DNA of 64,000 bases from Plumapathes pennacea (lineage: Eukaryota; Cnidaria; Anthozoa; Antipatharia; Myriopathidae): positions 15,306,443-15,370,442 of the forward strand of contig OZ038464.1 of assembly GCA_964036295.1 (NCBI GenBank), read 5' to 3'. The notes under the pieces are model-generated. The model worked only from the letters and a program-made list of their open reading frames with translations, did not search any database and had not been told where the DNA came from. Shown here piece after piece: positions 1 to 64,000 of the stretch. The stretch's first letter is position 1, and every line of letters starts with the position of its first letter. The position numbers and the translations under genes are program-made.

Positions 1-1280
1 AGGGATTGATAAAATTCCTTTACGAGTCATAAAGAACTGCCTTCCAGCCATTCTTCCATCCGTGACATCCATTATTAACTACTGGCGTTTTCCCAGACGC
101 TTAGTGGAAAATAGAAGAAGTGACTCCAATCCCAAAGAACGGCGATCACGAGCAGCCAAGCAACAACCGTCCAATATCGCTCCTACCTATACTATCAAAG
201 GTATGCGAAAGGATTGCACTGAATCAATTCCTGCCCTAACCTTGCGTCCAACAACCGATTGTCGACAAAACAAAGCGGTAACAAAAAGGGACACTCCACC
301 GAGACCTCCCTCATACAAACAACTGACACCATCTTGAGTGCCATGGACCAAAAGAAAACAACGGCCGTCGTGTTACTGGACATCAGCAAAGCGTTTGATA
401 GCATTAATCATGATATATTGATCAACAAACTGCAAGACATAGGCACATCATCCTCAGCCCTGCCATGGTTCGGAAGCTACCTATCCAACAGACGCCATGC
501 AGATGGTCTACATCAACTCGGCGCTATCCGACGCGCTACCAGTGGTGAGTGGTATCCCACAAGGCAGTATCTTAGGGCCGCTACTCTTCACACTCTGCGT
601 CAACGACCTACCATCAGTTCCACAGAGTTGCTTACCCGAGTGCTACGTCGACGACACCAAACTCTATTAGTCCTTCCCGGTACACAACCACGAATATGCC
701 ATGATCGACATGAACGAAGACCTCCATAGAATTCGCAACTGGTGTTTCGACAATCTCTTACTTCTAAACCCAGAAAAGACCAACATGATTGTCTACGGGA
801 GCAAACAGATGCTATCAAAGGTCCAAGATTTCCAACTTCACTTCCTTGGAAAAGAACTCTTGCCAAAAGAAACAGTCAAAGACCTCGGAGTAACATTTGA
901 CAACAGACTATCCTTTGATGACCATACTTTAAAAACTGTATCATCCTGTATGTCAAGTTTAGGCCAAATAAGCCGGACGAAACACATGTTCGATAGAGGT
1001 CTACTCATAACCATAATTAACGCTTTAGTTTTTAGTAAGCTCTTTTATGGTTCATCCGTCTGGTCCAACACTTCAGAACGCAACATTCACAAACTCCAAA
1101 GCATACAAAACTTTGCGGCGAGAATTATCTGCGGCACACGCAAATACGAAAGAACTGCAATGGATTCCCGTTAAATCCCAACTATATTATCGTGATGCAA
1201 TACTCGCTTTTAAATGCATGACGGGGATGATCTGTCATGCATTTGATGAACCTAATGAACCTGATACATTCGCTTCTTAA
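1..1280 (+). pseudogene. Degenerate LINE reverse transcriptase (CR1/L2/jockey-like), truncated at both ends
   Basis: Translation in shifting + frames gives the ordered landmarks of a non-LTR retrotransposon reverse transcriptase. There is a GIDKIP-type N-terminal block at the window edge, NNRPISLLP near 160-190, motif A LLDISKAFDSINHD (about 376-414), motif B GIPQGSILGPLLF (about 550-590), motif C YVDDT (about 643-660), then the thumb with NPEKTNMIVYG and a C-terminal LQWIPVKSQLYYRD. The enzyme would copy its own RNA by target-primed reverse transcription. Frames are broken near 236, between motif A and motif B, just after motif C (in-frame TAG after TKLY) and near 1150, so it cannot be expressed. 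No endonuclease domain is present because the window starts inside the RT. The 3' end stops around 1260-1280 where sequence shared with the 1.75-kb repeat begins. Family identity is secure; the exact clade is not. Confidence 0.88.
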
Positions 1281-1430
1281 AGGTTGAGAGAATCTACATT
1301 TTGAGCTTAGGAGTGAAGGGGTCGGCCAGCAAAAAAAAAACAACAGGAGTAACGCGTAGCATCTCATTTTCATACACAGTCGATTTTAATAGTTTGACTT
1401 CGAACACCTAATTTTAATCACAGGCCACGA
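1273..1430 (+). repeat. Sequence shared with the 1.75-kb repeat (14004-14112)
   Basis: This stretch matches 14004-14112 and, inverted, about 53985-54115. Shared landmarks in order are GCTTCTTAAAGGTTGAG, a CGATT(T/A)..TAGTTTGAC block, and a pyrimidine-rich end running into CAG followed by GGCCACGA. Here it carries an extra A-rich insertion around 1330. It supplies the splice acceptor of the coiled-coil exon that follows, so that acceptor appears to be repeat-derived, or else the repeat once captured this intron-exon boundary. Confidence 0.6.
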
Positions 1431-1563
1431 AGAAGAACTAAGAAAGCTGGAGGAACTGAAGAAGCTTGACGAACTGAAGAAGCTTGAGGAATTAAAGAAA
1501 CTTGAAGAACTAGAGATGTCTGGTGAACTGATGAAGCTTGATCTACGAAAGAAGCTGCATACG
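1424..1563 (+). CDS. Candidate coiled-coil exon (EELKKL hexapeptide repeats)
   Basis: A TTAATCACAG acceptor precedes 1424 and an ACG/gtaggt donor follows 1563. Reading with two bases completing a split codon gives an open 46-codon exon of Glu/Leu/Lys repeats: four near-copies of EELKKL, then a less regular GELMKLDLRKKLHT. The DNA shows an 18-nt direct repeat under the hexapeptide, so it probably grew by slippage. The pattern predicts an amphipathic, probably coiled-coil helix that could mediate oligomerisation. The exon leaves in phase 0, which matches the phase-0 start of the kinase exon 2.4 kb downstream. No methionine start is visible, so the 5' part of the gene would lie upstream. It could also be a low-complexity remnant of a repeat; transcript support is needed. 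Confidence 0.5.
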
Positions 1564-3159
1564 GTAGGTATAGAAATATATACATAATACGTAATAGTTA
1601 CAAATAAACGATTACATAAAAGCTACTGAGTTAGACAATGTTTAGGATTACTTCAACAATGCTGAAATGCATCGCAAAAGACATTGTTTTTTCTAAACAC
1701 TAGCCGAAGCACCTGGTAAAACTGTGGGAATTCCAGCGAACACGACACTGATTACGAGAGGGAGAGAGTAAATAAGTAAATGATCGGATGACAAGCTAGA
1801 AATTAACCCGAATATTAGGCCATTTTTTTGGCTAATTTTTTTAATAGACTGGGGAGAGAGGAGAGAAATGAAAATTACGCCTGACACAAACCCATTCAAT
1901 GTCCCGTGTTGAACGTTGCGCTGATTGGATAATAAACAAAAGTTTGGGCACGTGCAGACACTGACTTGTCAATACTAGCACCACGCGCATATTTAATGAG
2001 CTACGGTCGTCAAATTGTCGCTCAATTTTTTCTTGTAACCCTCAAAGAAAGCCTAAATCTTTCCTAAAATCTTAAGCTCTTGCCTCACTAGTTTCTGCAG
2101 CGCTCAACTTTATTTCAAGCGCCTTGTCGTTGGTTAATAGTCGTCAGTATTATCGCCGTCGAGTTCAAGTTAAACCGTTGATTTGAATTGAAACAAAAGC
2201 GACGAATATAAAAAAAAGACTCACAAAAAAAAAAAAAAAAAACTAAAAGAAACCACTCCCTGATTAATCGAGCAACGTACTGTTTGAATGCGCTGGCGGA
2301 ACCGGCAGAATAATATTCAGCGAATGTCTCGCTCAATCAGCTAAAATCACTCGCACAAATGAATGTGAGCAGCCTACTTTTTTTGCGATCGGACGCATGT
2401 CAATCAAAAACCAGAAGTCATACAATATTCGCATATCATACAGTTCTGGTTATAAGCCCTGGGCCTATACAATTTTGAAAGAATTTTTGGGAGCATTATA
2501 ACCGGGAAAAATAAAGGGGGGGGGGGGGGGGGGGGGGGGGGCTTATAACCGGGAGGACAAAAACGTCTGAAGTGCGTTCCATTTAAAATATATATTTTTG
2601 TTTAATCGGGCCCATTTAAATTGAACAACAGTGTTTAGAAGCATGCAACAATAACAGTAAAAGCTTTGGAACATAAACGTGCCCAGAAAAAAAGTGGTAC
2701 ACGTACAACGACGTTCGAGCTGCTATCCTACTGGTACTCCATCGGGCTCATCTGCTTCATATTCCTTCATATTATTCTTATATTATCCTCAGGGTCATTG
2801 TCTCACTCTCAAGACCATCGATTTTATTCTGCGTACCGTATATCTTAGCAGACTTTTTATTTTATTTTAACCATTTAATCATTTTAATTTATCGTTTTGC
2901 CATTTTTTCATTTTATCTTAAATCATTTTATCAAAAGTTGTCTTGTCTTACAAGACTGGGGGGGGGGGGGGGAGTTTGCAGATTTAGCTGCTTGAACTGC
3001 ACAAAGAGGGAAAGCTACTATGACGTGTTTATAGAGTTTTTAGTCTCCTGCCGACTCTTTCTTTTGGTTTTAATTATTGTTGTGATTTCGTGTATCAACT
3101 GAGTAATTTCGAGCAATACGTTTAATCCAAAATGGTTCTGTGCAATAAGCGTGCATTTA
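1564..3159. other. Non-coding stretch with homopolymer G runs
   Basis: No convincing exon or gene seen. It holds a 26-nt G run at 2516-2541, flanked on both sides by related sequence containing TTATAACCGGGA, and a 15-nt G run at 2958-2972. An A run lies at 2224-2241. If 1424-1563 and the kinase exon belong to one gene, this is intron. Confidence 0.5.
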
Positions 3160-3355
3160 ATAAATTTCCACTGGTTTGCCGTGGTGTGGCCTCTTATTTA
3201 CCACGATTTACGTCATCACATGGTCAAAATGTTGTGGACTCACGAGGCGCTTCGCCGAGTGAGTCCGCAACTAATTTTGACCATGTGATGACGTAAATCG
3301 TGGTAAATAAGAGTCCACACCACGGCAAACCAGTCGAAATTTATTTTTTACCACA
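3160..3355. mobile_element. Palindromic MITE-like element, about 195 bp
   Basis: The left half (TAAATTTCCACTGGTTTGCC through the CACATGGTCAAAAT block) is repeated as its reverse complement in the right half, ending GGCAAACCAGTCGAAATTTA. The two arms of roughly 85 bp are nearly identical. The centre has its own smaller hairpin, GGACTCAC...GTGAGTCC, around 3236-3269. There is no coding capacity. This is a foldback or MITE structure; I cannot assign a superfamily because no clear target-site duplication stands out. Confidence 0.7.
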
Positions 3356-3934
3356 ACATTTAGAAATATACAGGAAACTTTCGTTGTATTTCGCTGCAAA
3401 ACGTGACATGCTGGCGTCAGCATCGTTGTCTGGACTCTTATTTACCACGGTAAATCGACCAATCAGAGAGCAAGAAACTAGTGTGTTGTGGTAAAAATGT
3501 TAATTTAATGAATACTTTATTGTGGAAACATTGGCTTCTCATTGGTCGAGAAATTTGATAACATCATATTTGTGTTCAGATTTGTATAATTCCTTTCCAG
3601 TTTCATAGCTGGAAATTTAAACAAGAGAAAATCAAAGCAGTGGTGCTTGTGCTTATTGTGCTCGTGTCATGCGTTGTTATTTTTCCGAGTTTGCCAGTTT
3701 AAACTGAGGGCGCTTTGAATCATCAGTCGTTCTAATGTCGAACCTATCACATGTGTGAGGCCTATTTAAGACAAAGAATGTAACGAAACATGAAGCCCCA
3801 CAACGGCCTATGGAATAAGATTTTTTGCGGTGACGGTAGAAGTGGAATTGTTTTCTGTATGGATTCTAGTTTAAATTTGAGTTGTTACATTTGCTCTTTT
3901 CCACTAATAAATAGGCACATTCCTTTTCTAACAG
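3356..3934. other. Probable intron upstream of the kinase exon
   Basis: No exon seen. A partial echo of the preceding palindrome occurs at 3430-3460 (GGACTCTTATTTACCACGG). The end is pyrimidine-rich (TCCTTTTCTAACAG) and makes a good acceptor for the kinase exon. Confidence 0.5.
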
Positions 3935-4732
3935 GGTGAAATAGTGGGGGATATTCAGTGTCATAAAGCACAAGTCCTTGGTGAGGGAAGTAAAGGCACT
4001 ATGGTTTACGAAGGAACTTTGGTGTCTTCTGGAAGAAAAGTAGCCGTGAAAAGAATGGTCGCACAAATTTTTGACCTGAAAGAAGCTGAGCGACTAAAGC
4101 AATTGGATCATCCCAACATTATTAAGTGTTTGGGAATTGAAATTAAGGAGGACTTTATATACTTGGCACTGGAATATTGCCAGAAAACTCTGAGGAGATG
4201 TGTAGGAGAGAACGACTTTCAAAGAGAGGAAAGTGGTGTTGACAGACTTCAGTGCCTTAAAGACGTCACTTCAGCAGTGGAATACCTCCATGATAAGAAC
4301 ATCTGTCACCGGGACATCAAGCCGGACAACATTTTATTGTCAGCCTCCCAACCCGTTCGTTTTGTTTTGGCCGACTTCAATACTGCGAGAGAATCCTGCT
4401 CAGAATCAATTTCAACGCATATTGGCGTTTTTGTTGGGACCATGGGCTACATAGCACCAGAAGTGTTCAACCCCTCAACAAAAATTACTAACAAAATTGA
4501 CATTTTTTCACTTGGATGTGTGTTTTATTACACACTCGCTAACAAATGTCATCCCTATGGTTCAGTGAGACACCCGAAGGAATGCCAAGGAAACATTAAT
4601 CGTGCCCAACAGCCGGTTCTCAAGGAAACTGCTTTCCTTGAACACGCGTGGACCAAACCAATTATCGAAGCGATGATTTCTTTCCGTCCTGATAAACGGC
4701 CATCTGCTAGAGATGTCTTGAAGAGTCTTGAG
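3935..4732 (+). CDS. Protein kinase domain exon, IRE1/RNase L-like
   Basis: A single open exon of 266 codons encodes an almost complete Ser/Thr protein kinase domain. Counting from the exon start, the glycine loop LGEGSKGTMVYEG lies at 15-27, the VAVK lysine is residue 39, and the catalytic loop HRDIKPDN has its aspartate at 127. The metal-binding motif is ADFN (Asp147) where most kinases have DFG. It is followed by GTMGYIAPE, DIFSLGCVFYY and a terminal RPSARDVLKSLE. The pattern (VYEG, VAVKR, DHPNII, IFSLGCVFYY, KRPSA) is closest to the IRE1/RNase L family as I know it. Lys39 and both aspartates are kept, so activity is plausible despite DFN. No KEN ribonuclease domain follows. Acceptor CTAACAG at 3934 and donor GAG/gtattt after 4732 give a 0-0 exon; reading through instead adds VFNYVPV and a stop at 4756. 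Confidence 0.9.
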
Positions 4733-4756
4733 GTATTTAATTATGTACCAGTATAA

Positions 4757-5499
4757 ATTTAATTAGTTAGTTATTTAGTTTTGAGCTCAGAAAACCACCT
4801 GTGGCCTTAATTTATATTTTCTAGAGATTAGCACGAAGTCCTTGATTTGCTTTAAATTACTGCAAAGATCGCTTGCGTTAGTTTTCTGTATACAGTGGAT
4901 GTGGAAGCTTGAATTTTTTTCTGGGCTTTCTTTGGAACGTGCGAAGATCTTTATCGGTAATGTTGCTATGTTTTGCAGCTGCTTATCAACATCCATCAAT
5001 GGCTAGTCATATTCTTTCAAAAATTAACAAGGTTTTTAGATAATTTTTTATGCCCTTATTTCTGACCTGTGTTTTAGCTCGTTATCTAATCCGCCCCCTT
5101 CCCCTTGTCAAATATCTATTTTTATCCCTTACGGTTATCTGTTATAAAGTGCTTATAACAGCACCTTTTTTGTTGGTACACACTTGCATCGAAAGTGACC
5201 TTTAACCTTGCTCGACCTGAACAAAAGATGTGCTAGACCAAAATGTGATAAGGACACACTTGTAACGCAAGCGTGTATGCCTGCATTGTAGTTTGTTCTA
5301 TAATATAATGGTCGCATTTCACACACGTCGTAGTTCACAAAATCACAGGTTTTACACGTTAGCCTATTCATTCATCTTACTATAAAAACATGAACTTTTA
5401 AAAAACAAAGACGTCAATTATGTATTTATATCTGTCTTTATTTGTATTTATATATGCGAACAATCGTATTTCTGTCGTGTTTGGTTTTATTGCCACCAG
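4757..5499. other. Intron or 3' flank; no gene seen
   Basis: AT-rich sequence without a supported exon. It ends in a pyrimidine-containing acceptor-like sequence (TTTTATTGCCACCAG). If the kinase exon is terminal, 4733-4756 would be its last coding bases and this stretch its 3' untranslated region plus intergenic DNA. Confidence 0.4.
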
Positions 5500-5587
5500 A
5501 AACCAGAAGTTAGTTTTATGATGTTCTCAGCAGCGCAGGAGGAAACGATAAGTCCCGAAGCGGGCGGGGAATCCACTTCAATTATCA
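5500..5587 (+). CDS. Candidate linker exon (phase 0 to 1)
   Basis: An acceptor (TTGCCACCAG) and a donor (ATCA/gtaaga) enclose 88 nt that are open in phase 0, encoding a peptide beginning KPEVSFMMFS and ending GGESTSII. It would join the phase-0 end of the kinase exon to phase-1 exons downstream. There is no recognised domain; the peptide is polar and probably a flexible linker. Support is only splice signals, an open frame and phase fit. Confidence 0.4.
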
Positions 5588-5880
5588 GTAAGAGTCTATT
5601 TATTGTTTGATGTACGTTTTTATTGTTCAGGATATTTTTTCCAGAGAAGCGCGCATAAACATTACAATTTTTTTTTTTTTTTTTACATAAAGTACGTTAC
5701 TGTCGTTATCACATTGGAAGCGGTTCGTTCCGCCGCTGCTTGTTTTCCTTTAGTGCTTGGTTTATGCAGTAGTTTTAACCATTTGTATGGGCAGCTGACA
5801 GGTTGTTTGACATTTTAGGGCCATCACAAGTTACGTATATACCATATACCATACCATACCAATGCAGATCTGCATTTTAG

Positions 5881-5973
5881 GCTTCATTTTTTATGTCCAC
5901 CGTTACACGAAGTCGAACAAAATGCCTTCGAACAATTCCTCACGAAACATCACTGGGCATTCAACTGCAACAG
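5881..5973 (+). CDS. Candidate Ser/Thr/Asn-rich linker exon (phase 1-1)
   Basis: Between a TGCATTTTAG acceptor and an ACAG/gtaacc donor lie 93 nt open in phase 1 on both sides. The peptide starts FIFYVHRYTK and ends RNITGHSTAT, rich in Ser, Thr and Asn. No domain is recognised. It matches the phase of neighbouring exons. The acceptor is weak, so the true 5' boundary may be elsewhere. Confidence 0.3.
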
Positions 5974-6920
5974 GTAACCCCGGCAGGCTCTATTACGTCA
6001 GAAGTTCCACTAGTGTAAAGGTTATACGTTTGTCGTTAGAGTGAGGCTCTTCAAGGAACAGAAAATCTCTAGGTCAGCCTCAGGAATCTTTTTTGAACGT
6101 GCCTTAAAACTTGCACTGCCTAGCTGACTTTCTGTTCCCTTCTTTTGCTTTTATTTAGTAGCAGTGGGTCCTGCGAGTCGTTCTAAAAATACGCGAGTTT
6201 GTCAGTGTGTTTCGGTAACGCTGTTTCCTAGGTTCCTTCGAAATCGGACTGGATTTAAGCCGGGTCATGATGTTTAACATGCAACACGCCTAAATTTTTC
6301 CGAAAACCGTCATTCTTCATTCAAAACCAATTGAAATGGAAGGATTTTCACATCGTTGCCCATGCAAAGCAGCTTGTTCGCTCACAGAATGTTTGCCACG
6401 TTCCATGATAGAAAAACCGGCCTGAGCTGTTCCTCACATGTAACAGCAAAAATGCGAAACCGTTCAATAAACACATGCTGTCTTTATACGGCTGCGTACG
6501 CGACGTTTCGGGACTAATATGAGTTGTTTTGATTGAAATGCATTGCCAGACATTATTGCTTCTGCACTTCACTGTCCACTCCAGAGCTGGCTTAACCTTA
6601 GTGTCGCTTTAATTCCCAAGTTCAAGTGACAACACGGTGCAGTGTTCAGTGCATAATAACCTGTCGAATTCAGTACGCTTAGTCAATGACTTGTTTCTGA
6701 GATACATCAATTTTTGAAAGTGTCCCAAGAACTTTTGTCACTGATTGTCTGAGACTACGTGTATCAGTTTATTCGTAATCTATAAGTTTCAGCCGGGAAA
6801 GACTTGCACTTTTCTGTTAAATCCGACAAGATAGGATACCGCATTAGACGTAGATTTCATTGAACCTTTTGAATTGGAGTCTGATCGTAGATTTTATGCG
6901 AGATTGTTCTCCTTCTGCAG
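5974..6920. other. Probable intron; region resembles 55.6-55.9 kb
   Basis: No exon supported. The block around 6265-6340 (landmarks ACATGCAACACGCCTAAA, CCGAAAACCGTCATT, AAAACCAATTGAA) recurs at 55710-55785, and the GAAATGCATTGCCAGACATT region near 6535 matches about 55860. This suggests an old duplication of this part of the locus to the distal gene segment. Confidence 0.5.
6670..6748 (+). repeat. Direct repeat, copy 1 (partner 7268-7346)
   Basis: A 79-bp block beginning CAGTACGCTTAGTCAATGAC and ending near TGATTGT recurs at 7268-7346 with only a few differences. The two copies are 598 bp apart in the same orientation and flank the 45-nt candidate exon. No coding role seen. Confidence 0.85.
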
Positions 6921-6965
6921 TTTCAAATTACACCGACAAAAGCAAGGAGACTGAGCCAGAGAAAC
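6921..6965 (+). CDS. Candidate 45-nt linker exon (phase 1-1)
   Basis: Acceptor TCCTTCTGCAG and donor AAAC/gtgaga delimit 45 nt, open in phase 1, encoding SNYTDKSKETEPEK. It is a short charged linker. A similar charged linker exon lies at 55276-55362 ahead of another ankyrin exon, which mildly supports this call. Confidence 0.4.
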
Positions 6966-7267
6966 GTGAGACCTCTGTGGTTACCCGTGAATTACGTGTG
7001 GTGGCCATATTTTACTAATACACAAAATTCCGAGCAAGAACAGAGTTAAACACTTAGTCGGTTGAAAAGCTTTGCAAGACACATCATGTGCTCACAATGA
7101 AAACGATTTGCTGGGAATGTACAGAGAGACCACGAGTAACCGCTGTGATTAAACAGTAACAGAGTATTTGTTATTATCGGTGTGGTTACTCGTGAGAAAT
7201 TGTGTTGGTTTCAAACGCGCTTTTGTCAACTCATACGTTTCCGAAGAGAAAAATGGTTTCGCGCCTT

Positions 7268-7346
7268 TCAGTACGCTTAGTCAATGACTTGTGTCTGAGA
7301 TACATCAATTTTTGAAAGTGTCCCAAGAACTTTTGTCATTGATTGT
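7268..7346 (+). repeat. Direct repeat, copy 2 (partner 6670-6748)
   Basis: Near-identical second copy of the 79-bp block. The flanks differ between copies, so only this core was duplicated. Confidence 0.85.
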
Positions 7347-7469
7347 AACTCCAGTTACCAATTTGGAATAGCTCAGTCGCCATCATTTTCTCGTCTGGAT
7401 TTAAATCTTGCTCTAGGGCCACGTTTATAAAGGAAAAAGTTGTCCTGGATACCCGAGACAACCTCCCCA

Positions 7470-7488
7470 CCCCCCCCCCCCCCCCCCC
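7470..7488. repeat. Poly-C run, 19 nt
   Basis: An uninterrupted C run preceded by ACCTCCCCA. Like the G runs at 2516, 2958 and 52308 it is a likely length polymorphism and a weak point for sequencing accuracy. Confidence 0.95.
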
Positions 7489-7738
7489 GAGTTACCCGAG
7501 CCGAGCTAGCTTTTCGCTTATTCCTTTGAAAAATTTAAACAACCGTTTACATGAGGATCGAGAAGTAGTCTTGAAAAGTTACACGCCACAAATGTCTCCA
7601 GATGACGAGCGACAACGGTGTGTGATACGAGTAACCGCTAAACTCTAATAATTGATGTCAGAAGAGTGTGACACGAAATATTTTTTTCTTTTTCATCTTT
7701 TGTAATAATGCTCCTTTTTCGTAATCTTTAATTTTCAG

Positions 7739-7948
7739 AGAAGCCTTCCGCTTATCAATTCATCGAAGCTGATGCTAAAGGTTGGAGCTCATTTCATCAC
7801 GCATGCGCTGGAGGGAATGTAAAGTTGATTAAGATGCATCTGCAGAAAGGAGTGGACATCAATCTTTCCATTAATGACGGCGAAACCCCACTGTTGTGTG
7901 CAGCACAAAATGGCCATGTTGGTGCGGTCAGCCTTCTCCTTTCCGAAG
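7739..7948 (+). CDS. Ankyrin-repeat exon, divergent (70 codons)
   Basis: Acceptor TTTAATTTTCAG and donor GAAG/gtaccg bound 210 nt that are open and phase 1 at both ends. After a short lead (KPSAYQFIE) it encodes two ankyrin repeats: DAKGWSSFHHACAGGNVKL then INDGETPLLCAAQNGHVGAV, ending LLLSE. The GETPLL and GH motifs match the ankyrin consensus, a protein-binding helix-turn-helix-hairpin stack. It is clearly related to the 198-nt exons of the array but diverged in sequence, and it appears to be the first ankyrin exon 3' of the kinase and linker exons. Splice sites and frame are good; membership of the same transcript as the kinase is inferred. Confidence 0.85.
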
Positions 7949-9919
7949 GTACCGTATGTTTTTCGTCCTTTGTAGCAATACACAGTAAATGTACAGTATA
8001 TGTGGCAGGTTAGGAGCAGTAGTGAGGCAAACTTTGAAGCCAGTCGAGGAAATGTAGCAGAATGAGTGTGTTGTCCGTGTGCAGTTTTTTGTCAATGTGC
8101 CGTTATCCAAGGTTTTAACACTGACATTATCTAAATGAGTTTAATCACCGCTGTCCAACTAAATGTGTGTATCCATCTCGTCTTGCCCTTTCACTTGATC
8201 TTAGATAGTTTGACGGACAGAGGATAGAGGTGTAAGGGGCAAGAAGAGAGTGACTGTGATAAGCTGCAGTTATTCTATTTAGAACCTTGTTCCGGGATTC
8301 CAGTTCCTGTTAAAAACTCTGCAGTTGGGCAATTATACCACACTATGTTAGCCTGACGGCGTAACACTGCGTGCAGTGTTGCAAATTCAAGTAGAAATAT
8401 CTTCTACTTCAGCAACATTGCACGCAACAATTGCACGGTATTTCCATCCAATTGCGTGTAGCATTGCGTGGGACAACTGCGTCGTGTGTCCCATGTTACT
8501 GTTAAAACTTCGTGAAATATCAACTTTTTACGAGATGGCAGCATGAACATAAGAGTGCTGTTGATAAATGTTTGCAAAAGTCCCCTCGCAGCAAGTTGCA
8601 GCAAGAAAATTTTAAACGTATTAAAATGTGACAAAGTGTTCGCTGTACCACCTGCCTGGATTTCGAATACTAAACTCCGAACTTTTTTCTAGTGGTAAAG
8701 TACAATTGTCGTTTATCTTGCACAGTTAAAAAGGGCGTTGTACTTTTTGAAGTATTTCTGAAAAAAGAAAAAATGTTTTGATTTCGTTGAACCCTCAATT
8801 TGTTGCGCCCTGTTAAAATCTCGTAATAAAGTGGAAGCCATTTCGTTTCATGACCGAGTTGTTGGTCTAGTAGCTGTACAAGAGTGGATGTTATTTATAC
8901 AGTACGTTACTCGATTCACTGATTTCCTTTAGTGCTACAATCGCAATATGCCAACTGGAGGTTTTGCAGCCGGCTCTAGCAAAACTCGAGAATGTGAATT
9001 GAGCTTTTAATCAAAACAAAAAATGTTTTCGCAAAAAATACTCCAAAAAGTGCGCAAACGTATGTTAGCAAGTATAGAAGCAATTTCCACAACCTTCGGG
9101 CCTACAGGGCTTTCGAAATGTTTCTTCAGTCGATTATAGACGACGAAGACTTCTTTTGTAATACAACGGTTAGTGAATACAATTGAACAAGACGAGAATA
9201 TCGCTAGAGCAGTAAACAAGCGTCTCGCGTTCCTTTCATTAAATTTGTGACAGCGCTGGCAAAAGTCGCATAGAAGAATCAAAATTTAACAACAAAGAAA
9301 CCCTGTTTTTCTGAATAAGGATGGCCGCTTTGGTTAAAAAAATTCACCGTTTGTGAAAGTCAAAAATTGTCATATCAACTGTGCATGAAACAAGATGAAT
9401 CACGAAACTTGCTTCCAGTTGGCGTAGAGGGACATCCTCGCTCTTGTCTTCAGAGATTCTTAAGATATGAAGGATTCTGTTTCATCAAACCGTAAAATAT
9501 ATAGTATGCTTGTGGTATGCTGCTGTGTAAAACCCTAAACTAATTACAACAATTACAGTAGCTTTCTTCATTGCGACTTTTGGAGTAAGGCTTTTAAAGC
9601 ATCCTATTTTGGACCCACGTAAAACAGAAGTTATCTTAATTTGGCGCGTAAACCCGATCTGCTTCTGCTCAGCTCTGCTTCTGTTTCTGGCAAAGTGCAA
9701 CAAAATATAATGCGATTGAGCGAGCGTTCAGCAGCAACACTGCTTTAGCTGCTTTTGGCGTTGGTACACAAGAAGATCAAAAGGTGGTTTTACCTTCGAG
9801 CAAAATCATCAAAATCAAAATATATGTTAATACATCACTGATAAAAATATGGTAAATAGCACATTTTGGTTGAAGAAAAACGTATTCTAAATAGTCTGAT
9901 GAGAGAGTTATTGCAGATT
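7949..9919. other. Long intron-like stretch, no exon seen
   Basis: No supported coding sequence. The only structure I see is the imperfect hairpin at 8369-8427. The sequence then approaches a decayed ankyrin unit. Confidence 0.5.
8369..8427. repeat. Imperfect inverted repeat
   Basis: TGCGTGCAGTGTTGC...AAGTAGAA is followed after a few bases by TTCTACTTCAGCAACATTGC...ACGCAA, its approximate reverse complement. The arms are about 27 nt. It could be the centre of an old MITE. Confidence 0.6.
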
Positions 9920-10069
9920 GGTTTTTCGAGAATTACAGATTTCCACAGGATAGTAGGTGAAACGGCTTCTTTAAGAAATTGTTTTTTGGACAAAGGATTT
10001 GAGATTGACTGCGTTTACAAGCAAGCTCTTATAGCCGATTCATCGCCGTAACGTTCCTGCTGTCAAGAG
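9920..10069 (+). pseudogene. Relic of a 198-nt ankyrin exon
   Basis: The middle part (TTTTTTGGACAAAGGATTTG, then AGATTGACTGCGTTTACAAGCAAG) and the end (CCTGCTGTCAAGAG before a gt) align with the array exons, but the first repeat is scrambled and the second has lost about 50 nt including the TPLL segment. The reading frame is broken. The intron after it matches the array intron in degenerate form, so this is an older, decayed array unit. Confidence 0.8.
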
Positions 10070-10326
10070 GTATTGGGTTATATGTTTTGGATTCATCTAA
10101 AGGCCCGTTTACACATGCGATTTTAGTGGCGATTTTCGATGTAAACTACCTGCGATTCCATGGCGATTTGTCGCCGAGAAATCGCCGCTGTTTCAAACCT
10201 GCTCGAATTTAGATGCGATTTTGCGGCGATTTTGAGGCAAAAAGCTTCTTTGCCCTACCCCCAAGGGTGTTTTGTCGCGACAGGAAACAATACGGCGGAT
10301 GAAATTGTGATTGTAAACAACACTTG

Positions 10327-12090
10327 TGACAAAGCCATCGCCAACGCAAAGAAAAACACAAAAGCGAAAAAACTATTTGGACAGTTAAAGAGGAGGAGCT
10401 CATGATTAGCCGCTGGGGAGAGGCGAATAGCTTATTTAAGGTGGCTCCATAGGATTTTCAGACGCATTTCGCGTGGGCACCAAAATCACAATGAAATAAA
10501 AACCCGACTTTCGTAATTCTTTGGAGGAAATCTGAATTTAACAGGAAATTCTAAAAACTTGGAATAAAAACAATTTATGATGCGTGCACAGTTCTTCGTG
10601 TCACGAAGAAACCAAACTTGCAAGCCTTTCAGTCAAACTAAGTACACGTCAGCTTTACTTGATCGCCGATCTTTATCACTTTACCTTCGAATGCATATAA
10701 CTCTACTGAATTAGTTTGAAAGTATGTCAGGCCAATAACTAAACAAGCAACATACGATAGTTCTAGAATTCAGATTTTATTCTGTTTGACTTTGAAATGA
10801 ACAGCCGTGACAAACGCGGCTCGAACGGTCATTTCGGTAGTCATCAGTTACAATGGACAAACCAGTACATTCGGCCTAGTCACAACACTGACAGCAATTC
10901 TTGGAAGTAAGCAAACTTAGACAGAAATTATTGGCGTTGCTATGAAGCTCTGCAAATCCTACTAACCTGCAGAATTTGAGCCCGTGTCAGTCTGTGGCAT
11001 ATATCTCAGGTGAGCAGTCGCAAAACTAAATATTCACGAACTGTACTGAATAAGTATGAATGAACTTGATGGGACACAACTGCCAACAAACTTGTTGGGA
11101 GCTAGTGGACTAGCATACGACGACTTGAACTGACGACTTTCGAACGGTCTTCACGGCTTTGTATTGAAAAGGATTGAGTTGTTGAACAGCTATCACCCTC
11201 AAATTGTTCGAGACTTCGCCAACAGTAGTTCGCACAGCATAATTCGTAGCTGACATATCCAGTACGAGCTTCTCAAGACACAAATTCAGGAATTGCATGG
11301 TGTTTCCTTTTAGCTTCGCACCAAGAAAACTTGCTGTACTTGCTAGCTTGCGATCGCCGCTTTCTCCTCGTGTTTACATGCACAACTTGTTTTCACGCGC
11401 AAGGACTACGGCTAACGCATGCGCACTTGTCGATCTTGTCGAGTCATTATTTTGCATTTGATGGCGCAATACGCACGTAAAATATCGAGTTTTTCTCTGC
11501 ATTTTTCTCAAGTTTCCTTCGGTGAATCTGTCTTAAATTTTGCAGGCAAACGAAGATTATATCCGGTTTTGTAATATTTGATTTTAATGGAATTTTATGG
11601 AGCAGAATTTTTTTTATTTGCAAAAAACATAAATTGCCAATTAGCTCGGAATCCGCTCCTGTAACCCCAACTTTTTTTCACATTTATGTTTACCTTATAC
11701 AAATTTCTAAACATTCTGAAAGTTTCAGAAAGATTCACCGAAGAAAACTCCAGAAAATAGAGCAGAAAGTTTGAAAATGGGGCAGAAGACCTTTATTTCA
11801 AGGACGTATTGTTTCCATAGAAACCACACTACAGTTACAAAAGTAAGACGTATACGCAACAGACCTTTCGAAACATCTACCCTGCAAATTTGATCAAGAA
11901 AGAATATAATGAAATGAAAATATGACGGTTTTGGTGTCATAAACTAAATACGAGCAAGTGCAGGGAAATACCCTATGGAGCCACCTTAAGACCAGTTCGG
12001 CAGACTACAAGCGGCACGACAAAAGAGCCGCTGCAAGAGAAGAAATCAGGCGAGCCCTGCAGTCGCAATTTGGGAGCATTTTTACTATTC
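10327..12090 (+). pseudogene. Myb/SANT-like domain fragment split by a nested element
   Basis: Upstream of the nested insertion, one + frame reads a basic stretch and then TIWTVKEEELMISRWGEANS LF up to the TTAA. Directly after the second TTAA the same frame continues TSSADYKRHDKRAAAREEI and RRALQSQFG. The Trp and acidic pattern resembles the Myb/SANT-like DNA-binding protein that accompanies PIF/Harbinger transposases. A stop lies shortly upstream (near 10329), so the start is missing or shifted. The split copy cannot be functional. Assignment is by motif look only. Confidence 0.5.
10440..11985 (+). mobile_element. TTAA-flanked DNA element, copy A (1546 bp)
   Basis: It begins GGTGGCTCCATAGG and ends CCTATGGAGCCACC, 14-bp terminal inverted repeats, between TTAA at 10436-10439 and TTAA at 11986-11989. 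TTAA duplication is the hallmark of piggyBac-type transposition. A second copy lies at 50090-51625. It has no ORF that looks like a transposase; small ORFs inside are not recognisable, so it is a non-autonomous element. It is nested inside the TAA-flanked transposon. Confidence 0.85.
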
Positions 12091-12377
12091 AAACTTTTCG
12101 CTGCTTTTGACGTTTTTGGCGGCGAGCAACTAAAACAGCATTTACACACAAGCAGGCGGTAGCTATGTCCCTCGTTTCATCTTCTTCATCCTCCATCTTT
12201 CACAAACTTCGCGCGTGACGCCATATGTGCTCGTGCGTAATAATCGCAATCAAATCGCCATGAAATCGCCACGAAATCGCCGGTGGTTTACACATGCGAT
12301 TTGAAATCGCATCGAAAATCGCCACTTAAAATCGCATCAAAATTGCATCAAAAATCGCATGTTTAAACGGGCCTTAA

Positions 12378-12508
12378 GCGAGTGTTGCGAGGGTGTAAAG
12401 GATGTCGTTTATGTCAGTTGGATAAAAATTTGTCGTTTAGAGGTACAAAATACTGGTAAACCGCGGAATTGATCACTTTTAATATTGTGAGGTTTTTGAG
12501 GGTATTTT

Positions 12509-12555
<47 letters not shown>

Positions 12556-13785
12556 TTTTTGTGATATCTCGTTTTATAAACGTGATGGTTTTCATTATTA
12601 AAAAGCCCACCGGTGTCGTCATCCTGATGTACTCATTTATGCCGGAACTATAGTTGGGACATAAAAGATATTCTACGACGACTCGCTACTTCGGCAACAC
12701 ACAGACCGAGAGATGATAATGATAAAGATATCCGAAATATGAGCTATATAATAAAATTTCCAACTAACGGTAACTAGTATCAGAATGAGTTCAGAAGAAA
12801 AAATATTAGATACAGGTCATGTATTTACGACCCTAAGCTGTATTTGTCTTTCCATCCTAGATGAGGATGCAGGTAAGAGGTTCAGTTCTTGATGTGCTTA
12901 CGATGCCCTTTTAATTATAGTCGTCGCTGAAGCAGCTGAGTGAAGAGATCACAAATACTGAAAAAACAGTGACTGAGCAGAAAATAATAAATACTGTAGT
13001 TGACATTTTTAGAAGTCTAAACTATTGGGTATTAAAAATCATACGATACATCGGAAAGAAATCTGCGCACAACGTGTGAGCACTGGTTTTGCTGTAGCTA
13101 ATTGGCTGGGTACGGTTAGGTTACCTGACTGTCACATGTGCGGTGATATTGCCACAATTATTATAGGAATTAATTCTCGTTGTCGTGTTAGCACCTTTTC
13201 GTAGCATATCTTAAAATTCACCCGCTCTGCAACTGTTCTTGACGATCTGTGATATATAATTGTATGTTTGAATGAACATTTTTTGTCCTGTAAATGTTCC
13301 AAGTAAAGAATGAGTGAATATCACAAAAGGCCAGGACACGGTTTTAAAAAGCCAACTAATAATTTATACTGGATTAAGCATATCTTTTCTTTCAAAGGCT
13401 GATTAAGTTAATCCTGGATTTAGTTCTAAACACTTAAGATACTTTTTAAGCCTGAAAACAAGAATTTGTGCTCCCAATTTAAATCGCGGCTTCGTCGATA
13501 TGTGTAGAGCTAGAACCAGAGTTTTAGTTAGTATTTGATCAACATTCTGGCTACGAGCATGAGACAAAGAAATTGATTAATCCTGAGCTAGTTTAATCGA
13601 GCCTTGTAGAAAACTTAATACAGATGTAGCCTACTGACGTGCTTGGAACAGCTATAGGCTCAGTGTTATAGAATTTTGCTGTCGTTAAAAATGTTTCTGC
13701 AAAAATTACTGCTTACAAAACTACAGGTTTTTGAAACTAACAGTCGTGTCTTTTTTTCGGAATTCTATGTGTATCACTAAAAAAA
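12378..13785 (+). repeat. Degenerate array intron with an (ATTT)n microsatellite
   Basis: From GCGAGTGTTGCGAGG onward the order of blocks follows the array intron: GTCAGTTGGATAAAAATTTG, ACTGGTAAACCG, GTGTCGTCATCCTGATG, TCGGCAACACACAGACC. An (ATTT)n tract lies near 12505-12558. The 13640-13780 part matches about 46710-46880. No intact exon seen. Confidence 0.7.
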
Positions 13786-15535
13786 CTAGACTGGCCTTGC
13801 CAGTGAGCTCGCGGCGTGAGTTGGGTCGAGACCAGAATATAAAATGGTAGTAGGGGACAAGAGCGGAACTCCCAAGAGAGACTTCCAATTTCTCACCATA
13901 AAAATATCACACAGTATAGAGAACTTGGCTTTTGACACCTTGCTCTTTTGACACCTTGATTAAACTAAAAATTATTATTACAACACTCATACACTTGCTT
14001 CTTAAAGGTTGAGCGACCCTGCATCTTGAGAATGCGTGACATATCTTTTTATGCACAATCGATTATGACAGTTTGACCTTGACTCATATTTCTAATCAGG
14101 GGCCACGATTAATCCAGCCTTCGCTTCACTACTTATGTGTTTTATTTTGTTAACTCAATACGTTTCTTCTATCAGGCTTTCGAGTATTCGTGCTCTGTAA
14201 CAAATATAAAATTGAAAGCGAGGAATGTCACACGAGAGATGTTTACTATATCATTGCGCTTTTGTTCACAGTGTGTTCAGTCCATTTGTGACTGCAAACT
14301 CAATCCTCAGAATTATTTCGGTGTATTTTTCATTTCTGGTATTCACTGACCATTGCGAAACAAAGGCTATATCATCGAATGAAAGAAACACTTCAACAGG
14401 CAATGTACGATACGCAGAAGAATTTTATGAGGCAACAGATGTCATGTACAGAGTAAAGCATAAAGCGTCATTGTTTTACGGCTAAAGCTCACCGTAGCTT
14501 TGGTTTCTGCTTTCGCCCTGTTATCTTCCCAAAAGTATTTCGTGTCGCCACAGAAAGTTTCGTCGGGACTAAATATTTATCGGCGACAGCGGTACCATCA
14601 AATATTTGTTTACGGCTATTCTCAAAGCTTGTGCGGTGAACGCGAGCCAAAATCTTTTCCTAAAATCCAGTTTATCCGTGCGCATTCCACAGAGCCAAAT
14701 GGCGTTGAATTTGAATGGGATGCAGTTTACTTTTTCGCTTCACTACTTATGTGTTTTCTCTTATTAACTCAATACGTTTCTTTCTATCAGGCTTTCGAGT
14801 ATTCGTGCTCTGTAACAAATATAAAATTGACAGCGAGGAATGTCACACGAGAGATGTTTACAATATTATTGCATTTTTGTTCACAGTGTGTTCAGTCCAT
14901 TTGTGACTGCAAACTCAATCCTCAGAATTATTTCGGTGTATTTTTCATTTCTGGTATTCACTGACCATTGCGAAACAAAGGCTACATCATCGAATGAAAG
15001 AAACACTTCAACAGGCAATGTACGATACGCAGAAGAATTTTATGAAGCAACAGATGTCATGTACAGAGTAAAGCATAAAGCGTCATTGTTTTACGGCTAA
15101 AGCTCACCGTAGCTTTGGTTTCTGCTTTCGCCCTGTTATCTTCCCAAAAGTATTTCTTGTCGCCACAGAAAGTTTCGTCGGGACTAAATATTTATCGGCG
15201 ACAGCGGTACCATCAAATATTTGTTTACGGCTATTCTCAAAGCTTCCGCGGTGAACGCGAGCCAAAATCGTTCCCGAAAATCCAGTTTATCCGTGCCTAT
15301 TCCACAGAGCCAAATGGTGTTGAGTTTGGATGGGATGCAGTTAACTTTTACACACAAGTAACGAGCAATTCACTGGCCGCATCTCGAGTTGTTTAGCGAA
15401 GTCAATTACGTCATCGCCCAGCACGTGATAATATGAACCAATCACCGTGTGCTGATCCTCGACCCACAAAAAGGAAAAAAATTAAAATAAAAATCTCCAT
15501 TTTTAAGCTCTCGTGGGCCCCAGGCCCCCGCGAGC
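13786..15535 (+). mobile_element. Unclassified 1.75-kb interspersed repeat, copy A
   Basis: Begins CTAGACTGGCCTTGCCAGTG and ends CCCCCGCGAGC. A complete inverted copy lies at 52547-54320. It interrupts a degenerate array intron: the bases on either side (CTAAAAAA and AAATACTCGAGAATTA) are contiguous in the related sequence near 46873. Inside is a tandem duplication with a period of about 614 bp (14121-14734 and 14735 to about 15350). Several ORFs of 60-154 codons follow the duplication but match nothing I know. I see no clear terminal inverted repeats or poly-A tail, so the class is open. Confidence 0.75.
14121..15350 (+). repeat. Internal tandem duplication, period about 614 bp
   Basis: Both copies start TCGCTTCACTACTTATGTG and run through GGCTTTCGAGTATTCGTGCT, TGTTCAGTCCATTTGTGAC and the GGCGACAGCGGTACCATC block, ending near GGGATGCAGTT. 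They differ by scattered substitutions. The same duplication is present in the inverted copy at 52.7-54.0 kb. Confidence 0.9.
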
Positions 15536-15620
15536 AAATACTCGAGAATTAGCAGTTTGTGAAACAAAGTAGGACAGTAAGAAGCCTTAATCAACGGGAT
15601 TCGGAGCAATTAATAAGTGG

Positions 15621-15801
15621 CTTGGGTTGGTCGGTCGGAACGCCCTTCACTATGCGTGTCAGTCTGGTGACGTGGCGACGATAGAATTGTTTTTGGACAA
15701 AGGATTTAAGATTGACTGCGTTGACAAGGAAGGTTCCACCCCACTCCTGCTGACAGCGGGAAAAGGCCATGCGAACACTGTAACTTTCCTGCTGTCAAAA
15801 G
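15621..15801 (+). pseudogene. Array exon 1, truncated at its 5' end
   Basis: The exon reads LVGRNALHYACQSGDVATI and on to a unique TAGKGHANTV, with a normal AAAAG/gtaatg donor. Compared with other units, the sequence jumps from CAATTAATAAGT straight into TTGGGTTGGTCGG. About 0.55 kb is therefore missing, including the branch region, the acceptor and the first seven or so codons. It cannot be spliced in by the normal acceptor. Confidence 0.85.
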
Positions 15802-17102
15802 GTAATGGGTTCATCTAAGCGAGTGTTGCAAGTCAAAAGAGTTATTATCGTTTTACATCAGTTGGATAACAATTTGTCGTTTTGAAAGTCCAAAATACCG
15901 GTAAACCGTGGATTTAGATCACTTCCAATAGTGTGACGTTTTTGAGCACATGTTTTGCGATTTCTGGATTAAAAAACATGGTGTTTTTGTTACTAGAAAG
16001 CCCAGTGGTGTCAACATCCTGGTGTAGCGTAGTGTCACTTATGCAGAGCCGGACTGTACTTGGGATATTAAGATATTCGACGATAATATATAGTTCGGCG
16101 ACATAGACCAAAAGAGACTGAGGAGCGTGACTCCTCTAGTTGTGAACAAGACTTTCACATTTTGAGTCTTAGCGAAGAGAAACCGTGTGTCAACATCCTG
16201 GTGTAACGTAGTGTCACTTATGGGGAGCCGGGACTGTACTTGGGATATTAAGACATTTGACGATATATAGTTCGGCGACATAGACCAAAAGAGACTGAGG
16301 AGCGTGACGTCTCTAGTTGTGACCAAGACTTTCACATTTTGAGTCTTAACGAAGAGAAACCTTTATATAAAACACCTAATATAGGAGGAACCTACTGATG
16401 CTTGGAACAGCTAGGGTCAGAGTGTTATAAAATGTTGCTGTCGTTAATTAATGTACACCTCTAAAAAGAAAACCCTCGATATTTGATAGTTTATGGATTA
16501 TAGTAGGATACTAAAAGCCATCATGAGCAGGATTTGGCGCAATCAATAAGTCGTTGTGAGAAGCGCTTTTTAACTTACTAGATACGGAGTTGTAACTGCT
16601 ACTGGTCCTACTTTATCTTTCTTATTTTTCTTTCATATTATTTAAACCATTGGTGACTTTCCGTGAGAAGTTGGAATACGCGCTATTAGAAAGGAGCACG
16701 GGAAAGTAAAGAAGGAATTATTTAGGCACTTTTACAGTCATGAGCAGTAGCTAATGAAACTTTTTGATTTCCGTTAACGACTACCCTTGAACATGAAGTA
16801 AATCTTTTTTTCTGAGTTTAAGTTTTTGTCGAATTGAGCGGATGTCCCGACTCTGCCCAGGGAAGTTTGATTGTCAAGGGGCCCACCAAAATATCTCAGC
16901 CTCGCCAACTGCGCATGAGTGTGAACTTGGTTTGTTTAAACCTCCTATAATACCAAGAGAAATATTGTCAGCTAAACAAACCTTCACCAACCGGCGATGT
17001 AGTTTTAGAAATTGTTAGATTAAAGCTGTTTTACCAGAATCCAGCCTCTTATGCAATGTATGTGAGTTCACATTAAAGTTAATTACTTTGCTTTTATTGA
17101 AG

Positions 17103-17300
17103 GTGCTGATCTTCATGCTGTTGGGTTTGTCGGTCAGAACGCCCTTCACTATGCGTGTCAGTCTGGTGACGTGGCGACGATAGAATTGTTTTTGGACAAA
17201 GGATTTAAGATTGAGTGCGTTGACAAGCAAGGTTCCACCCCACTCCTGCTTGCAGCGGTAAAAGGCCATGCGAACACTGTAACTTTCCTGCTGTCAAAAG
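17103..17300 (+). CDS. Array exon 2: two ankyrin repeats
   Basis: Full 198-nt phase 1-1 exon. Numbering residues 1-66 from the split glycine, the variable sites read F9 V10 Q12, Y17, Q20, E38, Q43, S45, V53. Framework motifs NALHYAC and TPLLLAA are intact. Its following intron is shortened (see 17790-17822). Confidence 0.92.
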
Positions 17301-17789
17301 GTAATGGGTTCATCTAAGCGAGTGTTGCAAGTCAAAAGAGTTATTATCGTTTTACGTCAGTTAGATAACAATTTGTCGTTTTGAAGGTCCAAAATACCGG
17401 TAAACCGTAGATTTAGATCACTTCCAATAGTGTGACGTTTTTGAGCACATGTTTTGCGATTTCTGGATTAAAAAACATGGTGTTTTCGTTACTAGAAAGC
17501 CCAGTGGTGTCAACATCCTGGTGTAGCGTAGTGTCACTTATGCAGAGCCGGGACTGTACTTGGGATATTAAGATATTCGACGATAATATATAGTTCGGCG
17601 ACATAGACCAAAAGAGACTGAGGAGCGTGACTCCTCTAGTTGTGAACAAGACTTTCACATTTTGCGTCTTAGCGAAGAGAAACCATGTGTCAACATCCTG
17701 GTGTAACGTAGTGTCACTTATGGGGAGCCGGGACTGTACTTGGGATATTAAGACATTTGACGATATATAGTTCGGCGACATAGACCAAA

Positions 17790-17822
17790 AGATGGCAAAT
17801 GGTTTGAACCCAGGAGTGATGA
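17790..17822. other. Deletion junction with filler in the unit 2 intron
   Basis: After ATAGACCAAAAGA the other units continue with GACTGAGGAGCGTGAC. Here about 30 bases of unrelated sequence (ATGGCAAATGGTTTGAACCC and on) lead directly into the TTATAGTAGGATAC segment. That removes most of the second half of the duplicated intron block and explains the 1324-bp spacing. Confidence 0.8.
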
Positions 17823-18426
17823 TTATAGTAGGATACTAAAAGCCATCATGAGCGGGATTTGGCGCAATCAATAAGTCGTTGTGAGAAGCGCTTTTTAACT
17901 TACTAGATACGGAGTTGTAACTGCTACTGGTCCTACTTTATCTTTCTTATTTTTCTTTCATATTATTTAAACCATTGGTGACTTTCCGTGAGATGTTGGA
18001 ATACGCGCTATTAGAAAGGAGCACGGGAAAGTAAAGAAGGAATTATTTAGCCACTTTTACAGTCATGAGCAGTAGCTAATGAAACTTTTTGATTTCCGTT
18101 AACGACTACCCTTGAACATGAAGTAAATCTTTTTGCTGAGTTTAAGTTTTTGTCGAATTGAGCGGATGTCCCGACTCTGCCCAGGGAAGTTTGATTGTCA
18201 AGGGGCCCACCAAAATATCTCAGCTTCGCCAACTGCGCATGAGTGTGAACTTGGTTTGTTTAAACCTCCTATAATACCAAGAGAAATATTGTCAGCTAAA
18301 CAAACCTTCACCGACCGGCGATGTAGTTTTAGAAATTGTTAGATTAAAGCTGTTTTACCAGAATCCAGCCTCTTATGCAATGTATGTGAGTTCACATTAA
18401 AGTTAATTACTTTGCTTTTATTGAAG

Positions 18427-18624
18427 GTGCTGATCTTCATGCTGTTGGGTTTGTCGGTCAGAACGCCCTTCACTGTGCGTGTCACTCTGGTGACGTGGCG
18501 ACGATAGAATTGTTTTTGGACAAAGGATTTAAAATTGAGTGCGTTGACAAGCAAGGTTACACCCCACTCCTGCTTGCAGCGGTAAAAGGCCATGCGAGCA
18601 CTGTAACTTTCCTGCTGTCAAAAG
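18427..18624 (+). CDS. Array exon 3: two ankyrin repeats
   Basis: Intact 198-nt exon. Variable sites: F9 V10 Q12, C17 (NALHCAC), H20, E38, Q43, Y45, V53, S58. The conserved aromatic at 17 is replaced by cysteine as in exons 4, 10, 13, 18 and 19. Confidence 0.92.
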
Positions 18625-18830
18625 GTAATGGGTCCATCTAAGCGAGTGTTGCAAGTCAAAAGAGTTATTATCGTTTTACGTCAGTTAGATAACAATTTGT
18701 CGTTTTGAAGGTCCAAAATACCGGTAAACCGTGGATTTAGATCACTTCCAATAGTGTGACGTTTTTGAGCACATGTTTTGCGATTTCTGGATTAAAAAAC
18801 ATGGTGTTTTCGTTACTAGAAAGCCCAGTG

Positions 18831-19187
18831 GTGTCAACATCCTGGTGTAGCGTAGTGTCACTTATGCAGAGCCGGGACTGTACTTGGGATATTAAGATAT
18901 TCGACGATAATATATAGTTCGGCGACATAGACCAAAAGAGACTGAGGAGCGTGACTCCTCTAGTTGTGAACAAGACTTTCACATTTTGAGTCTTAGCGAA
19001 GAGAAACCGTGTGTCAACATCCTGGTGTAACGTAGTGTCACTTATGGGGAGCCGGGACTGTACTTGGGATATTAAGACATTTGACGATATATAGTTCGGC
19101 GACATAGACCAAAAGAGACTGAGGAGCGTGACGTCTCTAGTTGTGACCAAGACTTTCACATTTTGAGTCTTAACGAAGAGAAACATA
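18831..19187 (+). repeat. Intronic 180-bp tandem duplication (representative unit)
   Basis: GTGTCAACATCCTGGTGTA begins at 18831 and again at 19011. Each copy ends with CTAGTTGTGA..CAAGACTTTCACATTTTGAG. Because 180 is divisible by three, one antisense frame stays open through both copies and gives a 149-codon ORF in most units. I regard this as a by-product, not a gene. The first half begins GTGTAGCGTAG and the second GTGTAACGTAG in nearly all units, so the duplication predates array expansion. Confidence 0.9.
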
Positions 19188-19926
19188 TATATAAAACACC
19201 TAATATAGGAGGAACCTACTGATGCTTGGAACAGCTAGGGTCAGAGTGTTATAAAATGTTGCTGTCGTTAATTAATGTACACCTCTAAAAAGAAAACCCT
19301 CGATATTTGATAGTTTATGGATTATAGTAGGATACTAAAAGCCATCATGAGCAGGATTTGGCGCAATCAATAAGTCGTTGTGAGAAGCGCTTTTTAACTT
19401 ACTAGATACGGAGTTGTAACTGCTACTGGTCCTACTTTATCTTTCTTATTTTTCTTTCATATTATTTAAACCATTGGTGACTTTCCGTGAGAAGTTGGAA
19501 TACGCGCTATTAGAAAGGAGCACGGGAAAGTAAAGAAGGAATTATTTAGGCACTTTTACAGTCATGAGCAGTAGCTAATGAAACTTTTTGATTTCCGTTA
19601 ACGACTACCCTTGAACATGAAGTAAATCTTTTTTTCTGAGTTTAAGTTTTTGTCGAATTGAGCGGATGTCCCGAATCTGCCCAGGGAAGTTTGATTGTCA
19701 AGGGGTCCACCAAAATATCTCAGCCTCGCCAACTGCGCATGAGTGTGAACTTGGTTTGTTTAAACCTCCTATAATACCAAGAGAAATATTGTCAGCTAAA
19801 CAAACCTTCACCAACCGGCGATGTAGTTTCAGAAATTGTTAGATTAAAGCTGTTTTACCAGAATCCAGCCTCTTATGCAATGTATGTGAGTTCACATTAA
19901 AGTTAATTACTTTGCTTTTATTGAAG

Positions 19927-20124
19927 GTGCTGATCTTCATGCTGTTGGGTTTGTCGGTCAGAACGCCCTTCACTGTGCGTGTCAGTCTGGTGACGTGGCG
20001 ACGATAGAATTGTTTTTGGACAAAGGATTTAAGATTGAGTGCGTTGACGAGCAAGGTACCACCCCACTCCTGCTTGCAGCGGTAACAGGCCATGCGAACA
20101 CTGTAACTTTCCTGCTGTCAAAAG
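19927..20124 (+). CDS. Array exon 4: two ankyrin repeats
   Basis: Intact 198-nt exon. Variable sites: F9 V10 Q12, C17, Q20, E38, E42 (VDEQG instead of VDKQG), Q43, T45, V53, T54. Confidence 0.92.
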
Positions 20125-21426
20125 GTAATGGGTTCATCTAAGCGAGTGTTGCAAGTCAAAAGAGTTATTATCGTTTTACGTCAGTTAGATAACAGTTTGT
20201 CGTTTTGAAGGTCCAAAATACCGGTAAACCGTGGATTTAGATCACTTCCAATAGTGTGACGTTTTTGAGCACATGTTTTGCGATTTCTGGATTAAAAAAC
20301 ATAGTGTTTTCATTACTAGAAAGCCCAGTGGTGTCAACATCCTGGTGTAGCGTAGTGTCACTTATGCAGAGCCGGGACTGTACTTGGGATATTAAGATAT
20401 TCGACGATAATATATAGTTCGGCGACATAGACCAAAAGAGACTGAGGAGCGTGACTCCTCTAGTTGTGAACAAGACTTTCACATTTTGCGTCTTAGCGAA
20501 GAGAAACCGTGTGCCAACATCCTGGTGTAACGTAGTGTCACTTATGGGGAGCCGGGACTGTACTTGGGATATTAAGACATTTGACGATATATAGTTCGGC
20601 GACATAGACCAAAAGAGACTGAGGAGCGTGACGTCTCTAGTTGTGACCAAGACTTTCACATTTTGAGTCTTAACGAAGAGAAACATATATATAAAACACC
20701 TAATATAGGAGGAACCTACTGATGCTTGGAACAGCTAGGGTCAGAGTGTTATAAAATGTTGCTGTCGTTAATTAATGTACACCTCTAAAAAGAAAACCCT
20801 TGATATTTGATAGTTTATGGATTATAATAGGATACTAAAAGCCATCATGAGCGGGATTTGGCGCAATCAATAAGTCGTTGTGAGAAGCGCTTTTTAACTT
20901 ACTAGATACGGAGTTGTAACTGCTACTGGTCCTACTTTATCTTTCTTATTTTTCTTTCATATTATTTTAACCATTGGTGACTTTCCGTGAGAAGTTGGAA
21001 TACGCGCTATTAGAAATGAGCACGGGAAAGTAAAGAAGGAATTATTTAGGCACTTTTACAGTCATGAGCAGTAGCTAATGAAACTTTTTGATTTCCGTTA
21101 ACGACTACCCTTGAACATGAAGTAAATCTTTTTTTCTGAGTTTAAGTTTTTGTCGAATTGAGCGGATGTCCCGACTCTGCCCAGGGAAGTTTGATTGTCA
21201 AGGGGCCCACCAAAATATCTCAGCCTCGCCAACTGCGCATGAGTGTGAACTTGGTTTGTTTAAACCTCCTATAATACCAAGAGAAATATTGTCAGCTAAA
21301 CAAACCTTCACCAACCGGCGATGTAGTTTTAGAAATTGTTAGATTAAAGCTGTTTTACCAGAATCCAGCCTCTTATGCAATGTATGTGAGTTCACATTAA
21401 AGTTAATTACTTTGCTTTTATTGAAG

Positions 21427-21624
21427 GTGCTGATCTTCATGCTGTTGGGTTTGTCGGTCGGAACGCCCTTCACTATGCGTGTCAGTCTGGTGACGTGGCG
21501 ACGATAGAATTGTTTTTGGACAAAGGATTTAAGATTGAGTGCGTTGACAAGGAAGGTTCCACCCCACTCCTGCTTGCAGCGGTAAAAGGCCATGCGAACA
21601 CTGTAACTTTCCTGCTGTCAAAAG
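21427..21624 (+). CDS. Array exon 5: two ankyrin repeats
   Basis: Intact 198-nt exon. Variable sites: F9 V10 R12, Y17, Q20, E38, E43, S45, V53. The change to Arg12 starts the group with GRNALHYAC. Confidence 0.92.
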
Positions 21625-22927
21625 GTAATGGGTTCATCTAAGCGAGTGTTGCAAGTCAAAAGAGTTATTATCGTTTTACGTCAGTTAGATAACAATTTGT
21701 CGTTTTGAAGGTCCAAAATACCGGTAAACCGTGGATTTAGATCACTTCCAATAGTGTGACGTTTTTGAGCACATGTTTTTGCGATTTCTGGATTAAAAAA
21801 CATGGTGTTTTCGTTACTAGAAAGCCCAGTGGTGTCAACATCCTGGTGTAGCGTAGTGTCACTTATGCAGAGCCGGGACTGTACTTGGGATATTAAGATA
21901 TTCGACGATAATATATAGTTCGGCGACATAGACCAAAAGAGACTGAGGAGCGTGACTCCTCTAGTTGTGAACAAGACTTTCACATTTTGAGTCTTAACGA
22001 AGAGAAACCGTGTGTCAACATCCTGGTGTAACGTAGTGTCACTTATGGGGAGCCGGGACTGTACTTGGGATATTAAGACATTTGACGATATATAGTTCGG
22101 CGACATAGACTAAAAGAGACTGAGGAGCGTGACGTGTCTAGTTGTGACCAAGACTTTCACATTTTGAGTCTTAACGAAGAGAAACATATATATAAAACAC
22201 CTAATATAGGAGGAACCTACTCATACTTGGAACAGCTAGGGTCAGAGTGTTATAAAATGTTGCTGTCGTTAATTAATGTACACCTCTAAAAAAAAAACTC
22301 TCAATATTTGATAGTTTATGGATTATAATAGGATACTAAAAGCCATCATGAGCGGGATTTGGCGCAATCAATAAGTCGTTGTGAGAAGCGCTTTTTAACT
22401 TACTAGATACGGAGTTGTAACTGCTACTGGTCCTACTTTATCTTTCTTATTTTTCTTTCATATTATTTTAACCATTGGTGACTTTCCGTGAGAAGTTGGA
22501 ATACGCGCTATTAGAAAGGAGCACGGGAAAGTAAAGAAGGAATTATGTAGCCACTTTTACAGTCATGAGCAGTAGCTAATGAAACTTTTTGATTTCCGTT
22601 AACGACTACCCTTGAACATGAAGTAAATCTTATTTTCTGAGTTTAAGTTTTTGTCGAATTGAGCGGTTTGCCCGACTCTGCCCAGGGAAGTTTGATTGTC
22701 AAGGGGCCCACCAAAATATCTCAGCCTCGCCAACTGCGCATGAGTGTGAACTTGGTTTGTTTAAACCTCCTATAATACCAAGAGAAATATTGTCAGCTAA
22801 ACAAACCTTCACCAACCGGCGATGTAGTTTTAGAAATTGTTAGATTAAAGCTGTTTTACCAGAATCCAGCCTCTTATGCAATGTATGTTAGTTCACATTA
22901 AAGTTAATTACTTTGCTTTTATTGAAG

Positions 22928-23125
22928 GTGCTGATCTTCATGCTGTTGGGTTTCTCGGTCGGAACGCCCTTCACTATGCGTGTGAATCTAGTGACGTGGC
23001 GACGATAGAATTGCTTTTGGACAAAGAATTTAAGATTGACTGCGTTGACAAGGAAGGTTCCACCCCACTCCTGCATGCAGCGTCAAAAGGCCATGCGAAC
23101 ACTGTAACTTTCCTGCTGTCAAAAG
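22928..23125 (+). CDS. Array exon 6: two ankyrin repeats, divergent subtype
   Basis: Intact 198-nt exon. Variable sites: F9 L10 R12, E20, S22 (ACESSDV), L30, E34 (DKEF), D38, E43, S45, H50, S53. It shares ACESSDV and DKEF with exon 8, showing a local subfamily. Confidence 0.92.
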
Positions 23126-24429
23126 GTAATGGGTCCATCTAAGCGAGTGTTGCAAGTCAAAAGAGTTATTATCATTTTACGTCAGTTGGATAACAATTTG
23201 TCGTTTTGAAGGTCCAAAATACCGATAAACCGTGGATTTAGATCACTTCCAATAGTGTGACGTTTTTGAGCACATGTTTTGCGATTTCTGGATTAAAAAA
23301 CATGGTGTTTTCATTACTAGAAAGCCCAGTGGTGTCAACATCCTTGTGTAGCGTAGTGTCACTTATTCAGAGCCGGAACTGTACTTGGGATATTAAGATA
23401 TTCGACGATAATATATAGTTCGGCGACATAGACCAAAAGAGACTGAGGAGCGTGACTCCTCTAGTTGTGAACAAGACTTTCACATTTTGAGTCTTAACGA
23501 AGAGAAACCATGTGTCAACATCCTAGTGTAACAGAGTGTCACTTATGGGGAGCCGGGACTGTACTTGGGATATTAAGACATTTGACGATATATAGTTCGG
23601 CGACATAGACTAAAAGAGACTGAGGAGCGTGACGTCTCTAGTTGTGACCAGGACTTTCACATTTTTAGTCTTAACGAAGAAAAAGATATATATATAAAAC
23701 ACGTAATATAGAAGGAACCTACTCATGCTTGGAACAGCTAGGGTCAGAGGGTTATAAAATGTTGCTGTCATTAATTAATGTACACCTCTAAAAAGAAAAC
23801 CCTCGATATTTGATAGTTTATGGATTATAGTAGGATACTAAAAGCCATCATGAGCGGGATTTGGCGCAATCAATAAGTCGTTGTGAGAAGAGCTTTTTAA
23901 CTTACTAGATACGGAGTTATAACTGCTACTGGTCCTACTTTATCTTTCTTATTTTTCTTTCATATTATTTTAACCATTGGTGACTTTCCGTGAGAAGTTG
24001 GAATACGCGCTATTAGAAAGGAGCACGGGAAAGTAAAGAAGGAATTATGTAGGCACTTTTACAGTCATGAGCAGTAGCTAATGAAACTTTTTGATTTCTG
24101 TTAACGACTACCCTTGAACATGAAGTAAATCTTATTTTCTGAGTTTAAGTTTTTGTCGAATTGAGCGGAGGTCCCAACTCTGCCCAGGGAAGTTTGATTG
24201 TCAAGGTGCCCACCAAAATATCTCAGCCTCGCCAACTGCGCATGAGTGTGAACTTGGTTTGTTTAAACCTCCTGTAATACCAAGAGAAATATTGTCAGCT
24301 AAACAAACCTTCACCAACCGGCGATGTAGTTTTAGAAATTGTTAGATTAAAGCTGTTTTACCAGAATCCAGCCTCTTATGCAATGTATGTGAGTTCACAT
24401 TAAAGTTAATTACTTTGCTTTTTTTGAAG

Positions 24430-24627
24430 GTGCTGATCTTCATGCTTTTGGGTGGGTCGGTCGGAACGCCCTTCACTATGCGTGTAAGTCTGGTGACGTG
24501 GCGACGATAGAATTGTTTTTGGACAAAGGATTTAAGATTGACTGCGTTGACAAGGAAGGTGCCACCCCACTCCTGCTTGCAGCGTCAAAAGGCCATGCGA
24601 ACACTGTAACTTTCCTGCTGTCAAAAG
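24430..24627 (+). CDS. Array exon 7: two ankyrin repeats
   Basis: Intact 198-nt exon with F7 G8 W9, R12, K20, D38, E43, A45, S53. The Lys20 codon creates TGTAAGT, a good-looking internal donor near 24483; if used it would shorten the exon out of frame. The acceptor tract is TTTTTTTGAAG rather than TTTTATTGAAG. Confidence 0.9.
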
Positions 24628-25933
24628 GTAATGGGTTCATCTAAGCGAGTGTTGCAAGTCAAAAGAGTTATTATCGTTTTACGTCAGTTGGATAACAATT
24701 TGTCGTTTTGAAGGTCCAAAATACCGGTATACCGTAGATTTAGATCACTTCCAATAATGTGACGTTTTTGAGCACATGTTATGCGATTTCTGGATTAAAA
24801 AACATGGTGTTTTCGTTACTAGAAAGCCCAGTGGTGTCAACATCCTGGTGTAGCGTAGTGTCACTTATTCAGAGCCGGGACTGTACTTGGGATATTAAGA
24901 TATTCGACGATAATATATAGTTCGGCGACATAGACCAAAAGAGACTGAGGAGCATGACTCCTTTAGTTGTGAACAAGACTTTCACATTTTGAGTCTTAAC
25001 GAAGAGAAACCGTGTGTCAACATCCTGGTTTAACGCAGTGTCACTTATGGGTAGCCGGGTTTGTACTTGGGATATTAAGACATTTGACGATATATAGTTC
25101 GGCGACCTAGACTAAAAGAGACTGAGGAGCGTGACGTGTCTAGTTGTGACCAAGACTTTCACATTTTGAGTCTTAACGAAGAGAAACATATATATAAAAC
25201 ACCTAATATAGGAGGAACCTACTCATACTTGGAACAGCTAGGGTCAGAGTGTTATAAAATGTTGCTGTCGTTAATTAATGTACACCTCTAAAAAAAAAAC
25301 TCTCGATATTTGATAGTTTATGGATTATAATAGGATACTAAAAGCCATCATGAGCGGGATTTGGCGCAATCAATAAGTCGTTGTGAGAAGCGCTTTTTAA
25401 CTTACTAGATACGGAGTTGTAACTGCTACTGGTCCTACTTTATCTTTCTTATTTTTCTTTCATATTATTTTAACCATTGGTGACTTTCCGTGAGAAGTTG
25501 GAATACGCGCTATTAGAAAGGAGCACGGGAAAGTAAAGAAGGAATTATTTAGCCACTTTTACAGTCATGAGCAGTAGCTAATGAAACTTTTTGATTTCCG
25601 TTAACGACTACCCTTGAACATGAAGTAAATCTTATTTTCTGAGTTTAAGTTTTTGTCGAATTGAGCGGTTTGCCCGACTCTGCCCAGGGAAGTTTGATTG
25701 TCAAGGGGCCCACCAAAATATCTCAGCCTCGCCAACTGCGCATGAGTGTGAACTTGGTTTGTTTAAACCTCCTATAATACCAAGAGAAATATTGTCAGCT
25801 AAACAAACCTTCACCAACCGGCGATGTAGTTTTAGAAATTGTTAGATTAAAGCTGTTTTACCAGAATCCAGCCTCTTATGTAATGTGTGCGAGTTCACAT
25901 TAAAGTTAATTACTTTGCTTTTTTTTATTGAAG

Positions 25934-26131
25934 GTGCTGATCTTCATGCTGTTGGGTTAGTCGGTCGGAACGCCCTTCACTATGCGTGTGAATCTAGTGA
26001 CGTGGCGACGATAGAATTGTTTTTGGACAAAGAATTTAAGATTGACTGCGTTGACAAGGAAGGTTCCACCCCACTCCTGCTTGCAGCGTCAAAAGGCCAT
26101 GCGAACACTGTAACTTTCCTGCTGTCAAAAG
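25934..26131 (+). CDS. Array exon 8: two ankyrin repeats
   Basis: Intact 198-nt exon. Variable sites: L9 V10 R12, E20, S22, E34, D38, E43, S45, S53. The polypyrimidine tract before it is a few bases longer than in other units. Confidence 0.92.
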
Positions 26132-27440
26132 GTAATGGGTCCATCTAAGCGAGTGTTGCAAGTCAAAAGAGTTATTATCATTTTACGTCAGTTGGATAAC
26201 AATTTGTCGTTTTGAAGGTCCAAAATACCGATAAACCGTGGATTTAGATCACTTCCAATAATGTGACGTTTTTAAGCACATGTTTTGCGATTTCTGGATT
26301 AAAAAACATGGTGTTTTCATTACTAGAAAGCCCAGTGGTGTCAACATCCTTGTGTAGCGTAGTGTCACTTATTCAGAGCCGGAACTGTACTTGGGAATCG
26401 ATATTAAGATATTCGACGATAATATATAGTTCGGCGACATAGACCAAAAGAGACTGAGGAGCGTGACTCCTCTAGTTGTGAACAAGACTTTCACATTTTG
26501 AGTCTTAACGAAGAGAAACCATGTGTCAACATCCTAGTGTAACAGAGTGTCACTTATGGGGAGCCGGGACTGTACTTGGGATATTAAGACATTTGACGAT
26601 ATATAGTTCGGCGACATAGACTAAAAGAGACTGAGGAGCGTGACATTTCTAGTTGTGACCAGGACTTTCACATTTTGAGTCTTAACGAAGAGAAAGATAT
26701 ATATATAAAACACGTAATATAGAAGGAACCTACTCATGCTTGGAACAGCTAGGGTCAGAGGGTTATAAAATGTTGCTGTCATTAATTAATGTACACCTCT
26801 AAAAAGAAAACCCTCGATATTTGATAGTTTATGGATTATAGTAGGATACTAAAAGCCATCATGAGCGGGATTTGGCGCAATCAATAAGTCGTTGTGAGAA
26901 GAGCTTTTTAACTTACTAGATACGGAGTTGTAACTGCTACTGGTCCTACTTTATCTTTCTTATTTTTCTTTCATATTATTTTAACCATTGGTGACTTTCC
27001 GTGAGAAGTTGGAATACGCGCTATTAGAAAGGAGCACGGGAAAGTAAAGAAGGAATTATGTAGCCACTTTTACAGTCATGAGCAGTAGCTAATGAAACTT
27101 TTTGATTTCCGTTAACGACTACCCTTGAACATGAAGTAAATCTTATTTTCTGAGTTTAAGTTTTTGTCGAATTGAGCGGGTGTCCCGACTCTGCCCAGGG
27201 AAGTTTGATTGTCAAGGGGCCCACCAAAATATCTCAGCCTCGCCAACTGCGCATGAGTGTGAACTTGGTTTGTTTAAACCTCCTGTAATACCAAGAGAAA
27301 TATTGTTAGCTAAACAAACCTTCACCAGCCGGCGATGTAGTTTTAGAAATTGTTAGATTAAGGCTGTTTTACCAGAATCCAGCCTCTTATGCAATGTATG
27401 TGAGTTCACATTAAAGTTAATTACTTTGCTTTTATTGAAG

Positions 27441-27638
27441 GTGCTGATCTTCATGCTGTTGGGTTAGTCGGTCGGAACGCCCTTCACTATGCGTGTGATT
27501 CTGGTGACGTGGCGACGATAGAATTGTTTTTGGACAAAGAATTTAAGATTGAGTGCGTTGACAAGCAAGGTTCCACCCCACTCCTGCTTGCAGCGTCAAA
27601 AGGCCATGCGAACACTGTAACTTTCCTGCTGTCAAAAG
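27441..27638 (+). CDS. Array exon 9: two ankyrin repeats
   Basis: Intact 198-nt exon. Variable sites: L9 V10 R12, D20, G22, E34, E38, Q43, S45, S53. It combines DKEF of exons 6 and 8 with the ECVDKQG block of exons 2-4, which looks like exchange between units. Confidence 0.92.
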
Positions 27639-28939
27639 GTAATGGGTCCATCTAAGCGAGTGTTGCAAGTCAAAAGAGTTATTATCATTTTACGTCAGTT
27701 GGATAACAATTTGTCGTTTTGAAGGTCCAAAATACCGATAAACCGTGGATTTAGATCACTTCCAATAGTGTGCGTTTTTGAGCACATGTTTTGCGATTTC
27801 TGGATTAAAAAACATGGTGTTTTCGTTACTAGAAAGCCCAGTGGTGTCAATATCCTGGTGTAGCGTAGTGTCACTTATGCAGAGCCGGGACTGTACTTGG
27901 GATATTAAGATATTCGACGATAATATATAGTTCGGCGACATAGACCAAAAGAGACTGAGGAGCGTGACTCCTCTAGTTGTGAACAAGACTTTCACATTTT
28001 GAGTCTTAACGAAGAGAAACCGTGTGTCAACATCCTGGTGTAACGTAGTGTCACTTATGGGGAGCCGGGACTGTACTTGGGATATTAAGACATTTGACGA
28101 TATATAGTTCGGCGACATAGACCAAAAGAGACTGAGGAGCGTGACGTCTCTAGTTGTGACCAAGACTTTCACATTTTGAGTCTTAACGAAGAGAAACATA
28201 TATATAAAACACCTAATATAGGAGGAACCTACTCATACTTGGAACAGCTAGGGTCAGAGTGTTATAAAATGTTGCTGTCGTTAATTAATGTACACCTCTA
28301 AAAAGAAAACCCTCGATATTTGATAGTTTATGGATTATAATAGGATACTAAAAGCCATCATGAGCGGGATTTGGCGCAATCAATAAGTCGTTGTGAGAAG
28401 CGCTTTTTAACTTACTAGATACGGAGTTGTAACTGCTACTGGTCCTACTTTATCTTTCTTATTTTTCTTTCATATTATTTTAACCATTGGTGACTTTCCG
28501 TGAGAAGTTGGTATACGCGCTATTAGAAAGGAGCACGGGAAAGTAAAGAAGGAATTATTTAGCCACTTTTACAGTCATGAGCAGTAGCTAATGAAACTTT
28601 TTGATTTCCGTTAACGACTACCCTTGAACATGAAGTAAATCTTATTTTCTGAGTTTAAGTTTTTGTCGAATTGAGCGGATGTCCCGACTCTGCCCAGGGA
28701 AGTTTGATTGTCAAGGGGCCCACCAAAATATCTCAGCCTCGCCAACTGCGCATGAGTGTGAACTTGGTTTGTTTAAACCTCCTATAATACCAAGAGAAAT
28801 ATTGTCAGCTAAACAAACCTTCACCAACCGGCGATGTAGTTTTAGAAATTGTTAGATTAAAGCTGTTTTACCAGAATCCAGCTTCTTATGCAATATATGT
28901 GAGTTCACATTAAAGTTAATTACTTTGCTTTTATTGAAG

Positions 28940-29137
28940 GTGCTGATCTTCATGCTGTTGAGGTTCTCGGTCAGAACGCCCTTCACTGCGCGTGTCAGTC
29001 TGGTGACGTGGCGACGATAGAATTGTTTTTGGACAAAGGATTTAAGATTGAGTGCGTTGACAAGGAAGGTTACACCCCACTCCTGCTTGCAGCGGAAAAA
29101 GGCCATGGGAACACTGTAACTTTCCTGCTGTCAAAAG
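28940..29137 (+). CDS. Array exon 10 (type A): two ankyrin repeats
   Basis: Intact 198-nt exon. Type A signature: E8 V9 L10 Q12, C17, Q20, E38, E43, Y45, E53 and G57 (AAEKGHGNTV). First member of the higher-order A-B-C block. Confidence 0.92.
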
Positions 29138-30439
29138 GTAATGGGTCCATCTAAGCGAGTGTTGCAAGTCAAAAGAGTTATTATCGTTTTACGTCAGTTG
29201 GATAACAATTTGTCGTTTTGAAGGTCCAAAATACCGGTAAACCGTGGATTTAGATCACTTCCAATAGTGTGACGTTTTTGAGCACATGTTTTGCGATTTC
29301 TGGATTAAAAAACATGGTGTTTTCGTTACTAGAAAGCCCAGTGGTGTCAACATCCTGGTGTAGCGTAGTGTCACTTATGCAGAGCCGGGACTGTACTTGG
29401 GATATTAAGATATTCGACGATAATATATAGTTCGGCGACATAGACCAAAAGAGACTGAGGAGCGTGACTCCTCTAGTTGTGAACAAGATTTTCATATTTT
29501 GAGTCTTAGCGAAGAGAAACCGTGTGTCAACATCCTGGTGTAACGTAGTGTCACTTATGGGGAGCCGGGACTGTACTTGGGATATTAAGACATTTGACGA
29601 TATATAGTTCGGCGACATAGACCAAAAGAGACTGAGGAGCGTGACGTCTCTAGTTGTGACCAAGACTTTCACATTTTGAGTCTTAACGAAGAGAAACATA
29701 TATATAAAACACCTAATATAGGAGGAACCTACTGATGCTTGGAACAGCTAGGGTCAGAGTGTTATAAAATGTTGCTGTCGTTAATTAATGTATACCTCTA
29801 AAAAGAAAACCCTCGATATTTGATAGTTTATGGCTTATAGTAGGATACTAAAAGCCATCATGAGCGGGATTTGGCGCAATCAATAAGTCGTTGTGAGGAG
29901 CGCTTTTTAACTTACTAGATACGGAGTTGTAACTGCTACTGGTCCTACTTTATCTTTCTTATTTATCTTTCATATTATTTTAACCATTGGTGACTTTCCG
30001 TGAGAAGTTGGAATACGCGCTATTAGAAAGGAGCACGGGAAAGTAAAGAAGGAATTATTTAGCCACTTTTACAGTCATGAGCAGTAGCTAATGAAACTTT
30101 TTGATTTCCGTTAACGACTACCCTTGAACATGAAGTAAATCCTTTTTTCTGAGTTTAAGTTTTTGTCGAATTGAGCGGATGTCCCGACTCTGCCCAGGGA
30201 AGTTTGATTGTCAAGGGGCCCACCAAAATATCTCAGCCTCGCCAACTGCGCATGAGTGTGAACTTGGTTTGTTTAAACCTCCTATAATACCAAGAGAAAT
30301 ATTGTCAGCTAAACAAACCTTCACCAACCGGCGATGTAGTTTTAGAAATTGTTAGATTAAAGCTGTTTTACCAGAATCCAGCCTCTTATGCAATGTATGT
30401 GAGTTCACATTAAAGTTAATTACTTTGCTTTCATTGAAG

Positions 30440-30637
30440 GTGCTGATCTTCATGCTGTTGGGTTTCCCGGTCGGAACGCCCTTCACTATGCGTGTCAGTC
30501 TGGTGACGTGGCGACGATAGAATTGTTTTTGGACAAAGGATTTAAGATTGAGTGCGTTGACAAGAAAGGTTACACCCCACTCCTGCTTACAGTGCTAAAA
30601 GGCCATGCGAACACTGTAACTTTCCTGCTGTCAAAAG
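30440..30637 (+). CDS. Array exon 11 (type B): two ankyrin repeats
   Basis: Intact 198-nt exon. Type B signature: F9 P10 R12, Y17, Q20, E38, K43, Y45, T51 V52 L53 (LLLTVLKGH). The acceptor tract carries TTTCATTGAAG. A proline at 10 is unusual at this hairpin position. Confidence 0.92.
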
Positions 30638-31945
30638 GTAATGGGTCCATCTAAGCGAGTGTTGCAAGTCAAAAGAGTTATTATCGTTTTACGTTAGTTG
30701 GATGACAATTTGTCGTTTTGAAGGTCCAAAATACTGGTAAACCGTGGATTTAGATCACTTCCAATAGTGTGACGTTTTTGAGCACATGTTTTGCGATTTC
30801 TGGATTAGAAAACATGGTGTTTTCGTTACTAGAAAGCCCAGTGGTGTCAACATCCTGGTGTAGCGTAGTGTCACTTATGCAGAGCCGGGACTGTACTTGG
30901 GATATTAAGATATTCGACGATAATATATAGTTCGGCGACATAGACCAAAAGAGACTGAGGAGCGTGACTCCTCTAGTTGTGAACAAGATTTTCATATTTT
31001 GAGTCTTAGCGAAGAGAAACCGTGTGCCAACATCCTGGTGTAACGTAGTGTCACTTATGGGGAGCCGGGACTGTACTTGGGATATTAAGACATTTGACGA
31101 TATATAGTTCGGCGACATAGACCAAAAGAGACTGAGGAGCGTGACGTCTCTAGTTGTGACCAAGACTTTCACATTTTGAGTCTTAACGAAGATAAACATA
31201 TATATAAAACACCTGATATAGGAGGAACCTACTGATGCTTGGAACAGCTAGGGTCAGAGTGTTATAAAATGTTGCTGTCGTTAATTAATGTATACCTCTA
31301 AAAAGAAAACCCTCGATATTTGATAGTTTATGGCTTATAGTAGCCAGGATACTAAAAGGCATCATGAGCGGGATTTGGCGCAATCAATAAGTCGTTGTGA
31401 GAAGCGCTTTTTAACTTACTAGATACGGAGTTGTAACTGCTACTGGTCCTACTTTATCTTTCTTATTTTTCTTTCATATTATTTTAACCATTGGTGACTT
31501 TCCGTGAGAAGTTGGAATACGCGCTATTAGAAAGGAGCACGGGAAAGTAAAGAAGGAATTATTTAGCCACTTTTACAGTCATGAGCAGTAGCTAATGAAA
31601 CTTTTTGATTTCCGTTAACGACTACCCTTGAACATGAAGTAAATCTTTTTTTTTCTGAGTTTAAGTTTTTGTCGAATTGAGCGGATGTCCCGACTCTGCC
31701 CGGGGAAGTTTGATTGTCAAGGGGCCCACCAAAATATCTCAGCCTCGCCAACTGCGCATGAGTGTGAACTTGGTTTGTTTAAACCTCCTATAATACCAAG
31801 AGAAATATTGTCAGCTAAACAAACCTTCACCAACCGGCGATGTAGTTTTAGAAATTGTTAGATTAAAGCTGTTTTACCAGAATCCAGCTTCTTATGCAAT
31901 GAATGTGAGTTCACATTAAAGTTAATTACTTTGCTTTTATTGAAG

Positions 31946-32143
31946 GTGCTGATCTTCATGCTGTTGGGTTTCTCGGTCGGAACGCCCTTCACTATGCGTG
32001 TCAGTCTGGTGACGTGGCGACGATAGAATTGTTTTTGGACAAAGGATTTAAGATTGACTGCGTTGATAAGGAAGGTTACACCCCACTCCTGCTTGCAGCG
32101 CTGTCGGGCAATGCGAACACTGTAACTTTCCTGCTGTCAAAAG
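31946..32143 (+). CDS. Array exon 12 (type C): two ankyrin repeats
   Basis: Intact 198-nt exon. Type C signature: F9 L10 R12, Y17, Q20, D38, E43, Y45, L53 S54 and N56 (AALSGNANTV). The otherwise constant GH of the second repeat becomes GN. Confidence 0.92.
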
Positions 32144-33447
32144 GTAATGGGTCCATCTAAGCGAGTGTTGCAAGTCAAAAGAGTTATTATCGTTTTACGT
32201 CAGTTGGATAACAATTTGTCGTTTTGAAGGTCCAAAATACCGGTAAACCGTGGATTTAGATCACTTCCAATAGTGTGACGTTTTTGAGCACATGTTTTGC
32301 GATTTCTGGATTAAAAAACATGGTGTTTTTGTTACTAGAAAGCCCAGTGGTGTCAACATCCTGGTGTAGCGTAGTGTCACTTATGCAGAGCCGGGACTGT
32401 ACTTGGGATATTAAGATATTCGACGATAATATATAGTTCGGCGACATAGACCAAAAGAGACTGAGGAGCGTGACTCCTCTAGTTGTGAACAAGATTTTCA
32501 TATTTTGAGTCTTAGCGAAGAGAAACCGTGTGTCAACATCCTGGTGTAACGTAGTGTCACTTATGGGGAGCCGGGACTGTACTTGGGATATTAAGACATT
32601 TGACGATATATAGTTCGGCGACATAGACCAAAAGAGACTGAGGAGCGTGACGTCTCTAGTTGTGACCAAGACTTTCACATTTTGAGTCTTAACGAAGAGA
32701 AACATATATATAAAACACCTAATATAGGAGGAACCTACTGATGCTTGGAACAGCTAGGGTCACAGAGTGTTATAAAATGTTGCTGTCGTTAATTAATGTA
32801 TACCTCTAAAAAGAAAACCCTCGATATTTGATAGTTTATGGCTTATAGTAGGATACTAAAAGCCATCATGAGCGGGATTTGGCGCAATCAATAAGTCGTT
32901 GTGAGAAGCGCTTTTTAACTTACTAGATACGGAGTTGTAACTGCTACTGGTCCTACTTTATCTTTCTTATTTTTCTTTCATATTATTTTAACCATTGGTG
33001 ACTTTCCGTGAGAAGTTGGTATACGCGCTATTAGAAAGGAGCACGGGAAAGTAAAGAAGGAATTATTTAGCCACTTTTACAGTCATGAGCAGTAGCTAAT
33101 GAAACTTTTTGATTTCCGTTAACGACTACCCTTGAACATGAAGTAAATCCTTTTTTCTGAGTTTAAGTTTTTGTCGAATTGAGCGGATGTCCCGACTCTG
33201 CCCAGGGAAGTTTGATTGTCAAGGGGCCCACCAAAATATCTCAGCCTCGCCAACTGCGCATGAGTGTGAACTTGGTTTGTTTAAACCTCCTATAATACCA
33301 AGAGAAATATTGTCAGCTAAACAAACCTTCACCAACCGGCGATGTAGTTTTAGAAATTGTTAGATTAAAGCTGTTTTACCAGAATCCAGCTTCTTATGCA
33401 ATATATGTGAGTTCACATTAAAGTTAATTACTTTGCTTTTATTGAAG

Positions 33448-33645
33448 GTGCTGATCTTCATGCTGTTGAGGTTCTCGGTCAGAACGCCCTTCACTGCGCG
33501 TGTCAGTCTGGTGACGTGGCGACGATAGAATTGTTTTTGGACAAAGGATTTAAGATTGAGTGCGTTGACAAGGAAGGTTACACCCCACTCCTGCTTGCAG
33601 CGGAAAAAGGCCATGGGAACACTGTAACTTTCCTGCTGTCAAAAG
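33448..33645 (+). CDS. Array exon 13 (type A copy)
   Basis: Same sequence as exon 10 as far as I can read, exactly 4508 bp downstream of it. Starts the second A-B-C block. Confidence 0.92.
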
Positions 33646-34947
33646 GTAATGGGTCCATCTAAGCGAGTGTTGCAAGTCAAAAGAGTTATTATCGTTTTAC
33701 GTCAGTTGGATAACAATTTGTCGTTTTGAAGGTCCAAAATACCGGTAAACCGTGGATTTAGATCACTTCCAATAGTGTGACGTTTTTGAGCACATGTTTT
33801 GCGATTTCTGGATTAAAAAACATGGTGTTTTCGTTACTAGAAAGCCCAGTGGTGTCAACATCCTGGTGTAGCGTAGTGTCACTTATGCAGAGCCGGGACT
33901 GTACTTGGGATATTAAGATATTCGACGATAATATATAGTTCGGCGACATAGACCAAAAGAGACTGAGGAGCGTGACTCCTCTAGTTGTGAACAAGATTTT
34001 CATATTTTGAGTCTTAGCGAAGAGAAACCGTGTGTCAACATCCTGGTGTAACGTAGTGTCACTTATGGGGAGCCGGGACTGTACTTGGGATATTAAGACA
34101 TTTGACGATATATAGTTCGGCGACATAGACCAAAAGAGACTGAGGAGCGTGACGTCTCTAGTTGTGACCAAGACTTTCACATTTTGAGTCTTAACGAAGA
34201 GAAACATATATATAAAACACCTAATATAGGAGGAACCTACTGATGCTTGGAACAGCTAGGGTCAGAGTGTTATAAAATGTTGCTGTCGTTAATTAATGTA
34301 TACCTCTAAAAAGAAAACCCTCGATATTTGATAGTTTATGGCTTATAGTAGGATACTAAAAGCCATCATGAGCGGGATTTGGCGCAATCAATAAGTCGTT
34401 GTGAGGAGCGCTTTTTAACTTACTAGATACGGAGTTGTAACTGCTACTGGTCCTACTTTATCTTTCTTATTTATCTTTCATATTATTTTAACCATTGGTG
34501 ACTTTCCGTGAGAAGTTGGAATACGCGCTATTAGAAAGGAGCACGGGAAAGTAAAGAAGGAATTATTTAGCCACTTTTACAGTCATGAGCAGTAGCTAAT
34601 GAAACTTTTTGATTTCCGTTAACGACTACCCTTGAACATGAAGTAAATCCTTTTTTCTGAGTTTAAGTTTTTGTCGAATTGAGCGGATGTCCCGACTCTG
34701 CCCAGGGAAGTTTGATTGTCAAGGGGCCCACCAAAATATCTCAGCCTCGCCAACTGCGCATGAGTGTGAACTTGGTTTGTTTAAACCTCCTATAATACCA
34801 AGAGAAATATTGTCAGCTAAACAAACCTTCACCAACCGGCGATGTAGTTTTAGAAATTGTTAGATTAAAGCTGTTTTACCAGAATCCAGCCTCTTATGCA
34901 ATGTATGTGAGTTCACATTAAAGTTAATTACTTTGCTTTCATTGAAG

Positions 34948-35145
34948 GTGCTGATCTTCATGCTGTTGGGTTTCCCGGTCGGAACGCCCTTCACTATGCG
35001 TGTCAGTCTGGTGACGTGGCGACGATAGAATTGTTTTTGGACAAAGGATTTAAGATTGAGTGCGTTGACAAGAAAGGTTACACCCCACTCCTGCTTACAG
35101 TGCTAAAAGGCCATGCGAACACTGTAACTTTCCTGCTGTCAAAAG
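34948..35145 (+). CDS. Array exon 14 (type B copy)
   Basis: Same sequence as exon 11, 4508 bp downstream. The preceding intron carries the same GGCTTATAGTAGG and TTATTTATCTTTC variants. Confidence 0.92.
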
Positions 35146-36453
35146 GTAATGGGTCCATCTAAGCGAGTGTTGCAAGTCAAAAGAGTTATTATCGTTTTAC
35201 GTTAGTTGGATGACAATTTGTCGTTTTGAAGGTCCAAAATACTGGTAAACCGTGGATTTAGATCACTTCCAATAGTGTGACGTTTTTGAGCACATGTTTT
35301 GCGATTTCTGGATTAGAAAACATGGTGTTTTCGTTACTAGAAAGCCCAGTGGTGTCAACATCCTGGTGTAGCGTAGTGTCACTTATGCAGAGCCGGGACT
35401 GTACTTGGGATATTAAGATATTCGACGATAATATATAGTTCGGCGACATAGACCAAAAGAGACTGAGGAGCGTGACTCCTCTAGTTGTGAACAAGATTTT
35501 CATATTTTGAGTCTTAGCGAAGAGAAACCGTGTGCCAACATCCTGGTGTAACGTAGTGTCACTTATGGGGAGCCGGGACTGTACTTGGGATATTAAGACA
35601 TTTGACGATATATAGTTCGGCGACATAGACCAAAAGAGACTGAGGAGCGTGACGTCTCTAGTTGTGACCAAGACTTTCACATTTTGAGTCTTAACGAAGA
35701 TAAACATATATATAAAACACCTAATATAGGAGGAACCTACTGATGCTTGGAACAGCTAGGGTCAGAGTGTTATAAAATGTTGCTGTCGTTAATTAATGTA
35801 TACCTCTAAAAAGAAAACCCTCGATATTTGATAGTTTATGGCTTATAGTAGCCAGGATACTAAAAGGCATCATGAGCGGGATTTGGCGCAATCAATAAGT
35901 CGTTGTGAGAAGCGCTTTTTAACTTACTAGATACGGAGTTGTAACTGCTACTGGTCCTACTTTATCTTTCTTATTTTTCTTTCATATTATTTTAACCATT
36001 GGTGACTTTCCGTGAGAAGTTGGAATACGCGCTATTAGAAAGGAGCACGGGAAAGTAAAGAAGGAATTATTTAGCCACTTTTACAGTCATGAGCAGTAGC
36101 TAATGAAACTTTTTGATTTCCGTTAACGACTACCCTTGAACATGAAGTAAATCTTTTTTTTTCTGAGTTTAAGTTTTTGTCGAATTGAGCGGATGTCCCG
36201 ACTCTGCCCGGGGAAGTTTGATTGTCAAGGGGCCCACCAAAATATCTCAGCCTCGCCAACTGCGCATGAGTGTGAACTTGGTTTGTTTAAACCTCCTATA
36301 ATACCAAGAGAAATATTGTCAGCTAAACAAACCTTCACCAACCGGCGATGTAGTTTTAGAAATTGTTAGATTAAAGCTGTTTTACCAGAATCCAGCTTCT
36401 TATGCAATGAATGTGAGTTCACATTAAAGTTAATTACTTTGCTTTTATTGAAG

Positions 36454-36651
36454 GTGCTGATCTTCATGCTGTTGGGTTTCTCGGTCGGAACGCCCTTCAC
36501 TATGCGTGTCAGTCTGGTGACGTGGCGACGATAGAATTGTTTTTGGACAAAGGATTTAAGATTGACTGCGTTGATAAGGAAGGTTACACCCCACTCCTGC
36601 TTGCAGCGCTGTCGGGCAATGCGAACACTGTAACTTTCCTGCTGTCAAAAG
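36454..36651 (+). CDS. Array exon 15 (type C copy)
   Basis: Same sequence as exon 12, 4508 bp downstream. Its downstream intron is C-type until the GTGTTTTTGTTACTAG variant near 36834 but A-type by 37268 (GGGTCAGAGTG, lacking the extra CA). It therefore carries a recombination junction. Confidence 0.92.
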
Positions 36652-37953
36652 GTAATGGGTCCATCTAAGCGAGTGTTGCAAGTCAAAAGAGTTATTATCG
36701 TTTTACGTCAGTTGGATAACAATTTGTCGTTTTGAAGGTCCAAAATACCGGTAAACCGTGGATTTAGATCACTTCCAATAGTGTGACGTTTTTGAGCACA
36801 TGTTTTGCGATTTCTGGATTAAAAAACATGGTGTTTTTGTTACTAGAAAGCCCAGTGGTGTCAACATCCTGGTGTAGCGTAGTGTCACTTATGCAGAGCC
36901 GGGACTGTACTTGGGATATTAAGATATTCGACGATAATATATAGTTCGGCGACATAGACCAAAAGAGACTGAGGAGCGTGACTCCTCTAGTTGTGAACAA
37001 GATTTTCATATTTTGAGTCTTAGCGAAGAGAAACCGTGTGTCAACATCCTGGTGTAACGTAGTGTCACTTATGGGGAGCCGGGACTGTACTTGGGATATT
37101 AAGACATTTGACGATATATAGTTCGGCGACATAGACCAAAAGAGACTGAGGAGCGTGACGTCTCTAGTTGTGACCAAGACTTTCACATTTTGAGTCTTAA
37201 CGAAGAGAAACATATATATAAAACACCTAATATAGGAGGAACCTACTGATGCTTGGAACAGCTAGGGTCAGAGTGTTATAAAATGTTGCTGTCGTTAATT
37301 AATGTATACCTCTAAAAAGAAAACCCTCGATATTTGATAGTTTATGGCTTATAGTAGGATACTAAAAGCCATCATGAGCGGGATTTGGCGCAATCAATAA
37401 GTCGTTGTGAGGAGCGCTTTTTAACTTACTAGATACGGAGTTGTAACTGCTACTGGTCCTACTTTATCTTTCTTATTTATCTTTCATATTATTTTAACCA
37501 TTGGTGACTTTCCGTGAGAAGTTGGAATACGCGCTATTAGAAAGGAGCACGGGAAAGTAAAGAAGGAATTATTTAGCCACTTTTACAGTCATGAGCAGTA
37601 GCTAATGAAACTTTTTGATTTCCGTTAACGACTACCCTTGAACATGAAGTAAATCCTTTTTTCTGAGTTTAAGTTTTTGTCGAATTGAGCGGATGTCCCG
37701 ACTCTGCCCAGGGAAGTTTGATTGTCAAGGGGCCCACCAAAATATCTCAGCCTCGCCAACTGCGCATGAGTGTGAACTTGGTTTGTTTAAACCTCCTATA
37801 ATACCAAGAGAAATATTGTCAGCTAAACAAACCTTCACCAACCGGCGATGTAGTTTTAGAAATTGTTAGATTAAAGCTGTTTTACCAGAATCCAGCCTCT
37901 TATGCAATGTATGTGAGTTCACATTAAAGTTAATTACTTTGCTTTCATTGAAG

Positions 37954-38151
37954 GTGCTGATCTTCATGCTGTTGGGTTTCCCGGTCGGAACGCCCTTCAC
38001 TATGCGTGTCAGTCTGGTGACGTGGCGACGATAGAATTGTTTTTGGACAAAGGATTTAAGATTGAGTGCGTTGACAAGAAAGGTTACACCCCACTCCTGC
38101 TTACAGTGCTAAAAGGCCATGCGAACACTGTAACTTTCCTGCTGTCAAAAG
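37954..38151 (+). CDS. Array exon 16 (type B copy)
   Basis: Same sequence as exons 11 and 14; 3006 bp after exon 14. It follows a type C unit directly, with no type A unit between. Confidence 0.92.
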
Positions 38152-39459
38152 GTAATGGGTCCATCTAAGCGAGTGTTGCAAGTCAAAAGAGTTATTATCG
38201 TTTTACGTTAGTTGGATGACAATTTGTCGTTTTGAAGGTCCAAAATACTGGTAAACCGTGGATTTAGATCACTTCCAATAGTGTGACGTTTTTGAGCACA
38301 TGTTTTGCGATTTCTGGATTAGAAAACATGGTGTTTTCGTTACTAGAAAGCCCAGTGGTGTCAACATCCTGGTGTAGCGTAGTGTCACTTATGCAGAGCC
38401 GGGACTGTACTTGGGATATTAAGATATTCGACGATAATATATAGTTCGGCGACATAGACCAAAAGAGACTGAGGAGCGTGACTCCTCTAGTTGTGAACAA
38501 GATTTTCATATTTTGAGTCTTAGCGAAGAGAAACCGTGTGCCAACATCCTGGTGTAACGTAGTGTCACTTATGGGGAGCCGGGACTGTACTTGGGATATT
38601 AAGACATTTGACGATATATAGTTCGGCGACATAGACCAAAAGAGACTGAGGAGCGTGACGTCTCTAGTTGTGACCAAGACTTTCACATTTTGAGTCTTAA
38701 CGAAGATAAACATATATATAAAACACCTAATATAGGAGGAACCTACTGATGCTTGGAACAGCTAGGGTCAGAGTGTTATAAAATGTTGCTGTCGTTAATT
38801 AATGTATACCTCTAAAAAGAAAACCCTCGATATTTGATAGTTTATGGCTTATAGTAGCCAGGATACTAAAAGGCATCATGAGCGGGATTTGGCGCAATCA
38901 ATAAGTCGTTGTGAGAAGCGCTTTTTAACTTACTAGATACGGAGTTGTAACTGCTACTGGTCCTACTTTATCTTTCTTATTTTTCTTTCATATTATTTTA
39001 ACCATTGGTGACTTTCCGTGAGAAGTTGGAATACGCGCTATTAGAAAGGAGCACGGGAAAGTAAAGAAGGAATTATTTAGCCACTTTTACAGTCATGAGC
39101 AGTAGCTAATGAAACTTTTTGATTTCCGTTAACGACTACCCTTGAACATGAAGTAAATCTTTTTTTTTCTGAGTTTAAGTTTTTGTCGAATTGAGCGGAT
39201 GTCCCGACTCTGCCCGGGGAAGTTTGATTGTCAAGGGGCCCACCAAAATATCTCAGCCTCGCCAACTGCGCATGAGTGTGAACTTGGTTTGTTTAAACCT
39301 CCTATAATACCAAGAGAAATATTGTCAGCTAAACAAACCTTCACCAACCGGCGATGTAGTTTTAGAAATTGTTAGATTAAAGCTGTTTTACCAGAATCCA
39401 GCTTCTTATGCAATGAATGTGAGTTCACATTAAAGTTAATTACTTTGCTTTTATTGAAG

Positions 39460-39657
39460 GTGCTGATCTTCATGCTGTTGGGTTTCTCGGTCGGAACGCC
39501 CTTCACTATGCGTGTCAGTCTGGTGACGTGGCGACGATAGAATTGTTTTTGGACAAAGGATTTAAGATTGACTGCGTTGATAAGGAAGGTTACACCCCAC
39601 TCCTGCTTGCAGCGCTGTCGGGCAATGCGAACACTGTAACTTTCCTGCTGTCAAAAG
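39460..39657 (+). CDS. Array exon 17 (type C copy)
   Basis: Same sequence as exons 12 and 15; 3006 bp after exon 15. Its downstream intron has the GGGTCACAGAGTG variant seen after exon 12. Confidence 0.92.
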
Positions 39658-40961
39658 GTAATGGGTCCATCTAAGCGAGTGTTGCAAGTCAAAAGAGTTA
39701 TTATCGTTTTACGTCAGTTGGATAACAATTTGTCGTTTTGAAGGTCCAAAATACCGGTAAACCGTGGATTTAGATCACTTCCAATAGTGTGACGTTTTTG
39801 AGCACATGTTTTGCGATTTCTGGATTAAAAAACATGGTGTTTTTGTTACTAGAAAGCCCAGTGGTGTCAACATCCTGGTGTAGCGTAGTGTCACTTATGC
39901 AGAGCCGGGACTGTACTTGGGATATTAAGATATTCGACGATAATATATAGTTCGGCGACATAGACCAAAAGAGACTGAGGAGCGTGACTCCTCTAGTTGT
40001 GAACAAGATTTTCATATTTTGAGTCTTAGCGAAGAGAAACCGTGTGTCAACATCCTGGTGTAACGTAGTGTCACTTATGGGGAGCCGGGACTGTACTTGG
40101 GATATTAAGACATTTGACGATATATAGTTCGGCGACATAGACCAAAAGAGACTGAGGAGCGTGACGTCTCTAGTTGTGACCAAGACTTTCACATTTTGAG
40201 TCTTAACGAAGAGAAACATATATATAAAACACCTAATATAGGAGGAACCTACTGATGCTTGGAACAGCTAGGGTCACAGAGTGTTATAAAATGTTGCTGT
40301 CGTTAATTAATGTATACCTCTAAAAAGAAAACCCTCGATATTTGATAGTTTATGGCTTATAGTAGGATACTAAAAGCCATCATGAGCGGGATTTGGCGCA
40401 ATCAATAAGTCGTTGTGAGAAGCGCTTTTTAACTTACTAGATACGGAGTTGTAACTGCTACTGGTCCTACTTTATCTTTCTTATTTTTCTTTCATATTAT
40501 TTTAACCATTGGTGACTTTCCGTGAGAAGTTGGTATACGCGCTATTAGAAAGGAGCACGGGAAAGTAAAGAAGGAATTATTTAGCCACTTTTACAGTCAT
40601 GAGCAGTAGCTAATGAAACTTTTTGATTTCCGTTAACGACTACCCTTGAACATGAAGTAAATCCTTTTTTCTGAGTTTAAGTTTTTGTCGAATTGAGCGG
40701 ATGTCCCGACTCTGCCCAGGGAAGTTTGATTGTCAAGGGGCCCACCAAAATATCTCAGCCTCGCCAACTGCGCATGAGTGTGAACTTGGTTTGTTTAAAC
40801 CTCCTATAATACCAAGAGAAATATTGTCAGCTAAACAAACCTTCACCAACCGGCGATGTAGTTTTAGAAATTGTTAGATTAAAGCTGTTTTACCAGAATC
40901 CAGCTTCTTATGCAATATATGTGAGTTCACATTAAAGTTAATTACTTTGCTTTTATTGAAG

Positions 40962-41159
40962 GTGCTGATCTTCATGCTGTTGAGGTTCTCGGTCAGAACG
41001 CCCTTCACTGCGCGTGTCAGTCTGGTGACGTGGCGACGATAGAATTGTTTTTGGACAAAGGATTTAAGATTGAGTGCGTTGACAAGGAAGGTTACACCCC
41101 ACTCCTGCTTGCAGCGGTAAAAGGCCATGGGAACACTGTAACTTTCCTGCTGTCAAAAG
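40962..41159 (+). CDS. Array exon 18 (type A variant)
   Basis: Type A signature (E8 V9 L10 Q12, C17, G57) but V53 instead of E53, from one base change (GTA for GAA). It lies 7514 bp after exon 13, the sum of the 4508- and 3006-bp offsets. Its intron has a few private changes (GAGCTGGGAC, AAAATACCTAA). Confidence 0.92.
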
Positions 41160-42461
41160 GTAATGGGTCCATCTAAGCGAGTGTTGCAAGTCAAAAGAGT
41201 TATTATCGTTTTACGTCAGTTGGATAACAATTTGTCGTTTTGAAGGTCCAAAATACCGGTAAACCGTGGATTTAGATCACTTCCAATAGTGTGACGTTTT
41301 TGAGCACATGTTTTGCGATTTCTGGATTAAAAAACATGGTGTTTTCGTTACTAGAAAGCCCAGTGGTGTCAACATCCTGGTGTAGCGTAGTGTCACTTAT
41401 GCAGAGCCGGGACTGTACTTGGGATATTAAGATATTCGACGATAATATATAGTTCGGCGACATAGACCAAAAGAGACTGAGGAGCGTGACTCCTCTAGTT
41501 GTGAACAAGATTTTCACATTTTGAGTCTTAGCGAAGAGAAACCGTGTGTCAACATCCTGGTGTAACGTAGTGTCACTTATGGGGAGCTGGGACTGTACTT
41601 GGGATATTAAGACATTTGACGATATATAGTTCGGCGACATAGACCAAAAGAGACTGAGGAGCGTGACGTCTCTAGTTGTGACCAAGACTTTCACATTTTG
41701 AGTCTTAACGAAGAGAAACATATATATAAAATACCTAATATAGGAGGAACCTACTGATCCTTGGAACAGCTAGGGTCAGAGTGTTATAAAATGTTGCTGT
41801 CGTTAATTAATGTATACCTCTAAAAAGAAAACCCTCGATATTTGATAGTTTATGGATTATAGTAGGATACTAAAAGCCATCATGAGCGGGATTTGGCGCA
41901 ATCAATAAGTCGTTGTGAGAAGCGCTTTTTAACTTACTAGATACGGAGTTGTAACTGCTACTGGTCCTACTTTATCTTTCTTATTTTTCTTTCATATTAT
42001 TTTAACCATTGGTGACTTTCCGTGAGAAGTTGGAGTACGCGCTATTAGAAAGGTGCACGGGAAAGTAAAGAAGGAATTATTTAGCCACTTTTACAGTCAT
42101 GAGCAGTAGCTAATGAAACTTTTTGATTTCCGTTAACGACTACCCTTGAACATGAAGTAAATCCTTTTTTCTGAGTTTAAGTTTTTGTCGAATTGAGCGG
42201 ATGTCCCGACTCTGCCCAGGGAAGTTTGATTGTCAAGGGGCCCACCAAAATATCTCAGCCTCGCCAACTGCGCATGAGTGTGAACTTGGTTTGTTTAAAC
42301 CTCCTATAATACCAAGAGAAATATTGTCAGCTAAACAAACCTTCACCAACCGGCGATGTAGTTTTAGAAATTGTTATATTAAAGCTGTTTTACCAGAATC
42401 CAGCCTCTTATGCAATGTATGTGAGTTCACATTAAAGTTAATTACTTTGCTTTTATTGAAG

Positions 42462-42659
42462 GTTCTGATCTTCATGCTGTTGGGTTTCTCGGTCAGAACG
42501 CCCTTCACTGTGCGTGTCATTCTGGTGACGTGGCGACGATAGAATTGTTTTTGGACAAAGGATTTAAGATTGAGTGCGTTGACAAGGAAGGTTACACCCC
42601 ACTCCTGTTTGCAGCGCTGTCGGGCAATGCGAACACTGTAACTTTCCTGCTGTCAAAAG
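42462..42659 (+). CDS. Array exon 19: last exon of the tandem array
   Basis: Intact 198-nt exon that looks mosaic. The first repeat is like exon 3 (Q12, C17, H20) with S2 in place of Ala (GGTTCTGAT), while the second repeat ends like type C (L53 S54 N56) with F50. The donor is normal. Downstream the intron departs from the array and becomes the tail sequence, with a 16-nt T run near 42816-42832. Confidence 0.92.
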
Positions 42660-43289
42660 GTAATGGGTCCATCTAAGCGAGTGTTGCAAGTCAAAAGAGT
42701 TATTATCGTTTTACGTTAGTTAGATAACAATTTGTCGTTTTGAAGGTCCAAAATACCGGTAAACCGTGGATTTAGATCACTTCCAATAGTGTGACGTCTT
42801 TAGCACATTTTTTCTTTTTTTTTTTTTTTTTTGCGATTTCTGGATTAAAAAACATGGTGTTTTCGTTACTAGAGATCCCAGTGGTGTCAACATCCTGCTG
42901 TTGCGTAGTGTCATTTATGGAGAGCCGGGACTGTACTTGTGATATTAAGATACGTGTCGACTTAGTTTTTTTGTTGTCGTAATTGGAATTTAATCCATGC
43001 GCTATTCTGAAAAAGCCTCGATAATTTATAATTTGATTACGTGATGGAAGTTATGAGTGTCCTGGTACCCATAAGTGAGAAAGGTTTTTTGTTCCCGCTT
43101 GTCTGAGCTTGATTGGATCGAGACGTCAAGCCATTGACCTAGTGTCTCAACCTTCAGTAACACCATATTGGCACTCGCACGCTCTCCAAACGAGTAGCGA
43201 AATATCTCCGGTGTTGTGGTCTGATATAAAGTGCCACCCTTTAACCTAATGTTAGCTCGTTGTCACCTTCTCAATCGTGACTGCCGCTG

Positions 43290-43334
43290 TTGTTGTTGTT
43301 GTTGTTGTTGTTGTTGATTTTTTTTTTTTTTTTC
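43290..43334. repeat. (GTT)n microsatellite followed by poly-T
   Basis: About nine GTT units are followed, after GATT, by a run of T. It lies in the part of the tail that is absent from the second copy. Confidence 0.9.
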
Positions 43335-43600
43335 ATGTCTTATTACTGATGGTTTCCCGTATGAAGTTTGTGATCCTTCATCCGAAAGGTTGTTAGTGAC
43401 ATTTAAAAAAAAACACTTTTAGTTAAAGACAATTGTTTGTTAAACTATTTTGAAGAATTCCAGTCGCTTCCAGTCAGGATTTCGGGGTCCCTAAAAATTG
43501 TGCATCCAGAATTTAGATGCATAGAGGATTGTGGTTGAGACCGCTTCTTTCGGAAAGTACTTTTAGTCGCGACTAACAACAACAGCTTTAAACTATGGTA

Positions 43601-43695
43601 CTTGTTGAGAAGACGAATTATGGCAGAAATGCAGTGATGCTTGCTTCGAGAAAGGAAACATAGCAACGGCAGAATATCTCTTGTCACGTGAGGAA
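43601..43695 (+). pseudogene. Relic ankyrin exon (3' half)
   Basis: AAGACGAATTATGGCAGAAA and on reads KTNYGRNAVMLAS, then a frame shift, then GNIATAEYLLSREE. It is most similar to the exon at 49315-49518 (KTNDGKNALMIAT, AEAEYLMSRAE) and to the relic at 48581. A small deletion puts a stop in frame. The following GTGGGTAAATTAGTG matches GGTGGATAAATTAGTG after the 48.6-kb relic. Confidence 0.75.
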
Positions 43696-43731
43696 GTGGG
43701 TAAATTAGTGTGTACTACTAATCGGTGTATC

Positions 43732-43966
43732 TACAATCATGGTCAAAAGTCGTTGGGACGCTCCTCTTACGCACATCCGGAGCACAATGTAAATCCGTAC
43801 AACCTATGGGGGTCTCATATTTCTTGTTTTCAATTCCCTCCCCCTCCCCTCCATTCAATGTTGGCCCGTGGTGCAGCTATAAGCCGAACCATGCTCAACT
43901 ACCCAACATTGAATGGGGGGAGGGGGTAAACTTGAAATCGTCCCAACAATTTTGAATATGATTGTG
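43732..43966. mobile_element. Palindromic MITE, copy 1
   Basis: Begins TACAATCATGGTCAAAAGTC and ends CAATTTTGAATATGATTGTG, imperfect inverted ends. An inner inverted pair lies between CCTCCATTCAATGTTGG and CCAACATTGAATGGGGGGAG. Copy 2 is at 58498-58726, with better preserved right end (CGACCATGATTGTG). No coding capacity. Confidence 0.8.
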
Positions 43967-44464
43967 TTTGTTCCGCAGAAGTAAAATCGCCGTTTAAGGT
44001 TCTTGGGCTGAAGGGACGGGAAATATTTTGATACACCTTTTACAGTGAGACGATTGACTGTATTGAAAAGATGCTAAACATATTTAGTGTAAAGGAAAAT
44101 GGATCCTCGTTGAATTTCCTACTTGAAAGGGAATACAGTATTCACGTATGCCGAGTCTGGTACCGGAGTGCAGCTGTTTAGCGGCGGAAATTCGCCGTGA
44201 CGGCAAGTTTCATTCACGGATTTTTGTTATAGGACTTGCTTATAACACCTGATATTTTGATGAATCGAATAATAATTAATACAGCTTGCGAATAGCCGTG
44301 TTATGGCGGCGACAACTGTTCATGTGACGTCACACGGAGATTGCTCAACATTACACCAGACAATACTCCGTTGTTTGTTGTCAAATTCGACCGTTTTAAA
44401 ACAGTTAAAAACTGGAAAAGTGTATGACCGGGAATAGTTATATCTAAAGCCCATATTGGTGCAT

Positions 44465-44469
44465 AATCC
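44465..44469 (+). other. Target-site duplication (AATCC) left of the Penelope-like element
   Basis: AATCC occurs here and at 45790-45794. The second tail copy near 59376-59390 has a single GCATAATCCGCTTAAT, which is the unoccupied site. Confidence 0.85.
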
Positions 44470-45618
44470 ACGTACTTCCAGTACAACGGAAAACACTACC
44501 GACAACTGCACGGAACAGCAATGGGTTCACCGGTCTCTGTTATTGAAGCAGAAATTGTGATGCAACACATCGAAGAACGCGCCCTTGCAACCTACGAACA
44601 AACGCTGCCTATCTGGCTACGATACGTTGACGACACGTTTACTGCTGTACACAAATACGACATCGAATCCTTCCACAAACACCTGAACGACCAAAACCCT
44701 GACTTCACTAAGGAAATCGAAGACAACGGAAAACTTCCGTTCTTAGATTGCCTCGTGAGCCACGACAGCGACAGGCTACGAACAACAGTCTACAGAAAAC
44801 CAACGCACACTGACAGACTACTTGACCAGACTTCTTACAACCCTACTTCACACAAGGCTACCACGATCAAAATGCTGACGAAACGAGCGCAACTACTTTG
44901 TGACTCTCCCGACGACTTACTTAACGAGACCCGATACCTGGAACGCGTTTTCCAGAAGAACGACTACGACCCTAACTTTGTCAAACGCAACACTCACAAG
45001 AACACCGCACCCAACGAGACTACCGACAACAAAACCACTGACGACACAACTCCATTGACCTTGGCCACACTGCCGTACATCAGAGGCACCTCTGAGACGA
45101 TAGCACGTATTCTACGACCCTACAACATCCGGGTAGCCCACAAACCCATCACGACTCTAAGCGACTTACTGACCAACGTAAAGGACAAAGACGAACCCAT
45201 CAACAGACAGGGAACAGTATACAGAATATCTTGTACTGACTGCAAAGCCACCTACATCGGTGAAACTGGCAGAAACCTGAACACGAGACTTACTGAACAC
45301 AAACGAGCTACCAGAAACGGCGACATCAGAAATCACATTTCTGAACACCACCGACAGACTAAACACGACATCAACTGGGACTCCGCTGAATGCATCAGCC
45401 ACAGTACCAACTACTACCAACGACTTACACTGGAAAGCTGGTACACAAACTTAGAATGGAAACCTCTCAACAGATGCCAACAATTACCGGCACCTTACAA
45501 ACGACTGATAGATGACATCAAACGCAACCGAACGAACAATAGACTAATCAGCAGGACAAAAGAACATCAACTGACATCAACAACATCAACACAACCAAGC
45601 CGACTCGACCAACCATAG
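44470..45618 (+). CDS. Penelope-like RT C-terminal part plus GIY-YIG endonuclease
   Basis: An open frame of 382 codons to a TAG, with no start of its own: the frame is open from the truncation point, and the ATG at 44521 is an internal methionine in the AMGSPVS motif. The RT part shows QLHGTAMGSPVS, the catalytic YVDDTF box and the LPFLDC and YRKPTHTDR motifs typical of Penelope-like RTs. After a polar linker the GIY-YIG nuclease follows: VYRISCTDCKATYIGETGR, then LNTRLTEHKRA and a terminal LESWYTN. The nuclease would nick target DNA and the RT would copy element RNA there. The upstream RT motifs are missing, so this copy cannot be autonomous. Identity is secure from the motif order. Confidence 0.92.
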   Translation, partial: TYFQYNGKHYRQLHGTAMGSPVSVIEAEIVMQHIEERALATYEQTLPIWLRYVDDTFTAVHKYDIESFHKHLNDQNPDFTKEIEDNGKLPFLDCLVSHDSDRLRTTVYRKPTHTDRLLDQTSYNPTSHKATTIKMLTKRAQLLCDSPDDLLNETRYLERVFQKNDYDPNFVKRNTHKNTAPNETTDNKTTDDTTPLTLATLPYIRGTSETIARILRPYNIRVAHKPITTLSDLLTNVKDKDEPINRQGTVYRISCTDCKATYIGETGRNLNTRLTEHKRATRNGDIRNHISEHHRQTKHDINWDSAECISHSTNYYQRLTLESWYTNLEWKPLNRCQQLPAPYKRLIDDIKRNRTNNRLISRTKEHQLTSTTSTQPSRLDQP

Positions 45619-45689
45619 GCCGACATAACGGACCAATCACTTCTACGACCAGAGACATATATACCGCCATCTGACGAATACTTTTCACT

Positions 45690-45734
45690 TGACTCTGAAG
45701 ATGACTTCCGCTCAGGTAGTCGAAACGTCAGTCA
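45690..45734 (+). ncRNA. Hammerhead ribozyme-like motif in the Penelope-like element
   Basis: In order: TGACT, CTGAAGA, TGACT-loop-AGTC, GAAA, CGTC, AGTCA. The outer TGACT and AGTCA pair as stem I, GACT and AGTC pair as stem II, and CTGANGA plus GAAA plus GTC are the catalytic core elements. Cleavage would be after the C at 45729. One extra T lies between CTGAAGA and stem II, and stem III is minimal, so activity is uncertain. Hammerhead motifs are known from Penelope-like elements. Confidence 0.55.
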
Positions 45735-46295
45735 CCAACAACAGTCTTTCTGGAGACTACTCTAACCCGGACGATCACAACCAACCTACAATCCGCTTAA
45801 TGTTTCCCTCGTATAGAAGGAAAAACAACAATACTCCGCTGAACAACAACAAAAGAGATAATTAGATTCAACTTCTTTGTTTGACTACAAGGGAGTAATG
45901 TTCTAAACACAAAAAATTCTGTCGTGAAATTAGTAAAAAATGCATTGAAAGATTTACCTAACGTTTGTCAAACATATCGCGTTGATAGTTTTGTTGAAAA
46001 TATCTTGAATTTTTTTTATTCAGCATTTTACTGTGGAGTATTGATGGGAGTAATGACAAACTGGGCCAGACGAGGTCAAACAAAGAATCAAATTTCACTC
46101 GAGAATATCGTACCGGCTAATAAAAAGAATGAAACTGTTATCTCCGAGGTCTGAAACACGTATCGCATGCTTGTTACACTGCATGATGCTCTGATATCAG
46201 GCAGAATACAGTTCCTAAGCACACAATGTGACAAAACGGCTTTTTAAAGTAACTTAAAAGTAACGCAATCGGCACTTAACGGTCAAATATTATAC

Positions 46296-48089
46296 ACGTT
46301 TGTGAATGGACTTCAACCAATTCTGAAATCACAGTTGTCTTCTCTATAGAGCACTCCTAAACATGCCCAAGTTTGGTGGTTGTAGCTCTTTTTCCCTTAG
46401 TTCCAGAAACGTTTAAACATTTTTTACCGTTTTCAGACAGGTTCCAGAGGTCCTCAGCTTACTCCTTTAAGAGTTTTCCGATCATTGGCAAGCGATCAAC
46501 AATTAATCTGGCCACGAGGTTGAGACAAAGAATTTAGTTTAACCAATGTTAGTTTAATCGAGCTTTGAGCAAGCTTGCCCTTCTTTCTGGGGAACAAAAC
46601 GCAGGAGAAAAAGCTTGTTCTTGCTCAAAACATAACGGGGAGTCGAGTTGTGACAAAGATATTCATAATTTCAGGCTTTACCGAAGAGAAAAAAGTATAA
46701 CAAACTTAATATAGGAGTAGCCTACTCGTGCTTGGTACAGCTAAGTTCAGAGTTATAAAACTTTGCTGTCCTTAGATAAAAATGTTCGTGCAAAATTACG
46801 GGGCTTGCAAAATCTACAGGTTTTTGAAACTCGCAGTCGTGTGTTGGCAGTGGAATTCTATGTTCATCACTAAAAAGAAATTCTCGAGAATTAATAGTTT
46901 ATGAAACAAAGTTGAAATTGTCGCGAGCGTAAAGAATTTCGTTTATGTCAGTTGGATAGAAGTTTGTCGTTCGGAGATTAAAAACACTGGTATATGAAAC
47001 CATGGATCTGATGACTGCTAATAGCGTGACTAGGTCGACTGTAAATTTATGCGAAAGTCGAAATATAAGGTCTTGCGGACCGAAGCCCCGCCCCGGGGAT
47101 TATATTTTGGAAATTTTTTCTTTGTACACCTAACAACGTGTTAGCACTACGGTTTACAAGCAAATTAAACCATTAGGGCAACCCGGGTACCCTGATCAAT
47201 AATTGTTTACATCGTTTTGAGATTTAAAACTTTTGTATTCCGTCTTTGTTTTTCTCGGCCTACTGTAATTCTGGTTCTCGGTTTTAGCAAGGTTTTTGCC
47301 GCTACAAAGTCATCTTGATATAAACAAGCCATAAACAATTTATCATTGAACTCATTACAAAACAGTATTAAATTATTGTAAATCCGTCTGGAAATAGAAA
47401 AAGGCTTTCGATTTGTATTTAGCGTGGCTTTCTCATACCTCGAAAGCTACTTGACCAGATTATGCATACTTTTGTCAGGACGCTTTGCACCTGCGTTTCC
47501 ACATTGTTTTACATGCCGAATTGTCATCTACTGAATTGTGAAGCCATGCTTGCCATTTACTGTAACACTTCTGTCGCAGCGAGGAATTTTTTTACCTTGA
47601 TAAGGTCAATAGTTAATTCATGCGAAGGGTCGAAATATCAGAGGTCCTGTGGCAGCTGAATATTCTATTTCTCATGACAAGGACTGAAGATTATATTTTC
47701 GGAATTCTTTTACACGTTCAAGACATACCACTGTGCTAATCGTTTGGTATCGAGAGGTCTGGGACAAGCATTGACTTGTCCCGGGAAGGCGAGTTATCCC
47801 TAGCGAATCATTTACAAGGGCAAAACATATACCTGGCACTAAAAGTAACCCTATCACTAGGGTAAGCGGGAACACGGGTTATGTCGTCCGGCTCGCTTGT
47901 AAACACACTGATTAAAAACAGAGAAAATCTTAAAACGCTAACCCTCTCTCCTTGTAAACAGGCTGATTAAAAAAGAGGAAGTCTTAAAACGCTGACCCTA
48001 TCTCCTTGTAAACAGGCCCTTATTGAACTTCTGACCGATGGAGAAAATTACAAAGGGTACGAGCTATAACTATATTTCCGTCAGGCTAA
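46296..48089. other. Relic intron sequence, no intact exon
   Basis: No supported gene. The 46690-46890 part matches the degenerate intron at 13620-13780. CAGGTTCCAGAGGTCCTCAG near 46438 recurs near 48784. A loose direct repeat (GCGAA.GTCGAAATAT then GATTATATTTT) occurs near 47050 and 47620. Together these show old duplicated intron units. Confidence 0.6.
47895..48006 (+). repeat. Two-copy tandem repeat, period about 55 bp
   Basis: CTTGTAAACA(CA/GG)CTGATTAAAAA...CTTAAAACGCT(A/G)ACCCT occurs twice in a row, and CTTGTAAACAGGCC begins a third partial copy near 48012. Confidence 0.85.
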
Positions 48090-48205
48090 AATGTGTTTGG
48101 ATTAGGTTTTGGTGTTGTCGTAATTGGAATTGAATCCATGTTCTATTCTGAAAAAGCTTCAATAATTTATAATTTGATTACCTGATGGAAGTTATGAGTG
48201 TTCAG
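48090..48205 (+). repeat. Third, partial copy of the array tail sequence
   Basis: Blocks TTTTGGTGTTGTCGTAATTGG, CTATTCTGAAAAAGCTTC and GATGGAAGTTATGAGTGT match 42967-43056 and 58324-58416. The flanks differ. Confidence 0.85.
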
Positions 48206-48580
48206 ATGGTCGAGGGGTTAAGCCTGGCTTTCACGAGCTACGCAATCACAAGAATTCTTATTTGACAGTGAAAATAGGCTCGACGCAAGTGCAAGTGCAA
48301 GGATCAAAAGTTTCTTTTCCTTAATGTGCTTGCGTCGCACTTTTTTCACGGACGTACATCTTTTGTACTGCTTTTGTGCTTTCGTCGCTCGTGAAAACCA
48401 GACTTTAGCAGCCATGTTGTCGGTTTCGTTTTCCGGCTGGAGATCTTGCCAAGGTTCAGTTATAGTAGTAGTGTGGCGACTTTGCTATAAAAATATTCGT
48501 ATAACAAATCACTTATAATGTTTCAAGTATCCTCAATAAGTATAATCGTTACTCTTACTGATATGCTAAGAATCAGAATG

Positions 48581-48749
48581 ATAGCAGAAATGCATTGATG
48601 CTTGCTTCAGAGAAAGGAAACGATCACTTTAATACTGGATAAAGGACTCAACATTGATAAGAAAACGAATAATGGCAGAAATGCATTGATGCTTGCTTTA
48701 GATAAAGGGAACATAGCAGCGGCAGAATAACTCTTGTCACTTGAGGAAG
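48581..48749 (+). pseudogene. Relic ankyrin exon
   Basis: Reads LILDKGLNIDKKTNNGRNAL then MLALDKGNIAAAE, a stop (TAA), and LLSLEE before GGTGG. A piece of the same motif (AGAAATGCATTGATGCTTGC) also stands just upstream at 48586, so two partial copies were fused. The stop codon and lost first repeat make it non-coding. Confidence 0.75.
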
Positions 48750-49314
48750 GTGGATAAATTAGTGCTCATTAATCGGTATATCTAGGTTCCAGAGGTCCTC
48801 ATCTTACTCCTTCAAGAGTTTTCCAATTATTGGCAAGCGAGAAACCTCTGAAACCAGAGTAGCACTAATTCTGCCAACATATAGAAGTATTACCCTTTCG
48901 ATTACGCTCACGGCCCTTGTATAACTGTTTTCCGTACCGATCAGGTGTTTCGAAAGAACCGAAAGTCAGATTTTAGCATCTTCTGGATTTCCTGTACTCG
49001 ATATATGTATATGTATATGTATAACTTAATCTTTTTCCGATCAGCCATAATGCTTTAAATGTGTGCTCAGTGGCTATTTTATTGAATATCTTTCAACTTT
49101 TTGTAATTTGACGCATTAGTCTACATCACTACATTCCTAACATGTCTTTGTGCCGTTCATTTCAAAAACTTCAAGAGGGAGTTAATTGTTTAGTTTTGAT
49201 TTCAGTCGATTCTAAGTACTCACACTTACACCATCAAAGTCGGCTTTGCATCTCGTGACGTCAACATATTATTAGTGGTCATACTTACCTTTTTTTGCTT
49301 CTGTTTCTCCAAAG
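48750..49314. other. Intron-like sequence before the 49.3-kb ankyrin exon
   Basis: No exon seen. It ends in a strong pyrimidine tract (TTTTTTTGCTTCTGTTTCTC) and an AAAG acceptor. A short (ATATGT)n tract is near 49003-49022. Confidence 0.5.
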
Positions 49315-49518
49315 GCTCTGATCTTTATGCTAAAGCTAATGGTGGATGGACTGCAGTACATTTCGCAGCAAAGTCTGGTAATGTGGAAACACTCACTCTA
49401 CTGCTGGATAAGGGATGCAACATCAATGAGAAGACCAATGATGGCAAAAATGCTTTGATGATTGCTACGATGAATGGAAGAGAAGCTGAGGCAGAATATT
49501 TGATGTCACGTGCTGAAG
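49315..49518 (+). CDS. Ankyrin-repeat exon, divergent (68 codons)
   Basis: Acceptor TTTCTCCAAAG and donor GAAG/gtaaat bound 204 nt, open and phase 1 on both sides. It encodes SDLYAKANGGWTAVHFAAKS, GNVETLTLLLDKGCNINEK and TNDGKNALMIATMNGREAEA, two ankyrin repeats with the usual hydrophobic helices. The sequence differs clearly from the 198-nt array exons but has the same symmetric phase, so it could be spliced to them. It is the intact relative of the relics at 43601 and 48581 and keeps a good frame where they do not, which suggests selection. Confidence 0.87.
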
Positions 49519-50085
49519 GTAAATATAAAATTCATCATTTGTAAATTATACGGACCGTTATTAGAGCAGGTGTTTGTGTGTGTGTGGTTTGTGCATGTTT
49601 GTGTACTTGCACTCGATATTCAGCTTTGTGAGATTTTTCCTTGTAAAATTGTTAGCCAGCTAAAATTTTGCCATTTGTTGATTAGCTCGCGAATCCCACT
49701 TTGTGGGATTTGCGAGGTATAGTAATCACTTTCCCTTCCCTACTTCCCTACTTCCCTATTCCCTCTATTGTCAACAATGGATTTCCAAATAAAGCAGTTG
49801 CGGTTTTTCAAATTTGGGCATGATGAAGGCGCGTAACAGGGTGTGTCAAACAACGCAGTTTAAAAGCAAGATGTCGTAGTTCTTGCGACCATATTTTGTT
49901 CGGAACGTGTTCTCATTTTGAAGGTTTTCATGTGTTCGAAGTTTGTTTGGCCATTGATTCTGAGCTTGGTTGTGTTTCACTCTGTTGTTTTGCGTTGTTA
50001 TTGCTACATTTTGGCGCGGTGCCATGAAGGTCAAACAATCAGTGGCACCGATGGCGTTATCGCAAACAAATCTGAAGCCGTTGGT
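49519..50085. other. No gene seen
   Basis: AT-rich intron-like sequence between the ankyrin exon and the TTAA element. It includes short pyrimidine-rich tandem CTTCCCTA units near 49731-49760. Confidence 0.5.
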
Positions 50086-50089
50086 TTAA

Positions 50090-51625
50090 GGTGGCTCCAT
50101 AGGGTTTTCAGACGCAATTTCGCGTGGGCACCAAAATCACAATGAAATAAAAACCGACTTTCGTAATTCTTTGGAGAAAATCTGAATTTAACAGGAAATT
50201 CTAAAAACTCGGAATAAAAACAGTTTACGATGCGTGCACGACGAAGAAACCAAACTTGCAAGCCTTTCAATCAAACTAAGTACACGCCGGCTTTACTTGA
50301 TCGCCGATCTTTATCACTTTGCCTTCGAATGTATATAACTCTATTGAATTAGTTTGAAAGTATTGTTTCTGCACATCCTGTCAGGCCAATAACTAAACAA
50401 GCAACACACGATGAAGAAGTTCTGCAATTCAGATTTTATTCTGTTTGACTTTGAAATGAACAGCCGTGACAAACGCGGCTCAAACGGTCATTTCGGCAAT
50501 CATCAGTTGCAATGGACAAACCAGCACATTCGGCCTAGTCACAACACTTACAGCAATTCTTGGAAGTAAGCAAACTTAGACAGAAATTATTGGCGTTGTT
50601 ATGAAGCTTTGCAAATCCTACTAACCTGCAGAGTTTGATCCCGTGTCAGTCTGTGGCATATTATCTCAGGTGAGCAGTCGCAAAACTAAATATTCACGAA
50701 CTGTACTGAATAAGTATGAATGAACTTGATGGGACACAACTGCCAACAAACTTGTTGGGAGCTAGTGGACTAGCATTCGACGGCTTGAACTGACAACTTT
50801 CGAACGGTCTTCACGGCTTTGTATTGAAAAGGATTGAGTTGTTGAACAGCTACCACCCTCAAATTGTTCGAGACTTCGCCAACAGTAGTTCGCACAGCAT
50901 AATTCGTGGCTGACATATCCAGTACGAGCTTCTCAAGACAGAAATTCAGGAATTGCATGGTGTTTCCTTTTAGCTTCGCACCAAGAAAACTTGCTGTACT
51001 TGCAGGCGTGCGATCGCCGCTTTCTCCTCGTGTTTACATGCACACATTACGGCTAACGCATGCGCACTTGTCGATCTTGTCGAGTCATTATTTTGCATTT
51101 GATGGCGCAATACGCACGTAAAATATCAAGTTTTTCTTTGCACTTTTCTCGAGTTTCCTTCGGTGAATCTGTCTTAAATTTTGCAGGCAAACGAAGATTA
51201 TATCCGGTTTTGTAATATTTGATTTTAATGGAAATTTATGGAGCAGAATTTTTTTATTTGCAAAAAACATAAATTGCCAATTAGCTCGGAATCCGCTCCT
51301 CTAACCCCAACTTTTTTTCACAGTTATGTTTACCTTATACAAATTTCTAAACATACTGAAAGTTTCAGAAAAATTCACCGAAGAAAACTCGAGAAAATAG
51401 AGCAGAAAGTTTGAAAACGGAGTAGAAGACCTTTATTTCAAGGACGTATTGTTTCCATAGAAACCACTCTAGAGTGACAAAAGTAAGACGTATACGCAAC
51501 AGACCTTTCGAAACATCTACCCTGCAAATTTGACCAAGAAAGAATATAATGAAATGAAAATATGACGGTTTTGGTGTCATAAACTAAATACGAGCAAGTG
51601 CAGGGAAATACCCTATGGAGCCACC
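50090..51625 (+). mobile_element. TTAA-flanked DNA element, copy B (1536 bp)
   Basis: Same GGTGGCTCCATAGG ... CCTATGGAGCCACC ends as 10440-11985, same orientation, flanked by TTAA at 50086-50089 and 51626-51629. The interior aligns nearly throughout, with small indels (for example a shorter segment near 50240 and near 51045). No transposase. Two complete copies with precise TTAA flanks establish it as a mobile family. Confidence 0.88.
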
Positions 51626-51629
51626 TTAA

Positions 51630-52546
51630 TATCCACCAAACTTTCTGTAGTGACAGTAAATACGGCTTGGAAGATACTAGGCCGAAAGATATTGAATCTC
51701 GGCTTAAAAAATATATATATATATATTCATTTTCGGTGAATGTTTACAACCTATGCCGTAAAACCAGCAGACAAATTTCAGTTTTAAACAGGCTTAAACG
51801 TCTTGTTCCCATGGATGCAAAGCTGAAACTTTATAACTCCTTCTTTCTATCGCATCTAAATTACTGTTCTACTTGTCTGGCACTTTTGTCTGAAAAGAGA
51901 TTCGGATAAAATTGAAAAACTAAATGAAAGAGCACTGAGAAGCATATTTCAAGACAGATCAAGTGATTACGGCACATTGTTAAAGATGGCAGGAAAGACC
52001 ACACTATACAATCGTCGAGTCCAAGACATTGCTCTACTGGTCTATAAGGCACTACACGATCAATCGCCGCAATATATCAAAGACTTGTTTAAACTGCGGA
52101 TCTCAAACTATAACCTTAGAGGAACGGACATCCTGACTCTTCCCAAGCCAAGAACCACTACCTTTTGGATTATAGTCACTTAGATACATGGGACCTAAAA
52201 TATGGAACACCCTTGCAAACAAAATAAGATCATTGAAGTTTTTAAAAAGAGTATTCGTAAATGTACTTTTTAACTTTTATAGATTATCTTTTTTAGAGAA
52301 GGTTGGAGGGGGGGGGGGGGAGGTTCAGGGGCTTTTGTAATTAGTATACCTTTGTGATTATATTTAGATATTTTAGGCTTAATTTAACTAGTATTTAGTA
52401 TTCTATTATTACTTTTAACTTACATTTTAAAATTTTATAGTAAATTAGTTTACCTTTGTTATCACTTTGAATATTTTAGGCTCAGTCTAACTAGCACATA
52501 TGTGCATGCTATATTACATTACTGAGGGTAAATAAAGATTATTATT
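51630..52546 (+). pseudogene. LINE 3' end (CR1/L2-type RT C-terminus)
   Basis: Frames read CRKTSRQISVLNRLKRLVP, LYNSFFLSHLNYCS, LNERALRSIFQDRSSDY, RRVQDIALLVYKALHDQSPQ and YNLRGTDILTLPKPRTTTF, the standard C-terminal end of a CR1/L2/jockey-type RT. Frame changes near 51905 and 52165 break it. After a 13-nt G run (52308-52320), the 3' region ends AAATAAAGATTATTATT, an A/T repeat tail that resumes at 54321 beyond the inserted 1.75-kb repeat. The 5' side is cut where the TTAA element lies. It is a different copy from the one at 1-1280. Confidence 0.85.
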
Positions 52547-54320
52547 GCTCGCGGGGGCCTGGGGCCCACGAGAGCTTAAAAATGGAGATTTTTTTTTTTT
52601 TTTTTTCCTTTTTGTGGGTCGAGGATCAGCACACGGTGATTGGTTCATATTATCACGTGCTGGGCGATGACGTAATTGACTTCGCTAAACAACTCGAGAT
52701 GTGGCCAGTGAATTGCTCGTTACTTGTGTGTAAAAGTTAACTGCATCCCATCCAAACTCAACACCATTTGGCTCTGTGGAATAGGCACGGATAAACTGGA
52801 TTTTCGGGAACGATTTTGGCTCGCGTTCACCGCGGAAGCTTTGAGAATAGCCGTAAACAAATATTTGATGGTACCGCTGTCGCCGATAAATATTTAGTCC
52901 CGACGAAACTTTCTGTGGCGACACGAAATACTTTTGGGAAGATAACAGGGCGAAAGCAGAAACCAAAGCTACGGTGAGCTTTAGCCGTAAAACAATGACG
53001 CTTTATGCTTTACTCTGTACATGACATCTGTTGCCTTATAAAATTCTTCTGCGTATCGTACATTGCCTGTTGAAGTGTTTCTTTCATTCGATCATGTAGC
53101 CTTTGTTTCGCAATGGTCAGTGAATACCAGAAATGAAAAATACACCGAAATAATTCTGAGGATTGAGTTTGCAGTCACAAATGGACTGAACACACTGTGA
53201 ACAAAAGCGCAATAATATTGTAAACATCTCTCGTGTGACATTCCTCGCTGTCAATTTTATATTTCTTACAGAGCACGAATACTCGAAAGCCTGATAGAAA
53301 GAAACGTATTGAGTTAATAAAAGAAAACATATAAGTAGTGAAGCGAAAAAGTAAACTGCATCCCATTCAAATTCAACGCCATTTGGCTCTGTGGAATAGG
53401 CATGGATAAACTGGATTTTAGGAAAAGATTTTGGCTCGCGTTCACCGCACAAGCTTTGAGAATAGCCGTAAACAAATGTTTGATGGTACTTCTGGGGTAT
53501 TGCAAATATCTCTGTCGCCGATAAGTATTTAGTCCTGACGAAACTTTCTGTGGCGACACGAAATACTTTTGGGAAGATAACAGGGCGAAAACAGAAACCA
53601 AAGCTACGGTGAGCTTTAGCCGTAAAACAATGACGCTTTATGCCTTACTCTGTACATGACATCTGTTGCCTCATAAAATTCTTCTGCGTATCGTACATTG
53701 CCTGTTGAAGTGTTTCTTTCATTCGATCATGTAGTCTTTGTTTCGCAATGTTCATTAAATACCAGAAATGAAAAATACACCGAAATAATTCTGAGGATTG
53801 AGTTTGCAGTCACAAATGGACTGAACACACTGTGAACAAAAGCGCAATATTAAATATTGTAAACATCTCTCGTGTGACATTCCTCGCTTTCAATTTTATA
53901 TTTGTTACAGAGCACGAATACTCGAAAGCCTGATAGAAGAAACGTATTGAGTTAAGAAAAGAAAACACATAAGTAGTGAAGCGAAGGCTGGATTAATCGT
54001 GGCCTCTGATTAGAAATATGAGTCAAGGTCAAACTGTCAAAATCGATTGTGCATAAAAAGATATGTCACGCATTCTCAAGATGCAGGGTCGCTCAACCTT
54101 TAAGAAGCAAGTGTATGAGTGTTGTAATAATAATTTTTAGTTTAATCAAGGTGTCAAAAGAGCAAGGTGTCAAAAGCCAAGTTCTCTATACTGTGTGATA
54201 TTTTTATGGTGAGAAATTGGAAGTCTCTCTTGGGAGTTCCGCTCTTGTCCCCTACTTTCCATTTTATATTCTGGTCTCGACCCAACTCACGCCGCGAGCT
54301 CACTGGCAAGGCCAGTCTAG
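52547..54320 (-). mobile_element. Unclassified 1.75-kb interspersed repeat, copy B (inverted)
   Basis: Reverse complement of 13786-15535: starts GCTCGCGGGGGCCTGGGGCC and ends GGCAAGGCCAGTCTAG. It has the same internal 0.6-kb tandem duplication, here as about 52745-53985. It is inserted in the LINE's (ATT)n tail, with ATTATT on both sides. The T-rich part near 52591-52608 differs in length from copy A. ORFs of up to 111 codons exist but match nothing I know. Confidence 0.78.
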
Positions 54321-54350
54321 TTATTATTATTATTATTTTTTTTTTTTTAA
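54321..54350 (+). repeat. (ATT)n and poly-T, remainder of the LINE tail
   Basis: TTATTATTATTATTATT then a T run follows directly on the end of the 1.75-kb repeat and continues the tail at 52537-52546. Confidence 0.75.
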
Positions 54351-54930
54351 GTAAAGTGTGAACGCAAAGAAAGGATAAAAATGGAAATACGTCACAAAAC
54401 CTCTTGTACGGTCTTTCCTTAAACTTGACTTGTAAAATTTGAAGCGATGCAAGGGAGGTGGGAGCTAATGCATACACTACTCGTGGTAAATGCCAGTTTT
54501 TTCATGCAAAAAAATGCAGTAGACACATACCTTCCGGCGCCTATTTTTTTGGCAGTGAAAAGGGAAGTTTATGATACTAGTTTACTTTGGTCCTCGAGGA
54601 TTTTTTTAAGGAAGTCAAGAAAAAATCTTCCCAAAATATACAGTAAACAACTAAAGCGCATCAGTCCCTGATGCCAACGAAGCAGTTGAGAAGGGCGTGG
54701 CAATTCGGAGAACTTTGGGGTTCAATTGGACAAATTCATATTCAAATTTCCTTTTAGAGCTATGTGTTTGATTATTGCATCCTATGACAACAGACATCTG
54801 CTGAATTACAGTTGCACATGACTTCACCCTGAAGTAACAATGAAACAATTTAACTGCGTACTGTAGTAGATGTTCAAAACAATAAAAGACATTCGTCTGA
54901 TTGGAAACGTCTTGTCTTCTGCTTCACATT
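54351..54930. other. No gene seen
   Basis: Unique AT-rich sequence without supported exons or repeats within this window. Confidence 0.4.
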
Positions 54931-55149
54931 TAGCCTGTGTAGCTGGCGGTCTCATTCGATGCGGTTGCCCTCCGGTTGAACAGTGTTCATGGGCGCCATT
55001 TTGTAATGATTGCAAATGGGAGACTGAGGCCGAGTGACAAAATTACGGGGCGGGCGGAGGGGGGTCTTCCATTTGCCATCAGTAAAAAATGGCGCCCGTG
55101 AACACCGGAGCGCAACCGCATCGAATGAGACCGCCAGCTACGCAGGCTA
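54931..55149. mobile_element. MULE-type MITE with 9-bp target duplication
   Basis: TAGCCTGTGTAGCTGGCGGT and its following ~45 bp (CTCATTCGATGCGGTTGC, GGCGCCATTTT) return inverted, ending GCTACGCAGGCTA. The arms are about 65 bp. It is flanked by CTTCACATT (54922-54930) and CTTTACATT (55150-55158), matching at 8 of 9 positions. A 9-bp duplication with long inverted ends is typical of Mutator-like elements. It is non-coding. Confidence 0.78.
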
Positions 55150-55275
55150 CTTTACATTGTTTGAGTGTTGATAGAGACTTGACTGACATCTGTAACTACT
55201 GAAGGTAGAATAAGATAAGATACAACATTCACTGAACAGGAAACTAATGAAAAGTCCTACCTCTCTCCTCTTCAG

Positions 55276-55362
55276 CCGGGATTTTCAAGAAAAATAAGAA
55301 AGATCAGCGAGCTGAGCCGGGAGAAGGTTTAGCAACAGCTTACCAGGACAATGCCCATGTCG
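55276..55362 (+). CDS. Candidate charged linker exon (phase 1-1)
   Basis: A strong acceptor (CTCTCTCCTCTTCAG) and a GTCG/gtgagg donor enclose 87 nt open in phase 1 on both sides, reading GIFKKNKKDQRAEPGEG then LATAYQDNAHV. It is charged, with no domain recognised. Its setting before an ankyrin exon and the flanking similarity of 55.6-55.9 kb to 6.2-6.6 kb make it a counterpart of the linker exons at 5.5-7 kb. Confidence 0.5.
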
Positions 55363-57175
55363 GTGAGGATTCAAATATATTCCTTTGTTGCACCACAGAT
55401 CGTTTTCTGAAACTCATACTTTCCTTTTTCGCGCTCTTTCTTTTTTGTGGTGGGCGTAACCACGATTTAGTAGCATGTTGCAAGCTTAACTCCGTGTCGA
55501 GTTACTTGTTTGTCGATTATCGTCCGAGATTCCGAATCGGCAAATCACAGGAAAAACAAGGTCAGCAGTGACAGCTTAACTTCCCGCCGTCGTCATTGAG
55601 GTCAGCCGTGCTCGATCTTGAGGCAGTCTCTGTTAACACAATTGTACAGTATGTCGATATGTGTCTGTACCACTCTTTCCTTCGACATCAGATCAGATTC
55701 AAGGGTCGCCATGTTGAACATGCAACACGCCTAAAACAATTCCGAAAACCGTCATTTTACATCCAAAACCAATTGAAGGGGAAAATGAATAAATGAGTTT
55801 GGGGTAAAACGTGCGAAACTGTGTTTGAACGGAATGCGACATGCGGAACCAGTTTATATTGAAATGCACTGTCAGGCGTTATTGCTTCGTTATTGCGTGG
55901 TTGAAGTGCTCTCGCTTTCTGAAGCCTACTAAAGTAGAAAATACCCGGCCAGAGGCCATGCTTTCCAAATTAAACAACTACAGTCATTTGTATATTGTTG
56001 TCTATGAGTGGCCGAGTTTGTTCGCTCAACACAATCGGACCTCGTATTATTTAGTGACCGGGTTTGCTCGCTCAACACAATCGGACCTTGTGTTATTTAG
56101 TGACTTGATTTCTTTTTTCTGTCAAAGATTTTAAATTCGTCAAACGCGGTTTGAAAAGTTGCTGTGTTCAAAATTGAATCCTTGCCAAAACTCACACATT
56201 CCGAGACTTCGAAAGCGTATAAACAAGCGACTCTCGCTTTGACAGTTCTAAATTTGTTACACTCGAAGAAGCGTATGAAATTGATAAAGTAAAAAAACCA
56301 TACACGTATGTGGTTGGCTGGAGTAATCGCGGCTTTTCTTGAAATTCATTAAAAATTTCGGTGTTGAAGATCGACTTTGCTGACTGGGCACGAGTCACGA
56401 TTCTAGTTGCGCTTTTCTTGGTTTTGGGAGGTTAGTTGCGTGTAAAAGTTGTCTCAGCGAATTTTGGAGTTCAGCTAGTGTCCACGAAAACTTGCAGACT
56501 GTGCACATTGTCTCAACTTAAACCAGACTTCCGTGCGACAAATAATTTTTTTTAGCGGCCGACCGGTGACGTTGCCATACAACCACGGTTTGTAAAAACG
56601 ATTTTAAAATAATTTCCAAGCGGAAAATAAACAAGAATCCCGCTTCCCAAAAATTGGCACTACAGAGCGAGGGGATATCTGCGATTGCCGTATTTCTAGT
56701 TTACTAAGAGTCCACTTCAACAATTCTATCAAATCTTTCGGCTAACAAGTGGCCGAAGGGATGCCATCCTCGTCTTCTGTATCCTCTTTATTCTCTGAAG
56801 AATCGCTATCGCTAGCCAAGGGTTCGTTCGTGTTACGGCTTGAATAAATCTGAAATATGCTGCCTGTCTTTTTCGCTCTCAAATGTCAAGGAAGAACTAC
56901 ACGAATGATAACCCGATGAAGAAGCGGGCGAGTCACTATCACCAGACATGTTGACAAGTCAAAGCGCATCCACCTGCATACGTCATAAGTCGACTAAACT
57001 TGGGCCCAGTCTTTTCACCATTTTCTTCTGTTTTGAGCGCCCAATTTGCAGTATTCGGAACGGTGTAACACAAAAACTATTCAACGAAATCTTTTCAAAT
57101 TTGTTCAGGCTATTGCAAATGCACCATTCTTCAATTTGAATTAAGAAAATAGCAAGCGCTAATCTCGTTTTATAG
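55363..57175. other. Intron-like region with one low-complexity antisense fragment
   Basis: Two 38-bp repeats with GCTCGCTCAACACAATCGGACC lie near 56020-56100. Homology to 6.2-6.6 kb is at about 55700-55880. The block around 56653-56700 (AGAGCGAGGGGATATCTGCG) returns inverted at 61226-61262. Confidence 0.5.
56739..56949 (-). pseudogene. Ser/Asp/Glu-rich ORF fragment, frameshifted
   Basis: From an ATG at 56949 on the minus strand the frame reads MSGDSDSPASSSGYHSCSS and ends about 38 codons later. One frame over it continues SDSDSSENKEDTEDEDGIP to a stop near 56739. Acidic, serine-rich N-termini of this kind occur on transposon-associated proteins in some invertebrate genomes, but I cannot name the family. 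It could be chance low complexity. Confidence 0.25.
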
Positions 57176-58330
57176 ACACTTTAATGTACACCTCTAAAAA
57201 GAAACGCTCCGAGCGATATTTGATAGTTTATGGATTATAGTAGGATACTAAAAGCCATCATGAGCGGGATTTGGCGGAATCAATAAGTCGTTGTGAGAAG
57301 TGCTTTTTAACTTACTAGATACGGAGTTGTAACTGCTACTGGTCCTACTTTATCTTTCTTTTCTTTCTTTCATATTATTTTAACCATTGGTGACTTTCCG
57401 TGAGAAGTTGGAATACGCGCTATTAGAAAGTTGCAGGGAAAAGTAAAGAAGGAATTATTTAGCCACTTTTACAGTCATGAGCAGTAGCTAATGAAACTTT
57501 TTGATTTCCGTTAACGACTACCCTTGAACACGAAGTAAATCTTTTTTCTGAGTTTAAGTTTTTGTCGAATTGAGCGGATGTCCCTACTCTGCCTGGCAAG
57601 TTTGCTTGTCAATTGGTCCGCCAAAATATCTCAGCCTCGCCAACTGCGCATGAGTGTGAACTTGGTTTGTTTAAACCTCCTACAATACCAAGAGAAATAT
57701 TGTCAGCCAAACAAGCCTTCACCAACCGGCGATGTAGTTTTAGAAATTGTTAGATTAAGGCTGTTTTACCAGAATCCAGCCTCTTATGCAATGTATGCGA
57801 GTTCACATTAAAGTTAATTACTTTGCTTTTATTGAAGGTGCTGATCTTCATGCTGCTGGGTTGGTCGGTGGGAACGCCCTTCACTATGCGTGTCAGTCTG
57901 GTGACGTGGCGACGATAGAATTGCTTTTGGACAAAGGATTTAAGATTGACTGCGTTGACAAGAATGGTGACACCCCACTCCTGGTTGCAGCGGGAAACGG
58001 CCATGCGAACACTGTAACTTTCCTGCTGTCAAAAGGTAATGGGTCCATCTAAGCGAGTGTTGCAAGTCAAAAGAGTTATTATCGTTTTACGTCAGTTGGA
58101 TAAAAATTTGTCGTTTTGAAGGTCCAAAATACTGGCAAACCGTGGATTTTGATCACTTCCAATAGTGTGACGTTTTTGAGCACATGTTTTGCGATTTCTG
58201 GATTAAAAAACATGGTGTTTTCGTTACTAGAAAGCCCAGTGGTGTCAACATCCTGTTGTAGCGTAGTGTCATTTATGCAGAGACTGGACTGTACTTTGGA
58301 TATTAAGATACGTGTCAACTTAGTTTTGGT
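57176..58330 (+). repeat. Dispersed single array unit
   Basis: From TTAATGTACACCTCTAAAAAG onward the sequence follows the array intron block for block, through the ankyrin exon and into the downstream intron, then into the tail at about 58310. It is more diverged than the tandem units (for example GTTGCAGGGAAAAG, TGCCTGGCAAGTTTGCTTG). It probably represents the original or an early duplicated unit. Confidence 0.9.
57838..58035 (+). CDS. Dispersed 198-nt ankyrin exon
   Basis: A full-length intact exon outside the array, with the same ATTGAAG acceptor, AAAAG/gtaatg donor and phase 1-1. Variable sites: A7, L9 V10 G12, Y17, Q20, L30, D38, N43 and D45 (DKNGDTPLL), V50, G53 N54 (AAGNGHANTV). DKNGDTPLLVAAGNGH is closest of all copies to the general ankyrin consensus, so it may be nearest the ancestral state. 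The linker exon at 55276 lies upstream and would join in phase. Confidence 0.92.
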
Positions 58331-58497
58331 GTTGTCGTATTTGGAATTGAATCCATGCGCTATTCTGAAAAAGCCTCGATAATTTATAATTTGATTACGT
58401 GATGGAAGTTATGAGTGTCCTGGTACCCATAAGGGAGAAAGGCTTTTTGTTCCCGCTTGTCTGAGCTTGATTGGATCGAGACGTCAAGCCACTGACC

Positions 58498-58726
58498 TAC
58501 AATCATGGTCAAAAGTCGTTGGGACAATACGCACATCCGGAGCACAATGTAAATCCGTACAACCTATGGGGGTCTCATATTTCTTGTTTTCAAGTCCCTC
58601 CCCCTCCCCTCCATTCAATTTTGGCCCGTGGTGCAGCTATAAGCCGAGCCATGCTCAACTACCCAACATTGAATGGGGGGAGGGGGTAAACTTGAAATCG
58701 TCCCAACAATTTCGACCATGATTGTG
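58498..58726. mobile_element. Palindromic MITE, copy 2
   Basis: Inverted ends TACAATCATGGTCAAAAGTC and TTCGACCATGATTGTG are better preserved than in copy 1. The interior has the same CCTCCCC/GGGGGAG inner palindrome, with AATTTTGG for AATGTTGG and a 6-bp shorter left arm. Confidence 0.8.
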
Positions 58727-59711
58727 TTTGTTCCGCAGAAGTAAAATCGCCGTTTAAGGTTCTTGGGCTGAAGGGACGGGAAATATTTTCATACTCCTTG
58801 GCAGATATTGTCTCAAGAAATCATTTTACGTCTAGTTTATAAAAAATTGAAACGAGAAACTGTCCGCTAGCAGAAAATAGGGCCCACGTTAGGCTTGTAA
58901 AGGTAAAAAGGTCTTGTGACAGGAAATTTATATATTTTTAAGTAGCTACATTTTACAGTGAGACGATTGACTGTATTGAAAAGATGCTAAACATATTTAG
59001 TGTAAAGGAAAATGGATCCTCGTTGAATTTCCTACTTGAAAGGGAATACAGTATTCACGTATGCCGAGTCTGGTACCGGGTTGCAGCTGTTTAGCGGCGG
59101 AAATTCGCCGTGACGACCAGTTTCATTCACGGATTTTTGTTATAGGACTTGCTTATAACACCTGATATTTTGAAGAATCGAATAATAATTCATACAGCTT
59201 GCGAATAGCCGTGTTATGGCGGCGACAACTGTTCATGTGACGTCATACGGAGATTGCTCAACATTACACCAGACAATACTCCGTTGTTTGTTGTCAAATT
59301 CGGCCGTTTTAAAACAGTTAAAAACTGGAAAAGTGTATTATCGGGAATAGTTATATCTAAAGCCCATATTGGTGCATAATCCGCTTAATTTTTCCCTCGT
59401 ATAGAAGGAAAAACAACAATACTCCGCTGAACGACAACAAAAGAGAAAATTAGATTCAAATTATTTGTTTGACTTTTAAGGGAGTAATGTTCTAAACACA
59501 AAAACTACTGTCGTGAAATTAGTAAAAAATGTATTGAAAGATTTACCTAGCGTTTGTCAAACATATCGCGTTTACAGCTTTGTTAAAAATGTCTTGAATT
59601 TTTTTATTTAGCATTTTACTGTGGAGCATTGATGGGAGTAATGACAAACTAGGCCAGACGAGGTCAAACAAAGAATCAAATTTCACTCGAGAATATGGCA
59701 CCAGCTAATAA

Positions 59712-61077
59712 ACATAGGTCCGCAAAGCGTACGTGAAGCTATTTGCTAGTTGATGATAGTCTATGATAGGTAGTTCGTGTTACAACGGGGCACGAACTAT
59801 CATCGAATATTATCACCGTTTGATCGGGGTTTTACACTATGCTCTACTATGCCAGCTACGTACTATGCATGACCAAACACAAATGCACAAACATGACAGT
59901 TTATTATATGATTATTTTGAGCTGATCGACATAAAAGGAGGAAAGTATAGCTTGCCAAAATATTTCAAGTCGTTCTGTAAATTTCTGCGAGGTAAGCCAG
60001 ACTTTGACTCGTTCTAGTAGTTTCGTATAAACGTAACACACTCCAGCCAAACAAACCTGTTTCTCGTGCTCTTCGAACGGTGGTGAAATAGATTCACAGT
60101 AAAATTTCCTGTCGACTTTTCAGTCGATTTTTCATTAGCGACAAAACCCGCTAGAGACAATTTTTGTAAACAAACAACTCAGACAAACCACAGTCGATCT
60201 GGTCATGAAATCATGTGTCAACAAACATATCATGCGAGGTAAACCAGATTTTGACTCGTTATAATAGTTTCGTAACGTAACACACTCCAGCCGAACAAAC
60301 CTGTTTCTCGTGCTATTCGAACGGTGGTGAAAAGGATTCACAGTAAAATTTCCTGTCGATTTTTCATTAGTGACAGAATCCGCTCGAGACAATTTTATAA
60401 ACAAACAACTCAGACATACCACAGTCGATCTGCATTTGCAATTATGGCATGAAATCATGTGTCAACAAACATATCAGCGAACGCAAAAAAACTCGGAATA
60501 AGCTTTTACCTTTGCCAAAACATATGTCATGGTCACACCATACAGCTGTGTTCCTTCTTTTGTGAGCGGAGCGTATATTCGCAAATGTGTCCAGAAATGT
60601 CGCTCTAAATGTGAATCTGTGTCGCCTGTTTGCCAGATACTACGGATATGTCAGCCGGGGCCTGAAGGGGGAGCAGATTTCCACATGCAACCAAAGAATC
60701 GACAACGCTCACAGCCGCCATTAAATAATGACTTCCACGTGCGAGAGAGCCAATTATATTTAGAAAACCCCTCCCCGGAGAGGTAATTTAGCTTCTGACA
60801 TTCTGTCGCAAAGTTATAACATTATAGCACGGAAACCCTTCACTGGAAATCTCTCTGTGCATTCTTTGTGTTAAGTAGATAATAAAAGACAAACTTTCTC
60901 ACAGGACCTGTACCACGGCGGCTTTTATATGGATAACACTTCATGCTCCTCCCCACTCAGTAGTTTTTGCCCCCTAGAGGGGGAGCATTTTAATGACCTA
61001 ATGAGATGGGCCGAACGGCGATTCAACTATCGCCCAAACGCCGACATAGAAGCTATTTGCATATTGCAAATAGCTTC
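59712..61077. mobile_element. 1.36-kb insertion with short inverted ends, unclassified
   Basis: Comparison with tail copy 1 (46114-46134, CTAATAAAAAGAATGAAACTG uninterrupted) shows that this block is inserted or was deleted there. TGAAGCTATTTGC at 59734 and GCAAATAGCTTCA at 61066 are inverted copies. The right end is itself a hairpin (GAAGCTATTTGCATATTGC and on, 61050-61078). It contains a 247-bp tandem repeat and small ORFs that I do not recognise, including one with CQKC/CRSKC-type cysteines near 60580. Confidence 0.6.
59986..60479 (+). repeat. Tandem direct repeat, period 247 bp
   Basis: TGCGAGGTAAGCCAGACTTT at 59986 and TGCGAGGTAAACCAGATTTT at 60233 begin two copies, each ending AAATCATGTGTCAACAAACA. 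They differ by point changes and small indels. Confidence 0.9.
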
Positions 61078-61225
61078 AAAAAGAATGCAACTGTTATCTC
61101 CGATGTCTGAAACACGTATCGCACGCTTGCCGCACTGCATGATGCTCTTATATCAGGCAGAATACAGTTCCTAAGCACACAATGTGACAAAACGGCTTTA
61201 AGAAACGCAATCGGCACTTAACGTT

Positions 61226-61262
61226 CAAATACTAGAAATACGGTAATCGCAGATACCCCCTC
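61226..61262 (-). repeat. Inverted copy of 56653-56700
   Basis: ACTAGAAATACGGTAATCGC and the following AGATACCCCCTCGCTCTG are the reverse complement of the 56.65-kb block with a few changes. It starts where the tail homology ends. Confidence 0.75.
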
Positions 61263-61433
61263 GCTCTGCCATTGATTGGACTTTTACTTTGGTACTGCTC
61301 AACAAGAGCAGCCTTTGTTTTACCGAAATGCTGACTCAATCTTTTCTTCGAAGTCAAGTGCTACACGCAAAGGAAGGAGAAAAAGAATGGTGTGTTTTGC
61401 GGTACTTTTGCGTTGAAAAAAGAGTCGATTGCG

Positions 61434-62432
61434 TGACGCCAATCAGTGGCAATTTCCGGCAATTCTACTTTTTTGTTGAAACTCGAATTTGGAATCACGA
61501 AAATAAAGGAAAAATCAATTCTTAGCGCTATTCTTTCTCGGGAAAGTTGAAATACCCCAATTATTTTCTACGTCGTTGTATTCGGTCTGCAACGTAAATA
61601 TTCTGGACCTTTCTGAATAAAAATCTCGATCTTTTCTGAGATTTGTTCCGGCCAGTAGTTTGGGGAAATGTCAGACATTTTCTCACGTTTTGTCTGTCGG
61701 TTCGTGTCTCGGAACAAGCCTTTCTCATGCTGTTCCCACGTGACTTTACAAAAAAACAACTTCGCGCCACTTGCTCGCCGGGTTTTGGCGCGACGACACG
61801 TGCACGGCAAGATGTCTTTTGTAAAAGTTAAACGAAAGGGCAAACTGGTGAAGGTAAAAATATCAGACTTAACACTGAGTTAAAAGCATTTCAATGATCT
61901 TTAAGTATCACCGCTCCTTCGATTTCATCTTCCAGGTAAACTCCTTTCATCGCATTCAACTTAAAGATCATTGAAATGCTTTTAACTCAGTGTTAAGTCT
62001 GATATTTTTACCTTAACCAGTTTGCCCTTTCGTTTAACTTTTACAAAGGACATCTCGCCTTGCACGTGTCGTCGCGCCAAACCCGGCGAGTAAGTGGCGC
62101 GAAGTTGTCTTATACGAAAAGTCACGTGTGAACCGCATGAGAAAGGCTCGTTCCGAGACACGAACCGACAGACAAACGTGAGAAAATGTCTGACATTTCC
62201 CCAAACCTGCTGGCCGGAACAAATCTCAGAAAAGATCGCGATTTTTATTCAGAAAAGGTCGAGAATATTTACGTTGCAGACCGTATACAACGAAGAAGAA
62301 AATAATTGGGGTATTTTAACTTTCCCAAGAAAGAAGAGCGCTAAGAATTGGTTTTTCCTTTATTTTCGTGATTCCAAATTCAAGTTTCAACAAAAAAGTA
62401 GAATTGCCGGAAATTGCCACTGATTGACGCCG
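61434..62432. mobile_element. Foldback element: ~470-bp inverted repeat with 52-bp spacer
   Basis: The left arm (61434-61906) and right arm (61959-62432) are reverse complements over almost their full length, with scattered mismatches and small indels. The outer ends share CAATCAGTGGCAATTTCCGG; the inner ends are CAATGATCTTTAAGT and its complement. No transposase. The ORFs on both arms are mirror copies of each other and not genes. Confidence 0.85.
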
Positions 62433-63081
62433 TACGTATTTCCCACGGTCGGCGAGTCAAATTAATTCATACAGTCTGCCAAGCACGTTCTCAAAATTTA
62501 ATACCTAAATTTTGAAGTTGGTCGGCCGCCGTAGTACGGGAAAAAAGGAACACTGATTTTCCAATGTTGAATTCATAGGCAGTACAATTAAATAGGCTTC
62601 CTGTGCAATCTTTTTTTACTCTGGACTGCATGCACTAGACTCAGACATGCATATTTAATGAGCTCGAATTGTTTTGTATGCCGCTCAAAACAGCATGATT
62701 TCTCCCAAAATCAAAGCAAAACCTGAACGGTTTACTTCAAATTATACACGGACTTCAGACCTAGTCATACTTCAAAGGGCTTGTGAACGATTCGCGCTGC
62801 AATCACCGCGTCTCTGATTACAGCATTTGTTACAGTTTTAGTCTTGAAAGAGAAAATAAGACTTCTGACTAAATCATTCAAGACTCCAAGTTCCGATTGC
62901 TCTGAGCGAATACGGTAGCCGAAACTGGCAACAGAAGCGTATTAAAACAATACTTCGAGAGAAATGATCAGCATACAGCTTTTAATACATTCTTGAAGTG
63001 ATCGAGTCACAGGCGGCCCAGACTCCGGGGATCTGTCTGTCTGTCACACAGTGATGTTGCGTAACAGAAAATTATAGGGAA
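62433..63081. other. No gene seen
   Basis: Spacer between two large inverted repeats. GCATATTTAATGAGCTC near 62648 resembles GCATATTTAATGAGCTACGG near 1988. Confidence 0.4.
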
Positions 63082-64000
63082 ATGTATGGGGAAAAGCAAC
63101 GATCTGGATAAGTCGTAAGATTCTGAATGAATTAAAATAAAAGCCGATGTACCTGTTATTTGTGGCCTCTTGAGTCCCTTGTGTCAATTTCAAGCCGCTA
63201 GGGCCACTATTAGTGGCCACTATTTCTGTGTTGTTTCTCCCTCTCAAAGAAATGAGAAGGCTGGACACATTTTCGAGTAGTCAACGGTTAAGAGCGAATA
63301 AATACTACCAAAAGCCCCGCGATGCCGAAACACCGCCGGAAACCAATAGCCAGATAAATTTCCTTTCCCCTGACACGACGCTAATAAACGCAGCCCAAGC
63401 TCGAATACGCCAAAATCCTAATTTGTGAGCAAATTTGTGGCCATTTCTCTGTCGCGGTGGGCGCACTACCAGTAGCGTGGCCAAGATCGCCAACCGTCAT
63501 TGAAAGAAACACTCTGATTGGTTAGCGATAACAAAGGAGCTGTTCAAAATTGTCGCAACCAATCAGAGTGTTTCTTTCAATGACGGTTGGCGATCTTGGC
63601 CACGCTACTGGTAGTGCGCCCACCGCGACAGAGAAATGGCCACAAATTTGCTCACAAATTAGGCTTTTGGCGTATTCGAGCTTGGGCTGCGTTTATTAGC
63701 GTCGTGTCAGGGGAAAGGAAATTTATCTGGCTATTGGTTTCCGGCGGTGTTTCGGCATCGCGGGGCTTTTGGTAGTATTTATTCGCTCTCAACCGTTGAC
63801 TACTCGAAAATGGAGTGTCCAGCCTTCTCATTTCTTTGAGAGGGAGAAACAACACAGAAAATTCGCCACTAATAGTGGCCATAGCAGCTTGAAATCGACA
63901 CGAGGGACTCAAGAGGCCACAAATAACAGGCACATCTGCTTTTATTTTAATTCATTCAGAATCTTACGACTTATCCAGATCGTTGCTTTTCCCCATACAT
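63082..64000. mobile_element. Large, nearly perfect palindrome running off the window
   Basis: The left arm (63082-63523) and right arm (63557-64000) are reverse complements, separated by about 33 bp. The centre is GAAACACTCTGATTGGTT ... AACCAATCAGAGTGTTTC. The 62-codon ORF on one arm (63305-63493) reappears identically on the other (63587-63775). The right arm is cut by the window end while the left arm may start slightly before 63082. Probably a foldback or long-TIR element. Confidence 0.85.

Follow-up and report, generated by a model that had tools for sequence, protein, structure and literature searches.

Among described systems, the closest published analogue of the locus dealt with here appears to be the repeat-exon arrays of brown-algal ROCO and NB-TPR genes (PMC11378527). 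In that account of the ROCO genes, whose products are candidate immune receptors, solenoid repeats are encoded by equal-length, one-phase tandem exons that have been shuffled and amplified, and positive selection acts on the concave ligand face (NB-TPR is used as described there). In the anthozoan Plumapathes pennacea, a stretch of 64,000 nucleotides (contig OZ038464.1, forward strand, 15,306,443 to 15,370,442), termed the window, in whose coordinates all features are given, likewise contains an array of tandem, equal-length, same-phase repeat exons with diversifying selection on the ligand face, as judged by counting. In contrast to the 72-nt one-LRR exons and ROC-COR GTPase of the algal genes, as far as that source presents them, the exons here are 198 nt with two ankyrin repeats apiece and go together with HEPN and IRE1-like kinase domains. 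Unlike in the algae too, units of ~1.5 kb were amplified with their introns, and ~30 related genes are in one cluster. On the exons scanned with Pfam, only ankyrin, HEPN and kinase models matched, and there was no match to a ROC-COR domain or to an NB domain with LRR or TPR. COX1, which is on a small contig, has an interruption of ~850 nt and in-frame TGA; taken together with the gene content, this points to an anthozoan source.

A different type of kinship is with vertebrate RNase L (and IRE1), RNase L similarly combining ankyrin repeats, an IRE1-class kinase and an HEPN-superfamily RNase domain (predicted in the present case). As in RNase L, N-terminal ankyrin repeats and the IRE1-class kinase are in one frame. 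RNase L, however, has 9 ankyrin repeats and the gene with the array has up to 48; its HEPN, unlike that of RNase L, is DZIP3-type and placed before the kinase, and its frame ends after the kinase with no C-terminal KEN. KEN (PF06479), the RNase L/IRE1 domain placed in the HEPN superfamily (PMC3710099), is matched 23 times genome-wide, out of 25 candidates scored, and no match falls between 14.0 and 16.0 Mb of the contig carrying the window (C3 below). The DZIP3-HEPN family is expanded in anthozoans with immune-type architectures (PMC8260672, PMC3710099), and the array gene carries the same HEPN family as these cnidarian DZIP3-HEPN/NACHT expansions. Fusions to NACHT, CARD, DEATH, LRR, ankyrin and others are described, with no ankyrin-HEPN-kinase exon array named in the portions of those two sources that deal with them. 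Nor was a description of such an array found among the listed titles and abstract openings of open-access papers, from which it does not follow that none is published elsewhere. At the level of gene organization, there is a parallel to the kringle-IV type 2 region of LPA, where multi-kb tandem exon-bearing units vary in copy number and splice in frame, giving proteins of different lengths. The units here are also tandem, exon-bearing and frame-preserving, at ~1.5 kb, whereas the LPA kringles are in a secreted protein and are encoded by near-identical units with a binding face that is not known to be diversified.

All eighteen array exons are 198 nt, are preceded by AG and followed by GT (the donor sequence is GTAATG in each), are phase 1-1 and open, and specify 66 residues, in line with the preliminary description. 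Its figure of ~1.5 kb per unit is also borne out by a spacing of 1499-1511 bp, the first interval (1324 bp) excepted. Its range for the array, 15536 to 42957, was accurate in enclosing the eighteen intact exons (17103-42659), with a left edge that takes in a nineteenth, acceptor-less copy. This truncated copy, at 15622..15801 (plus strand, as for all features below; start approximate), retains an open frame and its donor and has lost the acceptor and first residues; a copy truncated in the same way occurs in a paralogue, at C3:15468923 (98.6%). On splice sites, phase and joined frame, the first eight exons are w01 at 17103..17300, w02 at 18427..18624, w03 at 19927..20124, w04 at 21427..21624, w05 at 22928..23125, w06 at 24430..24627, w07 at 25934..26131 and w08 at 27441..27638. 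Splice sites and unit comparison place the other ten, w09 at 28940..29137, w10 at 30440..30637, w11 at 31946..32143, w12 at 33448..33645, w13 at 34948..35145, w14 at 36454..36651, w15 at 37954..38151, w16 at 39460..39657, w17 at 40962..41159 and w18 at 42462..42659, the flanks of the last being ~11-13% from those of w01-w17. Ankyrin identity is provided by w01, the sole array exon scanned with Pfam (Ank_2, 2e-12, 47.9 bits, cut-off 27.3), and a profile from four exons of the gene recovers all eighteen.

The gene, which the exons around the array serve to identify, extends beyond the window, covering ~107 kb. Its start exon is followed by a series of 24 two-ankyrin exons, of which the array makes up 18, then by an exon for DZIP3-type HEPN and coiled coil, and last by an IRE1-like kinase exon with the stop. 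With matching phases, the 27 joined exons give a single open frame of 2127 aa when all 18 array exons are in, and 939 aa when the array is left out altogether. The start exon (5518..5587; ATG, donor phase 1) is placed by the joined frame and by comparable start exons in the two genes that follow (75% and 88% DNA identity). Exon 2, with two ankyrin repeats (7739..7948, 210 nt, phase 1-1; Pfam, profile and joined frame), precedes the array. Downstream are a two-ankyrin exon of another type (49315..49518, 204 nt, phase 1-1; Pfam, splice sites and joined frame) and, beyond the range first described, an intact, isolated copy of the array-exon type (57838..58035, 198 nt, phase 1-1; splice sites and joined frame); ankyrin models matched these three above the curated Pfam cut-off. 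The HEPN exon matches HEPN_DZIP3 (PF18738) at 1.2e-51 (174.7 bits, cut-off 27), and RNEVYGH in it conforms to R-x4-6-H, named as the HEPN nuclease motif (PMC3710099). The gene's own kinase exon is outside the window at C3:15418371, with 91% DNA identity to that of the preceding paralogous gene, whose 3′ end is within the window. There, a coiled-coil-like exon (by eye; 1424..1563, phase 1 to 0) is followed by an IRE1-like kinase exon with stop (3935..4756; Pkinase 9.2e-44), for which the nearest PDB structure is IRE1 (1e-40).

How the array is spliced can be approached from its phases. As proposed earlier, any subset keeps frame: in the whole gene model, all of 500 random array subsets, joined computationally, reach the same C-terminus. 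One protein with 36 extra repeats is the best fit among the outcomes then offered, and we infer that the array exons are spliced in cumulatively, one after another. Different subsets of the 18 exons could instead be used per transcript, so that one gene would yield many ankyrin receptors. That all eighteen are phase-symmetric with near-identical splice sites would permit this, and there is precedent in the brown-algal ROCO genes, where one-phase repeat exons and positive selection at concave sites go with several splice variants (PMC11378527). The splice-site sequences are, however, almost uniform between units and so give no sign of individual regulation, and such combinatorial use, though compatible with cumulative inclusion, is considered a rather unlikely main mode.

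The likening of the array to Dscam fares less well. Tandem homologous exons able to diversify a recognition surface are indeed shared with insect Dscam1, whose domains are Ig and not ankyrin. Dscam exons are mutually exclusive (PMC1397879 and others), and tandem, equal-length homologous exons are the usual setting for such splicing (PMC9013439). Exactly one array exon would then be present per transcript. Unlike in Dscam1, however, no docking/selector complementarity above that of shuffled sequences was detected between one unit and segments of the two introns that flank the array, a comparison that weak or gapped pairing would escape; the best pairing was 11 nt long and scored 22.3 bits, while shuffled sequences gave medians of 22.3 and 24.3 bits. 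With ankyrin solenoids naturally lengthening by addition, and symmetric exons supplying no frame-based reason for exclusion, exclusive use of this type is highly improbable.

The window is part of a cluster, at 14.0-16.0 Mb of C3, of some 30 ankyrin-kinase genes that are related to one another; roughly half have an HEPN match. To this interval belong 29 of 119 kinase matches, 14 of 51 HEPN matches and 31 of the 150 exon-2 matches scored (strong copies, the window's exon 2 included). Every plus-strand HEPN match in the cluster (13/13) begins 1.7-10.3 kb ahead of a kinase exon. HEPN is nonetheless far from universal there, since, among 27 plus-strand kinase exons compared, 14 had no upstream match, that of the preceding gene included. 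The array exon type is not confined to the window array and occurs across the paralogous genes, with a run of three or more in at least 14 of 27 kinase-bounded intervals, among the matches listed. Listed lengths differ between closely related copies, with at least 12 intact exons in an array at 15.12 Mb and at least 8 in one at 15.26 Mb as against 18 in the window. A 1478-bp unit identical to that of w04 is present in the former, and one identical to that of w03 in the latter.

Identity between units within the window array has two sides. The units of w10, w13 and w15 are identical including 420-nt flanks, as are those of w11, w14 and w16; for w13 and w15, and for w11 and w16, identity extends over 1478 bp. 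The w09 and w12 exons are the same and w17 differs from them by 1 nt; unit order in the 3′ half is A-B-C-A-B-C-B-C-A'. Since blocks of identical units are easily mis-assembled, the array, or its exact length, could be suspected of being inflated artefactually, and the exact copy number does rest on the assembly. Nevertheless, the window has 15 distinct units carrying 12 distinct exons, the flanks within w01-w17 are up to ~3.7% apart, and runs of differing length are present at many other sites on the same chromosome, on which grounds an artefact is improbable.

For analysis of variation, 42 units (17 from the window, 5 from gene 3 and 20 loci) were reduced to 33 by removal of nine exact duplicates, three of which (L001, L004 and L017) were themselves window units. 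Units w18 and w19 were kept out, their flanks differing by 11-15%, while L018, a locus with w18-like flanks, was retained and so raises the intron figure. Alignment past +480 was omitted from all rates due to misalignment there, probably via 177-bp intron duplications. Exons vary more than their introns, pi_N being 0.060, pi_S 0.034 and intron diversity 0.0195 (N/intron ratio 3.06, 95% CI 1.83-4.62). Synonymous diversity is nominally 1.75 times that of introns (CI 0.68-3.19), and conversion from older exons may therefore add to the exon peak.

Amino-acid changes are concentrated at ankyrin positions 2, 3, 5, 13 and 14, the target-binding face. These 10 of 65 codons have 25 of 49 nonsynonymous changes (binomial p 6.5e-9), and also 5 of 14 synonymous ones. 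Face omega, obtained by counting rather than from a codon model, is 4.9 for the 33 units, 7.1 for the 15 window units and 5.6 for the other 18, as against 0.71-0.84 outside the face. Over the whole exon, 49 of 63 distinct changes are nonsynonymous versus 44.4 expected, with no clear excess. Whole-exon N/S was accordingly set aside as proof of positive selection, being weak by counts and modest by pairwise diversity, and it is the position-specific test that carries the claim. Missing stop codons were also set aside as proof of coding (P 0.23, too weak alone). No indel occurs in the aligned exons, where the intron rate would predict 3.8 (P 0.02). The outcomes of this test and that of AG/GT are in part built in, since the units from outside the window were the best protein matches and a unit was retained only if it had AG/GT around 198 nt.

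Could the array instead be an expanding segmental duplication of no function, its units carried along by unequal exchange and its exons skipped or decaying? Decay does occur in the truncated copy at 15622-15801 and in an ankyrin exon relic at 48617..48724, half conserved (profile and sequence comparison), and there are mobile elements in the introns. However, all eighteen consecutive units are intact with constant splice sites, and 149 of the best-scoring 150 relatives are stop-free (a list biased to good copies). In addition, the gathering of changes on one functional face, with omega ~5-7, is not a product of drift, making a non-functional array very improbable.

The array is probably the recognition solenoid, diversified and fast-expanding, of a putative defence sensor inside the cell, with its exons spliced in cumulatively. 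Directly read from the DNA are the splice dinucleotides, phases, joined frame, paralogue cluster, differing listed array lengths and concentration of change on the binding face; for the putative defence role, the grounds are domain kinship and the selection pattern. With consecutive inclusion of ankyrin exons, the solenoid would reach as many as 48 repeats, and its faces may bind a variety of ligands. Exons would be gained, lost and reshuffled through unequal crossing-over and conversion, both from unit to unit and from gene to gene. Ligand binding may cluster the proteins and so switch on the kinase, plus HEPN where present, with activated HEPN, a putative activity, probably cleaving RNA as a defence response. 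In function, the whole protein would be analogous to RNase L (ankyrin-kinase-RNase), with the order permuted and a front end that evolves fast. A broader proposal, offered tentatively and with less than even expectation, is of an animal repeat-based anticipatory receptor system. In its ~30 ankyrin-kinase genes, of which roughly half have HEPN, two-repeat cassettes whose splice signals are intact would be multiplied, passed from gene to gene and varied on the face that grips the target. As a result, array length and order would not be the same in all gene copies, nor probably in all individuals and transcripts, and the system would feed an RNA-cleaving switch like a permuted RNase L. If so, an early-branching animal lineage obtains intracellular proteins of variable recognition by copying entire exon cassettes and couples that recognition to an RNase/kinase switch, which would be a permuted way of arriving independently at an effector like RNase L. 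Selection would then be hitting the same ankyrin positions as those randomised by protein engineers, and intracellular recognition diversity in animals lacking antibodies would become testable at one locus.

Introns of the array gene reach ~22 kb, which leaves space for further exons or separate genes inside the gene model, and the mobile elements within them include a GIY-YIG/RT open frame at 44467-45618.

All 18 intact 198-nt exons of two ankyrin repeats claimed in the preliminary description were recovered by a local profile, at 17103-42659 (w01 to w18), each with phase 1 at both ends, a preceding AG, a trailing GTAATG and an open frame for two repeats of 33 residues; w01, the sole array exon scanned with Pfam, matches Ank_2 (2e-12). 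The left edge proposed there, 15536, takes in a nineteenth copy (~15622-15801) which retains its donor, has lost its acceptor and is not among the intact 18, and an outlying intact copy is present at 57838-58035. Units, i.e. an array exon with its intron flanks, are 1499-1511 bp long with the exception of the first interval, 1324 bp. Most unit introns carry a tandem duplicate of a 177-bp sequence, e.g. at 16008-16361, the second copy being truncated after w01.

Examination of 200 kb around the window, which spans C3:15306443-15370442 in a genome of 290 Mb and 24 contigs, yielded a model for the array gene with its start exon at 5518-5587, exon 2 at 7739-7948, the array, a downstream exon at 49315-49518, the outlying copy at 57838-58035 and, beyond the window on contig C3, three further two-ankyrin exons (C3:15372064, 15375709 and 15397531). 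The penultimate exon (C3:15416700-15417412), whose acceptor and donor (AAG/GTTGGT) were picked from nearby sites so that phases match, encodes a DZIP3-type HEPN domain (PF18738, E 1.2e-51) with the motif R-N-E-V-Y-G-H and then, by eye, a coiled-coil-like stretch; the last, from C3:15418371, encodes a protein kinase. Kinase scoring was done on the homologous exon of the preceding gene, an upstream paralogue (3935-4756; 91% DNA identity with the array gene's own), which matches Pkinase (9.2e-44) and has IRE1 as its best PDB matches (1e-40). From start to last exon, AG/GT borders and matching phases give a single open frame of 2127 aa with a stop at its end, or of 939 aa minus the whole array, and the contention that any subset of array exons keeps frame holds on this model, 500 of 500 random subsets leading to the same C-terminus. 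Given that the largest introns are ~22 kb and that ~69 kb separate the array's end from the kinase exon, the gene may have unseen exons.

An intron of the array gene contains an open frame (44467-45618) that encodes a GIY-YIG domain (7e-6), is weakly similar, under cut-off, to reverse transcriptase and by eye has the look of a Penelope-like element. Also by eye, the array region is flanked by inverted copies of a repeat (14464-15396 and 52685-53644), whose translations on opposite strands share similar stretches, and a second repeat is common to ~10440-11990 and ~50085-51640.

Divergence among 33 distinct units, aligned from -594 to +480 only since alignment fails beyond, peaks in the exon (33-nt bins of 1.6-12% vs 0.6-3.7% in the flanks), with pi_N 0.060, pi_S 0.034 and pi_intron 0.0195; the ratios are 3.06 for N/intron (CI 1.83-4.62), 1.75 for S/intron (CI 0.68-3.19) and 1.75 for N/S (CI 1.04-3.87). 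Over the whole exon the 49 distinct nonsynonymous changes, alongside 14 synonymous, are not a clear excess over the 44.4 expected. An uneven pattern was spotted in the per-codon table before positions were named; the positions themselves, ankyrin residues 2, 3, 5, 13 and 14 of each repeat (the target-binding face, 10 of 65 codons), were taken from outside. In an engineered ankyrin library positions 2, 3, 5, 10, 13 and 14 were randomised, their side chains lying on one exposed surface (PMC3308923), and surface positions are described as the paratope of DARPins (PMC8683736); position 10 was omitted here, and its inclusion would add two changes. Face codons hold 25 of the 49 nonsynonymous changes (p 6.5e-9) and 5 of the 14 synonymous ones, and face changes against all synonymous changes give p 1.1e-6 for the 33 units, 4.6e-7 for the 15 distinct units of the window and 1.5e-5 for the 18 others, values that are optimistic because the sets are related by descent and changes are not independent under conversion between units. 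Omega on the face is 4.9, 7.1 and 5.6 respectively, and off it 0.71-0.84, where purifying selection is not significant (p 0.28-0.38). No indels occur in the exons, for which the intron rate would predict 3.8 (P 0.02), a test partly built in because non-window units were picked as good matches; the absence of stops is by itself uninformative as coding evidence (P 0.23).

Units identical over 1478 bp to w04 and w03 are found in the arrays at 15.12 and 15.26 Mb, respectively, and intact exons among the matches listed number at least 12 and at least 8 there (numbers that leave out one truncated copy in each run) vs 18 in the window, an exact count made less secure by its dependence on assembly, which would err in just such a stretch of repeated units. 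Provided the listed runs are complete, exon number would shift faster than sequence. Within the array w10, w13 and w15 are identical, as are w11, w14 and w16, 420-nt flanks included, and identity extends over 1478 bp for w13 and w15 and for w11 and w16; the unit order A-B-C-A-B-C-B-C-A' is of the kind typically left by unequal exchange.

The array gene belongs to a cluster of ~30 related ankyrin-kinase genes at C3 14.0-16.0 Mb, for which exon and run counts are minima, each search having scored no more than 150 candidates (for array-type exons, the best 150 of 870). The cluster holds 29 of 119 genome kinase matches (identity at least 63%; two with a stop), 14 of 51 HEPN matches and 31 strong matches among the 150 scored for exon 2, one other strong match being on C5. 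Runs of at least three array-type exons occur in at least 14 of 27 kinase-bounded intervals, the window's run being the longest among the matches listed. All 13 plus-strand HEPN matches of the cluster begin 1.7-10.3 kb upstream of a kinase exon. Of the 27 kinase exons listed on the plus strand at C3 14.4-16.0 Mb, 13 have an upstream HEPN match; for the other 14, including that of the preceding gene and the three that resemble it most (15058329, 15109721 and 15248279), an upstream match was not found, and in about half the genes HEPN has therefore been lost, replaced, never present or too diverged. For KEN, the RNase domain shared by RNase L and IRE1, the genome gave 23 matches, none of them inside the cluster. 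At 1-1280, ahead of the coiled-coil exon of the preceding gene and in the place taken by the HEPN exon in other cluster genes, are reverse-transcriptase-like fragments that by eye are of LINE type; 674-1171, the only fragment scanned, matched no RT model. Outside the cluster, likely older relatives of this family are at C10:13.88-14.04 Mb, C11:14.22-14.24 Mb and C2:7.70 Mb, with kinase matches of 53-62% identity and HEPN matches of 37-68% nearby.

Beyond the gene structure, the cluster, the listed array-length differences and the face-focused variation, which the genome sequence itself demonstrates, a most likely mechanism can be proposed. Array exons would be spliced in cumulatively to give a long ankyrin solenoid, its varied faces would bind ligand, and clustering of the proteins would activate their kinase and HEPN parts. 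Exclusive exon choice of the Dscam type is without support here: a simple search of one array unit against stretches of the introns on either side of the array, which would miss weak or gapped pairing, found no complementarity above shuffles. On domain kinship only, we infer a possible role in defence. In a HEPN survey KEN is classed within the HEPN superfamily, and the DZIP3 type of HEPN is described as expanded in Nematostella and fused to ankyrin, CARD, NACHT, DEATH and LRR (PMC3710099); a cnidarian survey describes NACHT-HEPN proteins as numerous in anthozoans (PMC8260672). The nearest published design is that of brown-algal ROCO genes, which have several splice variants and tandem same-phase LRR exons with positively selected concave sites (PMC11378527), though kingdom, repeat type, domain partners and unit size differ and the array gene, unlike these, is part of an ‘array of arrays’. 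In its action it would resemble ROCO arrays and RNase L yet is a member of neither, no ROC-COR domain, NB domain or KEN having been found. That repeats change faster is in itself nothing new, a general survey reporting accelerated divergence, sometimes with positive selection, of repeats within proteins (PMC5120217).

Elsewhere in the genome, most of the 23 KEN matches sit in open frames of 500-2274 aa. One open frame (L047, C6:7634012-7635196, minus strand) has ankyrin repeats, protein kinase and KEN in RNase L-like order (Ank_2 4.1e-10, Pkinase 9.3e-54, Ribonuc_2-5A 6.9e-18), here in a probable cnidarian, and another, of 792 aa (L046, C3:24269661-24270803), seems to combine a part that is LRR-like by eye and a hydrophobic stretch with KEN and an IRE1-like kinase, these last two by match. 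On the small contig C24, COX1 (4629-6872) is split by ~850 nt and has in-frame TGA, which suggests a mitochondrial genome whose cox1 carries an intron.
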